Shown here: one piece after another, positions 1 through 64,000 of the stretch
Layout: the number at the start of each line of letters is the position of its first letter
Numbering within the stretch: the stretch's first letter is position 1
NCBI RefSeq assembly: GCF_039555335.1
Contig: NC_092629.1
Location: 6,433,432-6,497,431 of the forward strand
DNA length: 64,000 nt
From: Amphiura filiformis
Lineage: Eukaryota > Echinodermata > Ophiuroidea > Amphilepidida > Amphiuridae
Direction: 5' to 3'
Notes under the pieces: generated by a model
Database searches by the model: none
Told to the model about the DNA's origin: nothing
Seen by the model: the letters and a program-made list of their open reading frames with translations, nothing else
Program-made: the position numbers and the translations under genes

Positions 1-828
1 GGGTAACATAGAACATGCTGAACTTCAAAGCTAGTGCCGGTGACTGGAGGTAGATATGTAGACTGTAGGCATTGTGCCTGTCTGTGGCGCACTATAAAAT
101 CACTGTGATTTTTTCTTCTTTTTTTTAAAGTTAAATAATGTCATTTTGGTTCACTTTTTGTGACAGCTTCTTAATTATTCGAAAAACGTGAGGATACTCC
201 TCACATTTTTAGATGCTCTCACATTGTATGTCTGCTATTGGTTAATATAATTACATTCATACATAGACAAAATATATGATGCTTCTATTCTTGTCAAAGA
301 CTTTTGTTTATACACATTCCTTTCTCAAATCCACAGTTCAAATACATTGAGTTCTATTGCAAATTGAAGAGATGTGATGCTGCAGTCACATTATTTATTT
401 CCAAAGTGGCAAACATGAATTTCATGATTTTGTGACACAGAAATAACTTTTAGCTTCTCTGTGTTGGGACTTTTTTCTTTGATGGAATAAATCAAGATTT
501 TTGATGAAAATATGAAGAAGAAAAAACGTTTTTGGTTGGAACTTTTGAAACGATCGGTCTGACAAAGACACACAAATAATCTTTCTTTTTATTATTATTT
601 ATTATTAGTGTACATTCAGCTTAGCAGATATAATATGAGTACTCTTTAGTAGGGCAGGGATTTTTGGGTAATTCTATACCCGGGTACCCTATGTAATTTA
701 TGGGCGCATGATAATGATGGTTCCCTGGGTTCCAGCATCGCCACGGGACCAAGTTATAGCAGGGTAATTTGTTCAATCCCAATAAATTAGTGCTGTATTT
801 TTCTGGAATATGGAGTAGTTCCACTCAC

Positions 829-907
829 CAAGAGGAAGTTTTCCCAAATTCTCCAGTTTTCATAATTGCACTTTAGAGCTTCTTGTAATGTCCTGAATGC
901 TTTCTGT
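829..907 (-). CDS. TTC27: TTC27 coding exon 16 (last in window)
   Basis: Acceptor GATTTCAG, donor GTGAGT. Encodes [20 protein letters not shown] and WENFLL, nearly identical to vertebrate [20 protein letters not shown]. No further TTC27 exon is visible in bases 1-828, so the gene continues off the left edge. Confidence 0.95.
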
Positions 908-3900
908 CTGAAATCAAAAGAATCATATAATCCATTATTAGGCTTTCACAGTTCATGGTCCAGTGTGTGTAGTATGAGAATATGATACAATTTTGGCGAT
1001 GCTGAGCAGCAACAAAGTCACGGCATGCCGCTCTGCTTGCAGAAAAGTACAAGCGGCATGATGGAAAAAAAGTCACAGAACAATATTTTTAAAAGCATAT
1101 ATCAGATTGCTATCTTGTATAATATGTGACCCGTTCCGACAAAACCAGGAACAAGTCACATTTTTGACATTTCATGATTTGAATAAAAATGTAAGCACGG
1201 GACTATAAGCTTCAAAATGATACCAACATTATATACATAGCATCAATACTTTTCAAGATATGGATAATTTTGTAAATGATACCTTGATATTTTTGCAAAA
1301 TTGCTAGTCTTAGTAATGTGCTAATTAGTGTCCTGCCTTACACAGGATTGAATAGGGATTATCATAGTTCAATTGTCAATTATTGATTAAATAAATATCT
1401 TTTTCATAAGTACTTTCAAGGATCTGAAAGTCCACTCAGTCCCAAGGTCAAATACCATGAAATTAAGAATTCCCAAATTTGATTTTTATGGGAATGTCAT
1501 CTTTAAAAGCCGATAGCTCAAAAACATGTCTGGCGACTTGTTCCTGGTTTTGTTGGAGCTGGTCACATAATGTGATGTGATCAAGCAAAAGTCAGATGTC
1601 TGGAATATTGATTTTGAGATAGCCAACGATAGTATTCAACTTCCTTTGTATTTTATTGTTCTGAAATGGCCATGGGGTTTCAGCAAAATAAAGCTCTGAG
1701 AATGGCCCATGTAATGAAATTGAAAACCTGGTTGCTATGCACACGCTTGTGCAAAGGAATAGTTAAAGCCACGATTTCTCGGCGATACGGAAAAATCTGT
1801 GTAAAATGTCTAACTGATGTGTTGTTTTGCAAAATAAAACAAAGAAAAGTGATTATTTAGCAGTAACCAACCATTAAACAATCCATTCTAGCATTAATTC
1901 TAGGCCTACGATGCAAGATTCTGGCCATACTAGGCTACAGTAAAAGGTAAGGCAGAATACACTTTAAAAATATGTTTGTTTTAACTTTTCAGTGCTTTAT
2001 AGTGGAAAACAGAAAATCACGGAAATCATCCAATTTGTAACACGGAATTTAAATTTTGTAACACAGAGAAATCGTGGCTTTAGGAATAATGTTCCTGGAT
2101 GTCCGACAGAGTGAATATCCTCCAGTGACTACTTACTTGTCTTTTAGGTTGATAAATGCAGACGATAAATTGTTCCATGCCTGTGCATTCTGTATGTAAG
2201 ATAAAAAGAAAAATAAGGCATGAAAGATTTTTCGATTGACAAATCCAGAAATATTTATAAATATTTAGATTATCGCCATCTTGGTTGACGGCTTCCTCAA
2301 GATGACCACTGAGATCCACTGCTTTTCCCACTGGATGTTTTGGTACTTTGGTGACATTTTCACCCCAGGTTTCCAAGTTCTTTTAACAGCTCCTGTGTAC
2401 ACTCCAAAAATAGGAACAACCAACCTTTCGAGCAGATAAACTGCTCTTCGTCAGGGACAGACAACAAAATATAAAAGCAAACAACAAGAACTACATGCTG
2501 TAAAACAAATTCAAGTCAAAAATTGAAGGCAAGTTCAAATATAACTCAGCAGCAAACAAGACAGCAAGCTCAGAATAAGCTATGTCTTAACTTGATGAAA
2601 AAGAGTTATGTATTTAGGTTTAGATTATGAACTTGCCATTATAATATTCAGCAATTCATGTGTCTATAAAGAGTAAATCTTTGAAATTTATTTCCAAATT
2701 ATTGAAATGTTGCAAAATGGCCTTTCCAGTTAAAATCCATATGGAAGATATAACCTTAATCTCCCACACAAGGATTGTGAATTTCAAATGAGTTACCTAG
2801 AATGGGTAAAAACATAAATTCCTATCGTTTATTCTCTAATTTTATCTTCCCCAACTTACATCCGGCTCCAGTGTAACACATCTCTGATAGGCTCTGGCTG
2901 CTACATTATACTTCTTCACTTCAATAGCTGCATAACCAAGCAGAAACCATGCACTGTACTGAAATAAATCAACAAACGATAATCCAATGACTACATGTAT
3001 ATATAATAAAATAAAACGCAAACAGAAATAACAGAAATTTGTTAAAAATTTAAAAAAACAAGGACGTAAAAACATTGTGTCTAAGTTGCGGAATGCATAT
3101 TAATCCTCGCATGTGTGTGCTTAGGACAGGAGTTCCCCATTATATTTGCTCGTGGGCCATAGAGGGCCAAACTCATTCAAAGATTTGTGTTTGAGGGTCA
3201 AATAAACCTTGTTTTGCTATGTTTACTTTACATTTCAGGGCTGTTCAAAGGCCAAACACAATTGATTGGTGGGCTGGATCTGGCCAGGGGCTGCCTATTG
3301 AGAATCCCTGGCTTAGAAGGTCTAGATATGAAGAGTTTGTTTCCAAAATTGATGTATTACCCCTATGAGAACTACCTGCTGATTGGCCAAAATTAATATT
3401 GTGTCCTATTTTGAATCAATCAAGGAGGGTATTAATAAGATCATTCTGCAAATGCAAGTTTGACCTTAAGGTCGGATCGTCGGCTATCGTGTCATGCACC
3501 GAATCCCCTCAAAATTTCCTTAATTGTGCCCTATCCTGTAATAAATATCTTCCCCAAATTACAGATCGGGGCATCATTTAAATCGTTCAGAATCCGCAAA
3601 AAACGAAATGTCAATTTTCACTAACTTAGCCGTCTCATTGATATTGCACAAATCACAATAGTATCGTGCATGTATGAATAAAATAATAACATTGCGTAGC
3701 ATTGTTTCATTGAACATTTTGTCTGATTTTTCTGGGAAATTTTTAGAATGCTATGAGTTGTACAGTAAGAATATATGAAATTCTCAGTGCTTTATAACAT
3801 TTAGCGAAGCGACAAAATTCAACACACTCGTGCAAGTAAAGCGGCTCCCGGGCTCTTGAATTTGCAACCGGGAATTCAGCTGCGAGCATTCGCTACACTC

Positions 3901-6900
3901 ATACACACACGTACACCGCTTATACGGAGCTATTTTGGCTCCCAGGTTTTCACTAGTTTTCGTGCACAATTAACTTACCAGTCAATTTGGTAAATATCCA
4001 ATACCTCAAAGTCATAAATAAAGTGTAGCTATGCATGTTTCTAAAACTGAACCATTATTATTGGGTTTTACGTGTCGGGTAAATTTCATGATTTCGCCAT
4101 GGACCTGTTCCATTAAACACTGTACAAACTACAACCAAAGGAGCCCATGCAGCGCCGGGCATCGCCTAAAATTTTTTTTCCAATTGCGATAACACTGTTA
4201 ACACGCCTGGCGAGCAAGCAAAAAAGACCACGGCAGCCAGCAAAATTACGACAACAAGACTCCCTGTTTAGTGGAAAAAAGTTTTGTTTACCTTTTGAAG
4301 GATTTATCTGAATAGTGTTTTCCCACCCAGTGAAAGTATTAGTGTTTGGTCAGAGACTTTTGAAGTAGCAAAGATTGATTGTTGTAAATAGATCTTTCTT
4401 TATGAATGAAATTTGCCATCTGCTACGTAATATTTGGACACTTACACACTCAAAAGTGTTTTCTGTAAAAAATGCCTAAAATAGGGGATTTTCAGAATTA
4501 TTGTCACAAAAATTGACTTAATGTAGACATTTTTTTTAAATTGAAAGTTAAACACAACAAGATTACCTAAATTCTCTCGCCAGCTTTTTGTACTTTTCAA
4601 CTTCTTTAAGCAGAAATAAATTTTAACGACATCAATATTTTCACAGACTAGAAACACATGCTATTACGTAATTAATGGACTTAGGCGAAACAGCTGGCGA
4701 GAGATTTTAGATAATATTTATTTACAATTTTTCCGATAGTAAAAGTTGGAATCAGAGTTCAAGTTTTTGCTAGCAATAATTATTAGTTGTAAAATTAAGG
4801 TTGAACTAATTAATTGATATTCATTAATTAATGCAAATTAGCAACTCAAATATTTTGTGGTTTCAAGCATTGGGGTGTGTAGTTTACTCATAAAAATCAA
4901 GAGGTGTACACAAGGAGGCGGAATATTTTTATAATTTTTTCCTTGCCGACGTGTGGGAACCAGTTTCTACCTTAAATAGTTTAAAGCCTAGTCATAATCG
5001 GTAATTGAAATGAGCATTTCAAGTTATCAACCAATCAGAAATGCTGTTAGATGACCAGTAGTATTCAGGGGTTAAGTACCTACCTGTAAATAGTTCTTTT
5101 CAATGGACTTCTCCAGACATTCAATAGCCTTCTCATACTCCTTGTTATTAATATGCAATAGACCTAGAGATTTCATGGCCCGAGCACTACGTTGACCGGA
5201 TACCTCCCATGCCCGCTGGTAGTGTTGGGCGTCTTGTGTTACATCTCCAAGCAGACACAGCATGAGGGGTGTTTCCTTGATGGCAAGCTGCTCGTGAATC
5301 ACTCTCTCTGCCTGGATGGGGAAACAAGTTGTAATCAAAATCAAAATGAAATGGCTTGTCTCAGAAAATTCCTAGGTGTTACTAGAAGAGACAAGATTAG
5401 AAACACCTTAATCAGAGACAAACTTGATTACCAGTGCACTATAATGAACAAGATCCATGCAATACAGCTGTCTTACTATGGACATGTAAAAAGAATGCCT
5501 TTATACAGATACCAAAAAAAATTTACATTGGAAGGAATAATCCAGGGAAACGACCCTGAGCATCCCCTATGTGCTGGACAGACAACATCAAAGCAAACGG
5601 CAGTGCAATGGGAATCCAATTCATAGCAGAAGATGGCCAAATGGAGTGGCAAAACGTGTGGTTAACCCAATCCCACAGGGATGTACACCCCCACACACAT
5701 AGAAGGGCGTTTCATCCATACACTGGTGACGCAACTGCGCAAATGCACCGGTTCAAATCTGCCACTGCAAAATCCAACACAGTGTTACTCTCAACTTGAG
5801 CCAAGACACACTATAGACTATAATGTATTACCTTTTCTGCTTTATCTAGTCTCTGATAGCAGTTAACAGCATCTTCCCACAGGTGTAACCTTAGGTAGAC
5901 TTCTAATGCAGCACTAACAGAACCAAGAGTCATGAAGAGACTAGCTAATAGTTTCTGTTGAAATGAGAGGCATAAACATACATTAGAAGGATAAAGGTAC
6001 TTGTACATGGTAAATCAAGTATTTTGGCTGACTAAATCCAAACAGAATATATCTCATACCTGAATTTACATGATTAACCTCCCGTGTCCTGTTTCATGTT
6101 GAATGAAATATGGTTGAAAGACGCATCCCTACTATACTACCGATTCCAGCAAAATATGGCACCTTTTTGGATTAGAAAAATATTATCATGTTTTGCCAAA
6201 TGAAACATAGCTAAATCCTCATTCTTTAGTTACTATTAACTGGCAATAAAAGTTAAATTTCAATATTTTTGCGATTCCAAAAACATGCAATTTAGAATGT
6301 TTTCTTACATTTGCAGTCACAAAATTCAAAGACTTGGCACAAGTCTAAGCACATGTCTTGAGTACATGTATAGGCTTGCTCATAATTTTAATCTTGAGTA
6401 CATGTATAGGCTTGCTCATAATTTTTATATTTTTTGTTAATTTTGATAGTTGGTTTAAATTTGCCGTCGTAGTCAAAATTGATCTTTGCTAGGTAAACTG
6501 ATACACTAACTGAACCCACACTTTGCCAGTAGCGTATACGTGAATGCAAGTTAATAAAAGCACAAATACGCGATACACGTTTGCGCGTATTTGTCATGCC
6601 TAGAACTTGTGTGCGCTACATATTGTTTTCACTATTTTGGAGAAAGCGGCTAAACAACGCCCTTTTATTCTGTAGTTCTTTTGCTGCTCTCAACAGAAAA
6701 CTCAATGATCTTCTTGTAATGTTAGGTGGCCATGACTAAACTGGACATTCCTCAGGAAATAATCCTTTGAACTAGACGAACTTCAGCTTATTTTCGTTGT
6801 TGAAACATCTGGATAAGTGAATTATGCATAATTGAGGGATTCAATCACGTTTCACCAATGTTCATCACCGATTAACAACTTGCATTTGGCGCCTATGCAT

Positions 6901-9900
6901 GGTTTACTTACGGGAAGTACACCATGCAGACAACGCGGGCGCATCGTTGTTAATCGGTGATGAACAAGAGTGAAACAGGATTGAATCCCTAAATTACGCA
7001 TAATTCACTTATCCAGATGTTTCACTTATCCAGCCAATGCTTGGTCCCATCATAGCGGATAAAACCTGTGTAATCTGGTGGGTTTTTTCAGCTGAATTAT
7101 ATGTTTTCCCATTTGTTCACAATGTTATGTACCATTTATAATTACTATTTGTATTTTCTGATTTATTATCGTGTATATATATATATATATGCTTCTTGTT
7201 CACAATGTAAATGCAGGGCCTCCTTGGAAATCAGTGTTTGACATTGAAGGAGCTACCCTAGGTAAAGAAAGTTCAAATAAATAAATAAATAAATAAAAGA
7301 GGTTGGACTGTATGTGATTTCAAAGATCTATTTTTTTCCTATGGGCAGGGATACATGATTTGCACTGGGAAAAAAATTCTGCGCAATCTCTGTGCAATTG
7401 GCTATTTTTTTCCGCGCAAATCACTTGTCCCTGCCTAAAAGTAACACATATTTTCACAGACTTAAATTTCAATTTTCTGAAATTATCAACAAAAGGTGCA
7501 AAAAATGAATACCTCACAAAACTTCTACGCTATACATGTAGAGTACTTACTTCCATTGCCCATTTTGGAGGCAGATTGGTGGCATAGAATAGCTTCAAGC
7601 GATCCATAACAGGACAGGCTTCATCCCTCCACTGATCTACTAGACTCTGTACACAAAGAGACAATGGGCTATTCCATTTAAAATCCACACTACCCCTGTG
7701 GAAGATCTTGGAAATATGTTCCACAGGGGAGTATGAATTTCAAATGGAATTAGCACAATAGACAACTCCATTTGATATTCATACACCCTCTGAGAATGAT
7801 TCAACTTGAATCTTCCACAGAGGGAGGGTGAGTTTCAAATTGAGCTGCTTAATGTGTTCATTCCATTTGAAATTCATACTCCCCCTGTGGAACATATTTC
7901 CAGAATCTTCCACAGGGGTAGTGTGGGATTTTAAATGGAATAGCCCAATAAACAAAAAAACAATCGTAGGATAGCCAAATTGAAGTGGCTACAGGAGATC
8001 TGTCGGCATTCCCATCATGCAATGCAATTTCCTACCCTATATTAAGCCTAATCACCCACATATATATGCTTCTTATCTCTATACATGTATGCCCTTGTGC
8101 AGCCCCATCACATATCTGCATCATTTGGACCCTTATTTTTCACCATCCTCCTTTGATCCTTTTCTAGCTGACATCAGAGCATCCATGCTGATCGGAATTG
8201 GATAGGAACATTTGTGATGCTATACCCCTCCATTTGTGCTGCTATACCTGCTATAAGTCTCACCCTAATCTCTAACAGCAATATATATAATGCCCCACAT
8301 TTTTAGGATTCTTGTATACCTGCGTCTGCATATGCCCTTTCAACAGTTCTTCTATTGTCTTTTTCTGTTTGGTCAGTGCTGAAGCACCCCTCTTTAAAAG
8401 AAACATCCCTCTGACATACATCCCCTTCATCTCTAGACCCTTGAAGGCCCCTTCCCCATACTTGCATTTGTATCATGGCATTCTCCCCTCCGGTTGACAT
8501 CTCAGCATCAAGGTTGCCTTTTCAGAGGAATTATCCCTATAACCCCTCTACATGCATTTATGACCCCCATCACTAAACCCTTGAGAGGGCCCCCATACCT
8601 GCATGTGCATCATGTTCCTCTCCAGTTTTCCTCTTGTCTCTTTCTAGTTGATATCTCAGCATCAGTGCTGCCATGCCCCTCTTCAGAGGACCAATCCCTA
8701 CAACCCTCTTAAATACATTTATGACCCCCATAAGCCCTTGAGGGCCCTCCCCCATACCTGCATCTGCATCATGGCCCTCTCCAGTAATCCTCTTGTCTCT
8801 TTCCAGTTATTATCTCAACATCTTCAGAGGACCCATCCATATATATGGCCCCTGTCTCTATGCGCTTGAGCCCCCCCCCCCCCCCACCCCCCACCTGCAT
8901 CATGACCCTCTCCAGTTCTCCTCTTGTCTATTTCCAGTTGACACCTCTAATAGCACCATGGCTGCCATGTACAGTCTTCAGAGGACCAATCCTAGACTAA
9001 TTCCAATCAGCCGTCTACACTTCGCATGTACTGTGTATGCTTCGTAGTGACGACTGATTATCTTACAGCCAATATCATGATGGACTTCTGAAAACTATTC
9101 AATGCGACTTTGGTTGTGCGCCAGAAGCGACTGACTAGCGGCGCCCGTGTACCAAGGCGTCGCTGTACCAAGCGCCGCTGTGACAAGATCGCGCTCTGAA
9201 CTTCTAAAAACAACAAACTCGGTCAAAAGGTCAATTTGGTCACAACTGCGCATGCTCTATGCCACAGGAATCCTGTTGCAAAATCCGTCACTTTTTTTCC
9301 ACGTAGTTTTCTCAGTCGTCAATCCAGACGGTTGACGACTGAGGGCAGCAGTCTAGACCAATCCCTACAACCCTCTTAAATGCATTTATGACCCCCATCC
9401 ATAAGCCCTTGAGGGCCCTCCCCCATACCTGCATCTGCATCATGGCCCTCTCCAGTAATCCTCTTGTCTCTTTCCAGTTATTATCTCAACATCTTGGCTA
9501 CTATACCCACTCTTCAGAGGACCCATCCATATATATGGCCCCGTCTCTATGCTCTTGAGCCCCCCCCCCCCCACCTGCATCATGACCTTCTCCAGTTCTC
9601 CTCTTATCTATTTCCAGTTGACACCTCTAATAGCACCATGGCTGCCATGTACAGTCTTCAGAGGACCAATCCCTACAACCCTCTTACAGGCATTTATGAC
9701 CCCCATCCGCAAGCCCTTGAGGGCCCTCCCCCATACCTGCATCTGCATCATGGCCCTCTCCACAGTCCTCCTCCTGTCTTTTTCCAGTTGACATCTCAAC
9801 ATCAATGCTGCCATGTGTACACACCATGTTTGAGGTTTCGCTAGCACAGTCTATCGGGAAAAATCGGGACAAAATTAATTGTTGAAAAAAGTTTTGGTCA

Positions 9901-12900
9901 CAGAATTAGATGCCGCTGAATATATTTTGAGTCCTTGCTCAAAGCACAATGAAAACTAGCAAACATGATTCTACTTCAATTCTTATGAAACACTTGTGTT
10001 TGCTAGGAAGCATTTAAAATTATGCATAGCTATGAGTGTTGTGCACAAGCAGCAAGTAGTTGCAAATGCATTCTGAGCAAATTAGATGGAGAATCCGGAC
10101 TCCCTATACCATCCTGTATAAAGCTCACAGTGACCCCTTCAGGCATGGTGATCAATTTTGGGTATACGGGCCCTTGGCGACAGTATGCAGAAACAAATGA
10201 AAAACAATTCTGTGTCAAATCTAACGAGAAATATGATCTTATAGTTCGCCCTTTACACCATTAGTACAACACGTGTTAAATATAATGAAATTTTACTTGT
10301 GGCGTTGAATTGAATGGAAAGGTAAGTTAGAATAGGATTTGTCCATGCAATTTTGCAATCACGACACCAGTTTTAAGCTTACTTACCATGCTTACATGCT
10401 ATGGCAAGGATGTTTCTGCATTTTGGTCATTTTTTCTTTGAAAATGAAACAAGATGGGGGTGGGGTATAAGGGGGTGTTAATTAGTACTAATATGAGATG
10501 TATAATAGCTTACTATGACATAGGCAAGAATCTCTTCAGCCAGTAATTCATGCTTTGGGCTATTCTTCTTCCTTTCAACCCTGTTAGAAATAAAACAAAC
10601 ATAATGGTTTTAGAATTTTTCCACAATTTTATAGACCCCCCAATCCCTCAACAACAACATCAAGACCAATCCTACATTTATTAAATCCTAGGATTTCCCA
10701 CAGTAAATGGGCCAAAACTTCAGAACTTTAGAACCAAGTATGCTAGACATTTGGTGTTTTCAGTGTATGATAGCCTAATGTTTGTATAGTCCCTAAATTT
10801 GAAATCTACAGTCCCTGTGTGTGAGATTAAGGATACGATACATGATTTACCGACAAGTGACTCATTTCGGAATGCGATCATGAATTTTGAAGAAAAAAGA
10901 GTTTCCACAGGCTTCGTTGGGATTCGAACCAGCGATTCGAAACTTCCTTTGATTACGCGTCTAGCGCTTTACCGCTCGGCCACGGTGGCAGTTGAGTGGA
11001 GGAGTGTAATGATAAATGATAAATCTCATAATGCCATCTTTAGCCTTTTGTTTACTAAAAAGACGCGCTTTTGTAAAGATAGATTAGCCGTTTATGCATA
11101 AAAGACACGAACGTTTGGGAAAGGTTTCAAACAAATAATAAAGACACTGATGTGATGATGAAATTGCGTAAGTCAGGAAATATCCGGCGTCGCAATGTTT
11201 TGTTTTAGTTTTAGGAATTTGACCTTAAAATTTACGACTTCATGACATTATCATTGAAATCAACAAAAGATATTTCAACAGTATATGGCCTCATTCTTTC
11301 TCTAGAATGTTTTGTACATGTATGTGAAATAGCGTCAACAATATGGTTCGCTGCATAATGGTAAAAACAGCCTTGACCTAAAAAAGGGCGAGAGGTACCA
11401 TATTTACGGATTCAGGCTAAATTTAAAATTGATATAAAACGTTTGTTTTTTGATCGATTACAAAAATTAATTTTTATCATATAAAGAAATTGTGTCTGTC
11501 GTGAATTACACTACAGTTTTTATTCTTAGGGCTCTTTGACTTCTTCAAATAATTTTTTTAATGATAGAGTGAATCGCCTGGCCCTCTATAATTACGCACA
11601 AAAGATTGAGTCCCCTTAAGTTCAAGGAAACATCCTTGCGGTCATTATGGTCACCCTGCTTTTCAAATTTGACCCTCACTTTGGCTATCAGGTCATATTC
11701 ATAAACTGCTACCATATTTATTGAGCTGACTGTATATACAAGTGCACCAAATTGAATTAGCATCTCCTACCATTTTAAAAATGTCTGCCCACGGGCCAAA
11801 CAGCATTGCTTATCTTAATTGCAGGATATCTACATAACTACTCACCCTACAGCTAAGACAATTGCCTGCTCCACAGATGACAGCACTGGTATATGTCCCT
11901 CTCCTGGGTCTTGTAGCTTGATTGCATTTAACAATGTATCATCATCCAGAGCAAGGTCCTGCAAAGAAAAATGAATTAGAAAAACAATTAGCTGATGAAA
12001 AAAGTCTGTTCTATGTGAGGACATATAGAGTTGATTGGTCAGGATTAGTTTTTTTTTATGGAAGAGGCCCTAAAAATCACTGAAAGCTTGAAAATCTGAA
12101 AAATAGATTGAAATTTATTTGCAAACACATTTCAAAAATTTTCCGTCAAATCAATCCACATTGGCCAAAACCGGCTGTTTAAATTTCTTACAGCTAAAGA
12201 ACACCCCACAACGCAAACATCTGGGCCTTTTTATGTCAATTTAATTGAGCAACATCACTTTTATGAGGGGGTATTAGTGACATTCTCGGTCCAGACAGGG
12301 GATAAATTGGCCCATAGCCTTTTAACACTTCATGTGCACAACCCATGAGCATCCAAGATGGATGTCATGGCATGAGCAGCCATCTTGGATGTGCAGTAAA
12401 GTTGAATTCAAAATCTGTTGATGTGGAACAATCATTAGAAATGTTTATGAAGTACAGTCCAACCTCTCTTATCCGGACCTCTTTTATATGGATCTCTCTG
12501 TTATCCGGATGTGAAATCTTCACAGGGAAATATGTTTTTGATGATTTACCACAGGTAATTCCATACTCTGAATACTTAGAATGACATCTATGTTGCAAAA
12601 AGCACTCTAGAGCCATCTTTTATTACACCATGTTTAAACAATCTTTTGTTGTCACCATTTCAGTACTTCGGTCAGTCAATGCAGAATTATGTGTAATTCA
12701 CTTATCCGGATTTTTCACTTATCCGGACAATGTTTGGTCCCATCATGGCCGGATAAGAGAGGTTGGACTGTAATTGTAGTATATATTTTCTAGACTAATT
12801 CCATCACTAGTCTACACTGCGCATGTATTTGTATACTTCGTAGTGACAACTGAATAACTACAATTGTGGCGGACTCATGAAAATATTCTCTTGAAACTTT

Positions 12901-15900
12901 GGTCATGCACCATAGCGCGACTGACTATCTGTGCCTGTGTACAGCGCCGTTTGTACTGCGCCGTTGTGACAAGATTGCACTCTGAAGTTCTAAAAACATT
13001 ATACTCGGTCAAAACTTCAATTTGGACACAACTGCGGAGGCTCAGTGAAAGTTCAACAGACTTTTGCAACCAGAATCTGGTTGCAAAAGTCCTCCATTTT
13101 TTTTTCACATAGTTTTCTATTGTTGTCAATCCAGACGGTTGACGAATGAGGGCAGCAGTCTATATGTTTTCCCTCACTCGCATATCCAAGATGGCAGACA
13201 TGTGCCATCGCAGAGTTTGATTTTACTGTTAGCACATTTATATGCCATGTGCGAATTAGGAAGTATTTTAATTTATAAAAGGATTCAGGTTTATTAAAAT
13301 AAACCTGAATCCTTTTATAAATTATTCTCATCTTCTTCATTCAACCTACCTTCGGAAGTCCCAGGATAGGTTCTCTTGCATGCTCAACCACTTCCTGATG
13401 AGTTTCATCAACCCCTGATTCTGTGGACTCCCTCTCCACCTTCAGTAACAGCTGGGCAAGGTTGTTATGCTGAAACTTGGTCCTCTTCCCCAGAGCACCT
13501 GCATAATAATTGGTAACATACAGAAAATGGTATATAATACTGTTTATCATACAAAAAGATCTGAAATCTGATCGTCATACCACTGTGGAAGACGTCAGAA
13601 AAGTCTTCCAGAGGGAATATGTTTTTCAAATTCAAATGACTTCTGTTCATTCATTATTTTCAAACCCATACTCCCTCTTTATGATTTTACCTACATCTTT
13701 CACAACAGGAGTGAATATTCTTAATCAAAGTTACCCAACTGTCTATTTTATTTGAAACCCATACTCCCTCTGTGGAAGACTTTAGCTAAATCGCCCACAG
13801 GGAGAGTGTGGATATTTCAAGTGGGATAGCCAATCCTGTGATTTCATTAAATTCAGATTTCCTTTTTACCCATCCATGGTACATGTAATATAAGGGTTTA
13901 TATACCATAAGAATAATCTGTCCTTTGATGGGGATCCCTTTATACACTTTAAAAAGTAACTCAAAATAAATCCTTCCTAGCTAACCCGTATGCTTATATT
14001 AACCCCCCCCTACAATAATTTCCCCCTCCAATCTTTCAATGAAAAATGGACAAAAATGCAAACAAATTTTCATACCATATCATATAAGTTTAAAACTTAC
14101 ATCAGTCATGTCACTTTTGATGGCTAAATAGCATGGACAAAACCTATTATGACTCAAACATCCATCCAGTTTATTGCCTTATTATGGTAGAATTTCACTA
14201 ATTTCATCAGATTCTTGTTTGATGATGCACTGACGGATTTAATTTCATTGTATTTACCACAAAATATCAGGTTCCAAGCGGTTCTGTGGGCGGTGCCATC
14301 TTGAATTTAAAGCCAGAAGTGAGAGATTCTTCCAAAGTTGCCATTGACTTTGAAGCTTTGCTCACTGAAAATTTACTTTAATAAATACCTCCCCTTTGGA
14401 AATATGCAACACCCACAAGCGTTTTTACAAACAATACAGTACATGTACTCTATTTCGTTCAGCCAGTTAAGCCAATACAACATTTTTGTTTGCATTGTGT
14501 CACATATGTTTACATGTACATACCTGTTAATGACACTTTCAGTCCTGCTAATTTTTCTGCAGATTGGAGATGATCCCTAGATCCTTTGTAGTTATAATAG
14601 TACTGCATAATGTGACTACACTCCAGGTGAAAGGCCATAGAAAGGTTGGGATGGCGCTCTTTGCATATTAAAACATCATTTGCTGAAACTGGAAAACATT
14701 GTGAAAAATAAGGTTCAACAATATCACACTTCAAGTCAGTGAAACCTTTCCATCATTAATAAGCTATTTTAATACTGTACACCTTTGTTTGAGATGGACA
14801 TGTTATTTTGGCAAAGGCCATATAATAGGCTATAATACATTAAAAATCATTTGTATAGCCCCCCTCCAAAACTAGTGCCTTGTATACACACTTTACAGAA
14901 TTCTTTTTAATGGGCCTCTTTCCATTTTACATGTAAAGTCTATGGAGATGAAGATTAGAGAAAGCTGGAAAGAGCACTATAACCTCATTTTAGGCACTCG
15001 AACATTAAAAAAGAACCGCATGAACTTTTGTAACAAAATTCGCACATAATGCTATTTGAGCAAGTATGAATAAAAAGTAATTCTTAAGAGGGGGTTATAG
15101 CCAAAACAACAAATTTCCTATACCTTAGTGGAATAGTGGTAATGAAACAAAAGTGTGTATAGCGTGACATTTTTCACAGGGTTATTAGCTATATGCTTTT
15201 CAATGTTAATTTCATAACTGCAAAATACAAAAGCCTGCAAATTATATTGTTGACCTTTAGGGTCGGTGTGTACTACACACTGTGTAGGTCTTTGAAACTG
15301 CTAATGGGCTATTCCAGTTGAAATCCACACAGCTTCTATGGAAGACATGATATTAATCTTCCAACAGTGTGAATTTTAAATGGGGTTACCTGAATTGGCA
15401 ACTCTATTTAAAATCTACACCCCCTGTGTGGGAGATTATGGTCATGTCTCCATTAAGGGGTGTATGTATTTTAACCAGAATAGTCTAATACAACTAACTA
15501 TAAAACTGCACAGAACTCAAAATTCACGATGAGAAAACCATAACACTAAGTTTTCTACCATACTATTTTTCGTCTTAGTGAGTAAGTGACATTGACATGC
15601 CAGTGCAACAATGGGGGCGTGTTCAAAAGTGTGCACATGTGTGTCAGGGCATTGAGCAAATTGGCTATTCCATTTAAAATCCACACTACCCCTGTGGAAG
15701 ATCTACAGAGGGAGTGTAAGTTTCAAATAGCATAGACATTTGGGTAAATTTCATTTGAACTACTCCAGTTGTGGAAGATATAGGTAAAGCCATAATACAG
15801 GTTGAGTATGGGTTTCAAAAAGATTGACCCTGACCAATTAAATTTGAAAAACATACTCCCCCTGTGGAAGATATTTCCAAAATCTTCTACAGGGGTAGTG

Positions 15901-18900
15901 TGGATTTCAATTGGAATAGCCCAATGCCTATTATTTGAACCTGTGCACTGGCAACAAATAACCAATGCCGTGTTATTGTGTGGCAATTAAATATACATAC
16001 CTTTTTGAATGAGTGGAATGATTTGATCAAAGATTGAGGGGCTCTCTCATCCAATACCTGCTGCCAAACCCACAGACATCGTACTGCCCACCATGTACTG
16101 GTCTGAAAGATAAAACACACTATGTGGATTACCAACCATGCTCATCTAATTAAGGAGCTGGGTACATGTAAATAGTAGCTAATATGACCTACATGTAGTG
16201 GACATCAACTGGAGACAATACTTACAAGTAGCAACATCTAGTACAAATGGGCACAACTCATACTTCTGGTAACCCTACTGTAGCACCCAGGTCTACTCAT
16301 CTTCCTTTTTCTCAAGAATACAATACAATACAATACAATACAATACAATACAATACAATACAATACAATACAACCAAGCAATTATATAGCACCCTCTAAG
16401 GACCATGTGCAGCACTTTCCAAAGGAAAACATAGGAACAAGGAACCACCAGGATGTTGGATCAACTTGGAAGTTGACCCCACAGTGTTATTATATCTACT
16501 TGTGAAGCCTGCACTTGAAGTTATGGCTAAACTTGGTTGAAATCTCCTTGAGTATTTTGCACAAGAAATATTTTAACCATCTCCAGGTGGATGGAGACTG
16601 CAGATGGTAAGTTCCAAATTTTCTTTAAAAATTCAAAAAATTTCAGAATTGTACATTTTTATGACAATATTTGGAATCAGCATGAAAAATGCATTAAAAT
16701 GAGTACAAAGAAGCCTATTGGTTCAGTGGTTTTTGAGATCGCTCTTGATATTTTGAGAAAATATCTCAAAACTTGGAACTTCTTATGTTGAACCCTATGG
16801 CTAACACGAAGTGGATTAACGAACCACTGGTGGAAAGAAACCTGTACGTTAATACTCTTTCACTTACCAAACAGTTTGCAATCTCCTTGAGTGAGTCTAC
16901 CAGTATACATTTAGCAAGGAGTAAGAACTCTGGTGCAGCTACCAATGGGTAGATGTTACAATCATCAAGACTGAGTTCACTGAGGGTTATGTCTCGAACT
17001 TGTTGAGCCTGTCCAAATTAACAATAAAGGACAATCAAATTAAATTTAGTTTGAAAGTAACCCTTGTTATCAGATGTTAAGAGCTTTTAATAGCACTCTT
17101 CATTCTCACTCGCATAGTGACGTGTCCAGTGATGTATACTGTAAACTTTATTTTACTGTGGTTCAACCATAATGAGTGAAAATTAATCTCCTGCAAAAAA
17201 TTCCCCTTAATCAGCATTTCCCATGTCACACCTGCAAATTCAACATACCGTAATATTAAAAGGCTGTGGCCTGATCGACAGCCTTATCCCACATTTGTCT
17301 AAATCAAAACTGAGTTTTTTTGTATCAGAAGAAATCTCAAAAGTTTCTCATTACCCCATACAACTTTAACACCCAAGGTATGTTTTTATAAAATGGTGTG
17401 AAATAAAACGTGGTATATAGTGGTGACCACAACCGGAAGTATGTACATGTACTATCCTATGGGACATTGTTATACACATTTTTGCTTCTCATACAAAACC
17501 GTTTGAGCAATACAAACATATTGTTTTATGGTAGGCCTCAATAAAGATAAAATTAAACTAAAACTTGAAAAAAATCAGACTATGCCCCTTAATAACGACA
17601 CATTGCACTTACTGTTTCTTTGTCCTGATCAGCATCAGTCATACATTGTAGAATATTGAAAGTAATGTTGGGTCCTGTCCAGTTATTCTGAATAAATAGC
17701 TGAAGACTGGCAACACCAACCAGGAACAAACTCCTCTGTCTGGGAACACCATGAGAACAAAGAATTCAGTATCAGTCATACATTACAGAATATTGAAGGT
17801 AATGCTGGGACCCATAGGTAATGTAGAGACCTGTCCAGTTATTCTGAATAAATAGCTGAAGACTGGCAACACCAATCAGGAACAAACTCCTCTGTCTGGG
17901 AACACCATGAGAACAAAAGAATTCAGTATCAGTCATACATTACAGAATATTGAAGGTAATGTTGGGACCCATAGGTATTAATGTAGAGACCTGTCCAGTT
18001 ATTCTGAAGACTGGCAACACCTATCAGGAACAAACTCCTCTGTCCCACAATGAGAACAGAGCAATTCAGTACTGCAAAAACTGTCCTGCAATACATTGTG
18101 AATTTTAATGTCGATTTGGCTTGATTGGGCTATTCCAGTTGAATCCATTCACCCTATGGAAGACACGACCTTTATCTTCCACACAGGGATTGTGAATTTG
18201 AAATGGGGTTACCTGATGAATGGGCGACTCCATTTGAAATCAAGTCAAGTCAAGTCTTCCATACATGTAGATGGTGTGTGGATTTCAACTGGACTAGCCC
18301 ATTCCCAATCAATGTTGTGTCAGGATTTTGTTTTCTGTTCTGCCACAGCAGAGGGTTTGTGACCGGGTGTGGACTGTGTGGTTGACTTGTGTTCCTTCAG
18401 TTTCTCCACAAGTTGTTTACCTGTAGGTGTTGTACAATGGGTTATTCCAATTAAAAGCCATACACCATAGATTTCAAATGGAGTCACTTATTCAGGTAAC
18501 CCCATTTGAAATTCACACTCCCTGTGTGGGAGATTAAGGTCATGTCTTCCACAAAGGGTGTATGGATTTCAACTGGAATAGCCCAATCGCCGCAGGGGAT
18601 GTCGTAGACCACACCTGTTTTCAAATATCAAGTGAAATGATCAGGGATCAGGTCCGTAGGCCCCCCCAAATCTGAAAAAGGTCTTCTTTGTCTGTCAAAA
18701 ATAGCAAAATTGACCAAAAATGTCAAAAAGTTTGAAAAATATATATCCCAAATCATGAACTTTCTGAGAAATTTGTTAAAAAATAGTATCCAAAAATCAA
18801 TTGCAGAAGGGATAAAGGTCTACTTTTGGCCAGAATGAAAATTTCTCTTGAAAAGGTCTGCATTTGGAAAATCTGCATGAAAAAATTCTGGCTACGGGCC

Positions 18901-21900
18901 TGTCAGGAAATAAACACAATTTAAAACAAAAGGGAAAATTTACTCACCTTTGCTTTCTTGATTCTTGTGATGAGCCACCTAAATAGTTTTGGACAAGTCT
19001 TTCTACAATTGCACTTAGTTTTGACTCCTTCAGTTTCTGTCCTATGTCTTTCACACTCAATAATGTTTTAGCTTCATTGCTCCCTAGGACTTGGTCGAGT
19101 CTACCATTTAGGAGGGCTTCTGTAAGATCCTTCAAGGATTCTGAACCTAAAAAAGAAGAAAATAGAAGTTGAACTGTGATTTAAAATATCAAGCTCTCAA
19201 GTGGATGAATTTCTCGCTCAAGGTTGTTAAGATTTTTAAGGGGGTTCGAAACGATGTTTCTGGAAAATAGAAACTGAATTTAGAACCATTTGAATAGATT
19301 GAATAAGTTAAGCTAAATACACTGAGCAAAATAGTTTTTGTTTGAAGGAAATCGGACATACGGTTGTCAAGATATACATGTTTTTAGTTTCTTTGTATTC
19401 TATTGTTTTTTGCCAATATATTGATGAAGTTAATGAGGAAAATTATAAAATGTGCTCATGAATATTCATGTTTGCCAATATTATACCAATATCTTATGAA
19501 TAAACCTTCATACTACTTTTATTTTATATGATTTTGACATAAAACTTTGCCAATGTGTTTCTATGGCCTAAAACATTAACATGTGATTTTCCCGCTCATC
19601 TAATTTGCATATTTGCATAATTAATTAGCATTATACTTAAGGCTAATTAATTATGCAAATATGCAAATTAGATGGGCGGGAAAATCACATGTTAAAGGTT
19701 TAGGTCATAGAGACACATTAGCAAAGTTTCAGGTCAAAATTCTTAAAGGTAAAAGTAGTATGAAGGTTTATTCATAAAATATTGGGAAAATATTGGCAAA
19801 AATTAATATTAATGAGCACATTTTGCCAATTTTCTCATTAACTTCATCAATATATTGGCAAAAACAATAGAATACAAAGAATCTTTCAACAGCAATATCT
19901 CAAAAACCGTTTCTCAGATTTGGCTCAAATTTTAGAATTAAGATTATTTTGCATATCTCTCTGCAACAAGTCTATTTTATTCTCAATCAGAGCAACTTGA
20001 TTTTGCCTTTCGTACCACCTTAAAACCATAATCAGTAAGGTATAAACCCCCCAATCAATTTTTCTTTTTCTCTCTGGATCCCCTATTTTGAAGTTCCTAG
20101 AGCCTTTTGGCTAAATTTTCCTCCAAATAAAACTCAAATTAACTTCAGCTTTAAGCTCCTAGCACTAACAGGTATTTCTGAGAAATATGTAAATGTTTGA
20201 TAGAAAAGCAAACAAAGCCCTATTTTTATTTCCAGAGACCATTTTATGTCCCCAATCTCAGTCTGGAGCTAGTCTGTGCAACAGTTACATTACAACAGTA
20301 ACTACGTATCCATACGGAGAGAACCTACTGGGTACCACACTTTCATGTGCAGAAACCAGACTGGCTCACCGCTTCATGGCTCGATGCTGCAGCTTTGCCG
20401 CTCTGTCGCACCTTTGCTGCTCCCCACTCTATCACGACTCACAACTTTGCGGCTAGATGTCGCTGCTTCACCACCCATATACCTCAATCACAAGTAGTCT
20501 TGGGCAACATATTACAACTTGCTTGCATTTTGGCCCTTTACTTTTGTTACATGATTAAGTAGAGCTTACAAAACCTTCCAAGAACAAAACCTTTCAAAAA
20601 CAAAACACTGTAAAGCAAAAATATACTTCAAGTTGATCATATACCATACTAATTTGATTATAATGGCTAGTACGGTATAGTACATGTATGCATATATATG
20701 ATACGACACTGTGCAACTCAAAACGTTCAAATGCTGGATGGTAGAAACCTGGATTGCATACAATATCGAGTGGACAGATGGCAACGCTCATCTACTTGTA
20801 GCATAGAAGTTTCTACAATTTGAATAAGTCCTCAAACATTCAAAATTTGTACTTTACTACAACTGAGTTGCACCAAAAGGTGATGAAATCGTCATTCCTA
20901 TGAACTTGTTCAAAGATGCACCTAGGCATGTTCATCGCCACTTTTTCAATATCATATATCGCCAACAAAATATATCGCGATAATGAGAGATCATATACGT
21001 ACTAATTTGATTATAATGGCTAGTACGGTATATAGTACACCTCTTGGTGCAACTGAGTTGCACCAAGAGGTGATGAATTCGACATTCCTATATGAACTTG
21101 TTCACAAGATGCACCTAGGCATGTTCAATCATCGCCACTTTTTCAATATCATATATCGCCAACAAAACATATCGCGATTATCGCGATAATGAGAGAAGCT
21201 TAAAAACATTTTATTTGACCAAGTTACTGTTTCGAAAATACATGAAAAAATATTGTTAAATATTGTTAGTCTGTATCTGGTGGCACTAAATTGCTAGTGG
21301 TATTGTCATTGGTGCCATTGTCGTGTGGTGCTAGTGGTATTGGATTTGGTACAATTACCGAATAGGATGCAACTTGCTAGACTTGAGTCCAGTCCTCGTT
21401 TACCGAGTTTAGGGTTAGGGTTTAGGGTTGGGGTAGGGCAGTCTTGTAATAAGACAATCGCTCCGTGGTATTGTCATTGGTCACTTTCGGTATCGCCTTC
21501 TGTGTCATCTGCCTGCTTTTCGGTTTTAAATTGAAGACACATTTTACCACCAAAATATTGTGCCCTGTCATATTGCGATCGCGATAATGAAAATTTATCA
21601 CGACATATGATAATAACATTATTGTGAACATACCTAGTAGATGCACCCACCCATTGGCACAGGTATGGTATTTATTGTATGACACATTTTGTGATTTCCC
21701 CCACTATCATGGTGTCCCTTTTGTGTCAGAGGGTGTGAGTGCATGCCAATGGAACGGCCAAAAACTATTTGCTCGAGAAGTCTAGCCAAGAATTTGCTCA
21801 CCGATAGCTTCACATTCTAGGCTAGAGACCACTGCATTCAAACTGTAGTTGGATTTGCTGAAGTATGATGCTGTGTAAGCAATAACACATGGAAGATCTA

Positions 21901-24900
21901 AGTAAACACAGCCGATAGCGACAAAAATGTTGCTAAAATTACACTTCATCCAAATTTTAGACTGTCCAAAATAGGCAAATCTTGCTCAAAACATACAGTT
22001 GACTCATCAAAATGACTTTCATCCAAATTTCATTCAACATTAATTATAACAGAATATATAGCTCCGGTCCAAAAATTGCACCGCTGTCCGACCGAAAAAT
22101 GATAGCAATGCACTCTAGCATCGATTGCATAACTATCGTGTGAAAATTTGAAGCTAGAGTTCTCAAGCAATCCATTATAAATACTCAAGTCCATTATCTG
22201 ATATCGCAAACTTTTGTGACATCACACGGATACTAGTACAAGGAACTTATACGATGTCCTCATTCACTAACTGATACTGTCTGTCCATCGTATAAGACTG
22301 TTACCGTACGGCAATGTGGTGAAGGAATATTACACAGTCAAGAATAGGCTCCATCATTTTTTTATTATGATCCCTCCCAGTCTCCCGAAACATCAAAACA
22401 TCAAATGCGTTGCACTTATACTTACTTAAGACTGTCCTTTTTCACATAAAGTTTGGTTAGTACCCGTCATGCATGTGACGTGACACAGCTAAAATAATTG
22501 ACCGGGAATCAGGGATCGTTAAAACGTCAACAAATTTCAAAACACAGAAAGCAGTAAACTTAATGGCCAGCGGTCCGAATTTTGAGCCATACAAGTTTAC
22601 GTGGTGAACTACACGGATACCTACCAAAATGCTACTTTAGAATAATCTGGATATTCAGTCCCAGAACAAAATATTCATTTATGATCATGTTCTGGTTTAA
22701 ACTGCATCTGCAATGCTCTAATGCTGGTTTCATACTACCCTGCCGCTTGCGAGAGCGGCGTAAGCGCACGCGTATTGCAGACAAGCGGACACAATCAAGG
22801 CTTGTCATTGGTTGAAACGCCCTGCCGCTTGTGCCGCAGCGGCAAGCGGCAGGAAAGTATGCTGGAGGCTTAACATGTCTAATGACGTACATGTAATGAG
22901 CATGATGAGTATAGACTATTAGTACGAGGAACCCATACCGTACTTAGCTCTGCTAGTACGGTATGGGTTGATCTGTATGCAGAAAGCGAGTGCAACGTAA
23001 TTTCAATGGAGCAATTAATAAACAGTACAAGGCTCCAGAAGCTTAAATATCTGCATGTTTGTCATAATATTAATTACACGGGTTGTTGTACTTCTTACCT
23101 AAACATTCATGTTTGAAATTGTAATTAATACTCCATTATGAATCCAGAAAAAATAAGTTTCCAGAGCACACAATTCCAATGCAAGTTAAACTTTTATTCC
23201 CGTAAATATGAAATATCACATGATCAGGTGTCACGTGGTACATGTCAGCGCTACGTCATTGGCTCTGACTGGCAAAGCGATGACGTCACTCTGTTTACGC
23301 TGTTTTTATGACTTTGATTTTAGGGCCGTAAGCTTGCACGCGTGCGAATTTTTTAGATCGTTTTTCATCTTTTTGGTGATTGTACATGCAATGCAGCATA
23401 TGGTTCTTTTCATAAGGAACACAGGATTAGTTTGATGAACAATTTAGAGTGAGTATAATGTGTAATTTACTGACAATCGATGCACTCAAACTGAGATGCC
23501 TCTTCTGTGCAAACTTAAAATAGGGCAGCATCAATAACGAAAATGTCATACCGATAAATGACACGTCTGTTTTGCCCGTTTTTTTAAGTTTGCCTTGCGA
23601 ACTAATAGACTATGCATCAGGCTTCCCGTTAGTGTGCGTCATTGCGTCCAGACGCGTATTTTACAAATTTGGACGCAAGTTCACATGGCTAATCAAGTAT
23701 TTTGCGTCCATGTGGACGCGAGACAAAACTTTCGAAATTTAATCATTAATTGATGATAAAAATAAGAAATTGTTTTATTTTTACGATAATAAAAGCCCCA
23801 AAATTTTTACCAACCTGCTAAGAATTGAAGTAAATTCTGCAATATTTGTAAATGCAGCGTCAGGAAATCGTGCACTTTTTGCATGCTTTCCGTCGCGATC
23901 GCTGTTTGATGGGGAAAGTCCCAATTGATGCAATTGTTTGTTTACAAAGCATGCTGAACTGACGACGTGCAGTTAATGTTTATTTAGTTATTTATCACAA
24001 CCTGACAATATTCAGTTTTTAATATTTTAAGTTTATTTTTCATAAATAATCTACGTTTCCTTTATTAGTATTATTGTTACGATGAATAAAAGCAATTTTA
24101 AAGACAAAATCCAAATGATAACCTTTTTTTGTATTATTTGTGGCAGCGTGTGTTTTAGCTTTTATAGCATCATCAACAACACGTGGATCAAGTAAAAGTA
24201 AAACCGGAAGTAAAAGTACGAAAATTTGCTAAAGATTGACAGACTTTGCGCATGTTTTTGCAGCTGTTTCTGACCATGTTTCGGACAAAAACTGATGGGT
24301 CATTATTTCTCAATTCACCCAATGGAAAACACCTCACCCCCTTCAAATTTGTTCAAAATTGGTATACATGTTGATTTTTGGTGGCAAAGCTCAAATTTCA
24401 AATTTTAGCTTAATCGGACGTACGGTTTTCGCGCTATGCCTCGCCCATTTTTCGTGATTTCGGCGAATAACGGTGCGCTCTTCAATATTGTCGGGACCAT
24501 ATCTCCATAACTGTAGGTCCTACTGAGCCGAAATTGGTGTCATTTTTTAGCTAATCTCTCAAAGAATCCAAATCTGCTTTCATTTAGTATGTAGGAGTAA
24601 GAGAAAAAATATGACCTTCTTTCCTGTACTTTGACCTTGAATTTGACCTTGTTGCCCACGTGACCGCGAGGCGAATTTGCATTGAAATTATACCCCCATA
24701 TGTTGTCTACAAAATATAAAAAAATTAGAGGGGTAATATTTTTTGTTTTCTTGCTAGGCTTTCACAAAGCAAGCATGTAGGTGAAAACACATGTATGTAG
24801 GTGAAAACACATGTATTTAATGCATGTACATATAGGCCTATACAATTTTGACCTATATTAGGCCAAATAAAAAAATAAACATGTTTCACGTCCCCTCCCG

Positions 24901-26249
24901 CTTCCTTTTTTGAGGTTTTCTCAAATAAATTTTTATTTTTGAAATTCAGTTATAACTTTTCAAAAAATATGTCTAGGAAGTTGGGATGCTTTCTATAGCC
25001 TTGTTAAGATACAAGAAACATTTTAGGAAGGTTTTGTGATCATTAGAGGGGGTGTAACTCTCAGAACAACAAATAAAAAAGGGCCTCCTCCTTTTTCCAG
25101 GCATTCTTGTATGTACGGATTGTACGCTAAAACAGCTCAAGTATGGGTATTTACACCAATTTTGAAATAAAAAAAATAAAATAAAAAGCCTCCTCTTCCT
25201 CCTTTTTTTCGAAAACCCGGACGTGAAACATGTTTTATTTTTTACTTAGCCTTATAATAGTATCATGTGTACAGTATACTGAGCTTACATGCAAAATTAC
25301 AGTTTATCAACCACATGCTTGCTTTATGAAAGCCTAGCAAGAAAACAAAAAATATTACCCCTCCAATTTTTTGATATTATGTAGACAACATATGGAGGTG
25401 TAATTCCAGCGCAAATTCGCCTCGCGGTCACGTGAGCAACAAGGTCAAATTCAAGGTCAAAGTACAGAAAAAAAGGTCATATTTTTTCTCTTCCTCCTAC
25501 ACACTAAATGATAGTAGATTTGGATTCTTTGAGAGATTAGCTAAAAAATGACACCAATTTCAGCTCAGTAGGACCTACGGTTACGAAGATGTGGTCGCGA
25601 CAATATTGATGTGCGCGCCATTTTTCGCCGAAATCGCGAAAAATGGGCGGGCATAGCGTGAAAACCGTACGTCCTATTAAGCTAAAATTTGAAATTTGAG
25701 CTTTGCCAGCCAAAATCACCCTGTATACCAATTTTGAACAAATTTGAAGGGGGTGAGGTGTGAAATCATACTTTTTTTGGGTGATTTGAGAAATAATGAC
25801 CCTGATGCAGAAATGAGAAAAATTATCATTGCGACTGGAGGTGGAATATCACGGCGAAAATGTTATTTTAACAATCAACATTTGATGAGGTAGACCGGGG
25901 TACGTGTGTTAGCAACGAGGGGTTGCCGTTGCGTTTCCCGGTATGATTGATCGTGAATTTCAGATGGACGCACAAAAATCTGTCTGGACACAAGTTTTTT
26001 CAATCTTGTCAGCAAACTTGCGTCACACATGACGCACATTTTAAAACCCTTAACGGGAACCCTGCTATGCATGTCACTATTGTCAGACTGAGACAAATTC
26101 ACTGCCGATCGACTGGTTTTTTTTTTAAGCTTACCTGTTACAATTTGTAAACATGATTCTCGATTACTGCTGATGATCGCTAACTCCTGATTAAGTAAAT
26201 CTTGTTCAGTAGGGCATGATTGTGAATCGCCTTCATGAAATTTATCCAT
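829..26249 (-). CDS. TTC27: TTC27, tetratricopeptide repeat protein 27 (3' end off window)
   Basis: Sixteen coding exons, in transcript order: 26135-26249, 18948-19146, 17613-17739, 16868-17008, 16001-16102, 14524-14688, 13350-13498, 11846-11958, 10514-10580, 9737-9850, 7551-7646, 5832-5954, 5084-5311, 2860-2958, 2137-2189 and 829-907. All have GT donors and AG acceptors, and phases agree at every junction except exon 5/6. Together they encode about 658 residues colinear with vertebrate TTC27 (843 residues in human). Diagnostic blocks include [53 protein letters not shown] and [18 protein letters not shown] units fill the second half. The family includes yeast EMW1 and is thought to be a cytoplasmic TPR scaffold; its exact biochemical role is not evident here. 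The missing C-terminus lies left of base 1. Several exons have decayed tandem copies in adjacent introns. Confidence 0.93.
1125..1567. mobile_element. TIR element, possibly Tc1/mariner-like
   Basis: Left end starts TGTGACC and contains AAAACCAGGAACAAGTC; the right end is its reverse complement, ending GGTCACA. The flanking TA fits a TA target site. There is no coding capacity. Confidence 0.65.
2137..2189 (-). CDS. TTC27: TTC27 coding exon 15 (TPR)
   Basis: A 53-base exon with acceptor CATACAG and donor GTAAGT. Encodes [17 protein letters not shown] plus two bases that complete a Lys with exon 16. Vertebrate equivalent NAEAWNNLSTSYI. Confidence 0.92.
2745..2812. mobile_element. Fragment of MITE family A
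   Basis: Shares the internal block with GGAAGATATAACCTTAATCT and GTGAATTTCAAATG with other family A copies. Truncated at both ends. Confidence 0.6.
2860..2958 (-). CDS. TTC27: TTC27 coding exon 14 (TPR)
   Basis: Acceptor ATTTCAG, donor GTAAGT, 33 codons, phase 0 at both ends. [20 protein letters not shown] followed by [10 protein letters not shown] is a textbook TPR and matches the vertebrate [10 protein letters not shown] junction. Confidence 0.95.
3125..3312. mobile_element. Degenerate hAT-like MITE
   Basis: Left end near AGGACAGGAGTTCCCCA and right end TTGAGAATCCCTGGCTTA resemble the hAT-type terminus with the core CAGGGGTTCTCAA, in opposite orientation. The middle refers to itself (GGGCCATAGAGGGCC). 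The boundaries are approximate. Confidence 0.4.
5084..5311 (-). CDS. TTC27: TTC27 coding exon 13 (TPR)
   Basis: Acceptor CCATCCAG, donor GTAGGT, 76 codons. Contains [39 protein letters not shown] and [10 protein letters not shown]. These are canonical TPR helices and a strong TTC27 match. Confidence 0.96.
5345..5770 (+). pseudogene. 3' tail of a LINE reverse transcriptase ORF
   Basis: Sits in TTC27 intron 12, on the opposite strand. The translation contains [29 protein letters not shown] and, after a frame change near 5570, [12 protein letters not shown]. This order (FLGV.RRD..RN, GHV.RMP, W.DNIK) is typical of the C-terminal end of non-LTR retrotransposon ORF2 proteins. Only the tail is present and it is out of frame, so it is dead. 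Confidence 0.75.
5832..5954 (-). CDS. TTC27: TTC27 coding exon 12
   Basis: Acceptor TTCAACAG, donor GTAATA, 41 codons. Contains [19 protein letters not shown] and [11 protein letters not shown], the start of the TPR region (vertebrate LASLLFELGCTSSAL, MWEDVVICYER). Confidence 0.93.
6356..6428. repeat. Short direct duplication
   Basis: The block CTTGAGTACATGTATAGGCT followed by TGCTCATAATTTT occurs twice in tandem, about 36 bases apart. Confidence 0.85.
6806..7315. mobile_element. Composite of pogo-like element and inverted repeat
   Basis: An inverted repeat (CATCTGGATAAGTGAATTAT near 6808 and its complement near 7003-7022, with GTTAATCGGTGATGAAC inside) is followed by ACTTATCCAGCCAATGCTTGGTCCCATCATA and, at 7297-7315, AAGAGGTTGGACTGTA. 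The last two blocks match the right half of the element at 12453-12772. A (TA)n run and an (AAAT)n run lie between. Confidence 0.55.
7551..7646 (-). CDS. TTC27: TTC27 coding exon 11
   Basis: Acceptor TGTACAG, donor GTAAGT, 32 codons. Contains [19 protein letters not shown], matching the vertebrate VLERLKIFY and PPHWAI. A palindromic MITE starts only 18 bases upstream of the acceptor. Confidence 0.92.
7665..7947. mobile_element. MITE family A, full length
   Basis: Palindromic, with ends TGGGCTATTCCATTTAAAAT and its complement, and inner blocks CCCCTGTGGAAGAT repeated in both orientations. It lies 18 bases upstream of the acceptor of TTC27 exon 11, so the branch point of that intron probably lies within it. 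Confidence 0.85.
8318..9735 (-). repeat. Tandem array of partial TTC27 exon 10 copies
   Basis: Seven degenerate copies, starting near 8318, 8461, 8597, 8756, 8892, 9427 and 9574, each about 135-160 bases. Each carries the 3' half of exon 10 (the segment encoding roughly [18 protein letters not shown]), its donor (CAG followed by GTATG or GTGGG) and about 85 bases of the following intron. The copies contain indels that shift the frame. The pair 8756/8892 is itself repeated as 9427/9574, so duplication happened in at least two rounds. C runs of 14-17 bases mark two units. One copy was split by a 363-bp transposon. Confidence 0.88.
8993..9355. mobile_element. 363-bp TIR element with 9-bp target duplication
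   Basis: Ends TAGACTAATTCC and GGCAGCAGTCTA. GACCAATCC flanks both sides (8984-8992 and 9356-9364). A second copy lies at 12791-13162. The 9-bp duplication suggests a Mutator-like (MULE) element without coding sequence. It inserted into an exon 10 array unit, so it is younger than that unit. Confidence 0.8.
9737..9850 (-). CDS. TTC27: TTC27 coding exon 10
   Basis: Acceptor TTTTTCCCGATAG, donor GTATGG, 38 codons in phase 0. Starts [20 protein letters not shown] and ends VERAMMQMQ, colinear with vertebrate PKFWAIQTSALILRT and VERAMRQTQ. This is the only full-length, in-frame member of a tandem array of partial copies spanning 8318-9735. Confidence 0.9.
10514..10580 (-). CDS. TTC27: TTC27 coding exon 9
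   Basis: A 67-base exon with acceptor CTAACAG and donor GTAAGC. Encodes one base plus 22 codons containing [14 protein letters not shown], which aligns without gaps to the vertebrate segment ending ELLAFTSCLL. Too short to stand out as an open frame; accepted because phase and homology agree on both sides. Confidence 0.85.
10919..10992 (-). repeat. tRNA-like sequence (decayed or SINE head)
   Basis: On the minus strand it begins GCCACCGTGGCCGAGCGG (box A-like) and contains GGTTCGAATCCC (box B-like) with spacing of a class II (Leu/Ser) tRNA. The acceptor stem does not close and the anticodon loop lacks the normal U33, so it is not a functional tRNA gene. Confidence 0.55.
11846..11958 (-). CDS. 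TTC27: TTC27 coding exon 8
   Basis: Acceptor TTTGCAG, donor GTGAGT. Encodes [15 protein letters not shown] and [11 protein letters not shown], equivalent to vertebrate LELNDDTILNDIKL and the following hydrophobic helix. Confidence 0.9.
12453..12772. mobile_element. Pogo/Tc1-like non-autonomous element
   Basis: Terminal inverted repeats of about 23 bases, TACAGTCCAACCTCTCTTAT at the left and the complement ending GGTTGGACTGTA at the right, with TA at each edge. Internal ACTTATCCGGA motifs repeat the terminal sequence. A related fragment lies near 7020-7315. Confidence 0.75.
12791..13162. mobile_element. Second copy of the 9-bp-duplication element
   Basis: Same ends and body as 8993-9355. Flanks TATATTTTC (12782-12790) and TATGTTTTC (13163-13171) form a 9-bp duplication with one mismatch, confirming the boundaries. 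Confidence 0.8.
13271..13322. repeat. Perfect 23-bp hairpin beside TTC27 exon 7 donor
   Basis: The arm at 13271-13293 (ATTTATAAAAGGATTCAGGT and three more bases) is the exact reverse complement of 13300-13322, with a 6-base loop. It lies in intron 7, 27 bases from the exon. Confidence 0.92.
13350..13498 (-). CDS. TTC27: TTC27 coding exon 7
   Basis: Acceptor TTATGCAG, donor GTAGGT. Encodes [19 protein letters not shown] onward, the best conserved block of the N-terminal half. A perfect 23-bp hairpin lies in the following intron, 27 bases past this exon (13271-13322). Confidence 0.93.
13578..13833. mobile_element. MITE family A, diverged
   Basis: Contains CACTGTGGAAGAC, CTCCCTCTGTGGAAGACTTT and ends GGGATAGCCAAT. 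Begins about 80 bases upstream of the acceptor of TTC27 exon 7. Confidence 0.65.
14524..14688 (-). CDS. TTC27: TTC27 coding exon 6
   Basis: Acceptor TTTTCCAG, donor GTATGT. Encodes 54 full codons with partial codons at both ends, including [19 protein letters not shown] and [10 protein letters not shown], which correspond to the vertebrate QFHLECAY, YYYEY and IDLTG blocks. Confidence 0.88.
15305..15488. mobile_element. MITE family A
   Basis: Starts TGGGCTATTCCAGTTGAAAT and ends in the complement with several mismatches. The middle has GGGGTTACCTGAATTGG. Confidence 0.8.
15661..15923. mobile_element. MITE family A
   Basis: Ends GGCTATTCCATTTAAAATCC and GGAATAGCCCA, with CCCCTGTGGAAGAT near both ends. 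Lies just downstream of TTC27 exon 5. Confidence 0.82.
16001..16102 (-). CDS. TTC27: TTC27 coding exon 5
   Basis: Acceptor CTTTCAG, 34 codons starting [10 protein letters not shown] and containing LDERAP, equivalent to the vertebrate WWTLRC and LEERSP motifs. The obvious donor (GTATGT) gives a phase-0 end that does not fit exon 6. A GT four bases further on, which would extend the exon to 15997, restores the frame. Confidence 0.8.
16317..16372. repeat. (ATACA)n microsatellite
   Basis: About eleven perfect 5-base units. Confidence 0.97.
16590..16800. repeat. Dispersed repeat, copy 1
   Basis: Shares GAGAAAATATCTCAAAA, TTATGTTGAA and the ACTGCAGA-to-AAATTTCAGAA stretch with 37080-37265. The class is unknown. 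Confidence 0.55.
16868..17008 (-). CDS. TTC27: TTC27 coding exon 4
   Basis: Acceptor GGACAG, donor GTAAGTG, 47 codons in phase 0. Contains [20 protein letters not shown], matching the vertebrate block with SLDGES.Y and LLLLARI.L. Confidence 0.88.
17613..17739 (-). CDS. TTC27: TTC27 coding exon 3
   Basis: Acceptor CCCAG, donor GTAAGT. Encodes residues 105-147, with the conserved [20 protein letters not shown] block of the TTC27 N-terminal region. Two truncated copies follow on its acceptor side (17770-18043). Confidence 0.9.
17770..18043 (-). repeat. Two truncated copies of TTC27 exon 3
   Basis: Copies at 17770-17895 and 17927-18043 repeat most of exon 3 with its acceptor side, but lose the donor end. 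Both share an insertion of about 20 bases after GGGAC and the second lacks about 13 bases, so neither can be a normal exon. The shared insertion shows that one copy was made from the other. Confidence 0.88.
18126..18301. mobile_element. MITE family A
   Basis: TGGGCTATTCCAGTTGAATC to GGACTAGCCCA, with the central GGGGTTACCTGA block and a (CAAGT)n expansion at 18240-18255. Confidence 0.82.
18439..18586. mobile_element. MITE family A
   Basis: TGGGTTATTCCAATTAAAAG to GGAATAGCCCA, with CTGTGTGGGAGATTAAGGTC inside. Confidence 0.82.
18948..19146 (-). CDS. TTC27: TTC27 coding exon 2
   Basis: Acceptor after a T-rich tract ending TTTTTTAG, donor GTGAGT. Encodes residues 39-104, including [10 protein letters not shown] and VQNYLGG. 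It ends on two bases that pair with the first base of exon 3 to make Arg. Confidence 0.85.
19234..20025. mobile_element. Fold-back palindrome, about 0.8 kb
   Basis: Arms of about 390 bases. The centre near 19637 pairs GCATATTTGCATAATTAATT with its complement, and the ends are TTTTTAAGGGGGTTCGAAA and its diverged complement ending CACCTTAAAA. No coding sequence. Lies in TTC27 intron 1, about 90 bases upstream of exon 2. Confidence 0.85.
20640..21195. repeat. Local duplication
   Basis: ACTAATTTGATTATAATGGC occurs at about 20648 and 21000, and GCACCTAGGCATGTTCA with the adjoining CGCCACTTTTTCAATATC occurs at about 20918 and 21111. It is a diverged tandem copy with an insertion in one member. 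Confidence 0.7.
21407..21438 (+). repeat. Short telomere-like repeat
   Basis: TTTAGGGTTAGGGTTTAGGG and flanking bases: about four units of TTAGGG or TTTAGGG, interstitial, in TTC27 intron 1. Confidence 0.7.
22722..22873. mobile_element. MITE family B
   Basis: CATACTACCCTGCCGCTTGC at the left and the complement GCAAGCGGCAGGAAAGTATG at the right, around a GACAAGCGGACACAATC core. Related copies lie at 40578-40906 and 32869-32975. Confidence 0.7.
22930..22969. repeat. Perfect 15-bp hairpin
   Basis: AACCCATACCGTACT and its exact complement, separated by 10 bases. Confidence 0.85.
23618..26064. mobile_element. hAT-like element, 2.4 kb, with nested palindrome
   Basis: Left end CAGGCTTCCCGTTAGTGTGC and right end AACGGGAACCCTG are inverted repeats, with GTGCGTCA motifs just inside both. 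CTATGCAT flanks both sides (23610-23617 and 26065-26072), a perfect 8-bp target duplication as in hAT transposons. No transposase is visible. The right edge is only about 70 bases from the donor of TTC27 exon 1. Confidence 0.85.
24297..25802. mobile_element. Fold-back element nested in the hAT-like element
   Basis: Nearly symmetric over 1.5 kb. GGGTCATTATTTCTCAATTC starts the left arm and its complement ends the right arm. Arms of about 500 bases include GAGAAAAAATATGACCTT and ACGTGACCGCGAGGCGAATT on both sides. TGAT flanks both ends (24293-24296, 25803-25806). Confidence 0.85.
26135..26249 (-). CDS. TTC27: TTC27 coding exon 1 (start codon)
   Basis: The ATG is at 26247-26249 and the donor follows an ACAG. 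It encodes 38 residues plus one base and joins exon 2 to give TGSES, matching the GSES of vertebrate TTC27 near its N-terminus. The start was chosen because it is the only ATG that opens this frame and the length fits the vertebrate N-terminus. Confidence 0.8.
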
Positions 26250-28250
26250 AGTTTCTTCTGCAACGTAAATAAGTCAACTTTTCAACTATAAATCTCGTCA
26301 ATTGTCATGATTGTGAAATCACACACATGGGTTTATTTTGGGTCAAAGGTTACACAAAGGTCAGAGTTGAGGAACCACTTCACATCAATTAGAGTTGAAT
26401 ATTTAACCGCAAATTTGTGTTGACTTGAATGAAGTGGGATTAATTCTTTATCTTGATATTTATGTATTATATTTGTCATTTTTACTTTCAATTTTATTTT
26501 TTGGTTAAGTTATTTGCCAGTTTTGATGGAATTTTACAAAGAACTACTTTATCTCATTGTTGCTAAGGCGGCCTGATCTTGTAATCATTTGGAAGTTACT
26601 CGGCTACGTTAAAAAGATTTTGATGCACTGCTCGGCTCAGCTCAGAGAGCTGATTGGATTGTATTGAGAAAGATTATTTTGTAAGTAACAAGCTCCATTT
26701 TGCAGCAGGTAAACCAGTGTCTGTGTGTTCATGTATTTAAAGTTTTAATTTATTTTGAGAAAATAGAAATAGCTAGGTAGGATTTCCAGAAAAATGGGCA
26801 ATGGCATGCCAAATTATAATATTTGTTCTTATCATCAAAATTCAAAAACATCATTCAGACATAGTAAAGTTATAGTAAAGTTAATTTTTATTACTTCCGT
26901 AGTCCAAGCTGTGCGCCAAGCGTAGCCGAGCGTACACACAGAAGAAATTTATAAACAATCATGCTGATTGGCTGATAACGCACTGGACAACAAGCCTGTT
27001 GACCCATGCAAATGCATGGCCATGGCATTGCTTTATTGGTCGTCGGCGCGGCACGTACGTACGTAGACGTAGTACATGTAGTAGGCAACCCCCTTCATGC
27101 CCTTGATGTCACTTCTACGCGATCGCAATTCACCACCGCGTACCCGGACCACGGTAGTAATAAAAAATTAACTTTAATAAGCCAAATCGCTATTGTAACT
27201 TCCGGTTTTTTTTAGGACACTTTGCCCTTTGACCTATCTGGAAAATTCGGGTTTTGTGCGTACAAAATATAATTTAAAACTTGTAACTAGAATAAAAACA
27301 AACTTAAAAACATTATTATTAAATGAATTAATTATTTAAATATTTTTAATGATAACATTATGACAATAATAAATAAATTATTAATAATTACAGCAATTTT
27401 CCCGATAGGTCAAAGGACAAAGTGTCCTAAAACTGCAAAAACTGTCCCACAATGCATTGCAAACTTCCAATGCCGATTGGGCTTATTGCCTATAATTTTT
27501 TGCAGAATTTTCTAACAAATTTTAAGCATACAGCAAACCGTCTGCACGTATTATTTTCCACAACTTCCTTTGTACACAATGCTGATTGTATGTACGCTTG
27601 ACGTCGCATGTGTACACAAATTCCTTTATTAAATATTAAAGCTAAGCTAGTAAGAACCGTCCCAGCGCGTATTATTTTCCACAACTTTGTGTGCAGTCGA
27701 CGCTTGACATCACATGCTTATACGCGAAACAGATTATGAAAGTCATTTTTGGTAATTTTGAGAACAAGTACAAAAAATGGTTCAGGGCATCATGCATGCA
27801 TTTCATAATTTAAACATTATTCACAATCCATAACTTAACATGAGCTTACAGTATTGTGTGGAAATTCAAAGCTAGATAGAGTTCTTGAGTAAGTTTTGAC
27901 TTACAATGCTTTCATGCAGTATATGTATGTCCATCCAGCCTGTACGTCCAGCCAGCAATACATCAAAAAACTGGCAAAAACTGTTTTTGCCAAGTGGTTC
28001 CTGGTTAAAACGGCATTTTTTTCCACCTGCGGCAAAAACTTGCAAACCCTGCTCTTGGGCATGTTTATTGGCCATTCTGTGGTTGCCCTCCTCTTGCTTG
28101 GAGTCAAAATTTTTTTTTTTTTAAATGGCCTTCAGAGCCTAGGTAGGCATGTTCACAAAATTTTCAAGTAGGATATTTCACATTGAAATTATTTTGTTTA
28201 AAAAGGTGATTATTTAACTTAAAAAATGAGGGGTCAACCATGTCTGTCCA
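26250..28250. other. Upstream region of TTC27
   Basis: About 2 kb without a recognisable gene. It should contain the TTC27 promoter, but no TATA box or CpG-rich block stands out. Scattered AT-rich sequence and a G+C-richer patch near 27000-27140. Confidence 0.4.
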
Positions 28251-28254
28251 GGTC

Positions 28255-30230
28255 AAAAATTAGCGAAGTTATGGGCAAATGTCTGTTTTTAAAGGTGAAC
28301 CTCATTGAAAATAAAGTTATATATCAATGGAAAGCTTATGATGCCAGGAAGCAGAAAAGAATATTTTTTATTTGCCTAACGCACCAGGATAGACATAATC
28401 TCCATGCAAAGATTGGATATTGGCACCCCCTAAATTACAAAAACGAAATCGTTCAAATTGGGCGCTTTTCGATGATGACGTCAACACGGGACACACAGTT
28501 ACTTCCGGGTTTGATTGTAAACACAATGTCCATGCATTACTGTGGCATGCATCGGGCCAATGCACGAACTCAGTCATTGCCAACTTACTTTACATGAAAA
28601 ATATCTTCAATAAAATAAGAATAACATGAAGGAAACATCATGATCAAATCAAGAATGAAGTCCCTGAATAAAGTGTGTGGATTAAAAAATGGGAAAAGTG
28701 CTGGCCGGGGTGATTTGGGATAGGCCAAGCCATCCACGATATGCAGGGAATATTACAGTAAAGTGCGAAGAGCGAAGATTCGCCGAAGAACCGGAATGAA
28801 AACAGATTGCAAAAAATGCTAGTGCTACCTGTTCAGATCGTCACACCAAGTTGAGATGAACTTATCACAATGAGAAAATGAAGGAATAGAATAAAGTACA
28901 TGTACGGGATTTTTTCATTATTTCTTAACTTTACAACCGGTCATGTATGATAGGCGAACTCGTAGATACATACGGGGCGGGGTGAACTCACTCAGTCGCC
29001 GAGTGTTCCGTATCCGCGACTGTAGGCCCCTACGTACTGTACTTGCAGACAAAATGACCGATTTGATATTCACATTCTGATATTTCCAACTTATTGCTAC
29101 TTCATCAGCAAAATTTATTCCTGTAGATGTTCCAAATATAAGGGAACGATTGATCAAATCAGCTGAAACACGCGCAACTTGAACTTATGCTACCGGAGAG
29201 ACGAACCCATACGCAGTGTTTGCCCACCTTGATCGGCGGCTGCCTGTAATTTCTTCAGCATAAAAGCAGCAATTTACGCATCGTGTTCGGTAATCCATAA
29301 AACATGAATGTTTCACTTTTTCAGTACACTGATGGTCATTAAAAGAATCGTGACACAGGTGACAATATTTTAATTCTATTCAGATTTCAGAATTCCATCA
29401 AATAACGGTCTACTAAGCCTAAATTGTATTTATTTTATAATAAAGTATCTAGCTTTCTTTCAATCGTGATTGTGTGGAAAGAATGTACCGGAGAATGTAT
29501 TACCGCAATGCGCTATAATATGAAAACCTTTATGGGCTGGATTTGATAAAATCGGCGGTTTTTTTAATTAATTTTTTGATTACTACAAGACGATATTTTA
29601 AAAAATCAGATATTTTAAAATGAATCAAGAATAGGGAATGTCACAAACAAGTTATTTAATTTGTTATTCGATCATGTTTATTCAGTCCATGACATGAACG
29701 GTATACGGTAGCAGCAATCATTTGCGCATGGAATTGATCCCAGCGAAATTCAAACTCAATTACCCAGTTATACCCAGCCAGTTATGACTGATTTTGTCAA
29801 AAATTTACGGAACATTTTCGTGTTGACAATAATTCTATTATTTCTAATATATATAGAAGGAATCAGCAACTCAAGATTCTTCTCATTTCAAGCTTTATTG
29901 TGAAAATCAGACTTGCCGGGCAGCTTGCAAAAGTACAGGAAGCAAGTCTTGTTTACATGTTTCCGAGTAGGATCACGTGATCGCGAACCCTGAGCTAACG
30001 TCACGAGCATTCTCAAGGTCAACGACGATTTATTTTGGTGCTTTTTATGCGCCTTAAAAAAAAACAAAAATTCATTCCTTTTTTTAATTTTTCAGCTTTA
30101 TTGGCCATCAAAAAATCGCAAAAATTATTTTAATATCCTGATATCATAAGCTTTCCATTGATATATAACTTTATTTTCAATGAGGTTCACCTTTAAAAAA
30201 CTGCACTTTTCTGCGCCCATCATTGACAAT
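28255..30230. mobile_element. Probable 2-kb TIR element
   Basis: AAAGGTGAACCTCATTGAAA and about 30 following bases near 28293 recur in exact inverted form near 30150-30200. GATGACGTCA- and GTGACGTTA-type sequences also sit at matching distances inside the arms. The outer boundaries are uncertain and no transposase is visible. Confidence 0.6.
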
Positions 30231-30599
30231 GCCTTACACTGACTTACTGTACAAAAAAAGCATGTAATGCATCATTTTTTACCACGATGATCCATTTTAC
30301 ACAAAGGCGATTTTATTTTATGAAATCTAACTTTCACTGCATGCTGACTTCTGTATCAAGGATAAAGTACCAGCACTTTTTAGACTACGTCGTCAAGTTT
30401 CTGGTGTCCAAATTTCAAATTTTTGAATTTCCCTATGGGGATTACACAGTTAAGCCATTGACTGTGAGCTACTGTGGACACAACTTTTTGGATTGAATGT
30501 TGCCCTCTATAATAAGCAATATGGACATGTCTAGCTAGGGTCGTCCTTTGTGCTGCACATATTGTGCATGAGCTGTGTGATCTTATTTATTACGCCTAC

Positions 30600-31805
30600 T
30601 AGAGTTGGGCGACTATCACTTTTTTCCTAGTCGACTAGTCTGCAGCAAATAGTCGCGACTACGACTATAGTCGCGACTATCTGTGGTTAAAATTGGATTG
30701 AAAAATCAGGTGAAAGATTGGTGGCAATTTAGTATTTATAATGCATGATTACAGGACCCGTGATTGCCGGCATCGCATCACAGTTTGCTACACAAACCAG
30801 CACTGTTGCGATACAAATTGCTACACTGTATCGCAGACGCGTTATGATGCAAATATTTGACTGTAAAATGCTGTAATATAGGCCTAACTTTTCTGTTCAA
30901 TTAAATTCACTTGCCACTTTCCAGCAACAGCACAAGAAACTTCATATAATTTCTCAAACCTTCAATATTCCAATAGCGATCTTCGTTCGTTTCCATGTTT
31001 TGCTGTGCATGAAAATATGTAAACATGCCGATGCGGCAGTGCATATTTTCCATGGTATGCTCATGAACGTGTTGCATCGTGCATGTACGATTAACTTTCA
31101 CCTCCGACCTACGCCACCTGACCTCATCTAGACTACTGCATTTGTCGCTACAGGGGTGGCATTGCAACATTACGACTGTTTGTCAGCTAATTTGTTTATT
31201 TTCCTGTTGCTTTCTAAATATTCTGTTACCACAATAAGCATAGCTTTTTGAAATTACGTGAAAAGTACTTCAATCTAATAATATTTTCCTAAATTTTCCC
31301 TTTTGGAAAACACTTCTCGGAAGTTCTCGCTGTTTCTTTCCAAAGTTGAAATAATCTCATACCTTCAGTAGTTGGTACAAACACCCAACCTGGGTCTGTA
31401 CATGCACGCTATGACGCTGCTACACCTGTTATCGCTACATAAATTATAATCATAATGAGATGTTCGACAGTTCTAAGTAATTTGAGTTTTTAACGGCTTT
31501 TATCTTGTGGGAAAGTAGTTCGACAACAAGTCAATAACACCAATTTAATGATGATTTATGGACATTATGATTACTTGTTGGTTAGTGTTACTATTGGTAA
31601 GGTAATGACTAACATTTTTCACATTTTTCGCAGTTTATATGTTAGTATTTGGTTGGTTTTGGTGCGAATAACTGGCACTTTTAAAGTAATTTTTAACACA
31701 AAAATATACTTGCATTAGTCGACTTTTGGTTTTCAATAGTCGTAGTCGCGACTATCAGTAATAGTCGCGACTAACGACTATTGGCGACTTAGTCGCCCAA
31801 CTCTA
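30600..31805. mobile_element. hAT-like non-autonomous element, 1.2 kb
   Basis: Terminal inverted repeats TAGAGTTGGGCGACTA, perfect over 16 bases, and perfect 8-bp target duplications ACGCCTAC (30592-30599, 31806-31813). Subterminal AGTCGCGACTA motifs repeat in both orientations. The terminus TAGAGTTGGGC is typical of hAT. The longest internal frame (87 codons) does not look like a transposase. Confidence 0.93.
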
Positions 31806-31855
31806 ACGCCTACGGTATGTACAGTGTCCTTTTTCCACCAGAAGTTCTTTTAAGA

Positions 31856-32301
31856 AATCTATCAACTTGATTCTTGTTCTTAAGAATTAAAATTCTTAAG
31901 GGGGTACTACACCCCTTCATAATTTTTTGTCTATTTTTGCATTTTTCTCAAAAACTAATACTACAGTGGTACGGTAACAAAAGTTAAGTATATTATAGGG
32001 GCAAGGAATCCAAGTACTATACTGAAATTTCAGTGACCCATGACAAGCGGTTTGGTATTTATGATAAGAAAAGAGGTACCGATAGAATGTACCTCATTTC
32101 CAATCATATATACTGAACCGCTTGTCATGGGTCACTGAAATGTCAGTATAGTAATTGGATTCCTTGCCCCAATAATATACCGTACATAACTTTTTTTACC
32201 AGTGTGTTATTATTTTTTTGAGAAAAATGCAAAAAATAGTCACAAATTTACCACAGGGGTGTAGTACCCCCTTAAGAACAAGAATCAACTTGATAGATTT
32301 T
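31856..32301. mobile_element. Fold-back palindrome
   Basis: AAGGGGGTACTACACCCCT and its complement bound arms of about 190 bases; ATCTATCAACTTGATTCTTG extends the outer ends. The centre is near 32087. Confidence 0.87.
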
Positions 32302-32321
32302 CAGTTAAATTTTAGATATGT

Positions 32322-32453
32322 TAAATGATAGGAATTTTTGTTTTTACTATCCTCTATTGTGTGATAGATGACAGGCAGGTCCAATATTTTACTGCAATAA
32401 AAATATTGGACCTGCCTGTAGAGAATAGTAAGAACAAAAATTCCTATCATTTA
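32322..32453. mobile_element. Small palindromic MITE
   Basis: TAAATGATAGGAATTTTTGT to its complement at the right end, with CAGGCAGGTCCAATATTTT and its complement in the middle. Confidence 0.85.
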
Positions 32454-32868
32454 CTCTCATTCTTAGTCAGTTAATTACCGGTACCGGTATTTTTTTGATA
32501 ACTAAAACTAGTTTTAGTTCTAAGGAAAAATAAGTTTACAAAACTCCCCTTATTCTAAAATGAACAAAACCTGTTTACATTAAGTTCAACTTCAGTTGCG
32601 TGCAGTGTGTGGTGTATTACGCACTATGCTTACAATGCGCTATTTACACGCAGCTTGTGAGCACTTCGACAAGTGAGTCTTAAAATTTATCGCGATATGA
32701 TCGACATCGCGATAAATTTTGCATGATATCGCAGCATGGAAAACCCGGGCGATGCCCACCTTATAAAATTGGGGGGAACAAACATTTTTTTCATGGATTT
32801 AAAAAAAAATGATAGCAATTAAGGAATGCTTGAACAGTGCATCAGTCACCATTTGACACCATTTAATT

Positions 32869-32975
32869 ATGCTGGTTTCATATACTGTCATTCCGCTTCT
32901 GAGCAGTGTGCCACACATGCATTGCAGACAAATGCGATACAATCCGGCTTGTCATTCGCTGATACGTCATGCCAA
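32869..32975. mobile_element. MITE family B fragment
   Basis: TATGCTGGTTTCATA at the left and GCAGACAAATGCGATACAAT inside, as in 22722-22873. The right terminus is missing. It lies directly upstream of DRC7. Confidence 0.55.
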
Positions 32976-33030
32976 TTGAGTTCAATTTAAATTTATATGT
33001 AATTTTCCCCTAGATTTACACACAACAAGC

Positions 33031-33215
33031 ATGCCTAGTGAACAGCCAGAAAGCCCTGCTATTGTAGTGGATGATGAGGGTGCAGAACAAGACACAGAGA
33101 ATGGTAAAGGAGATGGAGCTACAGATGAAGAAGTTTCTGCTGAAGCACTTGCAGCTGTAACAGAAATGCAGGAAGAATTTGATAAAATTAAACTGGAAAT
33201 GCCAAAAGTAGATTT
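33031..33215 (+). CDS. DRC7: DRC7 coding exon 1
   Basis: ATG at 33031, donor GTAAGT. An acidic N-terminus of 61 residues ending KLEMPKVD. An acceptor-like CCCCTAG at 33007-33013 suggests that an upstream non-coding exon may exist. Confidence 0.85.
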
Positions 33216-36200
33216 GTAAGTCACTTGGGGATTTTTTAATAAATTTTTCTTTTTTGTTTTTATGTGTGCATTCATATTGATCTTCATATTATCTTTTGAG
33301 AAATTGTCTTTTAGCAGAGTGTGATGTATGCAGTGCTGCAGATCAGATGTTAGAAATACAAATCTACATTTTGTACCACCCATAATTAGCATGGTTATAG
33401 GGGATTTACGGCTATTTTTCCCTAATGTTTTGGCTGCTGGCCTAACACCTGCGCCCTCACCCGGAGGGTGTGGGATGATAGGTCTACACATCAACAGTGG
33501 CATATAGCTGGTGGCCAGGGTCTTAGTTAGGAATTGAGGTTTGCCCGTGATTTGAATAAAATTACCTGTCCTAATTTGACCTTTAAACATTTACCAGACT
33601 TCAGCAGCCCATTGGGGGGTCAAAGAGTTCAAATAATGTATTGCTAATAGCCTTGTTTTGCAAATCTGGTCTACTAAAAAGGTCAATAGCCTTTCTTAAC
33701 ACCTACAATTATAATGTAGCATCTGTCAACGGCCTTAATTGTGCCTGTCCTGTCTGAAATGACTGGCAGACAGGTGGCTAGCTAAGACACTACTGGTAGC
33801 TATCGCAACGTCTGCACATAAGTGTGTTTAACTTGGAATAGTATATGGAAAAATATAGTTTTATGGAACACTTCTGATGAATTTATTCAAGGGTACGGTA
33901 TAGGAACTTTTAATAATAGAAAAAACTTACAGATTCAATTTAAATATACACTATCGGTACTCAAAATATTTAAAGGATAGCATTTTTCAAAACCAACAGT
34001 AACATCAATCAGATAAGTGCAAATCCATTCAATAATATTTAGGTAATTGCACTTGCACGTTACCAAGATACTGGAGTACCTTGAAACCAAACAACACTTT
34101 GGTCAGCACAAGAAGAGCAGAAGAAATAAGGGAATTTAGGATTGTTAATTTTTGATCCTTTAAATATTTTGAGAAGTAAACTAGTATGTACTTGTATATA
34201 TGTAACATTTTCAGTAACATTGTTTGCCTCTTATTTTCCACTACAGAGTTCCAGATTTAGACAGGGATGCATATCCTTACGCTTACAAAGAAAATGATAA
34301 CAAAGAAAAACTCGTCTTGCAATACGCAGAAAACTTCCGTCGTCAGTACGTGCATCTATACCGCGACAGAAAACCCTTATTTCTTGCACCGCTTAATGAA
34401 TGCGGCGTGGAGAAATTTGTGTGTCGTCGATCAGACCAACCCTGCTACCATTCCAAGATTTGTATAATTTTGACGGATGCTCAGAATTTGTGGCCGATTA
34501 CATCACATTTGAATCATTAGATCCTCCTATTGAGTTGGTAAGGGCATGGCTTTTGTATAGAATTTGCTTTCTTCAACTACTCTGAAGGCTATTTTCACTT
34601 CTTGTTCTGAATACTATTAGACACTTAAAAAAGTTTTGTCTGCATGGTAGTCAAAGGCTATAAATATTGTGAGAAAGGGTTAGGCAAAAAAAAAAGATTG
34701 TTTGCTTGTCCTCCTCTGTATGACCCAAATCTGGGGAAAATGGTGTTTTTTTTCTTCTATGTACAAATGAATAATTTTGGAAATTACAGAATTTTTTTTT
34801 TCTTTCAACATTTTTGACATCCTGAAAAGTTTTTTTACAGTTTCTACACACTAAACTGTTTTAAAAACATGAATGAAGTGGTATACAGGAGAGAAATATC
34901 CTAATTCACAACTATTTGGGCTATTTATCAAGCTAATTAAAGGCATACATGTACAGTCATGTTTTGGCTATGAAAAATCCTGACCGACTGATCCAATTCT
35001 GCAAAAAGTTGTGGAGGCCAAGCAAACAATATTTTTGGGGGCCTTATTCCCTATTCCTGAAAAATATAGAACTGATAGTTTTGGATTAAAAAATATTGTT
35101 CTGTTTTGCCAAATCAAACATAGCTAAATCCTGATGCTTATTAGTTCTAACTGGCAATGAAATTCAAATTTTAATATTTGGTCAACTTTTACAAAGACTA
35201 ACTTCAACTTGTGCATTCTAATTAACCAATTGACACAATTCATATTATTTCTATGCTGCAGCCTAAGACCATGATGTCTCCTACTACGGTGCTAAGACGA
35301 CAGAAGGGAACATGTTTTGACATGAGTAACCTGCTGTGTTCCCTACTCCTAGGGGCTGGATTTGATGCATATGTTGTGTGTGGGTACGCTACAAGAGAGA
35401 CTACACTTTGTGATGAGACAAGGAAATATGTCCTCTGATGAAAAGAAAGATGAGGTTGGTAATATTTGGTATGTTAGGGGGATGATTGGCTGTGGTGGGA
35501 CTGTGTGTGTGTATCTTTAAGGGGGCCAGATTTGATGCATATGTTGTGTGTGGGTACGCTACAAGAGAGACTACACTTTGTGATGAGACAAGGGAAATAT
35601 GTCCTCTGATGAAAAAGAAAGATGAGGTTGGTACTTGGGGAGGGGAATAGAGATTGATATATGGGGTTGGATTAGAAAAGTATGTTGTGTGTGGGTACGC
35701 TACAAGAGAGACAACATTTCGTGATGAGACAAGGGAAATATGTCCTGAAAAAGAAAGATGAAGTTGGTATGTTAAGGTGTCACTGTGTGGGTGAGTAGGG
35801 ATGGTTGTGGTAGAACCAATTAAGTGTATCGTGATTCAGTAGGGTGGTGAGTTTGCATTTTGGGGTATTGTGGGCGATTATGGTGGGGCCAGGTGTAGGG
35901 TTAGTTTGCACATTGTGGTAAAAACGTCAACAGCTAGTGTACATAAGGGCAATAAAACTCAAGTGTGTGTATTTGCAGTTGGAAAGTGAAAATTCCAAGC
36001 GATGCATCAATCGCTGTCCATGGTTGGCAGTTGCCAGATTTACCACAGGACCAGATATGCCCAGGGTCCAAGATCCAAGGGGCCCCAAATTATGGAAGAT
36101 AAAATAAAAGATCTGTATAGCCAGGGGCCCTAAACTTAAACTTGGCCCCAGGGTCCTGAAAAGGGTAAAACTGGCCCTGACGTGGGTGTTGTGACTTGTG

Positions 36201-39200
36201 AATCATAGTTCTAATTCTTCTCTATTCAAATAAGGCAACTTCAATGTGTTTCATTCCCTGCAGGTCAAACAAACTGAAGAGAAGAAAGTTGTGAAGAAAT
36301 ACACAGTGAAACCTCCAAAGGATTTGAGGAGTAAATTTCTGCTTCAACAAGAGGCAAGGAGGCTGAAAGAACAAGAAAAAGAAGATGAGAAAAGAAAACT
36401 GGAGGAAGAACAACGACAAGAGGTAAGGGATTCAATTAGAGAATAAATAATATGAATTTTTGTTTTCAATACATCTTCTATCATGTCGTACAGGATAAGC
36501 AGGTCCAATATTTTGTTTCACAGCTAGTGCCTATCCTCCATGACACAAAAGAGGATAATATACAGCTTATTATTGAATAAAACTGTATAATCCCTCACTG
36601 GAGTCTTGCAATACTGCTATTTTGGTGAAGGATAGACCCAAACTGTAGTTCTGAACCAGTTGAACTCTCAGTACAAACTTTAGATTTTAGTAGTTTTCAC
36701 CAATATTATTTTCCAGAATCTTATGGGAATTGAAATTTTCCTAGAAATGTTATAATTATATAATGCCCTCATGCTGTCAAACCTGGTCTCATCAGGACCC
36801 AAGTGTGTCTCCACATGGAGTGACTGTTTAAACAAACAAACAAACCCAGTCCTTTAAAACACCCACTTCATTATTTATAATTCACATTGATATTTATTTC
36901 TACTTACTAATTTCAATCTACTAATGATTTGAAATCAAACTCAATAAATAGTAGAATAGTGTACTTATCCTGTCTGGTATCGATTTCAGTCACCGACTGC
37001 ATTCCTCGGAGAAGACTTTTGGGTAAGGTGGATGTTGATATATATGCTAATAGTTCCTGTTAACCCTCTCCATGTGGGTGTCAATTGCAGACGACAAGTT
37101 TCAAAAATAATTTTAATTCAAAAATTTCAGAAATATAAATTTTGATGAACATATTACACACAAGCTTAGTTAAGTGGTTCTCGTTTGATATATTGAGAAA
37201 ATATCTCAAAAAAGACTTTATGTTGAAGCCCATAGTATGGCTAGCAACCTACCACGCACCGCACCACATCCAAATTGGTTCAAGCTTGGGATCGACTGTT
37301 GATACTACATTGATATACTATCAAGTAATTGATAATGGTAAAATTTTATGCATTAATACATTACGTGCTAAGAGTTATGTTTGGGTATTTGACAAAAGTT
37401 AAGTCAATACTTGAGATCCAAGCACTGATGTTGATCTCAAGATCACACCAATTTGGGCACGGTGGCGCAGCGGTAAAGGCTCTGCCTCGCAATCCACTGA
37501 TTGTGAGTTCGAGCCCCAGCGGTACCATCGTGTTGTGCACTTGGGCAAGGTGCTTTACCTTACTTGCCTCTCTCTTTTTTCCTGCATCAGCATATTTACA
37601 CATCGCCATTCGTGTGACTTGTAGCTAGCTTTTCAGTTGTCATTATTTATAACTGGGCTTAGATGTCAATGTATTATTCTGTAACTCAGCTTTTGACAAT
37701 ATACAATTTACAAAGTTTGCACTGTTCTTGGTTTTAATCACATGGACACTATCTGTCAAATTAATATATCAACCTCTAAGAGCTATTTTGATTGGTTACA
37801 AAGAATGTTTATCATGTATTGAGCCAATCAGAGACATGTGAAGAATAGTCAGGACTTATTGGATTAAGTTTAAAATTAAGAGATCTAAGCTGTGGTTACT
37901 CTGATGATTATATCTGTAATGAACCAATCAGGGACTCTATAAAAAAAGCAGTACAGTGTCCATGTGGTTAAACCAACCCTACAAGGGCCATTAAAATATG
38001 TTTGTAGCATTTTAATTTATTTGAATAAAACTTAAACTTTCCAAGTGAAGTCACAGACAAACCAAATTACACAAACCTAATACACATTTTTTGATAATCT
38101 TCAAGTGTACACCGGTTGTAACATTGCCTTGGTAATGTTTGTGACATCCCAGAGAATGGTATATGCTAGGTTTATTTGTGTATATGACATTGTTTGGTGT
38201 TTTGTTTCAAACACTTGCAATACCTGCAATGTTTGTCTCATTTTAGTAGCTTGAAAAGTTGTTTCTGGTTAATAACCTGCAAGTGAAATTGCTCAGTGTG
38301 TTAAGGTACCTTCATACTATGCTGAAATTGCTGTGCGTTGCGGTGCCGCACTGCATTGTGCTGCAAAATATTGCATTGCAACATCGCAATAAAGTTAAAT
38401 ACATTTCCACTTGGCAATGCGACAAGTTGCGTTGAGTTGCGGCAAAAGTAGTCAATATAATTATGAAGAGCTTTGTTTCAAAACCCCTTACATCCACTTG
38501 ACTTTTTGAGAAAAACAGCTTTTTTTAATTGTGCAAGTATTACTTGTTCGATTTGATTCAATTTGGGTTCGGATAAAGTGTTGATGAATAGAAACTAAAA
38601 GAATAGTTTTGGTACAATTTTCAAGCCTCCCTATTTATTTTATTATTTATTTATTATCGCACCTTTTGTGGATGTAAGGGCTTTAGCAACAAAATAAATT
38701 TACCCCTTTTCTAGAAACCACTTTTGCAATCAAATTTGAGCCCATTTGTTTGCACTACTTTATGTAACTTGACTAATGCTTTCAAAATCAAAAAGAAAAA
38801 TGGAATTATCTCATTTACCTTTTTAATTATGAATTTTAATTAACTCCGGGAAAATGACGTTTTGAGCATTTCCGAAGCTACAGCTTTCGTTAATTACAAT
38901 GATTTTTTTCAAACATAGTGACCCCAAAATAGTTCTTTTTGGTTTTAATAGTTAAAGAACATTCAAGGCTACTATTATACGTCAAGAAATTATTTTCCAA
39001 AAATTTTATATTCATTTTAAGTTCAGATTTCCAGAAATTCCCTAAGATTTCCCAAACGGGAAATATATATATCTCCGATTTTACTGATTTTTACCCACAC
39101 TATAATGTCATGTCAATAACTCAATTTCAGCCAAAAGTGGATGTAAGGGCTTTTGCAACAGAGCTCTTCATATCGGCAACGTACCGCAAAGCAATTGTGG

Positions 39201-42200
39201 TGTAGTATGAAGGGACCTTTAGACCTACATGTATAAGGTATGTTTCCAACACGTACAACCCTCTCAATTTGTGTCTCATTTTAGTTGTTTCAGGTGAATG
39301 ACCCGCAACTAAAATTGCTTCTTGTGTACGACCTATAAGTTATAACATTATGTTTAATTTTAGGAGCTTGAGCAGCTGTTTCTGGAGATTAGTCCGCTAG
39401 TTGCTTGCTGTGTACAAAATAAGTTTTCAACACTCGCAATTTTTGTTTCATTTTAGGAGCTTGAGAAGCCCCCAGAGGATGAATTATATGGCCTGCGTAT
39501 CCACTGCTGGGTGCTGGTGTTAGCCGGCAAGAGAGAGGTCCCGAGAATTTCTTCCTGGAACCAATGACGGGGAATGCATACCCAACGTCACACCCAAATT
39601 ATCTTGGTATAGAGTCACTGTGGAATAACACAAACTACTGGGTTAACATGCAGGATTGCTCACAAGGATGTAAGGTAAGGATGTGGTACCTCAGGGGTCT
39701 GTCATTAGGCCTTTTAGTTTATTATCTAGCATGATGATTATTATTTTGTAGTCATCGAGGGAAAATGTTATAAATGTTACAAAAATTTGTAACAAAGAAT
39801 TTAAATGGGTGTGACCAGAATGACAGCCTCACCCCACTTTATCCTATCAAAATAGAGACTCAGCATGGAAAAAAGTTCATATTTTTCTCATAATCCCAGT
39901 AAAATTATAGGCCTGAAATGTATTCCATTTAGATGTTATGAACGAGAGAGAAATAACCTCATTGCCCATGGTGATTACCACCCATAAGCCTGCTGTTCTA
40001 TATGGGCAGTTGTGAAATATGTTTTTGCTTCTAAATCTCTTGTAAAAGCTAAATTTATTTTATTCCATGTATGCTGTAGGACTTGATTTTTGACCTCGGC
40101 GATTGCACACGTTGGGAGTTCATGTTCCCTAGCAACGAGAAGCCAATTTTGGAGCTTCCTGATCAGGAGGATGATGAATTGGACTTTGAAGACGATGAGG
40201 TAAGTGGAAAGAAAATGACGCGTTTGGATTATTACATTACACCCGCTATGGAAGACATGCCCTTAATCTGCCATACAGGGGTGTAAATTTTAATTGTAGT
40301 CATCCATTTATGTACACAGAGATGCCACTTTTCCTGATTTATCAGGAATTCCTGATTTTGCCATTTTAGACATAAATTCAGGAAGTGTCATCTCTGTGTG
40401 CACTACATTGAAATTCACACTCCCTATTGGGAGTGTGAATTTCAAATGGATGTAAAATATTAAGGTCATGTCTTCCGGAGGGGATGTATACGGAACTGGA
40501 ATAGCCCAATTTAAAGATACATAAGCCCACCAGCCCATCATTTAGGTAAAAGAAAGAAGAATAACACTGAAGAAATATGCTGGTTTCATACTTTCTGCCT
40601 CTTGCGGCTGAGTGGTATGGCTGCTTGTTCTTTTCTGCAAGCGAGCAGAACACCTCTGAGCTGCAGCAGCAGCAGGATTATGAAAGCCAATGTTCAGCAC
40701 TGCCAAAAATCGTATCTTGTTCTCATACGTCAGAGAGACACCACTCCCGAGTTGACTTGAATTCAACTCCTGCTGCTTTGGGTAAAGTGGTGGAATGATC
40801 GACATATCGGCTTGCCGCTGGTCACCGCTAGCATTTCTGGTGCGACTGCGCAGTGAAGCAAACTCGTTGTCAAAGCGGCAAGCAGCAGGAAAGTATGAAA
40901 CCAGCAATAGATGAAGAAATGTAGGCCACTCCCACAATAAAATAACAATTTTTCTCTTATAGCTCTTGGGTTGAGAGATAAGAAATTGGAATTCTTATCC
41001 CATGCCTCTATCAAGCCTAAAAATACTTTTTATTTCTTTCAGGACTACTTTTGAAAAAAAAGCCCTGTAATTTAACTTTAAGTGGCTACTTTTGAGATTA
41101 CTGGAGCTAAATTTATTCCACATTTATTTTGAGCCACAAGCCTCAAAATAATTTCTTTTCAGGGCCACATTCTATAAAAATTGCCCCATAATTGTTAAAG
41201 ACTGTTGTAGGATTTTTGGGGTGGGTGGGGAATGTTCTTAGCCCCATCTATTTGGAGCCCTGACCTCTATTATCATCATTATCGCTTGCTTTTGACATCC
41301 TTTAGGATGAACAGAAGGAAGAGGAGAAACATATGGACATGCCACCCTCCTGGGTAGAGGGGATTCAACTGACTCCTAAACAGTTTCAGATGAGATGCCC
41401 ACATGGAAAGAAGATGCTCCTGTATAAGCGAGCTAAGCTGGAGAAGTTTGCTCATTACCTGATGAAGGATGGACTGGTGACAAGACTATCCATATACAGT
41501 GATAAAGAATGTAAGTCTATGTTTAAGAGCCGGCATCGGCACTGTTTTTTGATGTTGATATGTCGACATATTTCATATCTCAATGTCGACACACACATTT
41601 GGATTCTGAAATTTACCAGGACTTTTTTTTTCATGATTTTAGGAAACTTGTAAAAAAAATTCCACCACCACCACCTAAAAATTGACATTTGTAGGCTATT
41701 TGAACAGCTAAACATCATGTTTTCCCTTAGTGAATTATCCTTTCTAATTTAGTCTTTGCTGGCTACATTAACATTTCCCCCTGAAAAGTAGATGGTATTG
41801 TCAGGGGGGGAGGGGGGTTAAGCTGAAGGGTGGTGATAAATAAAGAATGTAAGCTTCTAGTGGGATGAAGAATAATGGACAGATGACAATTTACAGTGGC
41901 ACCTTGGTAACACAAAATTGTCAGGGCCTTGTGCAAGCAAGTTTTTTTTCCGATATGCCAGTATTTTTAGCTACTTAGCTAGTTTTTAAATTTGCTATTT
42001 ATAAGTTTCTTCCATAGACCTATATATAAAAGAACAAATGTTTGCGCTTCTATTTTCGCAGTAGCTGTGTTGAGAGCAAATTGTACATTTAAAAATGTCC
42101 ACTCTACAGTGATTGCAATGCGTGTAAAATGTGTCACGGTTTGTGAACCAGATTGACGTAGATATCAAAATGTGTAGGCTTAAAAATTGCTTTATCATCA

Positions 42201-45200
42201 TTTAGATGGCTGTGACTGCTTTGCTATGCTTACAAGCACAGAGAGTTTTAGCAGGCCCAGTACTGGAGACAGGAGTGGGATAACGGGTCCATTCCCTGGG
42301 CCGGGGGAAGTATAGCCCATTTGCCTTTTGGAGGACCTGTTTGTTGGATTTTTTTTTTCATTTTAAAAATTGGCACCACTTTTTCTTGCAGTCGGGCCAG
42401 CTCACGGTTGGCCAGGCTGATGGTGCATCATAGTAAATGCCGACAGAGATTCCAAGCAGTTTTAGTCTTGATCAGATTATGGCTCCTTTGTCCCCACTTG
42501 AACAAAGAGCAATTTAAGTAAACATGTCCTTCCTGCTACTCAGAATTGTGATTACACTTCCAGTGCAGGTTGCAAAGTTGCATGTAATAAGATGTATGCC
42601 ATCTTGGATACTGGCAAGAGAAATTACCATAGTTACATCAAAAACATTTAAATGATTATTCTTAATGAACAGATTTGAAATTCACCATTCCCGCACAATC
42701 AAGATGGCCGACATGGGGTTGTGTCAGGTCGCATTATTGCATCCTGCGCACAGAGTGGCATTCGTAATAGGTGAAGTGAAATGGTAATCAATAAAGTATA
42801 GTCATTGTAATCTTTTCAATTTGTATTCTAGCTTTTTTCTTGTCAATATTATGTGTTCATGATTTTGTAAGGTGCTTTGGGGCCTTGGCATCAGACGCCA
42901 TCATTATTATTATTATGGGGCATTTGATTGCTTGAAGAAAGTTGTTGACTAATTTTGCCACAGACGTATTGTAATTTATGTTTTGTCACTTTAATTACAG
43001 TAAAGGATCTGGTGAGTGTGAAGGAATGGTTTTCACATAGAAATGATAACTTGGACATCAGAGTACACAACCATAGATCTGGACTTGTGACAGAGTATTA
43101 TGTGAAGGGAAGACCTCAACAACTCAGAGGTAGGTCCTTAAGGGCAGCTTTATAATAATGGCCACCAAACCATTATCATGATCTGTGAGGGTGAAGGAGT
43201 GGTTTTCACATTGAAAAGATAACTTGGACATCAGAGTACACAACCATAGATCTGGACTTGTGACAGAGTATTATGTGAAGGGAAGACCTCAACAACTCAG
43301 AGGTAGGTCCTTAAGGGCAGCTTTATAATAATGGCCACCAAACCATTATCATGATCTGTGAGGGTGAAGGAGTGGTTTTCACATTGAAAAGATAACTTGG
43401 ACATCAGAGTACACAACCATAGATCTGGTCTTGTGACAGAGTATAATGTGAAGGGAAGACCTCAACAACTCAAGAGGTAGGTCCTTAAGGGCAGCTTTAT
43501 AATAATGGCCACCAAACCATTATCATGATCTGTGAGTGTGAAGGAGTGGTTTTCACATTGAAAAGATAACTTGGACATCAGAGTACACAACCATAGATCT
43601 GGTCTTGTGACAGAGTATTATGTGAAGGGAAGACCTCAACAACTCAAGAGGTAGGTCCTTAAGGGCAGCTTTATAATAATGGCCACCAAACCATTATCAT
43701 GATCTGTGAGTGTGAAGGAGTGGTTTTCACATTGAAAAGATAACTTGGACATCAGAGTACACAACCATAGATCTGGTCTTGTGACAGAGTATTATGTGAA
43801 GGGAAGACCTCAACAACTCAGAGGTAGGTCCTTAAGGGCAGCTTTATAATTATGGCCACCAAACCATTATCATGATCTGTGAGTGTGAAGGAGTGGTTTT
43901 CACATTGAAAAGATAACTTGCGCCAGTGGATTCATAGTTGTGTGCCCTTAAGGTGCACTGAGCCTGGATGAGCTCTCTCTCTCTGTCTCTGCACTCGTGG
44001 AAGCTACATGTGCCTGGTTGTGATTATCACATTAGATTAATCCCTAATCCTTTTATTGGCGTTGGACATCAGAGTACACAACCATAGATCTGGTCTTGTG
44101 ACAGAGTATTATGTGAAGGGAAGACATCAACAACTCAGAGGTAGGTCCTTAAGGGCAGCTTTATAATAATGGCCACCAAACCATTATCATGATCTGTGAG
44201 TGTGAAGGAGTGGTTTTCACATTGAAAAGATAACTTGGACATCAGAGTACACAACCATAGATCTGGACTTGTGACAGAGTATTATGTGAAGGGAAGACAT
44301 CAACAACTCAGAGGTAGGTCCTTAAGGGCAGCTTTATAATAATGGCCACCAAACCATTATCATGATCTGTGAGTGTGAAGGAGTGGTTTTCACATTGAAA
44401 AGATAACTTGGACATCAGAGTACACAACCATAGATCTGGACTTGTGACAGAGTATTATGTGAAGGGAAGACCTCAACAACTCGGAGGTAGGACCTTAGAA
44501 AGCATCTTTATAATAAACCATGATTATGATTTGTGAGTGTGAATGAATAGTTTTCACATAGAAAAGATAACTTGGACAGAGTATTATGTGAAAGGAAGAC
44601 AGCAGCAACTCAGAGGTAGGTCCTTAGGGGCAGCTTTGGAATAATGGTCACCAAACCCAATCTGTGATCATGATTTGTGAGTGTGATGTGAAGGAATGGT
44701 TTTCACATTGAAAAGATAACTTGGACATCAGAGTACACAACCATAGATCTGGACTTGTGACAGAGTATTATGTGAAGGGAAGAGGTCAGCAACCCAAGAG
44801 GTAGGTAGCTTTGGAAAACATGACATTAATCCATGTAGGGATTGTGAATTTCAAATGGGTTATGTAAATGGGTGACTCCATTTGAAATATATACCCCTGA
44901 TTAAGGTCATGTTTTTAATAGGGGTGTATGGAATCACACGTGCTTATTTTCCATCTCTTTGATCCTTTCAGAGCAAACCTACAAAGCAGGCAGCCCCGGC
45001 CCTGAAAGCGACCGCACCATGCTGTTCTACCATCATGCCAGAGTTGATGGACTGGTGAAGAGAGAGGAGACTGCCCAAGAGATGAAGGAATATTATGAGG
45101 AAAGGGAGGATTTCTTGTATTCTAGGCAGGTGGAATTCGCTAAGAGACCAAGAAAGCTGGAGCCAGCTAGTGGTCAGAAGTCATCCACTCCAAGACCTAT

Positions 45201-48200
45201 AGTTGTAAGTAGTTTGTTAGTGTGTGTATTGGTGTGGGGGTATTTGTAAGCACCTCCAAAAGAGGACATTTATATGTGTAAGATATTTGGCCGGTTACAA
45301 AAGTATTCATTTCCTCAGTTACGTAAGTGTCCATGGTGTCCATAATTTTGTTATTTTACTTAATTGCATCACATATATATTTGTTCTATACCCTTACCCA
45401 TTCCATTGATCTATTCCATTAAAAAATTGCTGCAAAAAATTGAAATTTTCCTAATTTGTGTTTTTTAAGGCTGACAAGGGGGGACTGGGGAGGCATGAAA
45501 AAATTGGAGGGGGGGGGGCAAATTCCCCCCTTCTCGTACCGCCACCACTGAATGTAGATCCTACAAATGCCATGTCATTATGCTGTTCTTTGTTGCATTT
45601 TGATCTTATTATATCCAATAATAGTATTTTTTGCATGACACATCTGATTCTCTTGATCTAACTAGCTTTACTTCTACTTTTCCATTGCAGAAAATTATTG
45701 ACCGCTTCCACCGCAATTCAGCCAAAAAAGCTAACGAAGATGTGGCAGAAGTTGTTTTCTTGATCGCTGAAGATCGCATCCAGCTCACATTCCATCATCA
45801 AGATACGAAAGTCACAGCTGCCACTCGTGATTTCATCAAACCACCGAACGCCAATAGCGACAAAGGCGCCATCTTAACTTTCTCGTCTGAAATGACGTCA
45901 ACTTTTGAGGTGGACCCGTTGAATAAACCTGCTAAGAACTTGTATGTGTATGACATGCTTGTGAAACTGGTTGAAGAAGAGGATAAGACGGTAGCCTGTG
46001 TAAGAGATTCTGAAGATGAGGTGAGGATTGGGGTTATCTAATTTTGAGACTGTGCCCATTGTTATGTATGTAAACTGACTCGCCAAGGTCAAAAATACTA
46101 TAATGGCTTGTATGGAAATTTGTAATTTGAAGTGAGTGTAAGTACGCTGTGGTATCAGAATCAAGCACTTTTTGTATAGTGATTATTATGACCCAGGTTT
46201 GGTACTCAATGCATGATATAGTCTACATAGTGATAATCGCCTTACACATAACACTTCAGTGGTGAAGCGATTTAAATACATCTAACTCGGTATATTCAGG
46301 TGAGGGTTGATACCAGGGGTATGCAATTTTGAAGCTTTGCCCATTGACATGCGCACTGAAAACAGTATGTATGGCTGTGTATATCAACTGCGCTAAACTT
46401 GACTGATATATTTTGTAGTCAATTTATTTATGTTGCAACCAACCATTGTTTTTCAGGTTAGGAATATCTTGAATGAAAGGAATGAGGAAGAAGATCGATC
46501 AGAGTTGGACATATCAGTTTACGATACAGAGAGAAATGAGAAGGCTAAGAAACACAGGATTGAAAGGGTAAGACTTTAGTGGCGTACCAACCAAGGCAAG
46601 GGGGAAGGTTTTTTATGTTGTTGTATTTTATTTCTTCTTTAACCTGGGACAGTCAATCAGTTGAAAATACAATCATTGATCTTCCTTGAGGCCCAGAAAG
46701 TTGCACCTGGCTTGAAAAAACGGGACAAAATTTGTTATGTGCATCTACCTTTTGACCTGTTTAGGCCACAATTATCCTGATTTTTGCCAATTTTACCATA
46801 AAATTGCAAAATTAAAATTATCCCAATAATTTTTGCCAGTTATTTTGGTAGTGGGTTAATGGCAATTATTACAAATTATTTTCCCCCTTGAAAATTTTCT
46901 TCTTAAAAATACAGGAAAGTGGGCTCCAACAAATCTCTCTTCCCCTGTGAAGCAGACCCTTTTATAACAATGAATTATTTTGGGAAGGGGCAGATTTTTG
47001 AAATAGTGGACTTTTTTGGACAGATTTGTGAAAACGTGGACTTTTTGGGACACCACTTAAAATGGGGTGGATTTTGGGAGGATTATTTGGGAAAAATAGG
47101 GTGGATCCTTTTGGTGATATGTGTGGAATTCTAGGGATTTTGGGTGGATTTGAGGGGATTGTTGCACCGTGGTGGATGCATCTGCCCCTCATCTGGCTAA
47201 GGGCTTGCTTTCAAATATATCATAAATATAATACAAGTATTCTTGTTTTTCTGTTTTCCAGGAGCGTCTGCAGCTGGAGGAAAAGAAGCGTCGTGAGGAG
47301 CTAGAGCTGGATTACCTCGCTCCTTTCTTAGCACAGATTGGTGATCCTGATAAGCTTACCAGACAACAAGCCTTAAAGCTGAAGGAAGACTGCCTTGCTG
47401 ATCTGAAACAAAGACTCATTGATAAGGCCAATCTAATCCAAGCAAGATTTGAAAAGGTAATAGTTATGTTTCATATACTCTCAGATAGCAAAACCAATCA
47501 GAGCAAATGTTAGAAAATTACAAACCACGTATTGATTGTGTATAATGCACAGGCACGCATTCACCGTACTATGCGCAGTGTTTATGGACGGGTTAATTTT
47601 TCTTGCTGGTTGATGCATGTATTTTCCAACATGTTAAGTGCAATTTTGTCATAAAAATAGCAAAAATCAATTTTCCATTGTATGAAATTTAGGTTAATAA
47701 GTGTGTATCACTTGTTGCCAGAGAAATTGTACAAAATAATGCACTTGTACTGAGATGTTGATGCGTCCAGTGCACTATCATGTGTGGGCTCATGCATTGG
47801 ACGGATTGGCATCACAGTATGCATGCATTCGTTTGTGCAATTCCACTCCCAACAAGTGATACGCATTTATTAATCTATAAGTATGACTTACAAGAGTATT
47901 GTCTTTCACTTCCTTGTGTAACCATGTCATATAAAGTCAGACCATGTATATGTTTTGGGCTATTCCAGTTGAATTCCATACACCCCCTATGGTGATATGT
48001 GATATAGACATGACCATAATCTTCCACTCAGTAAGTGTGAATTTCATATGGGGTTACCTGAATGGGTGACCTCATTTGAAATTCACACTCCCTGTGTGGG
48101 AGATTAAGGTCATGTCTTCCATAGGGGGTGTATGGATTTCAACCGGAAGAGCCCAACGTAACTTCACTGGTTCTAAAGTGTGTAAATGTTGATGTTTTCA

Positions 48201-49123
48201 GGAGACAGCCGAGTTACAGAAGAAACAGCAATGGTATCAGCAAAACCAGGTGAACATGCAGAAGGAAGGCGAAGAAGAATACTTGGAATACTGCAGTGAA
48301 GCTATGTTCAGAATACATATATTGGAATTGAGATTGAATAGGTAAGCACATGGGTACACCCATTGTGTGATTGGTCATTATGTTAGGGAACCCTTAAACA
48401 ATTTGTTATATTTCACCAACATTTCTATTGATGATGCAGTGAAGCTATGTTCAGAATACATATATTGGAATTGAGACTGAATAGGTAAGCACATAGGAAC
48501 ACTCATTGTATGATTGGTCATTATGTTAGGGAACCCTTCAACAATTTGTTGTATTTCACCAACGTGAAGCTATGTTCAGAATACATATGCAGGGACTGCC
48601 TTTTGAGGAGAGCGAGAGTTATCACTCAGGAGAGTGATTTTTAGCTCTCATTAGTGAACCATTATCTCCTTGCATTCTATTGTAAATGCTCCAAACAGCT
48701 CTCCTTGATGGCTCCAGAAAAGATATTTAATGCTCTTCTGCAAATTTAAAATGACAGTCCCTGCATATGTTGGAATTGAGATAGGTAGGCACCTATAATT
48801 ATTACCAAACCCAATGATATGTGACAATATAAATTGGTGCACATGTGTAAAACAAATAAAGCCACACCTAACTTTTTACACTTTGTAAATAGTTTTCTAT
48901 TTATTTCAAAAATCATTATAAGTTGTGGATCCTATATCATACTTTGCATCTGAACTCTTTATGTTTCTCCATGTCATTGATTTCATTTCTTGTATAAAAG
49001 AAATTAAGTTCTTGTATTTTCTTAATCAATTTTCCTTGTAGACACAAAGAGATGGCGCCTCACAAGTACATGGCTCTGGAACAGAAGCTAAGAACGGACG
49101 GCAGACTATCGGAATTCTTCTAA
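33031..49123 (+). CDS. DRC7: DRC7 (CCDC135), dynein regulatory complex subunit 7; frame broken in this sequence
   Basis: Fourteen coding exons: 33031-33215, 34247-34537, 35262-35454, 36264-36422, 39457-39674, 40080-40199, 41306-41510, 43001-43129, 44972-45204, 45691-46020, 46457-46567, 47262-47456, 48202-48341 and 49042-49123. They would encode about 864 residues, against 874 in human. The order is an acidic N-terminus, a transglutaminase-like segment with Cys in KGTCFDMSNLLCSLL (about residue 176), a charged coiled coil (about 225-285), the GLRIHCWVLVLAGKREVP region, MPPSWVEGI, the RPIVKIIDRF region and a C-terminal coiled coil. DRC7 is a subunit of the nexin-dynein regulatory complex on axonemal doublets and is needed for sperm and ciliary motility. 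Exon 2 lacks one base near 34425-34429, exon 3 lacks two (about 35421 and 35441) and exon 5 one (about 39540). TTC27 next door shows no such indels, so this may be a decaying allele, a pseudogene or assembly error. Confidence 0.93.
33560..33800. repeat. Dispersed repeat, copy 1
   Basis: Shares GGCAGACAGGTGGCTAGCTA and preceding AGAGTTCAAATAA and GGCCTTGTTTTG-like blocks with 53860-54130. Probably a transposon fragment. Confidence 0.6.
34247..34537 (+). CDS. DRC7: DRC7 coding exon 2, contains a frameshift
   Basis: Acceptor CTACAG, donor GTAAGG. Reads VPDLDRDAYPYAYKE through LNECGVEKFVC in one frame, then IRPTLLPFQDLYNFDGCSEF to the donor in another. The shift is at 34425-34429, where five bases stand in place of two codons (vertebrate VCTTLRPTLLP). 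One missing base explains it. Confidence 0.9.
35262..35454 (+). CDS. DRC7: DRC7 coding exon 3, two one-base deletions
   Basis: Acceptor GCTGCAG, donor GTTGGT (weak). Encodes SPTTVLRRQKGTCFDMSNLL and AYVVCGYATRETTLCDETR, the transglutaminase-like core with Cys and a conserved Asp. Compared with its own downstream copy, it lacks one G near 35422 and one A near 35443, ending the frame prematurely at 35438. Confidence 0.88.
35521..35767 (+). repeat. Two partial copies of DRC7 exon 3
   Basis: Copy 2 (35521-35626) and copy 3 (35664-35767) repeat the 3' half of exon 3 and its GTTGG donor. Copy 2 is open throughout and encodes FDAYVVCGYATRETTLCDET then REICPLMKKKDE without the two deletions seen in the upstream exon. 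Its left end, CTTTAAG, could act as a weak acceptor. Copy 3 has lost eight bases. Confidence 0.88.
36264..36422 (+). CDS. DRC7: DRC7 coding exon 4 (coiled coil)
   Basis: Acceptor CCTGCAG, donor GTAAGG, 53 codons in phase 0. VVKKYTVKPPKDLRSKF is followed by a Glu/Lys/Arg-rich helix. Vertebrate equivalent KKYTIKPPRDL. Confidence 0.92.
37080..37265. repeat. Dispersed repeat, copy 2
   Basis: Diverged copy of 16590-16800 in the same orientation, in DRC7 intron 4. Confidence 0.55.
37457..37610 (+). mobile_element. tRNA-derived SINE
   Basis: GGCACGGTGGCGCAGCGGTA (box A) and GTGAGTTCGAGCCCC (box B) at tRNA spacing, followed by a non-tRNA body with TGTGCACTTGGGCAAGGTGC. No closing acceptor stem, so it is a retroposon rather than a tRNA gene. 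Confidence 0.8.
38205..39415 (+). repeat. Copies of the DRC7 exon 5 acceptor region
   Basis: A unit of roughly 95 bases with CATTTTAG-(G/T)AGCTTGA occurs at about 38205-38302, 39243-39330 and 39345-39415, and again as the real intron/exon boundary at 39420-39470. A TIR element (38303-39222) separates the first two copies. The third copy keeps a perfect TTTTAG acceptor followed by GAGCTTGAGCAG. Confidence 0.75.
38303..39222. mobile_element. TIR/fold-back element in DRC7 intron 4
   Basis: AAGGTACCTTCATACTATGC at the left pairs with GTAGTATGAAGGGACCTTT at the right. Inside, CATCCACTTGAC and GTGGATGTAAGGGCTTTTGC also pair. It inserted between two copies of the exon 5 acceptor repeat. Confidence 0.75.
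39457..39674 (+). CDS. DRC7: DRC7 coding exon 5, contains a frameshift
   Basis: Acceptor CATTTTAG, donor GTAAGG. GLRIHCWVLVLAGKREVP reads in one frame; ENFFLEPMTGNAYPTSHPNY and GIESLWNNTNYWVNMQDC read in the next. One base is missing at about 39540-39542, in a run of C. With it restored the exon is 73 codons. Confidence 0.92.
40080..40199 (+). CDS. DRC7: DRC7 coding exon 6
   Basis: Acceptor GCTGTAG, donor GTAAGT, 40 codons. DLIFDLGDCTRWEFMF then an acidic run, equivalent to vertebrate DLIFDLGDPVRWEYM. A MITE copy begins about 40 bases into the following intron. Confidence 0.93.
40240..40508. mobile_element. MITE family A, diverged
   Basis: CACCCGCTATGGAAGACATG to GGAATAGCCCA, with TTCACACTCCCTATTGGGAG in the centre. 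Confidence 0.7.
40578..40906. mobile_element. MITE family B, full length
   Basis: TGCTGGTTTCATACTTTCTG at the left and the complement AGGAAAGTATGAAACCAGCA at the right. The open frames here are by-products. Confidence 0.8.
41306..41510 (+). CDS. DRC7: DRC7 coding exon 7
   Basis: Acceptor CTTTAG, donor GTAAGT. Contains MPPSWVEGIQLTPKQF, RCPHGKK and YKRAKLEKFAHYL, all diagnostic DRC7 blocks. Ends with one base of a split codon. Confidence 0.95.
43001..43129 (+). CDS. DRC7: DRC7 coding exon 8
   Basis: Acceptor AATTACAG, donor GTAGGT. Encodes KDLVSVKEWFSHRNDNLDIR through VKGRPQQLR. This is the first member of a roughly ten-copy tandem array (43001-44812) and the only one with a proper acceptor and no stop codon. 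Confidence 0.92.
43130..44812 (+). repeat. Tandem array of DRC7 exon 8 copies
   Basis: About nine further copies of exon 8 and its donor, in units of about 175 bases, with exon starts near 43187, 43365, 43540, 43716, 43888, 44205, 44375, 44538 and 44690. The copies lack the normal acceptor and all readable ones carry CACATTGA where the real exon has CACATAGA, a stop codon in the DRC7 frame. The shared stop shows that the array grew from one already mutated copy. Copy 6 is split by a 141-bp insertion. Confidence 0.93.
43921..44061. mobile_element. 141-bp insertion with short inverted ends
   Basis: It interrupts one exon 8 copy. The ends are CGCCA and TGGCG and are flanked by TTG on both sides (43918-43920 and 44062-44064), a likely 3-bp target duplication. 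It contains a (CT)n stretch. Its transposon superfamily is unclear. Confidence 0.6.
44815..44935. mobile_element. MITE family A, truncated
   Basis: GGATTGTGAATTTCAAATGG, GTGACTCCATTTGAAAT and ATTAAGGTCATG blocks, about 35 bases before DRC7 exon 9. Confidence 0.65.
44972..45204 (+). CDS. DRC7: DRC7 coding exon 9
   Basis: Acceptor CTTTCAG, donor GTAAGT. Contains RTMLFYHHARVDGLVKREET and KEYYEEREDFL, equivalent to vertebrate FYETARVDGLMKREET and TEYYQGRPDFL. Confidence 0.95.
45691..46020 (+). CDS. DRC7: DRC7 coding exon 10
   Basis: Acceptor CATTGCAG, donor GTGAGG, 110 codons, the largest exon. Contains KIIDRFHRNSAKKANEDVAE and VVFLIAEDRIQLTFH, matching vertebrate KITERFFRNPAKPAEEDVAE and VFLVAEERIQL. 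Confidence 0.96.
46457..46567 (+). CDS. DRC7: DRC7 coding exon 11
   Basis: Acceptor TTTTTCAG, donor GTAAGA, 37 codons. LDISVYDTERNEKAKKHR matches vertebrate LTISIYDTKRNEKSKEYR. Confidence 0.94.
47262..47456 (+). CDS. DRC7: DRC7 coding exon 12 (coiled coil)
   Basis: Acceptor TTTTCCAG, donor GTAATA, 65 codons. LDYLAPFLAQ and RLIDKANLIQARFEK are near-identical to vertebrate DRC7. Confidence 0.96.
47956..48155. mobile_element. MITE family A, near consensus
   Basis: TGGGCTATTCCAGTTGAATT to GGAAGAGCCCA, with CTCCCTGTGTGGGAGATTAA. Ends 46 bases before the acceptor of DRC7 exon 13. Confidence 0.88.
48202..48341 (+). CDS. DRC7: DRC7 coding exon 13
   Basis: Acceptor GTTTTCAG, donor GTAAGC. LQKKQQWYQQNQ and YCSEAMFRIHILELRLNR match the vertebrate C-terminal coiled coil. 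Its 3' end is copied twice downstream. A MITE ends 46 bases before its acceptor. Confidence 0.95.
48434..48800 (+). repeat. Copies of the 3' end of DRC7 exon 13
   Basis: The block GAAGCTATGTTCAGAATACA with the following exon end, donor and about 90 bases of intron recurs at about 48439-48560 and again at about 48564-48790. The second copy has an AG directly before it (TGATGCAG), so it could act as an exon, but it would lack the exon 13 start. The third copy is split by a MITE. Confidence 0.85.
48590..48763. mobile_element. 174-bp MITE inside an exon 13 copy
   Basis: Inverted ends CAGGGACTGC and ACAGTCCCTG, flanked by CATATG on both sides (48584-48589, 48764-48769) as a 6-bp target duplication. 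The third exon copy resumes directly after it. Confidence 0.8.
49042..49123 (+). CDS. DRC7: DRC7 coding exon 14 (stop codon)
   Basis: Acceptor CTTGTAG. HKEMAPHKYMALEQKL then LSEFF and a TAA at 49121-49123. The vertebrate protein ends in the same way (HKELAPLKYLALEEKL). Confidence 0.94.
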
Positions 49124-49275
49124 ATCTAGCAAAACGTGGAAAAAATGGAAGAGGCCACCACCTCGATGATATTTCTCAATACATATTTAGGCTATATAAA
49201 ACTGTTCATAATGGGCAAAAGGACCCTGAACATTTGATTCCTGTGTTGCTTTTGAAGTCTTTATTTTGGAGACCA

Positions 49276-49716
49276 TATATGTCGTCGTCTGCATCACATA
49301 CTGTCGTATCTCAAAAGGCGGCCTTGTGTGATTTTTTTAATTATTGTCCTCTAATTATGATAAGATAAGAGGGTTCAGAAAGCCGTAAGTCACTATGACC
49401 ACCTCACCTCCCACAAAATGAGCGTAAGTTAGCTGCTTGCTTTGATCTTCAAAAATCAACATTTCCTCCACAATGTCTGTTGTTTTCATGAATTTTGTCA
49501 TGATTAATGGACAGTATCTTCTATAATGCCCTGGCAACTTTATGCTCATTTTGTGGGAGCAGGTGATTGTGAGTTGAGGCTTTCTGGCTCTCAAAATAGA
49601 AATAAGAATAATAGAAAGAATGCTGAAATATAAAATATTATGAAATACAGAATTATAATAAAAATCATACAAGGCAGCCTTTTGAGATATGACAGTATGT
49701 GATGCAGACGACACCG
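49276..49716. repeat. Long inverted repeat in probable DRC7 3' UTR
   Basis: GTCGTCTGCATCACATACTG and about 30 more bases at 49276 match the complement at 49670-49716 with few mismatches; CAGAAAGCC and CCCACAAAATGAGC blocks pair further in. If transcribed it would fold into an extended hairpin. Confidence 0.85.
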
Positions 49717-50977
49717 TGACATAATCTGATCCAATCAGACCAAAGTTGGCAATGATGAAATTGAGATTAGAAGGAGCCAAAAAAAATAGATTACAAAAAA
49801 TAAGACAATGGATATGTAAAAAGTTCATAATTTTGCAATCAAGTATGGTACGGAAGAAATTCAACATCAGCAAATGCGGAGTGACTTAACAATGGTAATA
49901 ATTCAATTTTTAAAATGTCCAAATTTGGTCAGAGTGGATCAGATCATGATTGTCACATATGCAGGAATAAAGAGAGAGAGAGATGCACAGCAGAAAATAA
50001 AGAAGAAAAAAAATGGAAACTTCAATAGCTGTTGATTAAATATTTGCAGAGCTAAAGGTAATTAGTCAATATAAATGTATCCGTCCACTATCATCCGTCC
50101 AATGACAATGGTACTTTGTTTAAAATATGCAAGCAATTAATTCTGCATTATATATACTTCCAAATACTTCCAATATTATCCGTCCTACAAAGAAAATGAG
50201 GATTTTAGGGAACAAGCCAAAATATTGGTGAAGCCTAGTTTTGTAAAGAAACTGCAAGTTGTAAAAATCTACAATGAGTACATTAATAACCCCTCCCTCC
50301 ATAACCAAACTGGCTTGATCAATATTTTGTTTTGTTCCATTATTATTCTAAGATATGAAGAAGAAATACAGCAATTTGTAACTTTGTAAATATATATATT
50401 GTTTGGAATACAAACAGCAATATGAAATTTCGACAAAGGTCAATATGTCCAACACAATGGAACTTTATCTTTGTACATGTATAAAATAAGCAATGGTACC
50501 GTGTCCACTGTGCTCTTATTTTGCCAATTATTATCCGTCCAACAAAGAACATTGGTACTTTATCTACGAAATGAGACTAAAAATACAATTTTCTGTATTA
50601 ACTTTGTAAATATATATTTATTGAATACAAACAACGATTAATTAAGGTACTAGTGATATATAGAGAGTACAATTATTCAAAGGCACCAACAACTTGTTCA
50701 TTACATATATTGGAGCACCAGAAACAAATTTGTTTGATCTTTGGATCGACCGTCGATAGTGCTTTTGATGCTTGTTATTAATGAACTATCAACAATCTAA
50801 TGCTAAATGTATATTGGTCAATATCGCTACAGACAAAAATTACTGTCATCACAGTTAACAACAGTAAATTAATTGATTTCATAAATAATAAGGATCAACT
50901 AAGCATCAATGGTTGATCGAAAGATTGTACTAATTTGTTTCTATTGCCTAAGTGATAGGTTACCATAACATGCTCAC

Positions 50978-51085
50978 TGGGCTTATTCAAAGCTACATTC
51001 CCCAAGGGGTGTAGATTTTAAATGGAGTCACTCGTTCAGATATCCCCATTTGAAATTCACTCTCCCTGTGACCATGTCTTCCATA
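50978..51085. mobile_element. MITE family A, truncated
   Basis: TGGGCTTATTC, GGGGTGTAGATTTTAAATGG and CCCCATTTGAAATTCAC, ending at CATGTCTTCCATAG. Confidence 0.65.
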
Positions 51086-51312
51086 GTTTGAGGCTAGAGG
51101 CTACTGACCGGAAGTAGTGATACAATTTATTCTGCATTGTGTTGATTGTCTATCATGGCTCTCGCCACATGAATGAGCCTTGTATGGCATTGTATACTGC
51201 CATAACCCGAATCCCAAAAAAAATAACGCAATTAATAGTGTTCTGTCTAACTGGGGTTTCGGGTGACAATTTGACTTGCATGATACTCATAAATGGGAAA
51301 ATAGAGTATACA

Positions 51313-51413
51313 AATCCATAAACCCTCTATGGAAGACATGCATGGAGTGTGAATTTCAAATGGGGTTGCCTGAATGGCTGACTCCATGGGGAGTGTAGAC
51401 TGTATGTGGAATA
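51313..51413. mobile_element. MITE family A, truncated
   Basis: ATCCATAAACCCTCTATGGA, GTGTGAATTTCAAATGGGGT and a degraded right end. Confidence 0.65.
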
Positions 51414-51519
51414 GTATGTTATTCCTGCTTGCTTCAGTAATGTGTCACACAAATTCTGATATGTACATATTTAACTTGTATAAATAGTGATAAGCATTAA
51501 ATCTGATATTTTGCAAGAA

Positions 51520-51525
51520 AATAAA
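51520..51525 (+). promoter_or_regulatory. Candidate poly(A) signal
   Basis: AATAAA followed by a T-rich stretch, about 2.4 kb after the DRC7 stop codon. It is one of several possible signals in this AT-rich sequence. Confidence 0.3.
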
Positions 51526-52139
51526 GTTTAATTTTGTTTCATTAATTTCTTACAATCATGTGAATGATTCTTTCATGTGCACAGACATCACAGAAATAGA
51601 TTAAATGAAGATCCAGCAAAATGTGAATATCCTATACAAATTGAAGGATATCCTATAAAATTTGCTTAAAACCCCACACAGTGTCATCGTCCTGATATCT
51701 TCATGGCAGAAATCGCCATGGTAGATTGAATCCACCGCCACACATGGCCATTATACATATCGACCTGTTAAATATAATAGGCCAAAGGACATCTGACTAA
51801 GGCTACTGACAAAAGCCCCGATTAGCTCGGTGACTCGCCTCGCTGTGTGTCAGTCAAGCATGGTATGCCATAGGTCATATTCTTTTAGACGACCTTCACG
51901 ATTGGCCTATACACTGCGCTATATAATTCGGCACATATAAATCAGAATTATTGCGGAATTGTCAGTTTTTGACTCAAGACGCAAGCTACTGTCTCAAAGC
52001 GCAAGCTAACGACTATCATATCTGTTCAAAATATATATTCATGAGCAAGGAACCACAGCTGGTTTCTTTATACGAAATCATTTACGGGAGATATTCATCA
52101 TTTTCTAACCCGGTATTCGAAGATTTTCGTCTGATGTCA

Positions 52140-52255
52140 AAATCGTGCATAGCAATTCATGTGTATCGATCCTGTGTATTCATTTTAGTGTCTCTGCTGC
52201 ACCAGATAATTATTAGCCAGGCGATGTCGGTGTGCCCCAATAAATGTCACAAACA
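52140..52255 (+). CDS. Candidate first exon with a signal-peptide-like segment (unassigned)
   Basis: Reading from the Met codon near 52134 gives a basic start, a hydrophobic stretch (VFILVSLLHQIIISQA) and then CPNKC. This resembles a secreted-protein leader followed by a Cys motif. A possible weak donor (A then GTAAAA) lies near 52256 and a TATA-like TATATAA at about 51919. No downstream exon was found. It may be chance. Confidence 0.2.
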
Positions 52256-52766
52256 GTAAAATGTTTCTCAACCGACTTGAATATTAACTTTTTTCATAAA
52301 ATTCAGAATGTTTGTGCAGTTCTGAAAAGATAAATCTCTATTCTTTGCAAAATGAACTAAATCCACAGTCTATTCTCTGCACATAATTCTCTTACGCAAA
52401 CTTGATTTTTCACTTACCCAGCCATTGCTTAGTCACATCATGGCCATATGCACCACAGTTGGATTAACCTGATCATTAAACCCATGAGAACTACCTGCCT
52501 ATTGGTCAAAAAGGAGTTTTCATTATCAATTGGACCAATCAGCAACATTGTTAGAATAATTTCACCACACACAAAAATGGGGGTGATTTATTTGCAAAAC
52601 TCCATTCTGATTGGTGATTAAAATGAATATATCATGTAATTGACCCATCAGAGGCAATGTTAGATTGGCAGGTAGTGCTCAGGGGGTTAATAAGTGTTGT
52701 GAATTAATACAATCAAGGAGTACAATACTTTATTGTACATAATTAGGTTTATTATTTTAATAAATC

Positions 52767-53429
52767 ATGATTTACAAAATAAAATCTACAACTTGCAAGC
52801 AGCTTTTGGAGTTGAAGCAAAGCTGCATATCTTTGGTATCAAGAACATCAAAAACTTGCTTTGGCAATGAAGATGATCATATTAGCACCACAACACATAG
52901 GTTGTTATTTTATAATACATCAGTTTGGACAGAGTATATCAGTACCATTATTTCATTACCAGACATAGTTGGAATTCTTGTTCATATGTATACTACCACT
53001 ACACTACACTACAGTGGACATTTTGGCGCTACATTCATTTTCACGCTCCATTTGCTTTCACGCATTTTGCGTTTGAAGCAGCTACCACAAAAATATCAAT
53101 GTGCAAATATATTATGTGTTAATGTGAGGAAGCTTAGAATTGTCAATTTAAGAAAAAGTCTAACAGTTCAAAATTGGCAATGTGCACAAATTTTATTGTG
53201 CAAAAATGTCCACTTTTACACTAACATACACTGTCATTTTGCTTCACACTTGTTAAGCAGGACAAAGTATATAGACCAGTCCCTGTTCTGGACAGTTCAT
53301 ATTATCATAGATTATTTTAATGAGGTACAGATAGCACGTCAACAGATAAAGCCACATTGCTTTGTATGCAATGACAATTCTCCCGTATTCATGAGGGCCG
53401 ATTGCTCTATGGTCCACTTCATAGAATGA
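52767..53429 (+). CDS. Unidentified 220-codon open frame
   Basis: The longest open frame in the window. It is Cys-, His- and Ile/Leu-rich, with several imperfect internal echoes (QCANILCVNVRKLRI versus QCAQILLCKNVHFY). No family recognised. By base composition, a frame this long is unlikely by chance but not excluded in repeat-derived DNA. No splice or promoter evidence. Confidence 0.2.
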   Translation: MIYKIKSTTCKQLLELKQSCISLVSRTSKTCFGNEDDHISTTTHRLLFYNTSVWTEYISTIISLPDIVGILVHMYTTTTLHYSGHFGATFIFTLHLLSRILRLKQLPQKYQCANILCVNVRKLRIVNLRKSLTVQNWQCAQILLCKNVHFYTNIHCHFASHLLSRTKYIDQSLFWTVHIIIDYFNEVQIARQQIKPHCFVCNDNSPVFMRADCSMVHFIE

Positions 53430-53859
53430 TTTGCCCCTATTAACAGATATGACGCTGGGTTTTGCCAGTTGGTACACCGTTTGTTTTGTATTTTCACATT
53501 TTCAGAAATCTCAGAATGCGCATGAACTATGCATCAACATCCGGGTCTTTTTGAGGGATAAACAACTGATGAACCATGCCTGAGAGGGATTCCCTATGAA
53601 TTTACTTTCCTGTTTTCACTAGTATACAAGTGTTCAGAAGACATCGAGACCAAAAAAAAAAAAGCACCACACATGTAGGAAGTGTTTCTTACAAAGTGCA
53701 AAGTTCATCCTCATTGAAATATTGTGGCAAGTCTTCAATATTTATCTCTCATGGAGACCTGGATGTTCATGCACAGTTTATGCGCATCCCAAGATTTCTG
53801 AAATTGTGAAAGGGCTTATTGGTCTACTAGTATGCATATTAGATTTAAGTTTGCCAGTC

Positions 53860-54130
53860 ATTTTATTAAATTTGCCTATCTTAATTTTGACCTTTAAAAT
53901 ACTAATCAAGACTTCCACAGCCTAATAGTGGGGGTTCATAGAGTTCAAATAAGTATAATTGCTATATGGCCTTGTTTTGTAAAGTCCATCTATTTCGAAA
54001 TTCAATAGACTTTCTCAACAGGTTTAATCACAATTTAACAAACACCTGTCAAATGCATTGATTTTGCCCATCCCAGGAGCAAACAACCCTTCCAATATCA
54101 CAGGCAGACAGGTGGCTAGCTAAGACGCTG
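53860..54130. repeat. Dispersed repeat, copy 2
   Basis: Diverged copy of 33560-33800 in the same orientation, immediately left of the 85-bp satellite array. A third, more diverged relative lies around 56330-56640. Confidence 0.6.
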
Positions 54131-54164
54131 CCTTTTTGTTCATCTATTACACCCATCATAATTT

Positions 54165-55310
54165 TTTTCCAGACTTTGGACAGGATAGAGTATGCCAGTC
54201 TGTTTTGTGAATACCAGTCTGTTTTGTGATCTTGGCTACCCTCTTTAAATATGTCTGAAATAAAATAAATAAAAAATAAAATACAAGTCATCTCAGAAAA
54301 CTCCTTTCATTCATTCTACCTTTTCCATACTTTAGATAGGACAGAGTATACCAGTCTGTTTCATGGATACAAGTCATCTCAGAGACTCCTTTCATTCATT
54401 CTCCCTTTTCCAGACTTTGGATAGGACAGAGTATACCAGTCTGTTTCATGGATACAAGTCATCTCAGAGACTCCTTTCATTCATTCTACCTTTTCCATAC
54501 TTTAGATAGGACAGAGTATACCAGTCTGTTTCATGGATACAAGTCATCTCAGAGACTCCTTTCATTCATTCCACCTTTTCCAGACTTTGGATAGGACAGA
54601 GTATACCAGTCTGTTTCATGGATACAAGTCATCTCAGAGACTCCTTTCATTCATTCTACCTTTTCCATACTTTAGATAGGACAGAGTATACCAGTCTGTT
54701 TCATGGATACAAGTCATCTCAGAGACTCCTTTCATTCATTACACCTTTTCCAGACTTTGGATAGGACAGAGTATACCAGTCTGTTTCATGGATACAAGTC
54801 ATCTCAGAGACTCCTTTCATTCATTCTACCTTTTCCATACTTTAGATAGGACAGAGTATACCAGTCTGTTTCATGGATACAAGTCATCTCAGAGACTCCT
54901 TTCATTCATTACACCTTTTCCAGACTTTGGATAGGACAGAGTATACCAGTCTGTTTCATGGATACAAGTCATCTCAGAAAACTCCTTTCATTCATTCTCC
55001 TTTTCCAGACTTTGGATAGGACAGAGTATACCAGTCTGTTTCATGGATACAAGTCATCTCAGAGACTCCTTTCATTCATTCTACCTTTTCCATACTTTAG
55101 ATAGGACAGAGTATACCAGTCTGTTTCATGGATACAAGTCATCTCAGAGACTCCTTTCATTCATTCCACCTTTTCCATACTTTAGATAGGACAGAGTATA
55201 CCAGTCTGTTTCATGGATACAAGTCATCTCAGAGACTCCCTTCATTCATTCCACCTTTTCCATACTTTGGATAGGACAGAGTATACCAGTCTGTTTTATG
55301 GATACCAGTC
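54165..55310. repeat. 85-bp satellite array
   Basis: About 13 units of 85 bases containing GGACAGAGTATACCAGTCTG and TCATCTCAGAGACTCCTTTC. Two variants, CCATACTTTAGATAGG and CCAGACTTTGGATAGG, mostly alternate, giving a 170-bp higher-order unit. Units are nearly identical, so amplification is recent. On the minus strand each unit has an open block between CTGAG and AAAAG followed by GTAG or GTGG, which looks exon-like. Confidence 0.95.
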
Positions 55311-55326
55311 ACCACTGGTATTTGCT

Positions 55327-55444
55327 TCATCTTTTACACCCTCCTCCTGTCATCTGCTTGTCAAACCGATGCCGTAAGAATTGGTGCAGTTCTTTTGCTC
55401 TCTGTTCTGACATCTGGCCTTTCTTCGAAAGCAGACTAATTGAG
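55327..55444 (-). CDS. Candidate terminal coding exon of an unidentified minus-strand gene
   Basis: After a good acceptor (TTTCCCTTTCAG) the minus strand reads one base plus 38 codons to TGA: SISLLSKKGQMSEQRAKELH then QFLRHRFDKQMTGGGCKR. The amphipathic, charged composition looks like real protein rather than random translation. I do not recognise the family and found no upstream exon in the window. The satellite array would lie in its 3' flank. Confidence 0.35.
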
Positions 55445-56699
55445 CTGAAAGGGAAACATAGTATACAGTGCAAGTTTAGAATCCAAATATTGATTTTTGT
55501 TATTAATTCTTTGATAAAATTATTCTATTTTTTACTGTTCAAAACAAAAATAAATTTGAAAAATCTTATACAACATAAAACATTTATAATGAATCATTCC
55601 AAAGAGATGAAAGTGCTGACAAAAATATTGTACAAAAAATAATAAATGAAAGCAAACAACTTGGTGGAAACTGGTAAGGAGCATGCCTCCCTGATCCATA
55701 GCAAGGTTTGAGGAAGTCACTGGTTATAATTCATGGAATCGCCAGCAACAACAAGTTTGACCAACCACTTGAATAAATAATAGCATTGATTTTTAACATG
55801 TTCTGAAAGATAGCATTGTGCATACATGTAGGTGATATTTTATTCACATTTCCTGGTTCTAGTATCTCTTTCTGTTATGGTTGCCATCTTTTGATTGACC
55901 ATGCACATGCATTATATATGAGTGGATATTCATACATACCATATTGTCTGTAATGCATGTAAATGCCCTGGATATGCAATTTTTTGACAGAGGGATTTAA
56001 AGTCAAATTATCAGCGAAAAAAGCTTAAAAGTCAGGGCGAAAATCTCAAAGTATGAGAGGCTTTCAGTTAGAACAGGTTTTGTTCATGCAATTTAGTGAT
56101 TGTGATGGCCAGGACCGATGTTTGCAATTTGGTCACATTTTCATTGAAAAGTCGCGCAGAGGCATTTTATTAGAGGAGGTATTTATTACAAGCAATAATG
56201 GGGTATAAAACAAAACCAAGTTTTCACTTCAATACTACATCATTCTTTGTCTTCAGCAGATGGTGATGCTGTGATAATTCTGTGACTACCGACAGGATAG
56301 TCCATTCACCTACTTATGCGAGGGGCATTGCAACCAGGGTGATAGCTAGCCACCCGTTACCCGTCATTTTGGACATGCAGTTTGCTCCCCGCACAGGCAA
56401 AATTAATGCTTTTGACATATGCTAAATTCTAAAAATAATCCTTGAATATGTTCTGTGTACCAAAACAAGACCAGACAAACAAATCAAGGCTATAGGAATG
56501 GCTATTTGAACTGACTGACCCCTTAGAAGGGTCAGAGGTCTGGGTTTTGTTTTCAGGGTCACATTTTGGACAGGCAGGTGAAAATGACCGGCACTTGTCA
56601 AATCCTAGCTAAGACTCTGATTGCAACATCGTAAAATTGTAAAAAAGACGTCACTCAAGAGTTCCTACAATGTATGTCATAAATAAATGGACTATCTCA

Positions 56700-58200
56700 T
56701 CTGTAGCAGAGAACTATTACAGCAACACCATCTGCTGAAGAAGCTATCCAATCTAGCACAAGCATTCCAAGTGAGCAAAAAGTATAGTTTCATTGTAGTG
56801 TAATTAGTTTCATTATCTAATCAGATTTCTCACAAACTCTCCCAAAATGAGCATAAAGTTGCAAGTTTGTAGTTTCAAGACATCCGGGCTGATGCGTTGG
56901 TGTTCTTTGTTTCACACACTCCTGTTTAAGGTTATACACAATTTTGCCATTTTCAGAAGCAAAATGGGATGCACGTAGCCCCCTTTAAACTTATCTATTT
57001 CTGGAAATAAATATCGGAGAGAGAAACGCATAAACTACGTCTAAAAGCTGAAAGTGTAAGGGTCATTATTATGCTTGAATTTTCCACTTGGCTCAAAATG
57101 AAATGTACTTTTCAAACATTTCAATTTTTTTCAATATCCGAGCATCAAGATTTTTGGGAACACGGCCATAATTTCTCATTGGAAGTGGCGATTTTGTTGG
57201 GAACTACGACGCACATTACAAACAAGTCAATAAAAGAATGTGCATATTCATTATTGATATTGGTTGTCTCGATTTTTTATATAAGCTTAAAATGTTGGCC
57301 GAATTTGAAGTAAAATGGCCTCCACTTGTATGTCGTTTTGTAACCAGTAATAATAATTCCGTGCAAGATTTCATAGACAAAATTCTGACCTACATTATTT
57401 CTATAAACCCTCTTCTGCATGCAGGTGCTATTTAAATTTTCATTTCGATAGCAGAAAATTGAGATATTTGCTATTTTTCCGACTCGCTGCTGCCAAATTG
57501 TCTAGTTTCGCGATAAAAGATACAGCGAAATCAATTTTTTTTCGAACCATTTAAACTCGTTTCGCTTGTGCTTTGAAGTACAAACTTCAAAATTGATATA
57601 GTGATTCTATATTTCAAGCTGCGTCATACTGTGTTTTTCTTACCTCTGATTGTCGCTGCTCAAGGCCAAAATTCAAATTTTTGGACAGAAGTGACACTCT
57701 CATTTCTTTTTAAAACACGCTGTTTACGCATGACGACATTGTTACTGACGGGCTGTATTTGCCAAGTGGTGTTGCCGAGGGCAAGTGGTGTTGCCGAGTT
57801 TGGATTTTAAAATATTTAGGTATTTTCTAGCTTAAAATCCAGCGCCAATGCTGCGCTTGCAACAGGTAGATATTTAGAAATCCATTTAAGGTATGGGTAT
57901 GGGTATGGAAATTGGGGATCCCAAAAAATTGGCATATGCCTATATATAGGCTATATGCAAAGGGATGGGGCATTTTGGCAGGCCAAGGGGAGGGGCCACA
58001 AAAATTTGGCGGTCCAGGGGGTGCGGACAAGCGATTTTCGGCTGGCGAGACGGAGGCAAGCGATTTTTAGCGAGTCGCTTGGAAATTTTGGCTTATAATT
58101 AGTAGGCTAATACCGGTACTGATTGCAAGCCGGGCCGGGGGAGGGAATAAAATTAAATTTTGGCAGGTCGAAAGGAAGAATGACTTTACCTAGCACACAT
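56700..58200. other. No recognisable gene
   Basis: Contains a short exon-like block at 56707-56770 (RELLQQHHLLKKLSNLAQAF between AG and GTGAGC) whose first half also occurs inverted near 56253-56290, then AT-rich sequence and short direct repeats such as GCAAGTGGTGTTGCCGAG near 57780. Confidence 0.35.
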
Positions 58201-59930
58201 TAAAGGGGCATTTCGTGATCCACAGCCTCATACAACCCCATAGGCCTACGCCCTTTCTCACAAGTTAAGATTTTTATACTAGTCATCCCGCTCTGGCCAC
58301 ATGTTTAGGCATTTTCACGCAGATCAATTCATTAAGCAATGGAAAATATTGCCAAATTTGAATTTCGTTTTAAAAGCCTAGGCCTACTCCCCATTAAAAA
58401 AACCCACTAATTTTGGGGGATTAAAAAAGTTCTGTAAAATGAAACAAAAGCCTGCCTCAATCCTAATTATTCATTTAATAGGCCAGGCCTTCATTTCTGA
58501 AAATAGCGGGAGCTCAGTTAGTCACTCTCCTATGTGTAGGCCTACTGAGGAGCTTGACAAGGAGCTCAATTATATAATATCAATATTAAACCATAGGATT
58601 TTCAAGAAGTGAGCAGCTCAATAAATGCCATTAGTAAAATTATTGGGCCTACGATTTTTATATTTCATTTGACTGTGATCCGTTTTTCTATAGGCTATAC
58701 ATGCCTACACTGTAGGCCTATATAGGCCTACCTTTAAAATTTCTAAAATTGGCGGAATTGAACAAGCTCTAAATTTCTCATCGTCCAGCATAACCAAGGG
58801 CAACGGGGGGGGCGCCTCTAGCTATGGCCATACCCGTAGTGGCGGAACCAGAATTTTTTTCCGGGCATGGGGCCTGGGGAAGTGAATTTGAGGCGAGGGC
58901 ACTTATTGCACTTGAAATTGCCGCAAAAGTGGAAAATTACATAATTGTGGGGATTTTGCCTAAAACCTGGATGAGAAAGAACAAATATTGGGGGAAATAC
59001 CGCCCCCCCCCCCCCTAGCGGCGCCACTGCATATCCATCCAAGCTCATCCATGATGCTAGAATGACGGAAGTTCTGGCGCTGAAATTTAATTTCAATATC
59101 ACGAGTTTTTATCAGGGATTTTACCAAGGGAAGGCGATAGTGTAGGATTTTGCTGATATACCAGGCAACACGAGAAAGGTGTGGCGAAATAGGGAGTGTT
59201 CATTATAAATATTTTCCATTATCATACTTTTGACGCCGAGAGCATAATTATTTGAAGCGTACATCGTGTCAGTCACATGGTCACATTATTTTCTGTTGAA
59301 AGAGAAACGCACATGTCTCTGATTAGCTCGGGGATTAGCTACTGCGGCGCTGCGTGCTGGTCTGTTGTTGTCGAGTGGAAATGGGAAATTTATGAATGAA
59401 CTTCCGCAACTTTGCAACATCATCACGCAGCGGCGCACACCGTCGACGTCCTATACGATAAATATAAATTTAATACTCCGTTGGTGAGCGACAGGCGAGT
59501 GGTAGTGAGCGACAGGCGAGTGGTATTTCACTGAACGCAAGAAAAGGAGTTCTATCTGATTGGCTAGCAATCGATCGCTTAGGTCGCTCAGTAGTCAACT
59601 ACAAACTCATGCATTCAATTCGATTGAAATCGATTATTCTATTATTGACGAAGATAAAGAACGTGATAGTGTGTCAATAATGTACATTGTATTGCACCTG
59701 GTTTTACCAGCATTCCTTTATAAAATAATTTTCTCAAAGAGTTGAATATTATCAAAATTTTTACCCAGGATTTCAAATTTTTTCCCCGCAAATTGCAGTT
59801 AAACATATCCACAGCAAAATACCGGTCCTCACTAATTAGTACATTTAATTTCCAGTTAGTACATTTAAACGAAACCTGTGATTTACGTGACAACAAATAA
59901 AATTTTCTTACAATAGAAATATCATATGGG
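58200..59930. other. No recognisable gene
   Basis: Holds G- and C-run-rich repeat debris (58800-59035), and a 20-base direct duplication (GTGAGCGACAGGCGAGTGGT) at about 59483-59525. No supported coding sequence. Confidence 0.4.
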
Positions 59931-59938
59931 ATACTGAT

Positions 59939-61435
59939 ATGGTAGGCCGCAACCGCCACAACGTGGAGCTGCTACGCGTAGCTGACTTTTTGTTCCGTGG
60001 AGCCAAATTGACCAATCATGTTAGAGTTTTTCATTACTCGGAGGTAAAACTGACCAATCAAGTAACGACTTACTCATTACGTGAAGCGAATTTAGTCATT
60101 AAGAATTTGCCAGACGAGCTTCACGTAGTTGCAAGATATCCTCGGTCACGATAGTTATGATTCAAAAAGTAATTTATGAAAAGTACGAACCGACTTATTA
60201 TTAAGATGGACATGCACTCACAAGAAACTCATACAGTATTGTACACAACTATATAGCTAGGCAGAGTGGTGGTAAACCATGCACACAATTCTGCGATCTG
60301 CAGTGTATCGCCGGGAGCTGATTTGTACATCTTGCTTGGCGTGGCCTGCGGAATTCGACCTTCAGCAAACCAGTTCGGATTTACTTTATATACTAGTAGT
60401 AGGCCATACATACTGTAGTTACGGTACTGCCCGTTTTCCTATACACAATACTCAGTGCGCTCACCATTGACGCGTGACCTAGTGTATGTTAGAAGTATTA
60501 TGCCATTGCCTATATGACGTCACTGTGTAAAAAATAACCAGTCAATATTTAAAGTATTCTCTGAAATTCTAGAAAATATAGTTTTGTAACATTTCCTAAA
60601 TTTTTAGCTAATTTAGGTGTTTGGAAATATTGGTACTTTTGTGTTTTAGGAAGGATATGTAAACGACAGATAACACCAAAAAATATGAACAAATTATTTC
60701 TAAACCGTGTTAAGTCTGCAAACCATTATGCTTCTCATTTTCAAGAACGCTGGTTAACAATAAGCAGACTATTGTCTCATTTCGTAAACAAAAGCCCAGA
60801 CAGTATTGTTACCTTGCGTTAAGCTTTATAATCATTCACCCAACTGAAACTATAATACCAGCTCATTGTTCATTGCACAGGTAAAACAGACACAAGTGCA
60901 GTGTGTATTTAACCAGAGAAGATCTGATGTAACATAGTTGAGCTGTTTTCATTGAGTGTTATCTTGGTTTAATAGCTTTTAATGGGGTTTAAGTCCTTCA
61001 AAGGTCGTGGTGAATTCTACTGTAGACATGACTGCATCATGATTATTTTAAAGTCAACAACATTCAACAATATGATCACCGTGATAGTATGACAGTATCA
61101 GTACCGTGGGTGTCAGTGATCCTGGCCTGACACAGTAGACAAACAAACAAACACGCCACACACATGGCACATGCATGCAAGGTAACATTGACTATACACT
61201 AATCAAACAATGGTATTGATCCTGTACAACTGTTTGTGGTTTATTTACATTCGATTCATTTAAAATCCACATAGTAAACATTAATTTTGGCACGAGTTGT
61301 CCCTCACTGGAACGATGATGCATCAACTGGCTCCGCGTAATGAAAAGATCTAACATGATTGGTCAATTTAGCTCCGCGAAGCGAAAAGTAAGCTACGCGT
61401 AGCAGCTCCACGTTGTGGCGGTTACTGCCAGCCAT
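59939..61435. mobile_element. Non-autonomous DNA transposon, 1.5 kb
   Basis: Inverted ends of about 45 bases sharing ACCGCCACAACGTGGAGCTG and CTACGCGTAGCT, with outer bases ATGGTAGGC at the left and the complement of ATGGCTGGC at the right. ATACTGAT flanks both sides (59931-59938 and 61436-61443), an 8-bp target duplication. No transposase. The end sequence does not clearly name a superfamily. Confidence 0.88.
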
Positions 61436-61443
61436 ATACTGAT

Positions 61444-64000
61444 CATGCGAAAATCGTACAACATAGAATAGAAACAGTGTGGCCGGCTCTCAAAATCTCA
61501 AATTGTATGCATAGCCTGAGTCGCACGGCCTATCTCGAACAAAATAGCTCAAAATCACCATGCGTAGTTGTTGAAAAACGTGAGGATTTATCGTACTACC
61601 ACGGCAATTTTTAACACGAAGATATAGGGATGACGACGGTGTGCGGCGTAGCTGGGATTTTTTCCAGGAGGGGCAAGACTGTAGGCTCTATGGGGCGGGG
61701 CCCAAATCCACCAAATTTCCCACTGGGGGGGGGGCCCAAATAGACAATATTTGCCAGGCTTATTGATAATAATGGTAGGTATTGGGGATTGCATACCGTT
61801 TTGGATTCCCCATCTCTCTGCCCCTCCTCTCACCCTCTCCTCTCTTTTTTCCTCTTTCTCCCCCCCTTTCCCTTTTTTTTCCTTGCACTAGGGGGGGGCC
61901 CAAATAGGCAATTTTGCAATTGCCCCCCCGGCAGCTACGCTACTGTCATCACGGTAGACATACGCGGTAGGCCTACAAGCAGGGCTGTCAACTGTCACGC
62001 ATTGGCCGTGAGTCTCACGCATTGGGTCACTTTCTCACGGTCTCACGCCAAGGTAGTATAATCTCACGCCTAGGTAATAAATCTCACGCAAAAAAGCTGC
62101 AAAATGAGTAAAATCTCACGCATCGTCCTGAATAATTTGTTGCTCCTACCCCCCCACCCCGCTTTTCACATTCCCGAGCGCCGTGGCTCAAATATTAATG
62201 GTTCAAAATGAACATTGAGTCGGCAAATCCTGCACGCCTAGCTCTTTATACAGACAAATATAGTAGGCCTATCAAAATGTTGTTTTTTTATATTTTCTGG
62301 GGGACTCGCGGGGAATATCATGTCATGTAGGTCACGGCGCTGGGTTGGGGGGGGTCTCAAGGCATTTTGGTATTGCTACCCATGCTTGATTCCGGGAGGT
62401 TTTTAGCAGGCCCGACCATTTTTTTAAATAAAAACACCTCGGGCGGGTCTCTTCAAAACATTTGTACCGCGGGGATCAAAGTCATCCAAATTTGGCCTAA
62501 TTTGACGCTTTTTTTTAAGGGCACTTTTGCCAAAATGCGCCCAAAAGTTGGTCTTCGCTGTAAACCCACCCATCATAGTCGTTGAAAAGGTAGGCCTACC
62601 CCAAAACTGTGGCACATCCACGAACCCGAGGAGAGACCTCCATGGGTAAAAACACACCTCTAAGCGGGACCAGATTTATAATTTAAAATAGGCCTACATT
62701 TTGGAAGCCAGTCATCACGACAAATCGGGCCATGGCAGTGTTAATGATATTAACACTTTGATTTTAGGCTTAAATAACGAGTGTAGGCCTATAAATTACA
62801 AATTTGCACACACCCGGGGGAACCTTCTCAAGCTGGTTTGGGTAAGGATGTGAGGCTGTGACTCCGAAAAACTACGGTACGATTTTAAACCAAATTTGAA
62901 GAAAACAGACCTAAAATTGTATCAACTTTTGGACTGAAAGTTTTCGCAAATTTTTACTTTTTCGAGAAAATTATTGAAAATACCCTTCTTGAACCTAATT
63001 TTCATGACACTGAGGGTCAATAAAATCATGGCTAAAAATACAACAGAGTCTAAACTAAATGGCTGAAAATGCACCCCAAATCTGCCGCACATCCCCGACA
63101 CATTTCACCTTATAGATTTTGAAAATTGTCGCAATAAAATAGGCCCGAACTTATCCCAAATTATCCCCGAAAAAAATTTTTTTGCAGGTGAGGTTGAGTC
63201 TTATTATTTTTATTCTCAGAGAGGATATGGGTTGATATTTTTAGCAGGGTACAATTTGTCTTGTTTTTTGACGTTGAAGTTCCAGATTCTTTTTTTATAT
63301 GTTATTATTCATTTATTTATTTATACCCGGGATTTATACCCTGTACGTGGGGAAAAGTACACACGGCAGCTACAGAGAAACCACGAAAAACTCCCGTGAA
63401 GTGCATGAAAATGCCCCGAAACTGTGCCAACCGAAACACCCGAACAGGAAGATAAAATAAAAAACAAAACCAAAAACCCAGGAAATTTCCCGACATAAGT
63501 TCCAAATTCTTTGTCCCCCACTAAAATATATGAACACTCCCTTATGAAGTCTGCCCTCTTCCGGCTATTCTGGTAGTAGGCGTTGACAATTACCTTCATA
63601 TTTTTGAAGCATGTTGAACCCGATTTGTTCTCTATTCACATTTTTAACGTTGCAAGTAACATTTCAAGACCTCTATTTGTGACAGGTATTTATTATCTTG
63701 CTAGAGATGTGCCTAAAGTTGAAATTCAATATTTCGGATCGCAAAGATCGAGAGATATAAAGTTGTTGAATATCAGTTTAACACCATGGATCATATGGGC
63801 GTCTTATATGAACGATTACGATAACTAGGCAAAAATGGCTGGGATACAGGTTGTGTAAATACGACATGAATATTCATGAACTATACAGATTCCATTCTTC
63901 TCTAATAATAAAGATGTCAATCACTCTCCCAGACGACAGTTGCTTGGCGCTTGTAAACAAATCGAATAATAGTGCTTGATAACAGCTAAAAAAATAGGCT
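61444..64000. other. Repeat debris, no recognisable gene
   Basis: Includes GGGCCCAAATAGGCAATTTT-type repeats (61630-61945), a stretch with many CTCACGC repeats (61995-62125) and AT-rich unique sequence to the end. None of the open frames here looks like protein. Confidence 0.4.

Follow-up and report, generated by a model that had tools for sequence, protein, structure and literature searches.

Mirages, as described in amphioxus globin genes, are minisatellite-like tandem copies of an exon-intron boundary, found on both the 5' and the 3' sides of exons. In the globin genes, the units are 150-160 bp long (81-100% identical to one another in BflGb6), the AG or GT is retained in many copies, though not in all, and the inner units are homogenised while the edge unit is excluded. 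The same paper reports RT-PCR data and two haplotypes, cites earlier cases in Adh3 and puts mirages forward as a route to new introns. A paper on the lancelet PGBD5 gene (PMC3902484) describes splice-site repeats with imperfect copies, and cites cases in Adh and TnC. Two further studies are related: variable internal tandem repeats occur at exon-intron boundaries of human genes located in segmental duplications, where they may form novel introns (PMC2812944), and intron gain has been linked to splice sites through tandem genomic duplication inside a gene (PMC4974935). Among the matches listed, two lancelet papers treat mirages by name and one human study treats exon-intron boundary repeats; none of the listed matches, from literature with few subscription journals, is a genome-wide count of mirages.

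Here we describe six arrays of this kind in a 64-kb window, the whole stretch of animal DNA that was analysed, which carries TTC27 on the minus strand and DRC7 on the plus strand. The original prediction stated that no described process was known to do this preferentially in one genomic neighbourhood; this part is not supported, as mirages were already on record in several genes of amphioxus (globin, Adh, TnC and PGBD5; PMC3902484 for PGBD5). The present arrays are a known kind of structure, mirages, at unusual density. They share anatomy, unit size and unit divergence with the globin mirages: the unit lies across an exon-intron boundary in all six, although the DRC7 exon 5 copies are loosely tandem, many copies carry the AG or GT, and in the arrays of DRC7 exon 8 and TTC27 exon 10 the inner units are homogenised and the functional unit is excluded (homogenisation was judged by eye on alignments, and arrays of 2-4 copies are too small to be judged). 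In contrast to the globin mirages, some copies here are more decayed (∼64% identity), the six arrays lie in two adjacent genes, and the evidence is DNA from one assembled sequence. The PGBD5 case concerns one gene with few copies, which are imperfect there as here. The human repeats (PMC2812944) have units of 30 bp on average, about half of them coding, and change the gene structure, whereas the extra copies here appear to be intronic. PMC4974935 reports a new intron; in TTC27 and DRC7 the copies lie within introns that already existed, with no sign of a new one.

Local repeats and exon junctions in the window

Fourteen exons of DRC7 were mapped at 33.0-49.1 kb of the plus strand, placed by their splice sites and reading frame. 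Comparison of the joined translation of exons 1-14 with solved axoneme DRC7 chains gave a match to PDB 8j07_7 (E 3e-256), which makes the identity of the gene secure. Fifteen exons were mapped between 0.8 and 19.1 kb of the minus strand for the other gene, which we take to be TTC27 from the colinear order of the matches to a human TTC27 sequence used as tblastn query. Exons have a GC content of 43.5% compared to 37.7% for the window, a gap that explains little of the excess of arrays at junctions described below. In its composition and dispersed repeats, the window seems closer to a hemichordate or an echinoderm than to Branchiostoma. Exons 6-14 of DRC7 have an open reading frame, unlike exons 2 (34247-34537), 3 (35262-35454) and 5 (39457-39674), which need one-base frame changes (two of them in exon 3) before they match the protein. 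These breaks reflect a damaged gene copy or base errors made locally in the assembly. The four breaks are a sign that base accuracy may be imperfect, and the copy numbers of the arrays given below are not to be relied on exactly.

Local repeats were collected by a self-comparison of the window that was blind to exon positions and restricted to direct repeats 30-1500 bp apart. This census yielded 15 clusters at a threshold of at least 33 bits, the top score in eight dinucleotide-preserving shuffles being 31.6 bits. Four clusters consisted of dispersed transposon-like sequence and were excluded from the counts and from the placement statistics. Six of the remaining 11 clusters each span exactly one exon-intron junction, on the donor side of TTC27 exon 10 and of DRC7 exons 3, 8 and 13, and on the acceptor side of TTC27 exon 3 and of DRC7 exon 5; the best repeat pair of each scores from 45.7 to 1113 bits. 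The census thus recovered the same six places at which the original prediction had placed tandem copies of exon edges. The five clusters that contain no exon junction are located at 20.6-21.2 kb (146 bits), at 54.2-55.3 kb (1338 bits) and, for the three weak ones (33-36 bits), at 27.5, 46.0 and 50.2 kb. The weak repeat at 46.0 kb (46031-46066 and 46316-46351, 33.1 bits) starts just past the DRC7 exon 10 donor, and may be a nearly erased seventh exon-edge case.

The two strong clusters without a known exon served as controls. The local duplication at 20635-21181 is ∼130 bp long, with an identity of 91% and an offset of 190. The tandem array at 54169-55340, the highest-scoring of the window, consists of an 85-bp unit present in 12 copies, with two subtypes that alternate and a higher-order period of 170 bp. 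No third gene was detected under this array: ten open reading frames gave no Pfam match above the curated cut-off (four sub-threshold Pfam names were taken as chance), and the search gave no Rfam match at the gathering score and no tRNA match. Beside the array, the stretch 53843-54129 is 69% identical to a DRC7 intron stretch at 33533-33791. Other repeats of the window include a dispersed MITE-like family of small inverted repeats in the introns of both genes (7656-7955, 15300-15932, 18123-18588 and 47955-48156) and long inverted repeats at 19341-19929, 24297-25802 and 31855-32300 (two palindromes, ∼590 and ∼450 bp long, and a pair of 500 bp spaced ∼0.5 kb apart), which look like foldback-type elements.

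With uniform placement of the units, the share of arrays expected at a junction is ∼4-12% in the window and 8-21% within the two genes. The observed share is 6/8 for the strong arrays, and the probability of at least six is 1.3e-5 for the whole window, 6.2e-5 for the stretch spanned by the two genes and 3.7e-4 when the arrays are confined to the genes themselves. When the weak clusters are included (6/11), these values become 2.1e-4, 9.5e-4 and 5.3e-3, respectively. In this test a junction was counted if at least 8 bp inside the unit, and unit lengths were set by hand from the alignments. Junction hits exceed those of uniform placement, with P values that overstate the case because the window was chosen for its pattern and with rates that all describe a single 64-kb window. 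In a tiling test (E 0.05), near duplicates were found for 12 of 58 exon-edge segments, compared to 109 of 681 control segments free of transposable elements; 53 of these 109 lie inside the six junction arrays (hand count), which leaves 56/628 outside. The 12 edges include both edges of TTC27 exons 10 and 3 and of DRC7 exon 8, and the three edge matches found beyond the six arrays are at TTC27 exons 14 and 11 and DRC7 exon 10. As segments within one array are not independent, the cluster census with its shuffles was preferred to the tiling. The contrast in the tiling is smaller than that in the census, which counts against a large exon-edge bias. These data indicate that an excess of arrays at exon edges is present in this window.

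Structure of the six junction arrays

In TTC27, the donor-side array of exon 10 (8040-9840, minus strand) comprises the full exon (9840-9737, donor CAG/gtatgg) and eight decayed copies located downstream in the intron. It is interrupted by a 363-bp insertion (8993-9355) with terminal TAGACT repeats and an 8-9 bp flanking duplication; the insertion is ∼75% identical to a stretch at 12790-13162. A larger block has also been amplified, as 8689-8992 and 9356-9672 are 88.7% identical. Conservation in the copies is no higher over exonic sequence (76%) than over intronic sequence (78%), and all eight extra copies carry indels that break the frame relative to the exon. The array had been predicted; its limits (∼8.04-9.84 kb), its composition and the presence of the insertion are corrected here. 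On the acceptor side of exon 3 (17613-18071, minus strand), two copies with the exon start lie upstream of the full exon (17739-17613). Both are frame-broken; copy 2 retains the acceptor AG and copy 1 does not.

In DRC7, there is a donor-side array at exon 8 (43006-44806, plus strand), in which the full exon (43001-43129) is followed by nine downstream copies with the donor, at a spacing of 173-174 bp where intact. One of these copies has an internal deletion and one is split by an insertion of 141 bp (43921-44061) with CGCCA/TGGCG ends and a 3-bp TTG duplication; this composition replaces the one first proposed for the array. Frame-breaking indels are found in eight of the nine extra copies. 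The donor-side array of exon 13 (48292-48792, plus strand) was also foreseen, and is now described as follows: the full exon (48202-48341) contributes its end, one copy lies downstream, and a third is divided by a 175-bp insertion (48589-48763) that has inverted ends CAGGGACTG and a 5-bp CATAT duplication. At exon 5 (38203-39469, plus strand), the predicted acceptor copies were found and the clean tandem array was not: upstream of the start of the full exon, three decayed copies, 73-82% identical to the true acceptor region, have their acceptor AG ends at 38246, 39284 and 39363, which gives spacings of 1038, 79 and 93 bp counting to the true acceptor at 39456. All three retain the splice dinucleotide, and the case is decayed, neither clean nor strictly tandem. 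The copies of exons 5 and 13 are too short for an informative comparison of frames. Finally, the donor-side array of exon 3 (35352-35769, plus strand) consists of the 3' half of the full exon, followed downstream by two copies that include the donor. Here the reference copy, joined to the acceptor, is frame-broken and runs into stops, and copy 2 is in frame.

Several features are common to these arrays. The GT or AG is retained in 23 of the 26 extra junction copies (a second alignment also gave 23/26, disagreeing on four copies) and each array holds one junction, in agreement with the prediction that most copies keep one splice site. As each array holds a single junction, the extra copies have no partner splice site. 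In all six arrays, the full exon stands at the end expected from geometry, with donor-side copies downstream and acceptor-side copies upstream. Identity of the copies to the full exon ranges from ∼98% down to ∼64%, so that the duplication events differ in age. The arrays of TTC27 exon 10, TTC27 exon 3 and DRC7 exon 8 show differences from the exon that are common to those extra copies in which the site is covered: 2 bp are lost (or removed by a larger deletion), ∼20 bases are added, and 1 bp is lost together with GAAAAG for GAAATG. Such a pattern fits a single initial duplication, after which the non-coding copy was amplified. As the copies of these three larger arrays are frame-broken, they resemble intronic debris and not alternative exons. 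The repeat offsets are ∼125-175 bp in five of the six arrays, near nucleosome size, and the share of the exon that was copied varies from ∼6% (DRC7 exon 5) to ∼96% (DRC7 exon 8), the exonic breakpoints falling at no common position. This scatter disfavours a simple nucleosome-edge rule and leaves breakpoints centred on a mid-exon nucleosome unsupported.

Known routes of copying were also considered. The self-comparison of the window found no sequence similarity between the six arrays, which, as predicted, rejects a single transposon behind them; the shared element sequence expected from capture by a transposon or Helitron is likewise lacking in this comparison. Tandem whole-exon duplication, which is also a local copying of exonic sequence, copies whole exons with both splice sites; here each array contains one junction, and none of the six spans two.

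The retention of a single splice site was compared to random placement of units on the exon map. Of all placements of a random 150-bp unit, 10.7% contain one junction, 0.7% contain at least two, and 1.3% fall entirely within an exon. Exactly one junction is carried by 84% of the exon-touching units at 150 bp and by 51% at 64 bp. Given that the units touch an exon, and with the 64-bp unit of DRC7 exon 5, the chance that six of six arrays contain one junction is ∼0.22. Retention of one splice site is therefore largely a consequence of geometry, which makes one-junction units usual, and a special process is unnecessary. Duplications of a whole exon or within an exon would alter the message, and would presumably also be selected against.

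Origin of the arrays and of their excess at exon edges

We consider it probable that the six arrays are mirage-type intragenic minisatellites that arose in successive steps. A short tandem duplication would first copy ∼60-175 bp across one exon edge, through replication slippage, template switching or misprocessed flaps. By geometry, the whole exon would keep one copy with its splice site, and the extra copy would fall into the intron; as one copy remains joined to the whole exon, the real exon is still spliceable. The differences shared in the three larger arrays suggest that the freed copy then decays and amplifies, alone or in blocks, with the functional copy excluded. Insertions would land in the array later, as seen in three arrays. 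The surviving decoy splice sites are presumably skipped, their copies having no partner site. The frame pattern of DRC7 exon 3 runs opposite to the expectation of this model, unless base errors are present in that part of the assembly. In addition, random duplication alone does not predict six of eight strong arrays at junctions.

Two accounts of this excess are compatible with the mirage reading. Ordinary tandem duplications may have clustered by chance and been noticed because exons can be recognised, which is a possible, if rather doubtful, account: arrays without known exons do exist at 20.9 and 54 kb, the excess weakens within the genes once weak repeats are counted (P 5.3e-3), and this window was presumably selected from many that had been read. 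However, the census was blind to exon positions and the strong arrays depart from uniform placement even so. A mutational process acting genome-wide and favouring exon edges (for example through exon-positioned nucleosomes together with Okazaki-fragment ends, or through transcription-linked breaks) seems unlikely. It would account for a junction share far above expectation and for offsets close to nucleosome size in five of the six arrays, and comparable repeats have been described in several genes of amphioxus. It does not, however, predict the scattered exonic breakpoints; moreover, only eight strong events are at hand in a window chosen for its pattern, the top-scoring array at 54 kb has no known exon, and the excess in the tiling is much smaller (12/58 edges against 56/628 controls outside the junction arrays).

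Two other explanations bear on the copies themselves. Error-prone long reads might have created the arrays as assembly artefacts, and the four frame breaks of one base each in exons 2, 3 and 5 of DRC7 suggest an imperfect consensus. Such an origin is very improbable, as the arrays have no sequence in common, the copies differ by shared changes, and three arrays contain insertions with short flanking duplications that a misassembly could not invent. If the extra copies were maintained for splicing control, as functional alternative or decoy exons, this could explain why so many of them, including all three decayed copies of DRC7 exon 5, have conserved their splice dinucleotide, and why copy 2 of DRC7 exon 3 is in frame. 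Yet the frame is broken in 18 of the 19 extra copies of TTC27 exons 10 and 3 and DRC7 exon 8, one junction per array leaves the copies without a partner site, and in the TTC27 exon 10 array conservation is not better over exonic than over intronic sequence; such a function is hardly credible.

The mirage reading leaves the exon-edge excess as an observation that merits a genome-wide count before a new mechanism is claimed. It is quite unlikely, though conceivable, that an ongoing process, active beyond lancelets, preferentially duplicates exon-intron junctions in tandem, placing decoy splice sites in introns and contributing to the origin of new introns and exons throughout the genome. With six arrays of different ages in ∼50 kb, this region would be a good place to measure the frequency of exon-edge duplication, and to ask whether there is any bias towards exon edges and whether decoy splice sites are truly ignored. 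Mirages have been proposed, in the globin paper, as raw material for new introns, a step that is not seen here. If the host is not a lancelet, the arrays of TTC27 and DRC7 would extend mirages from the lancelets cited here to another animal lineage.
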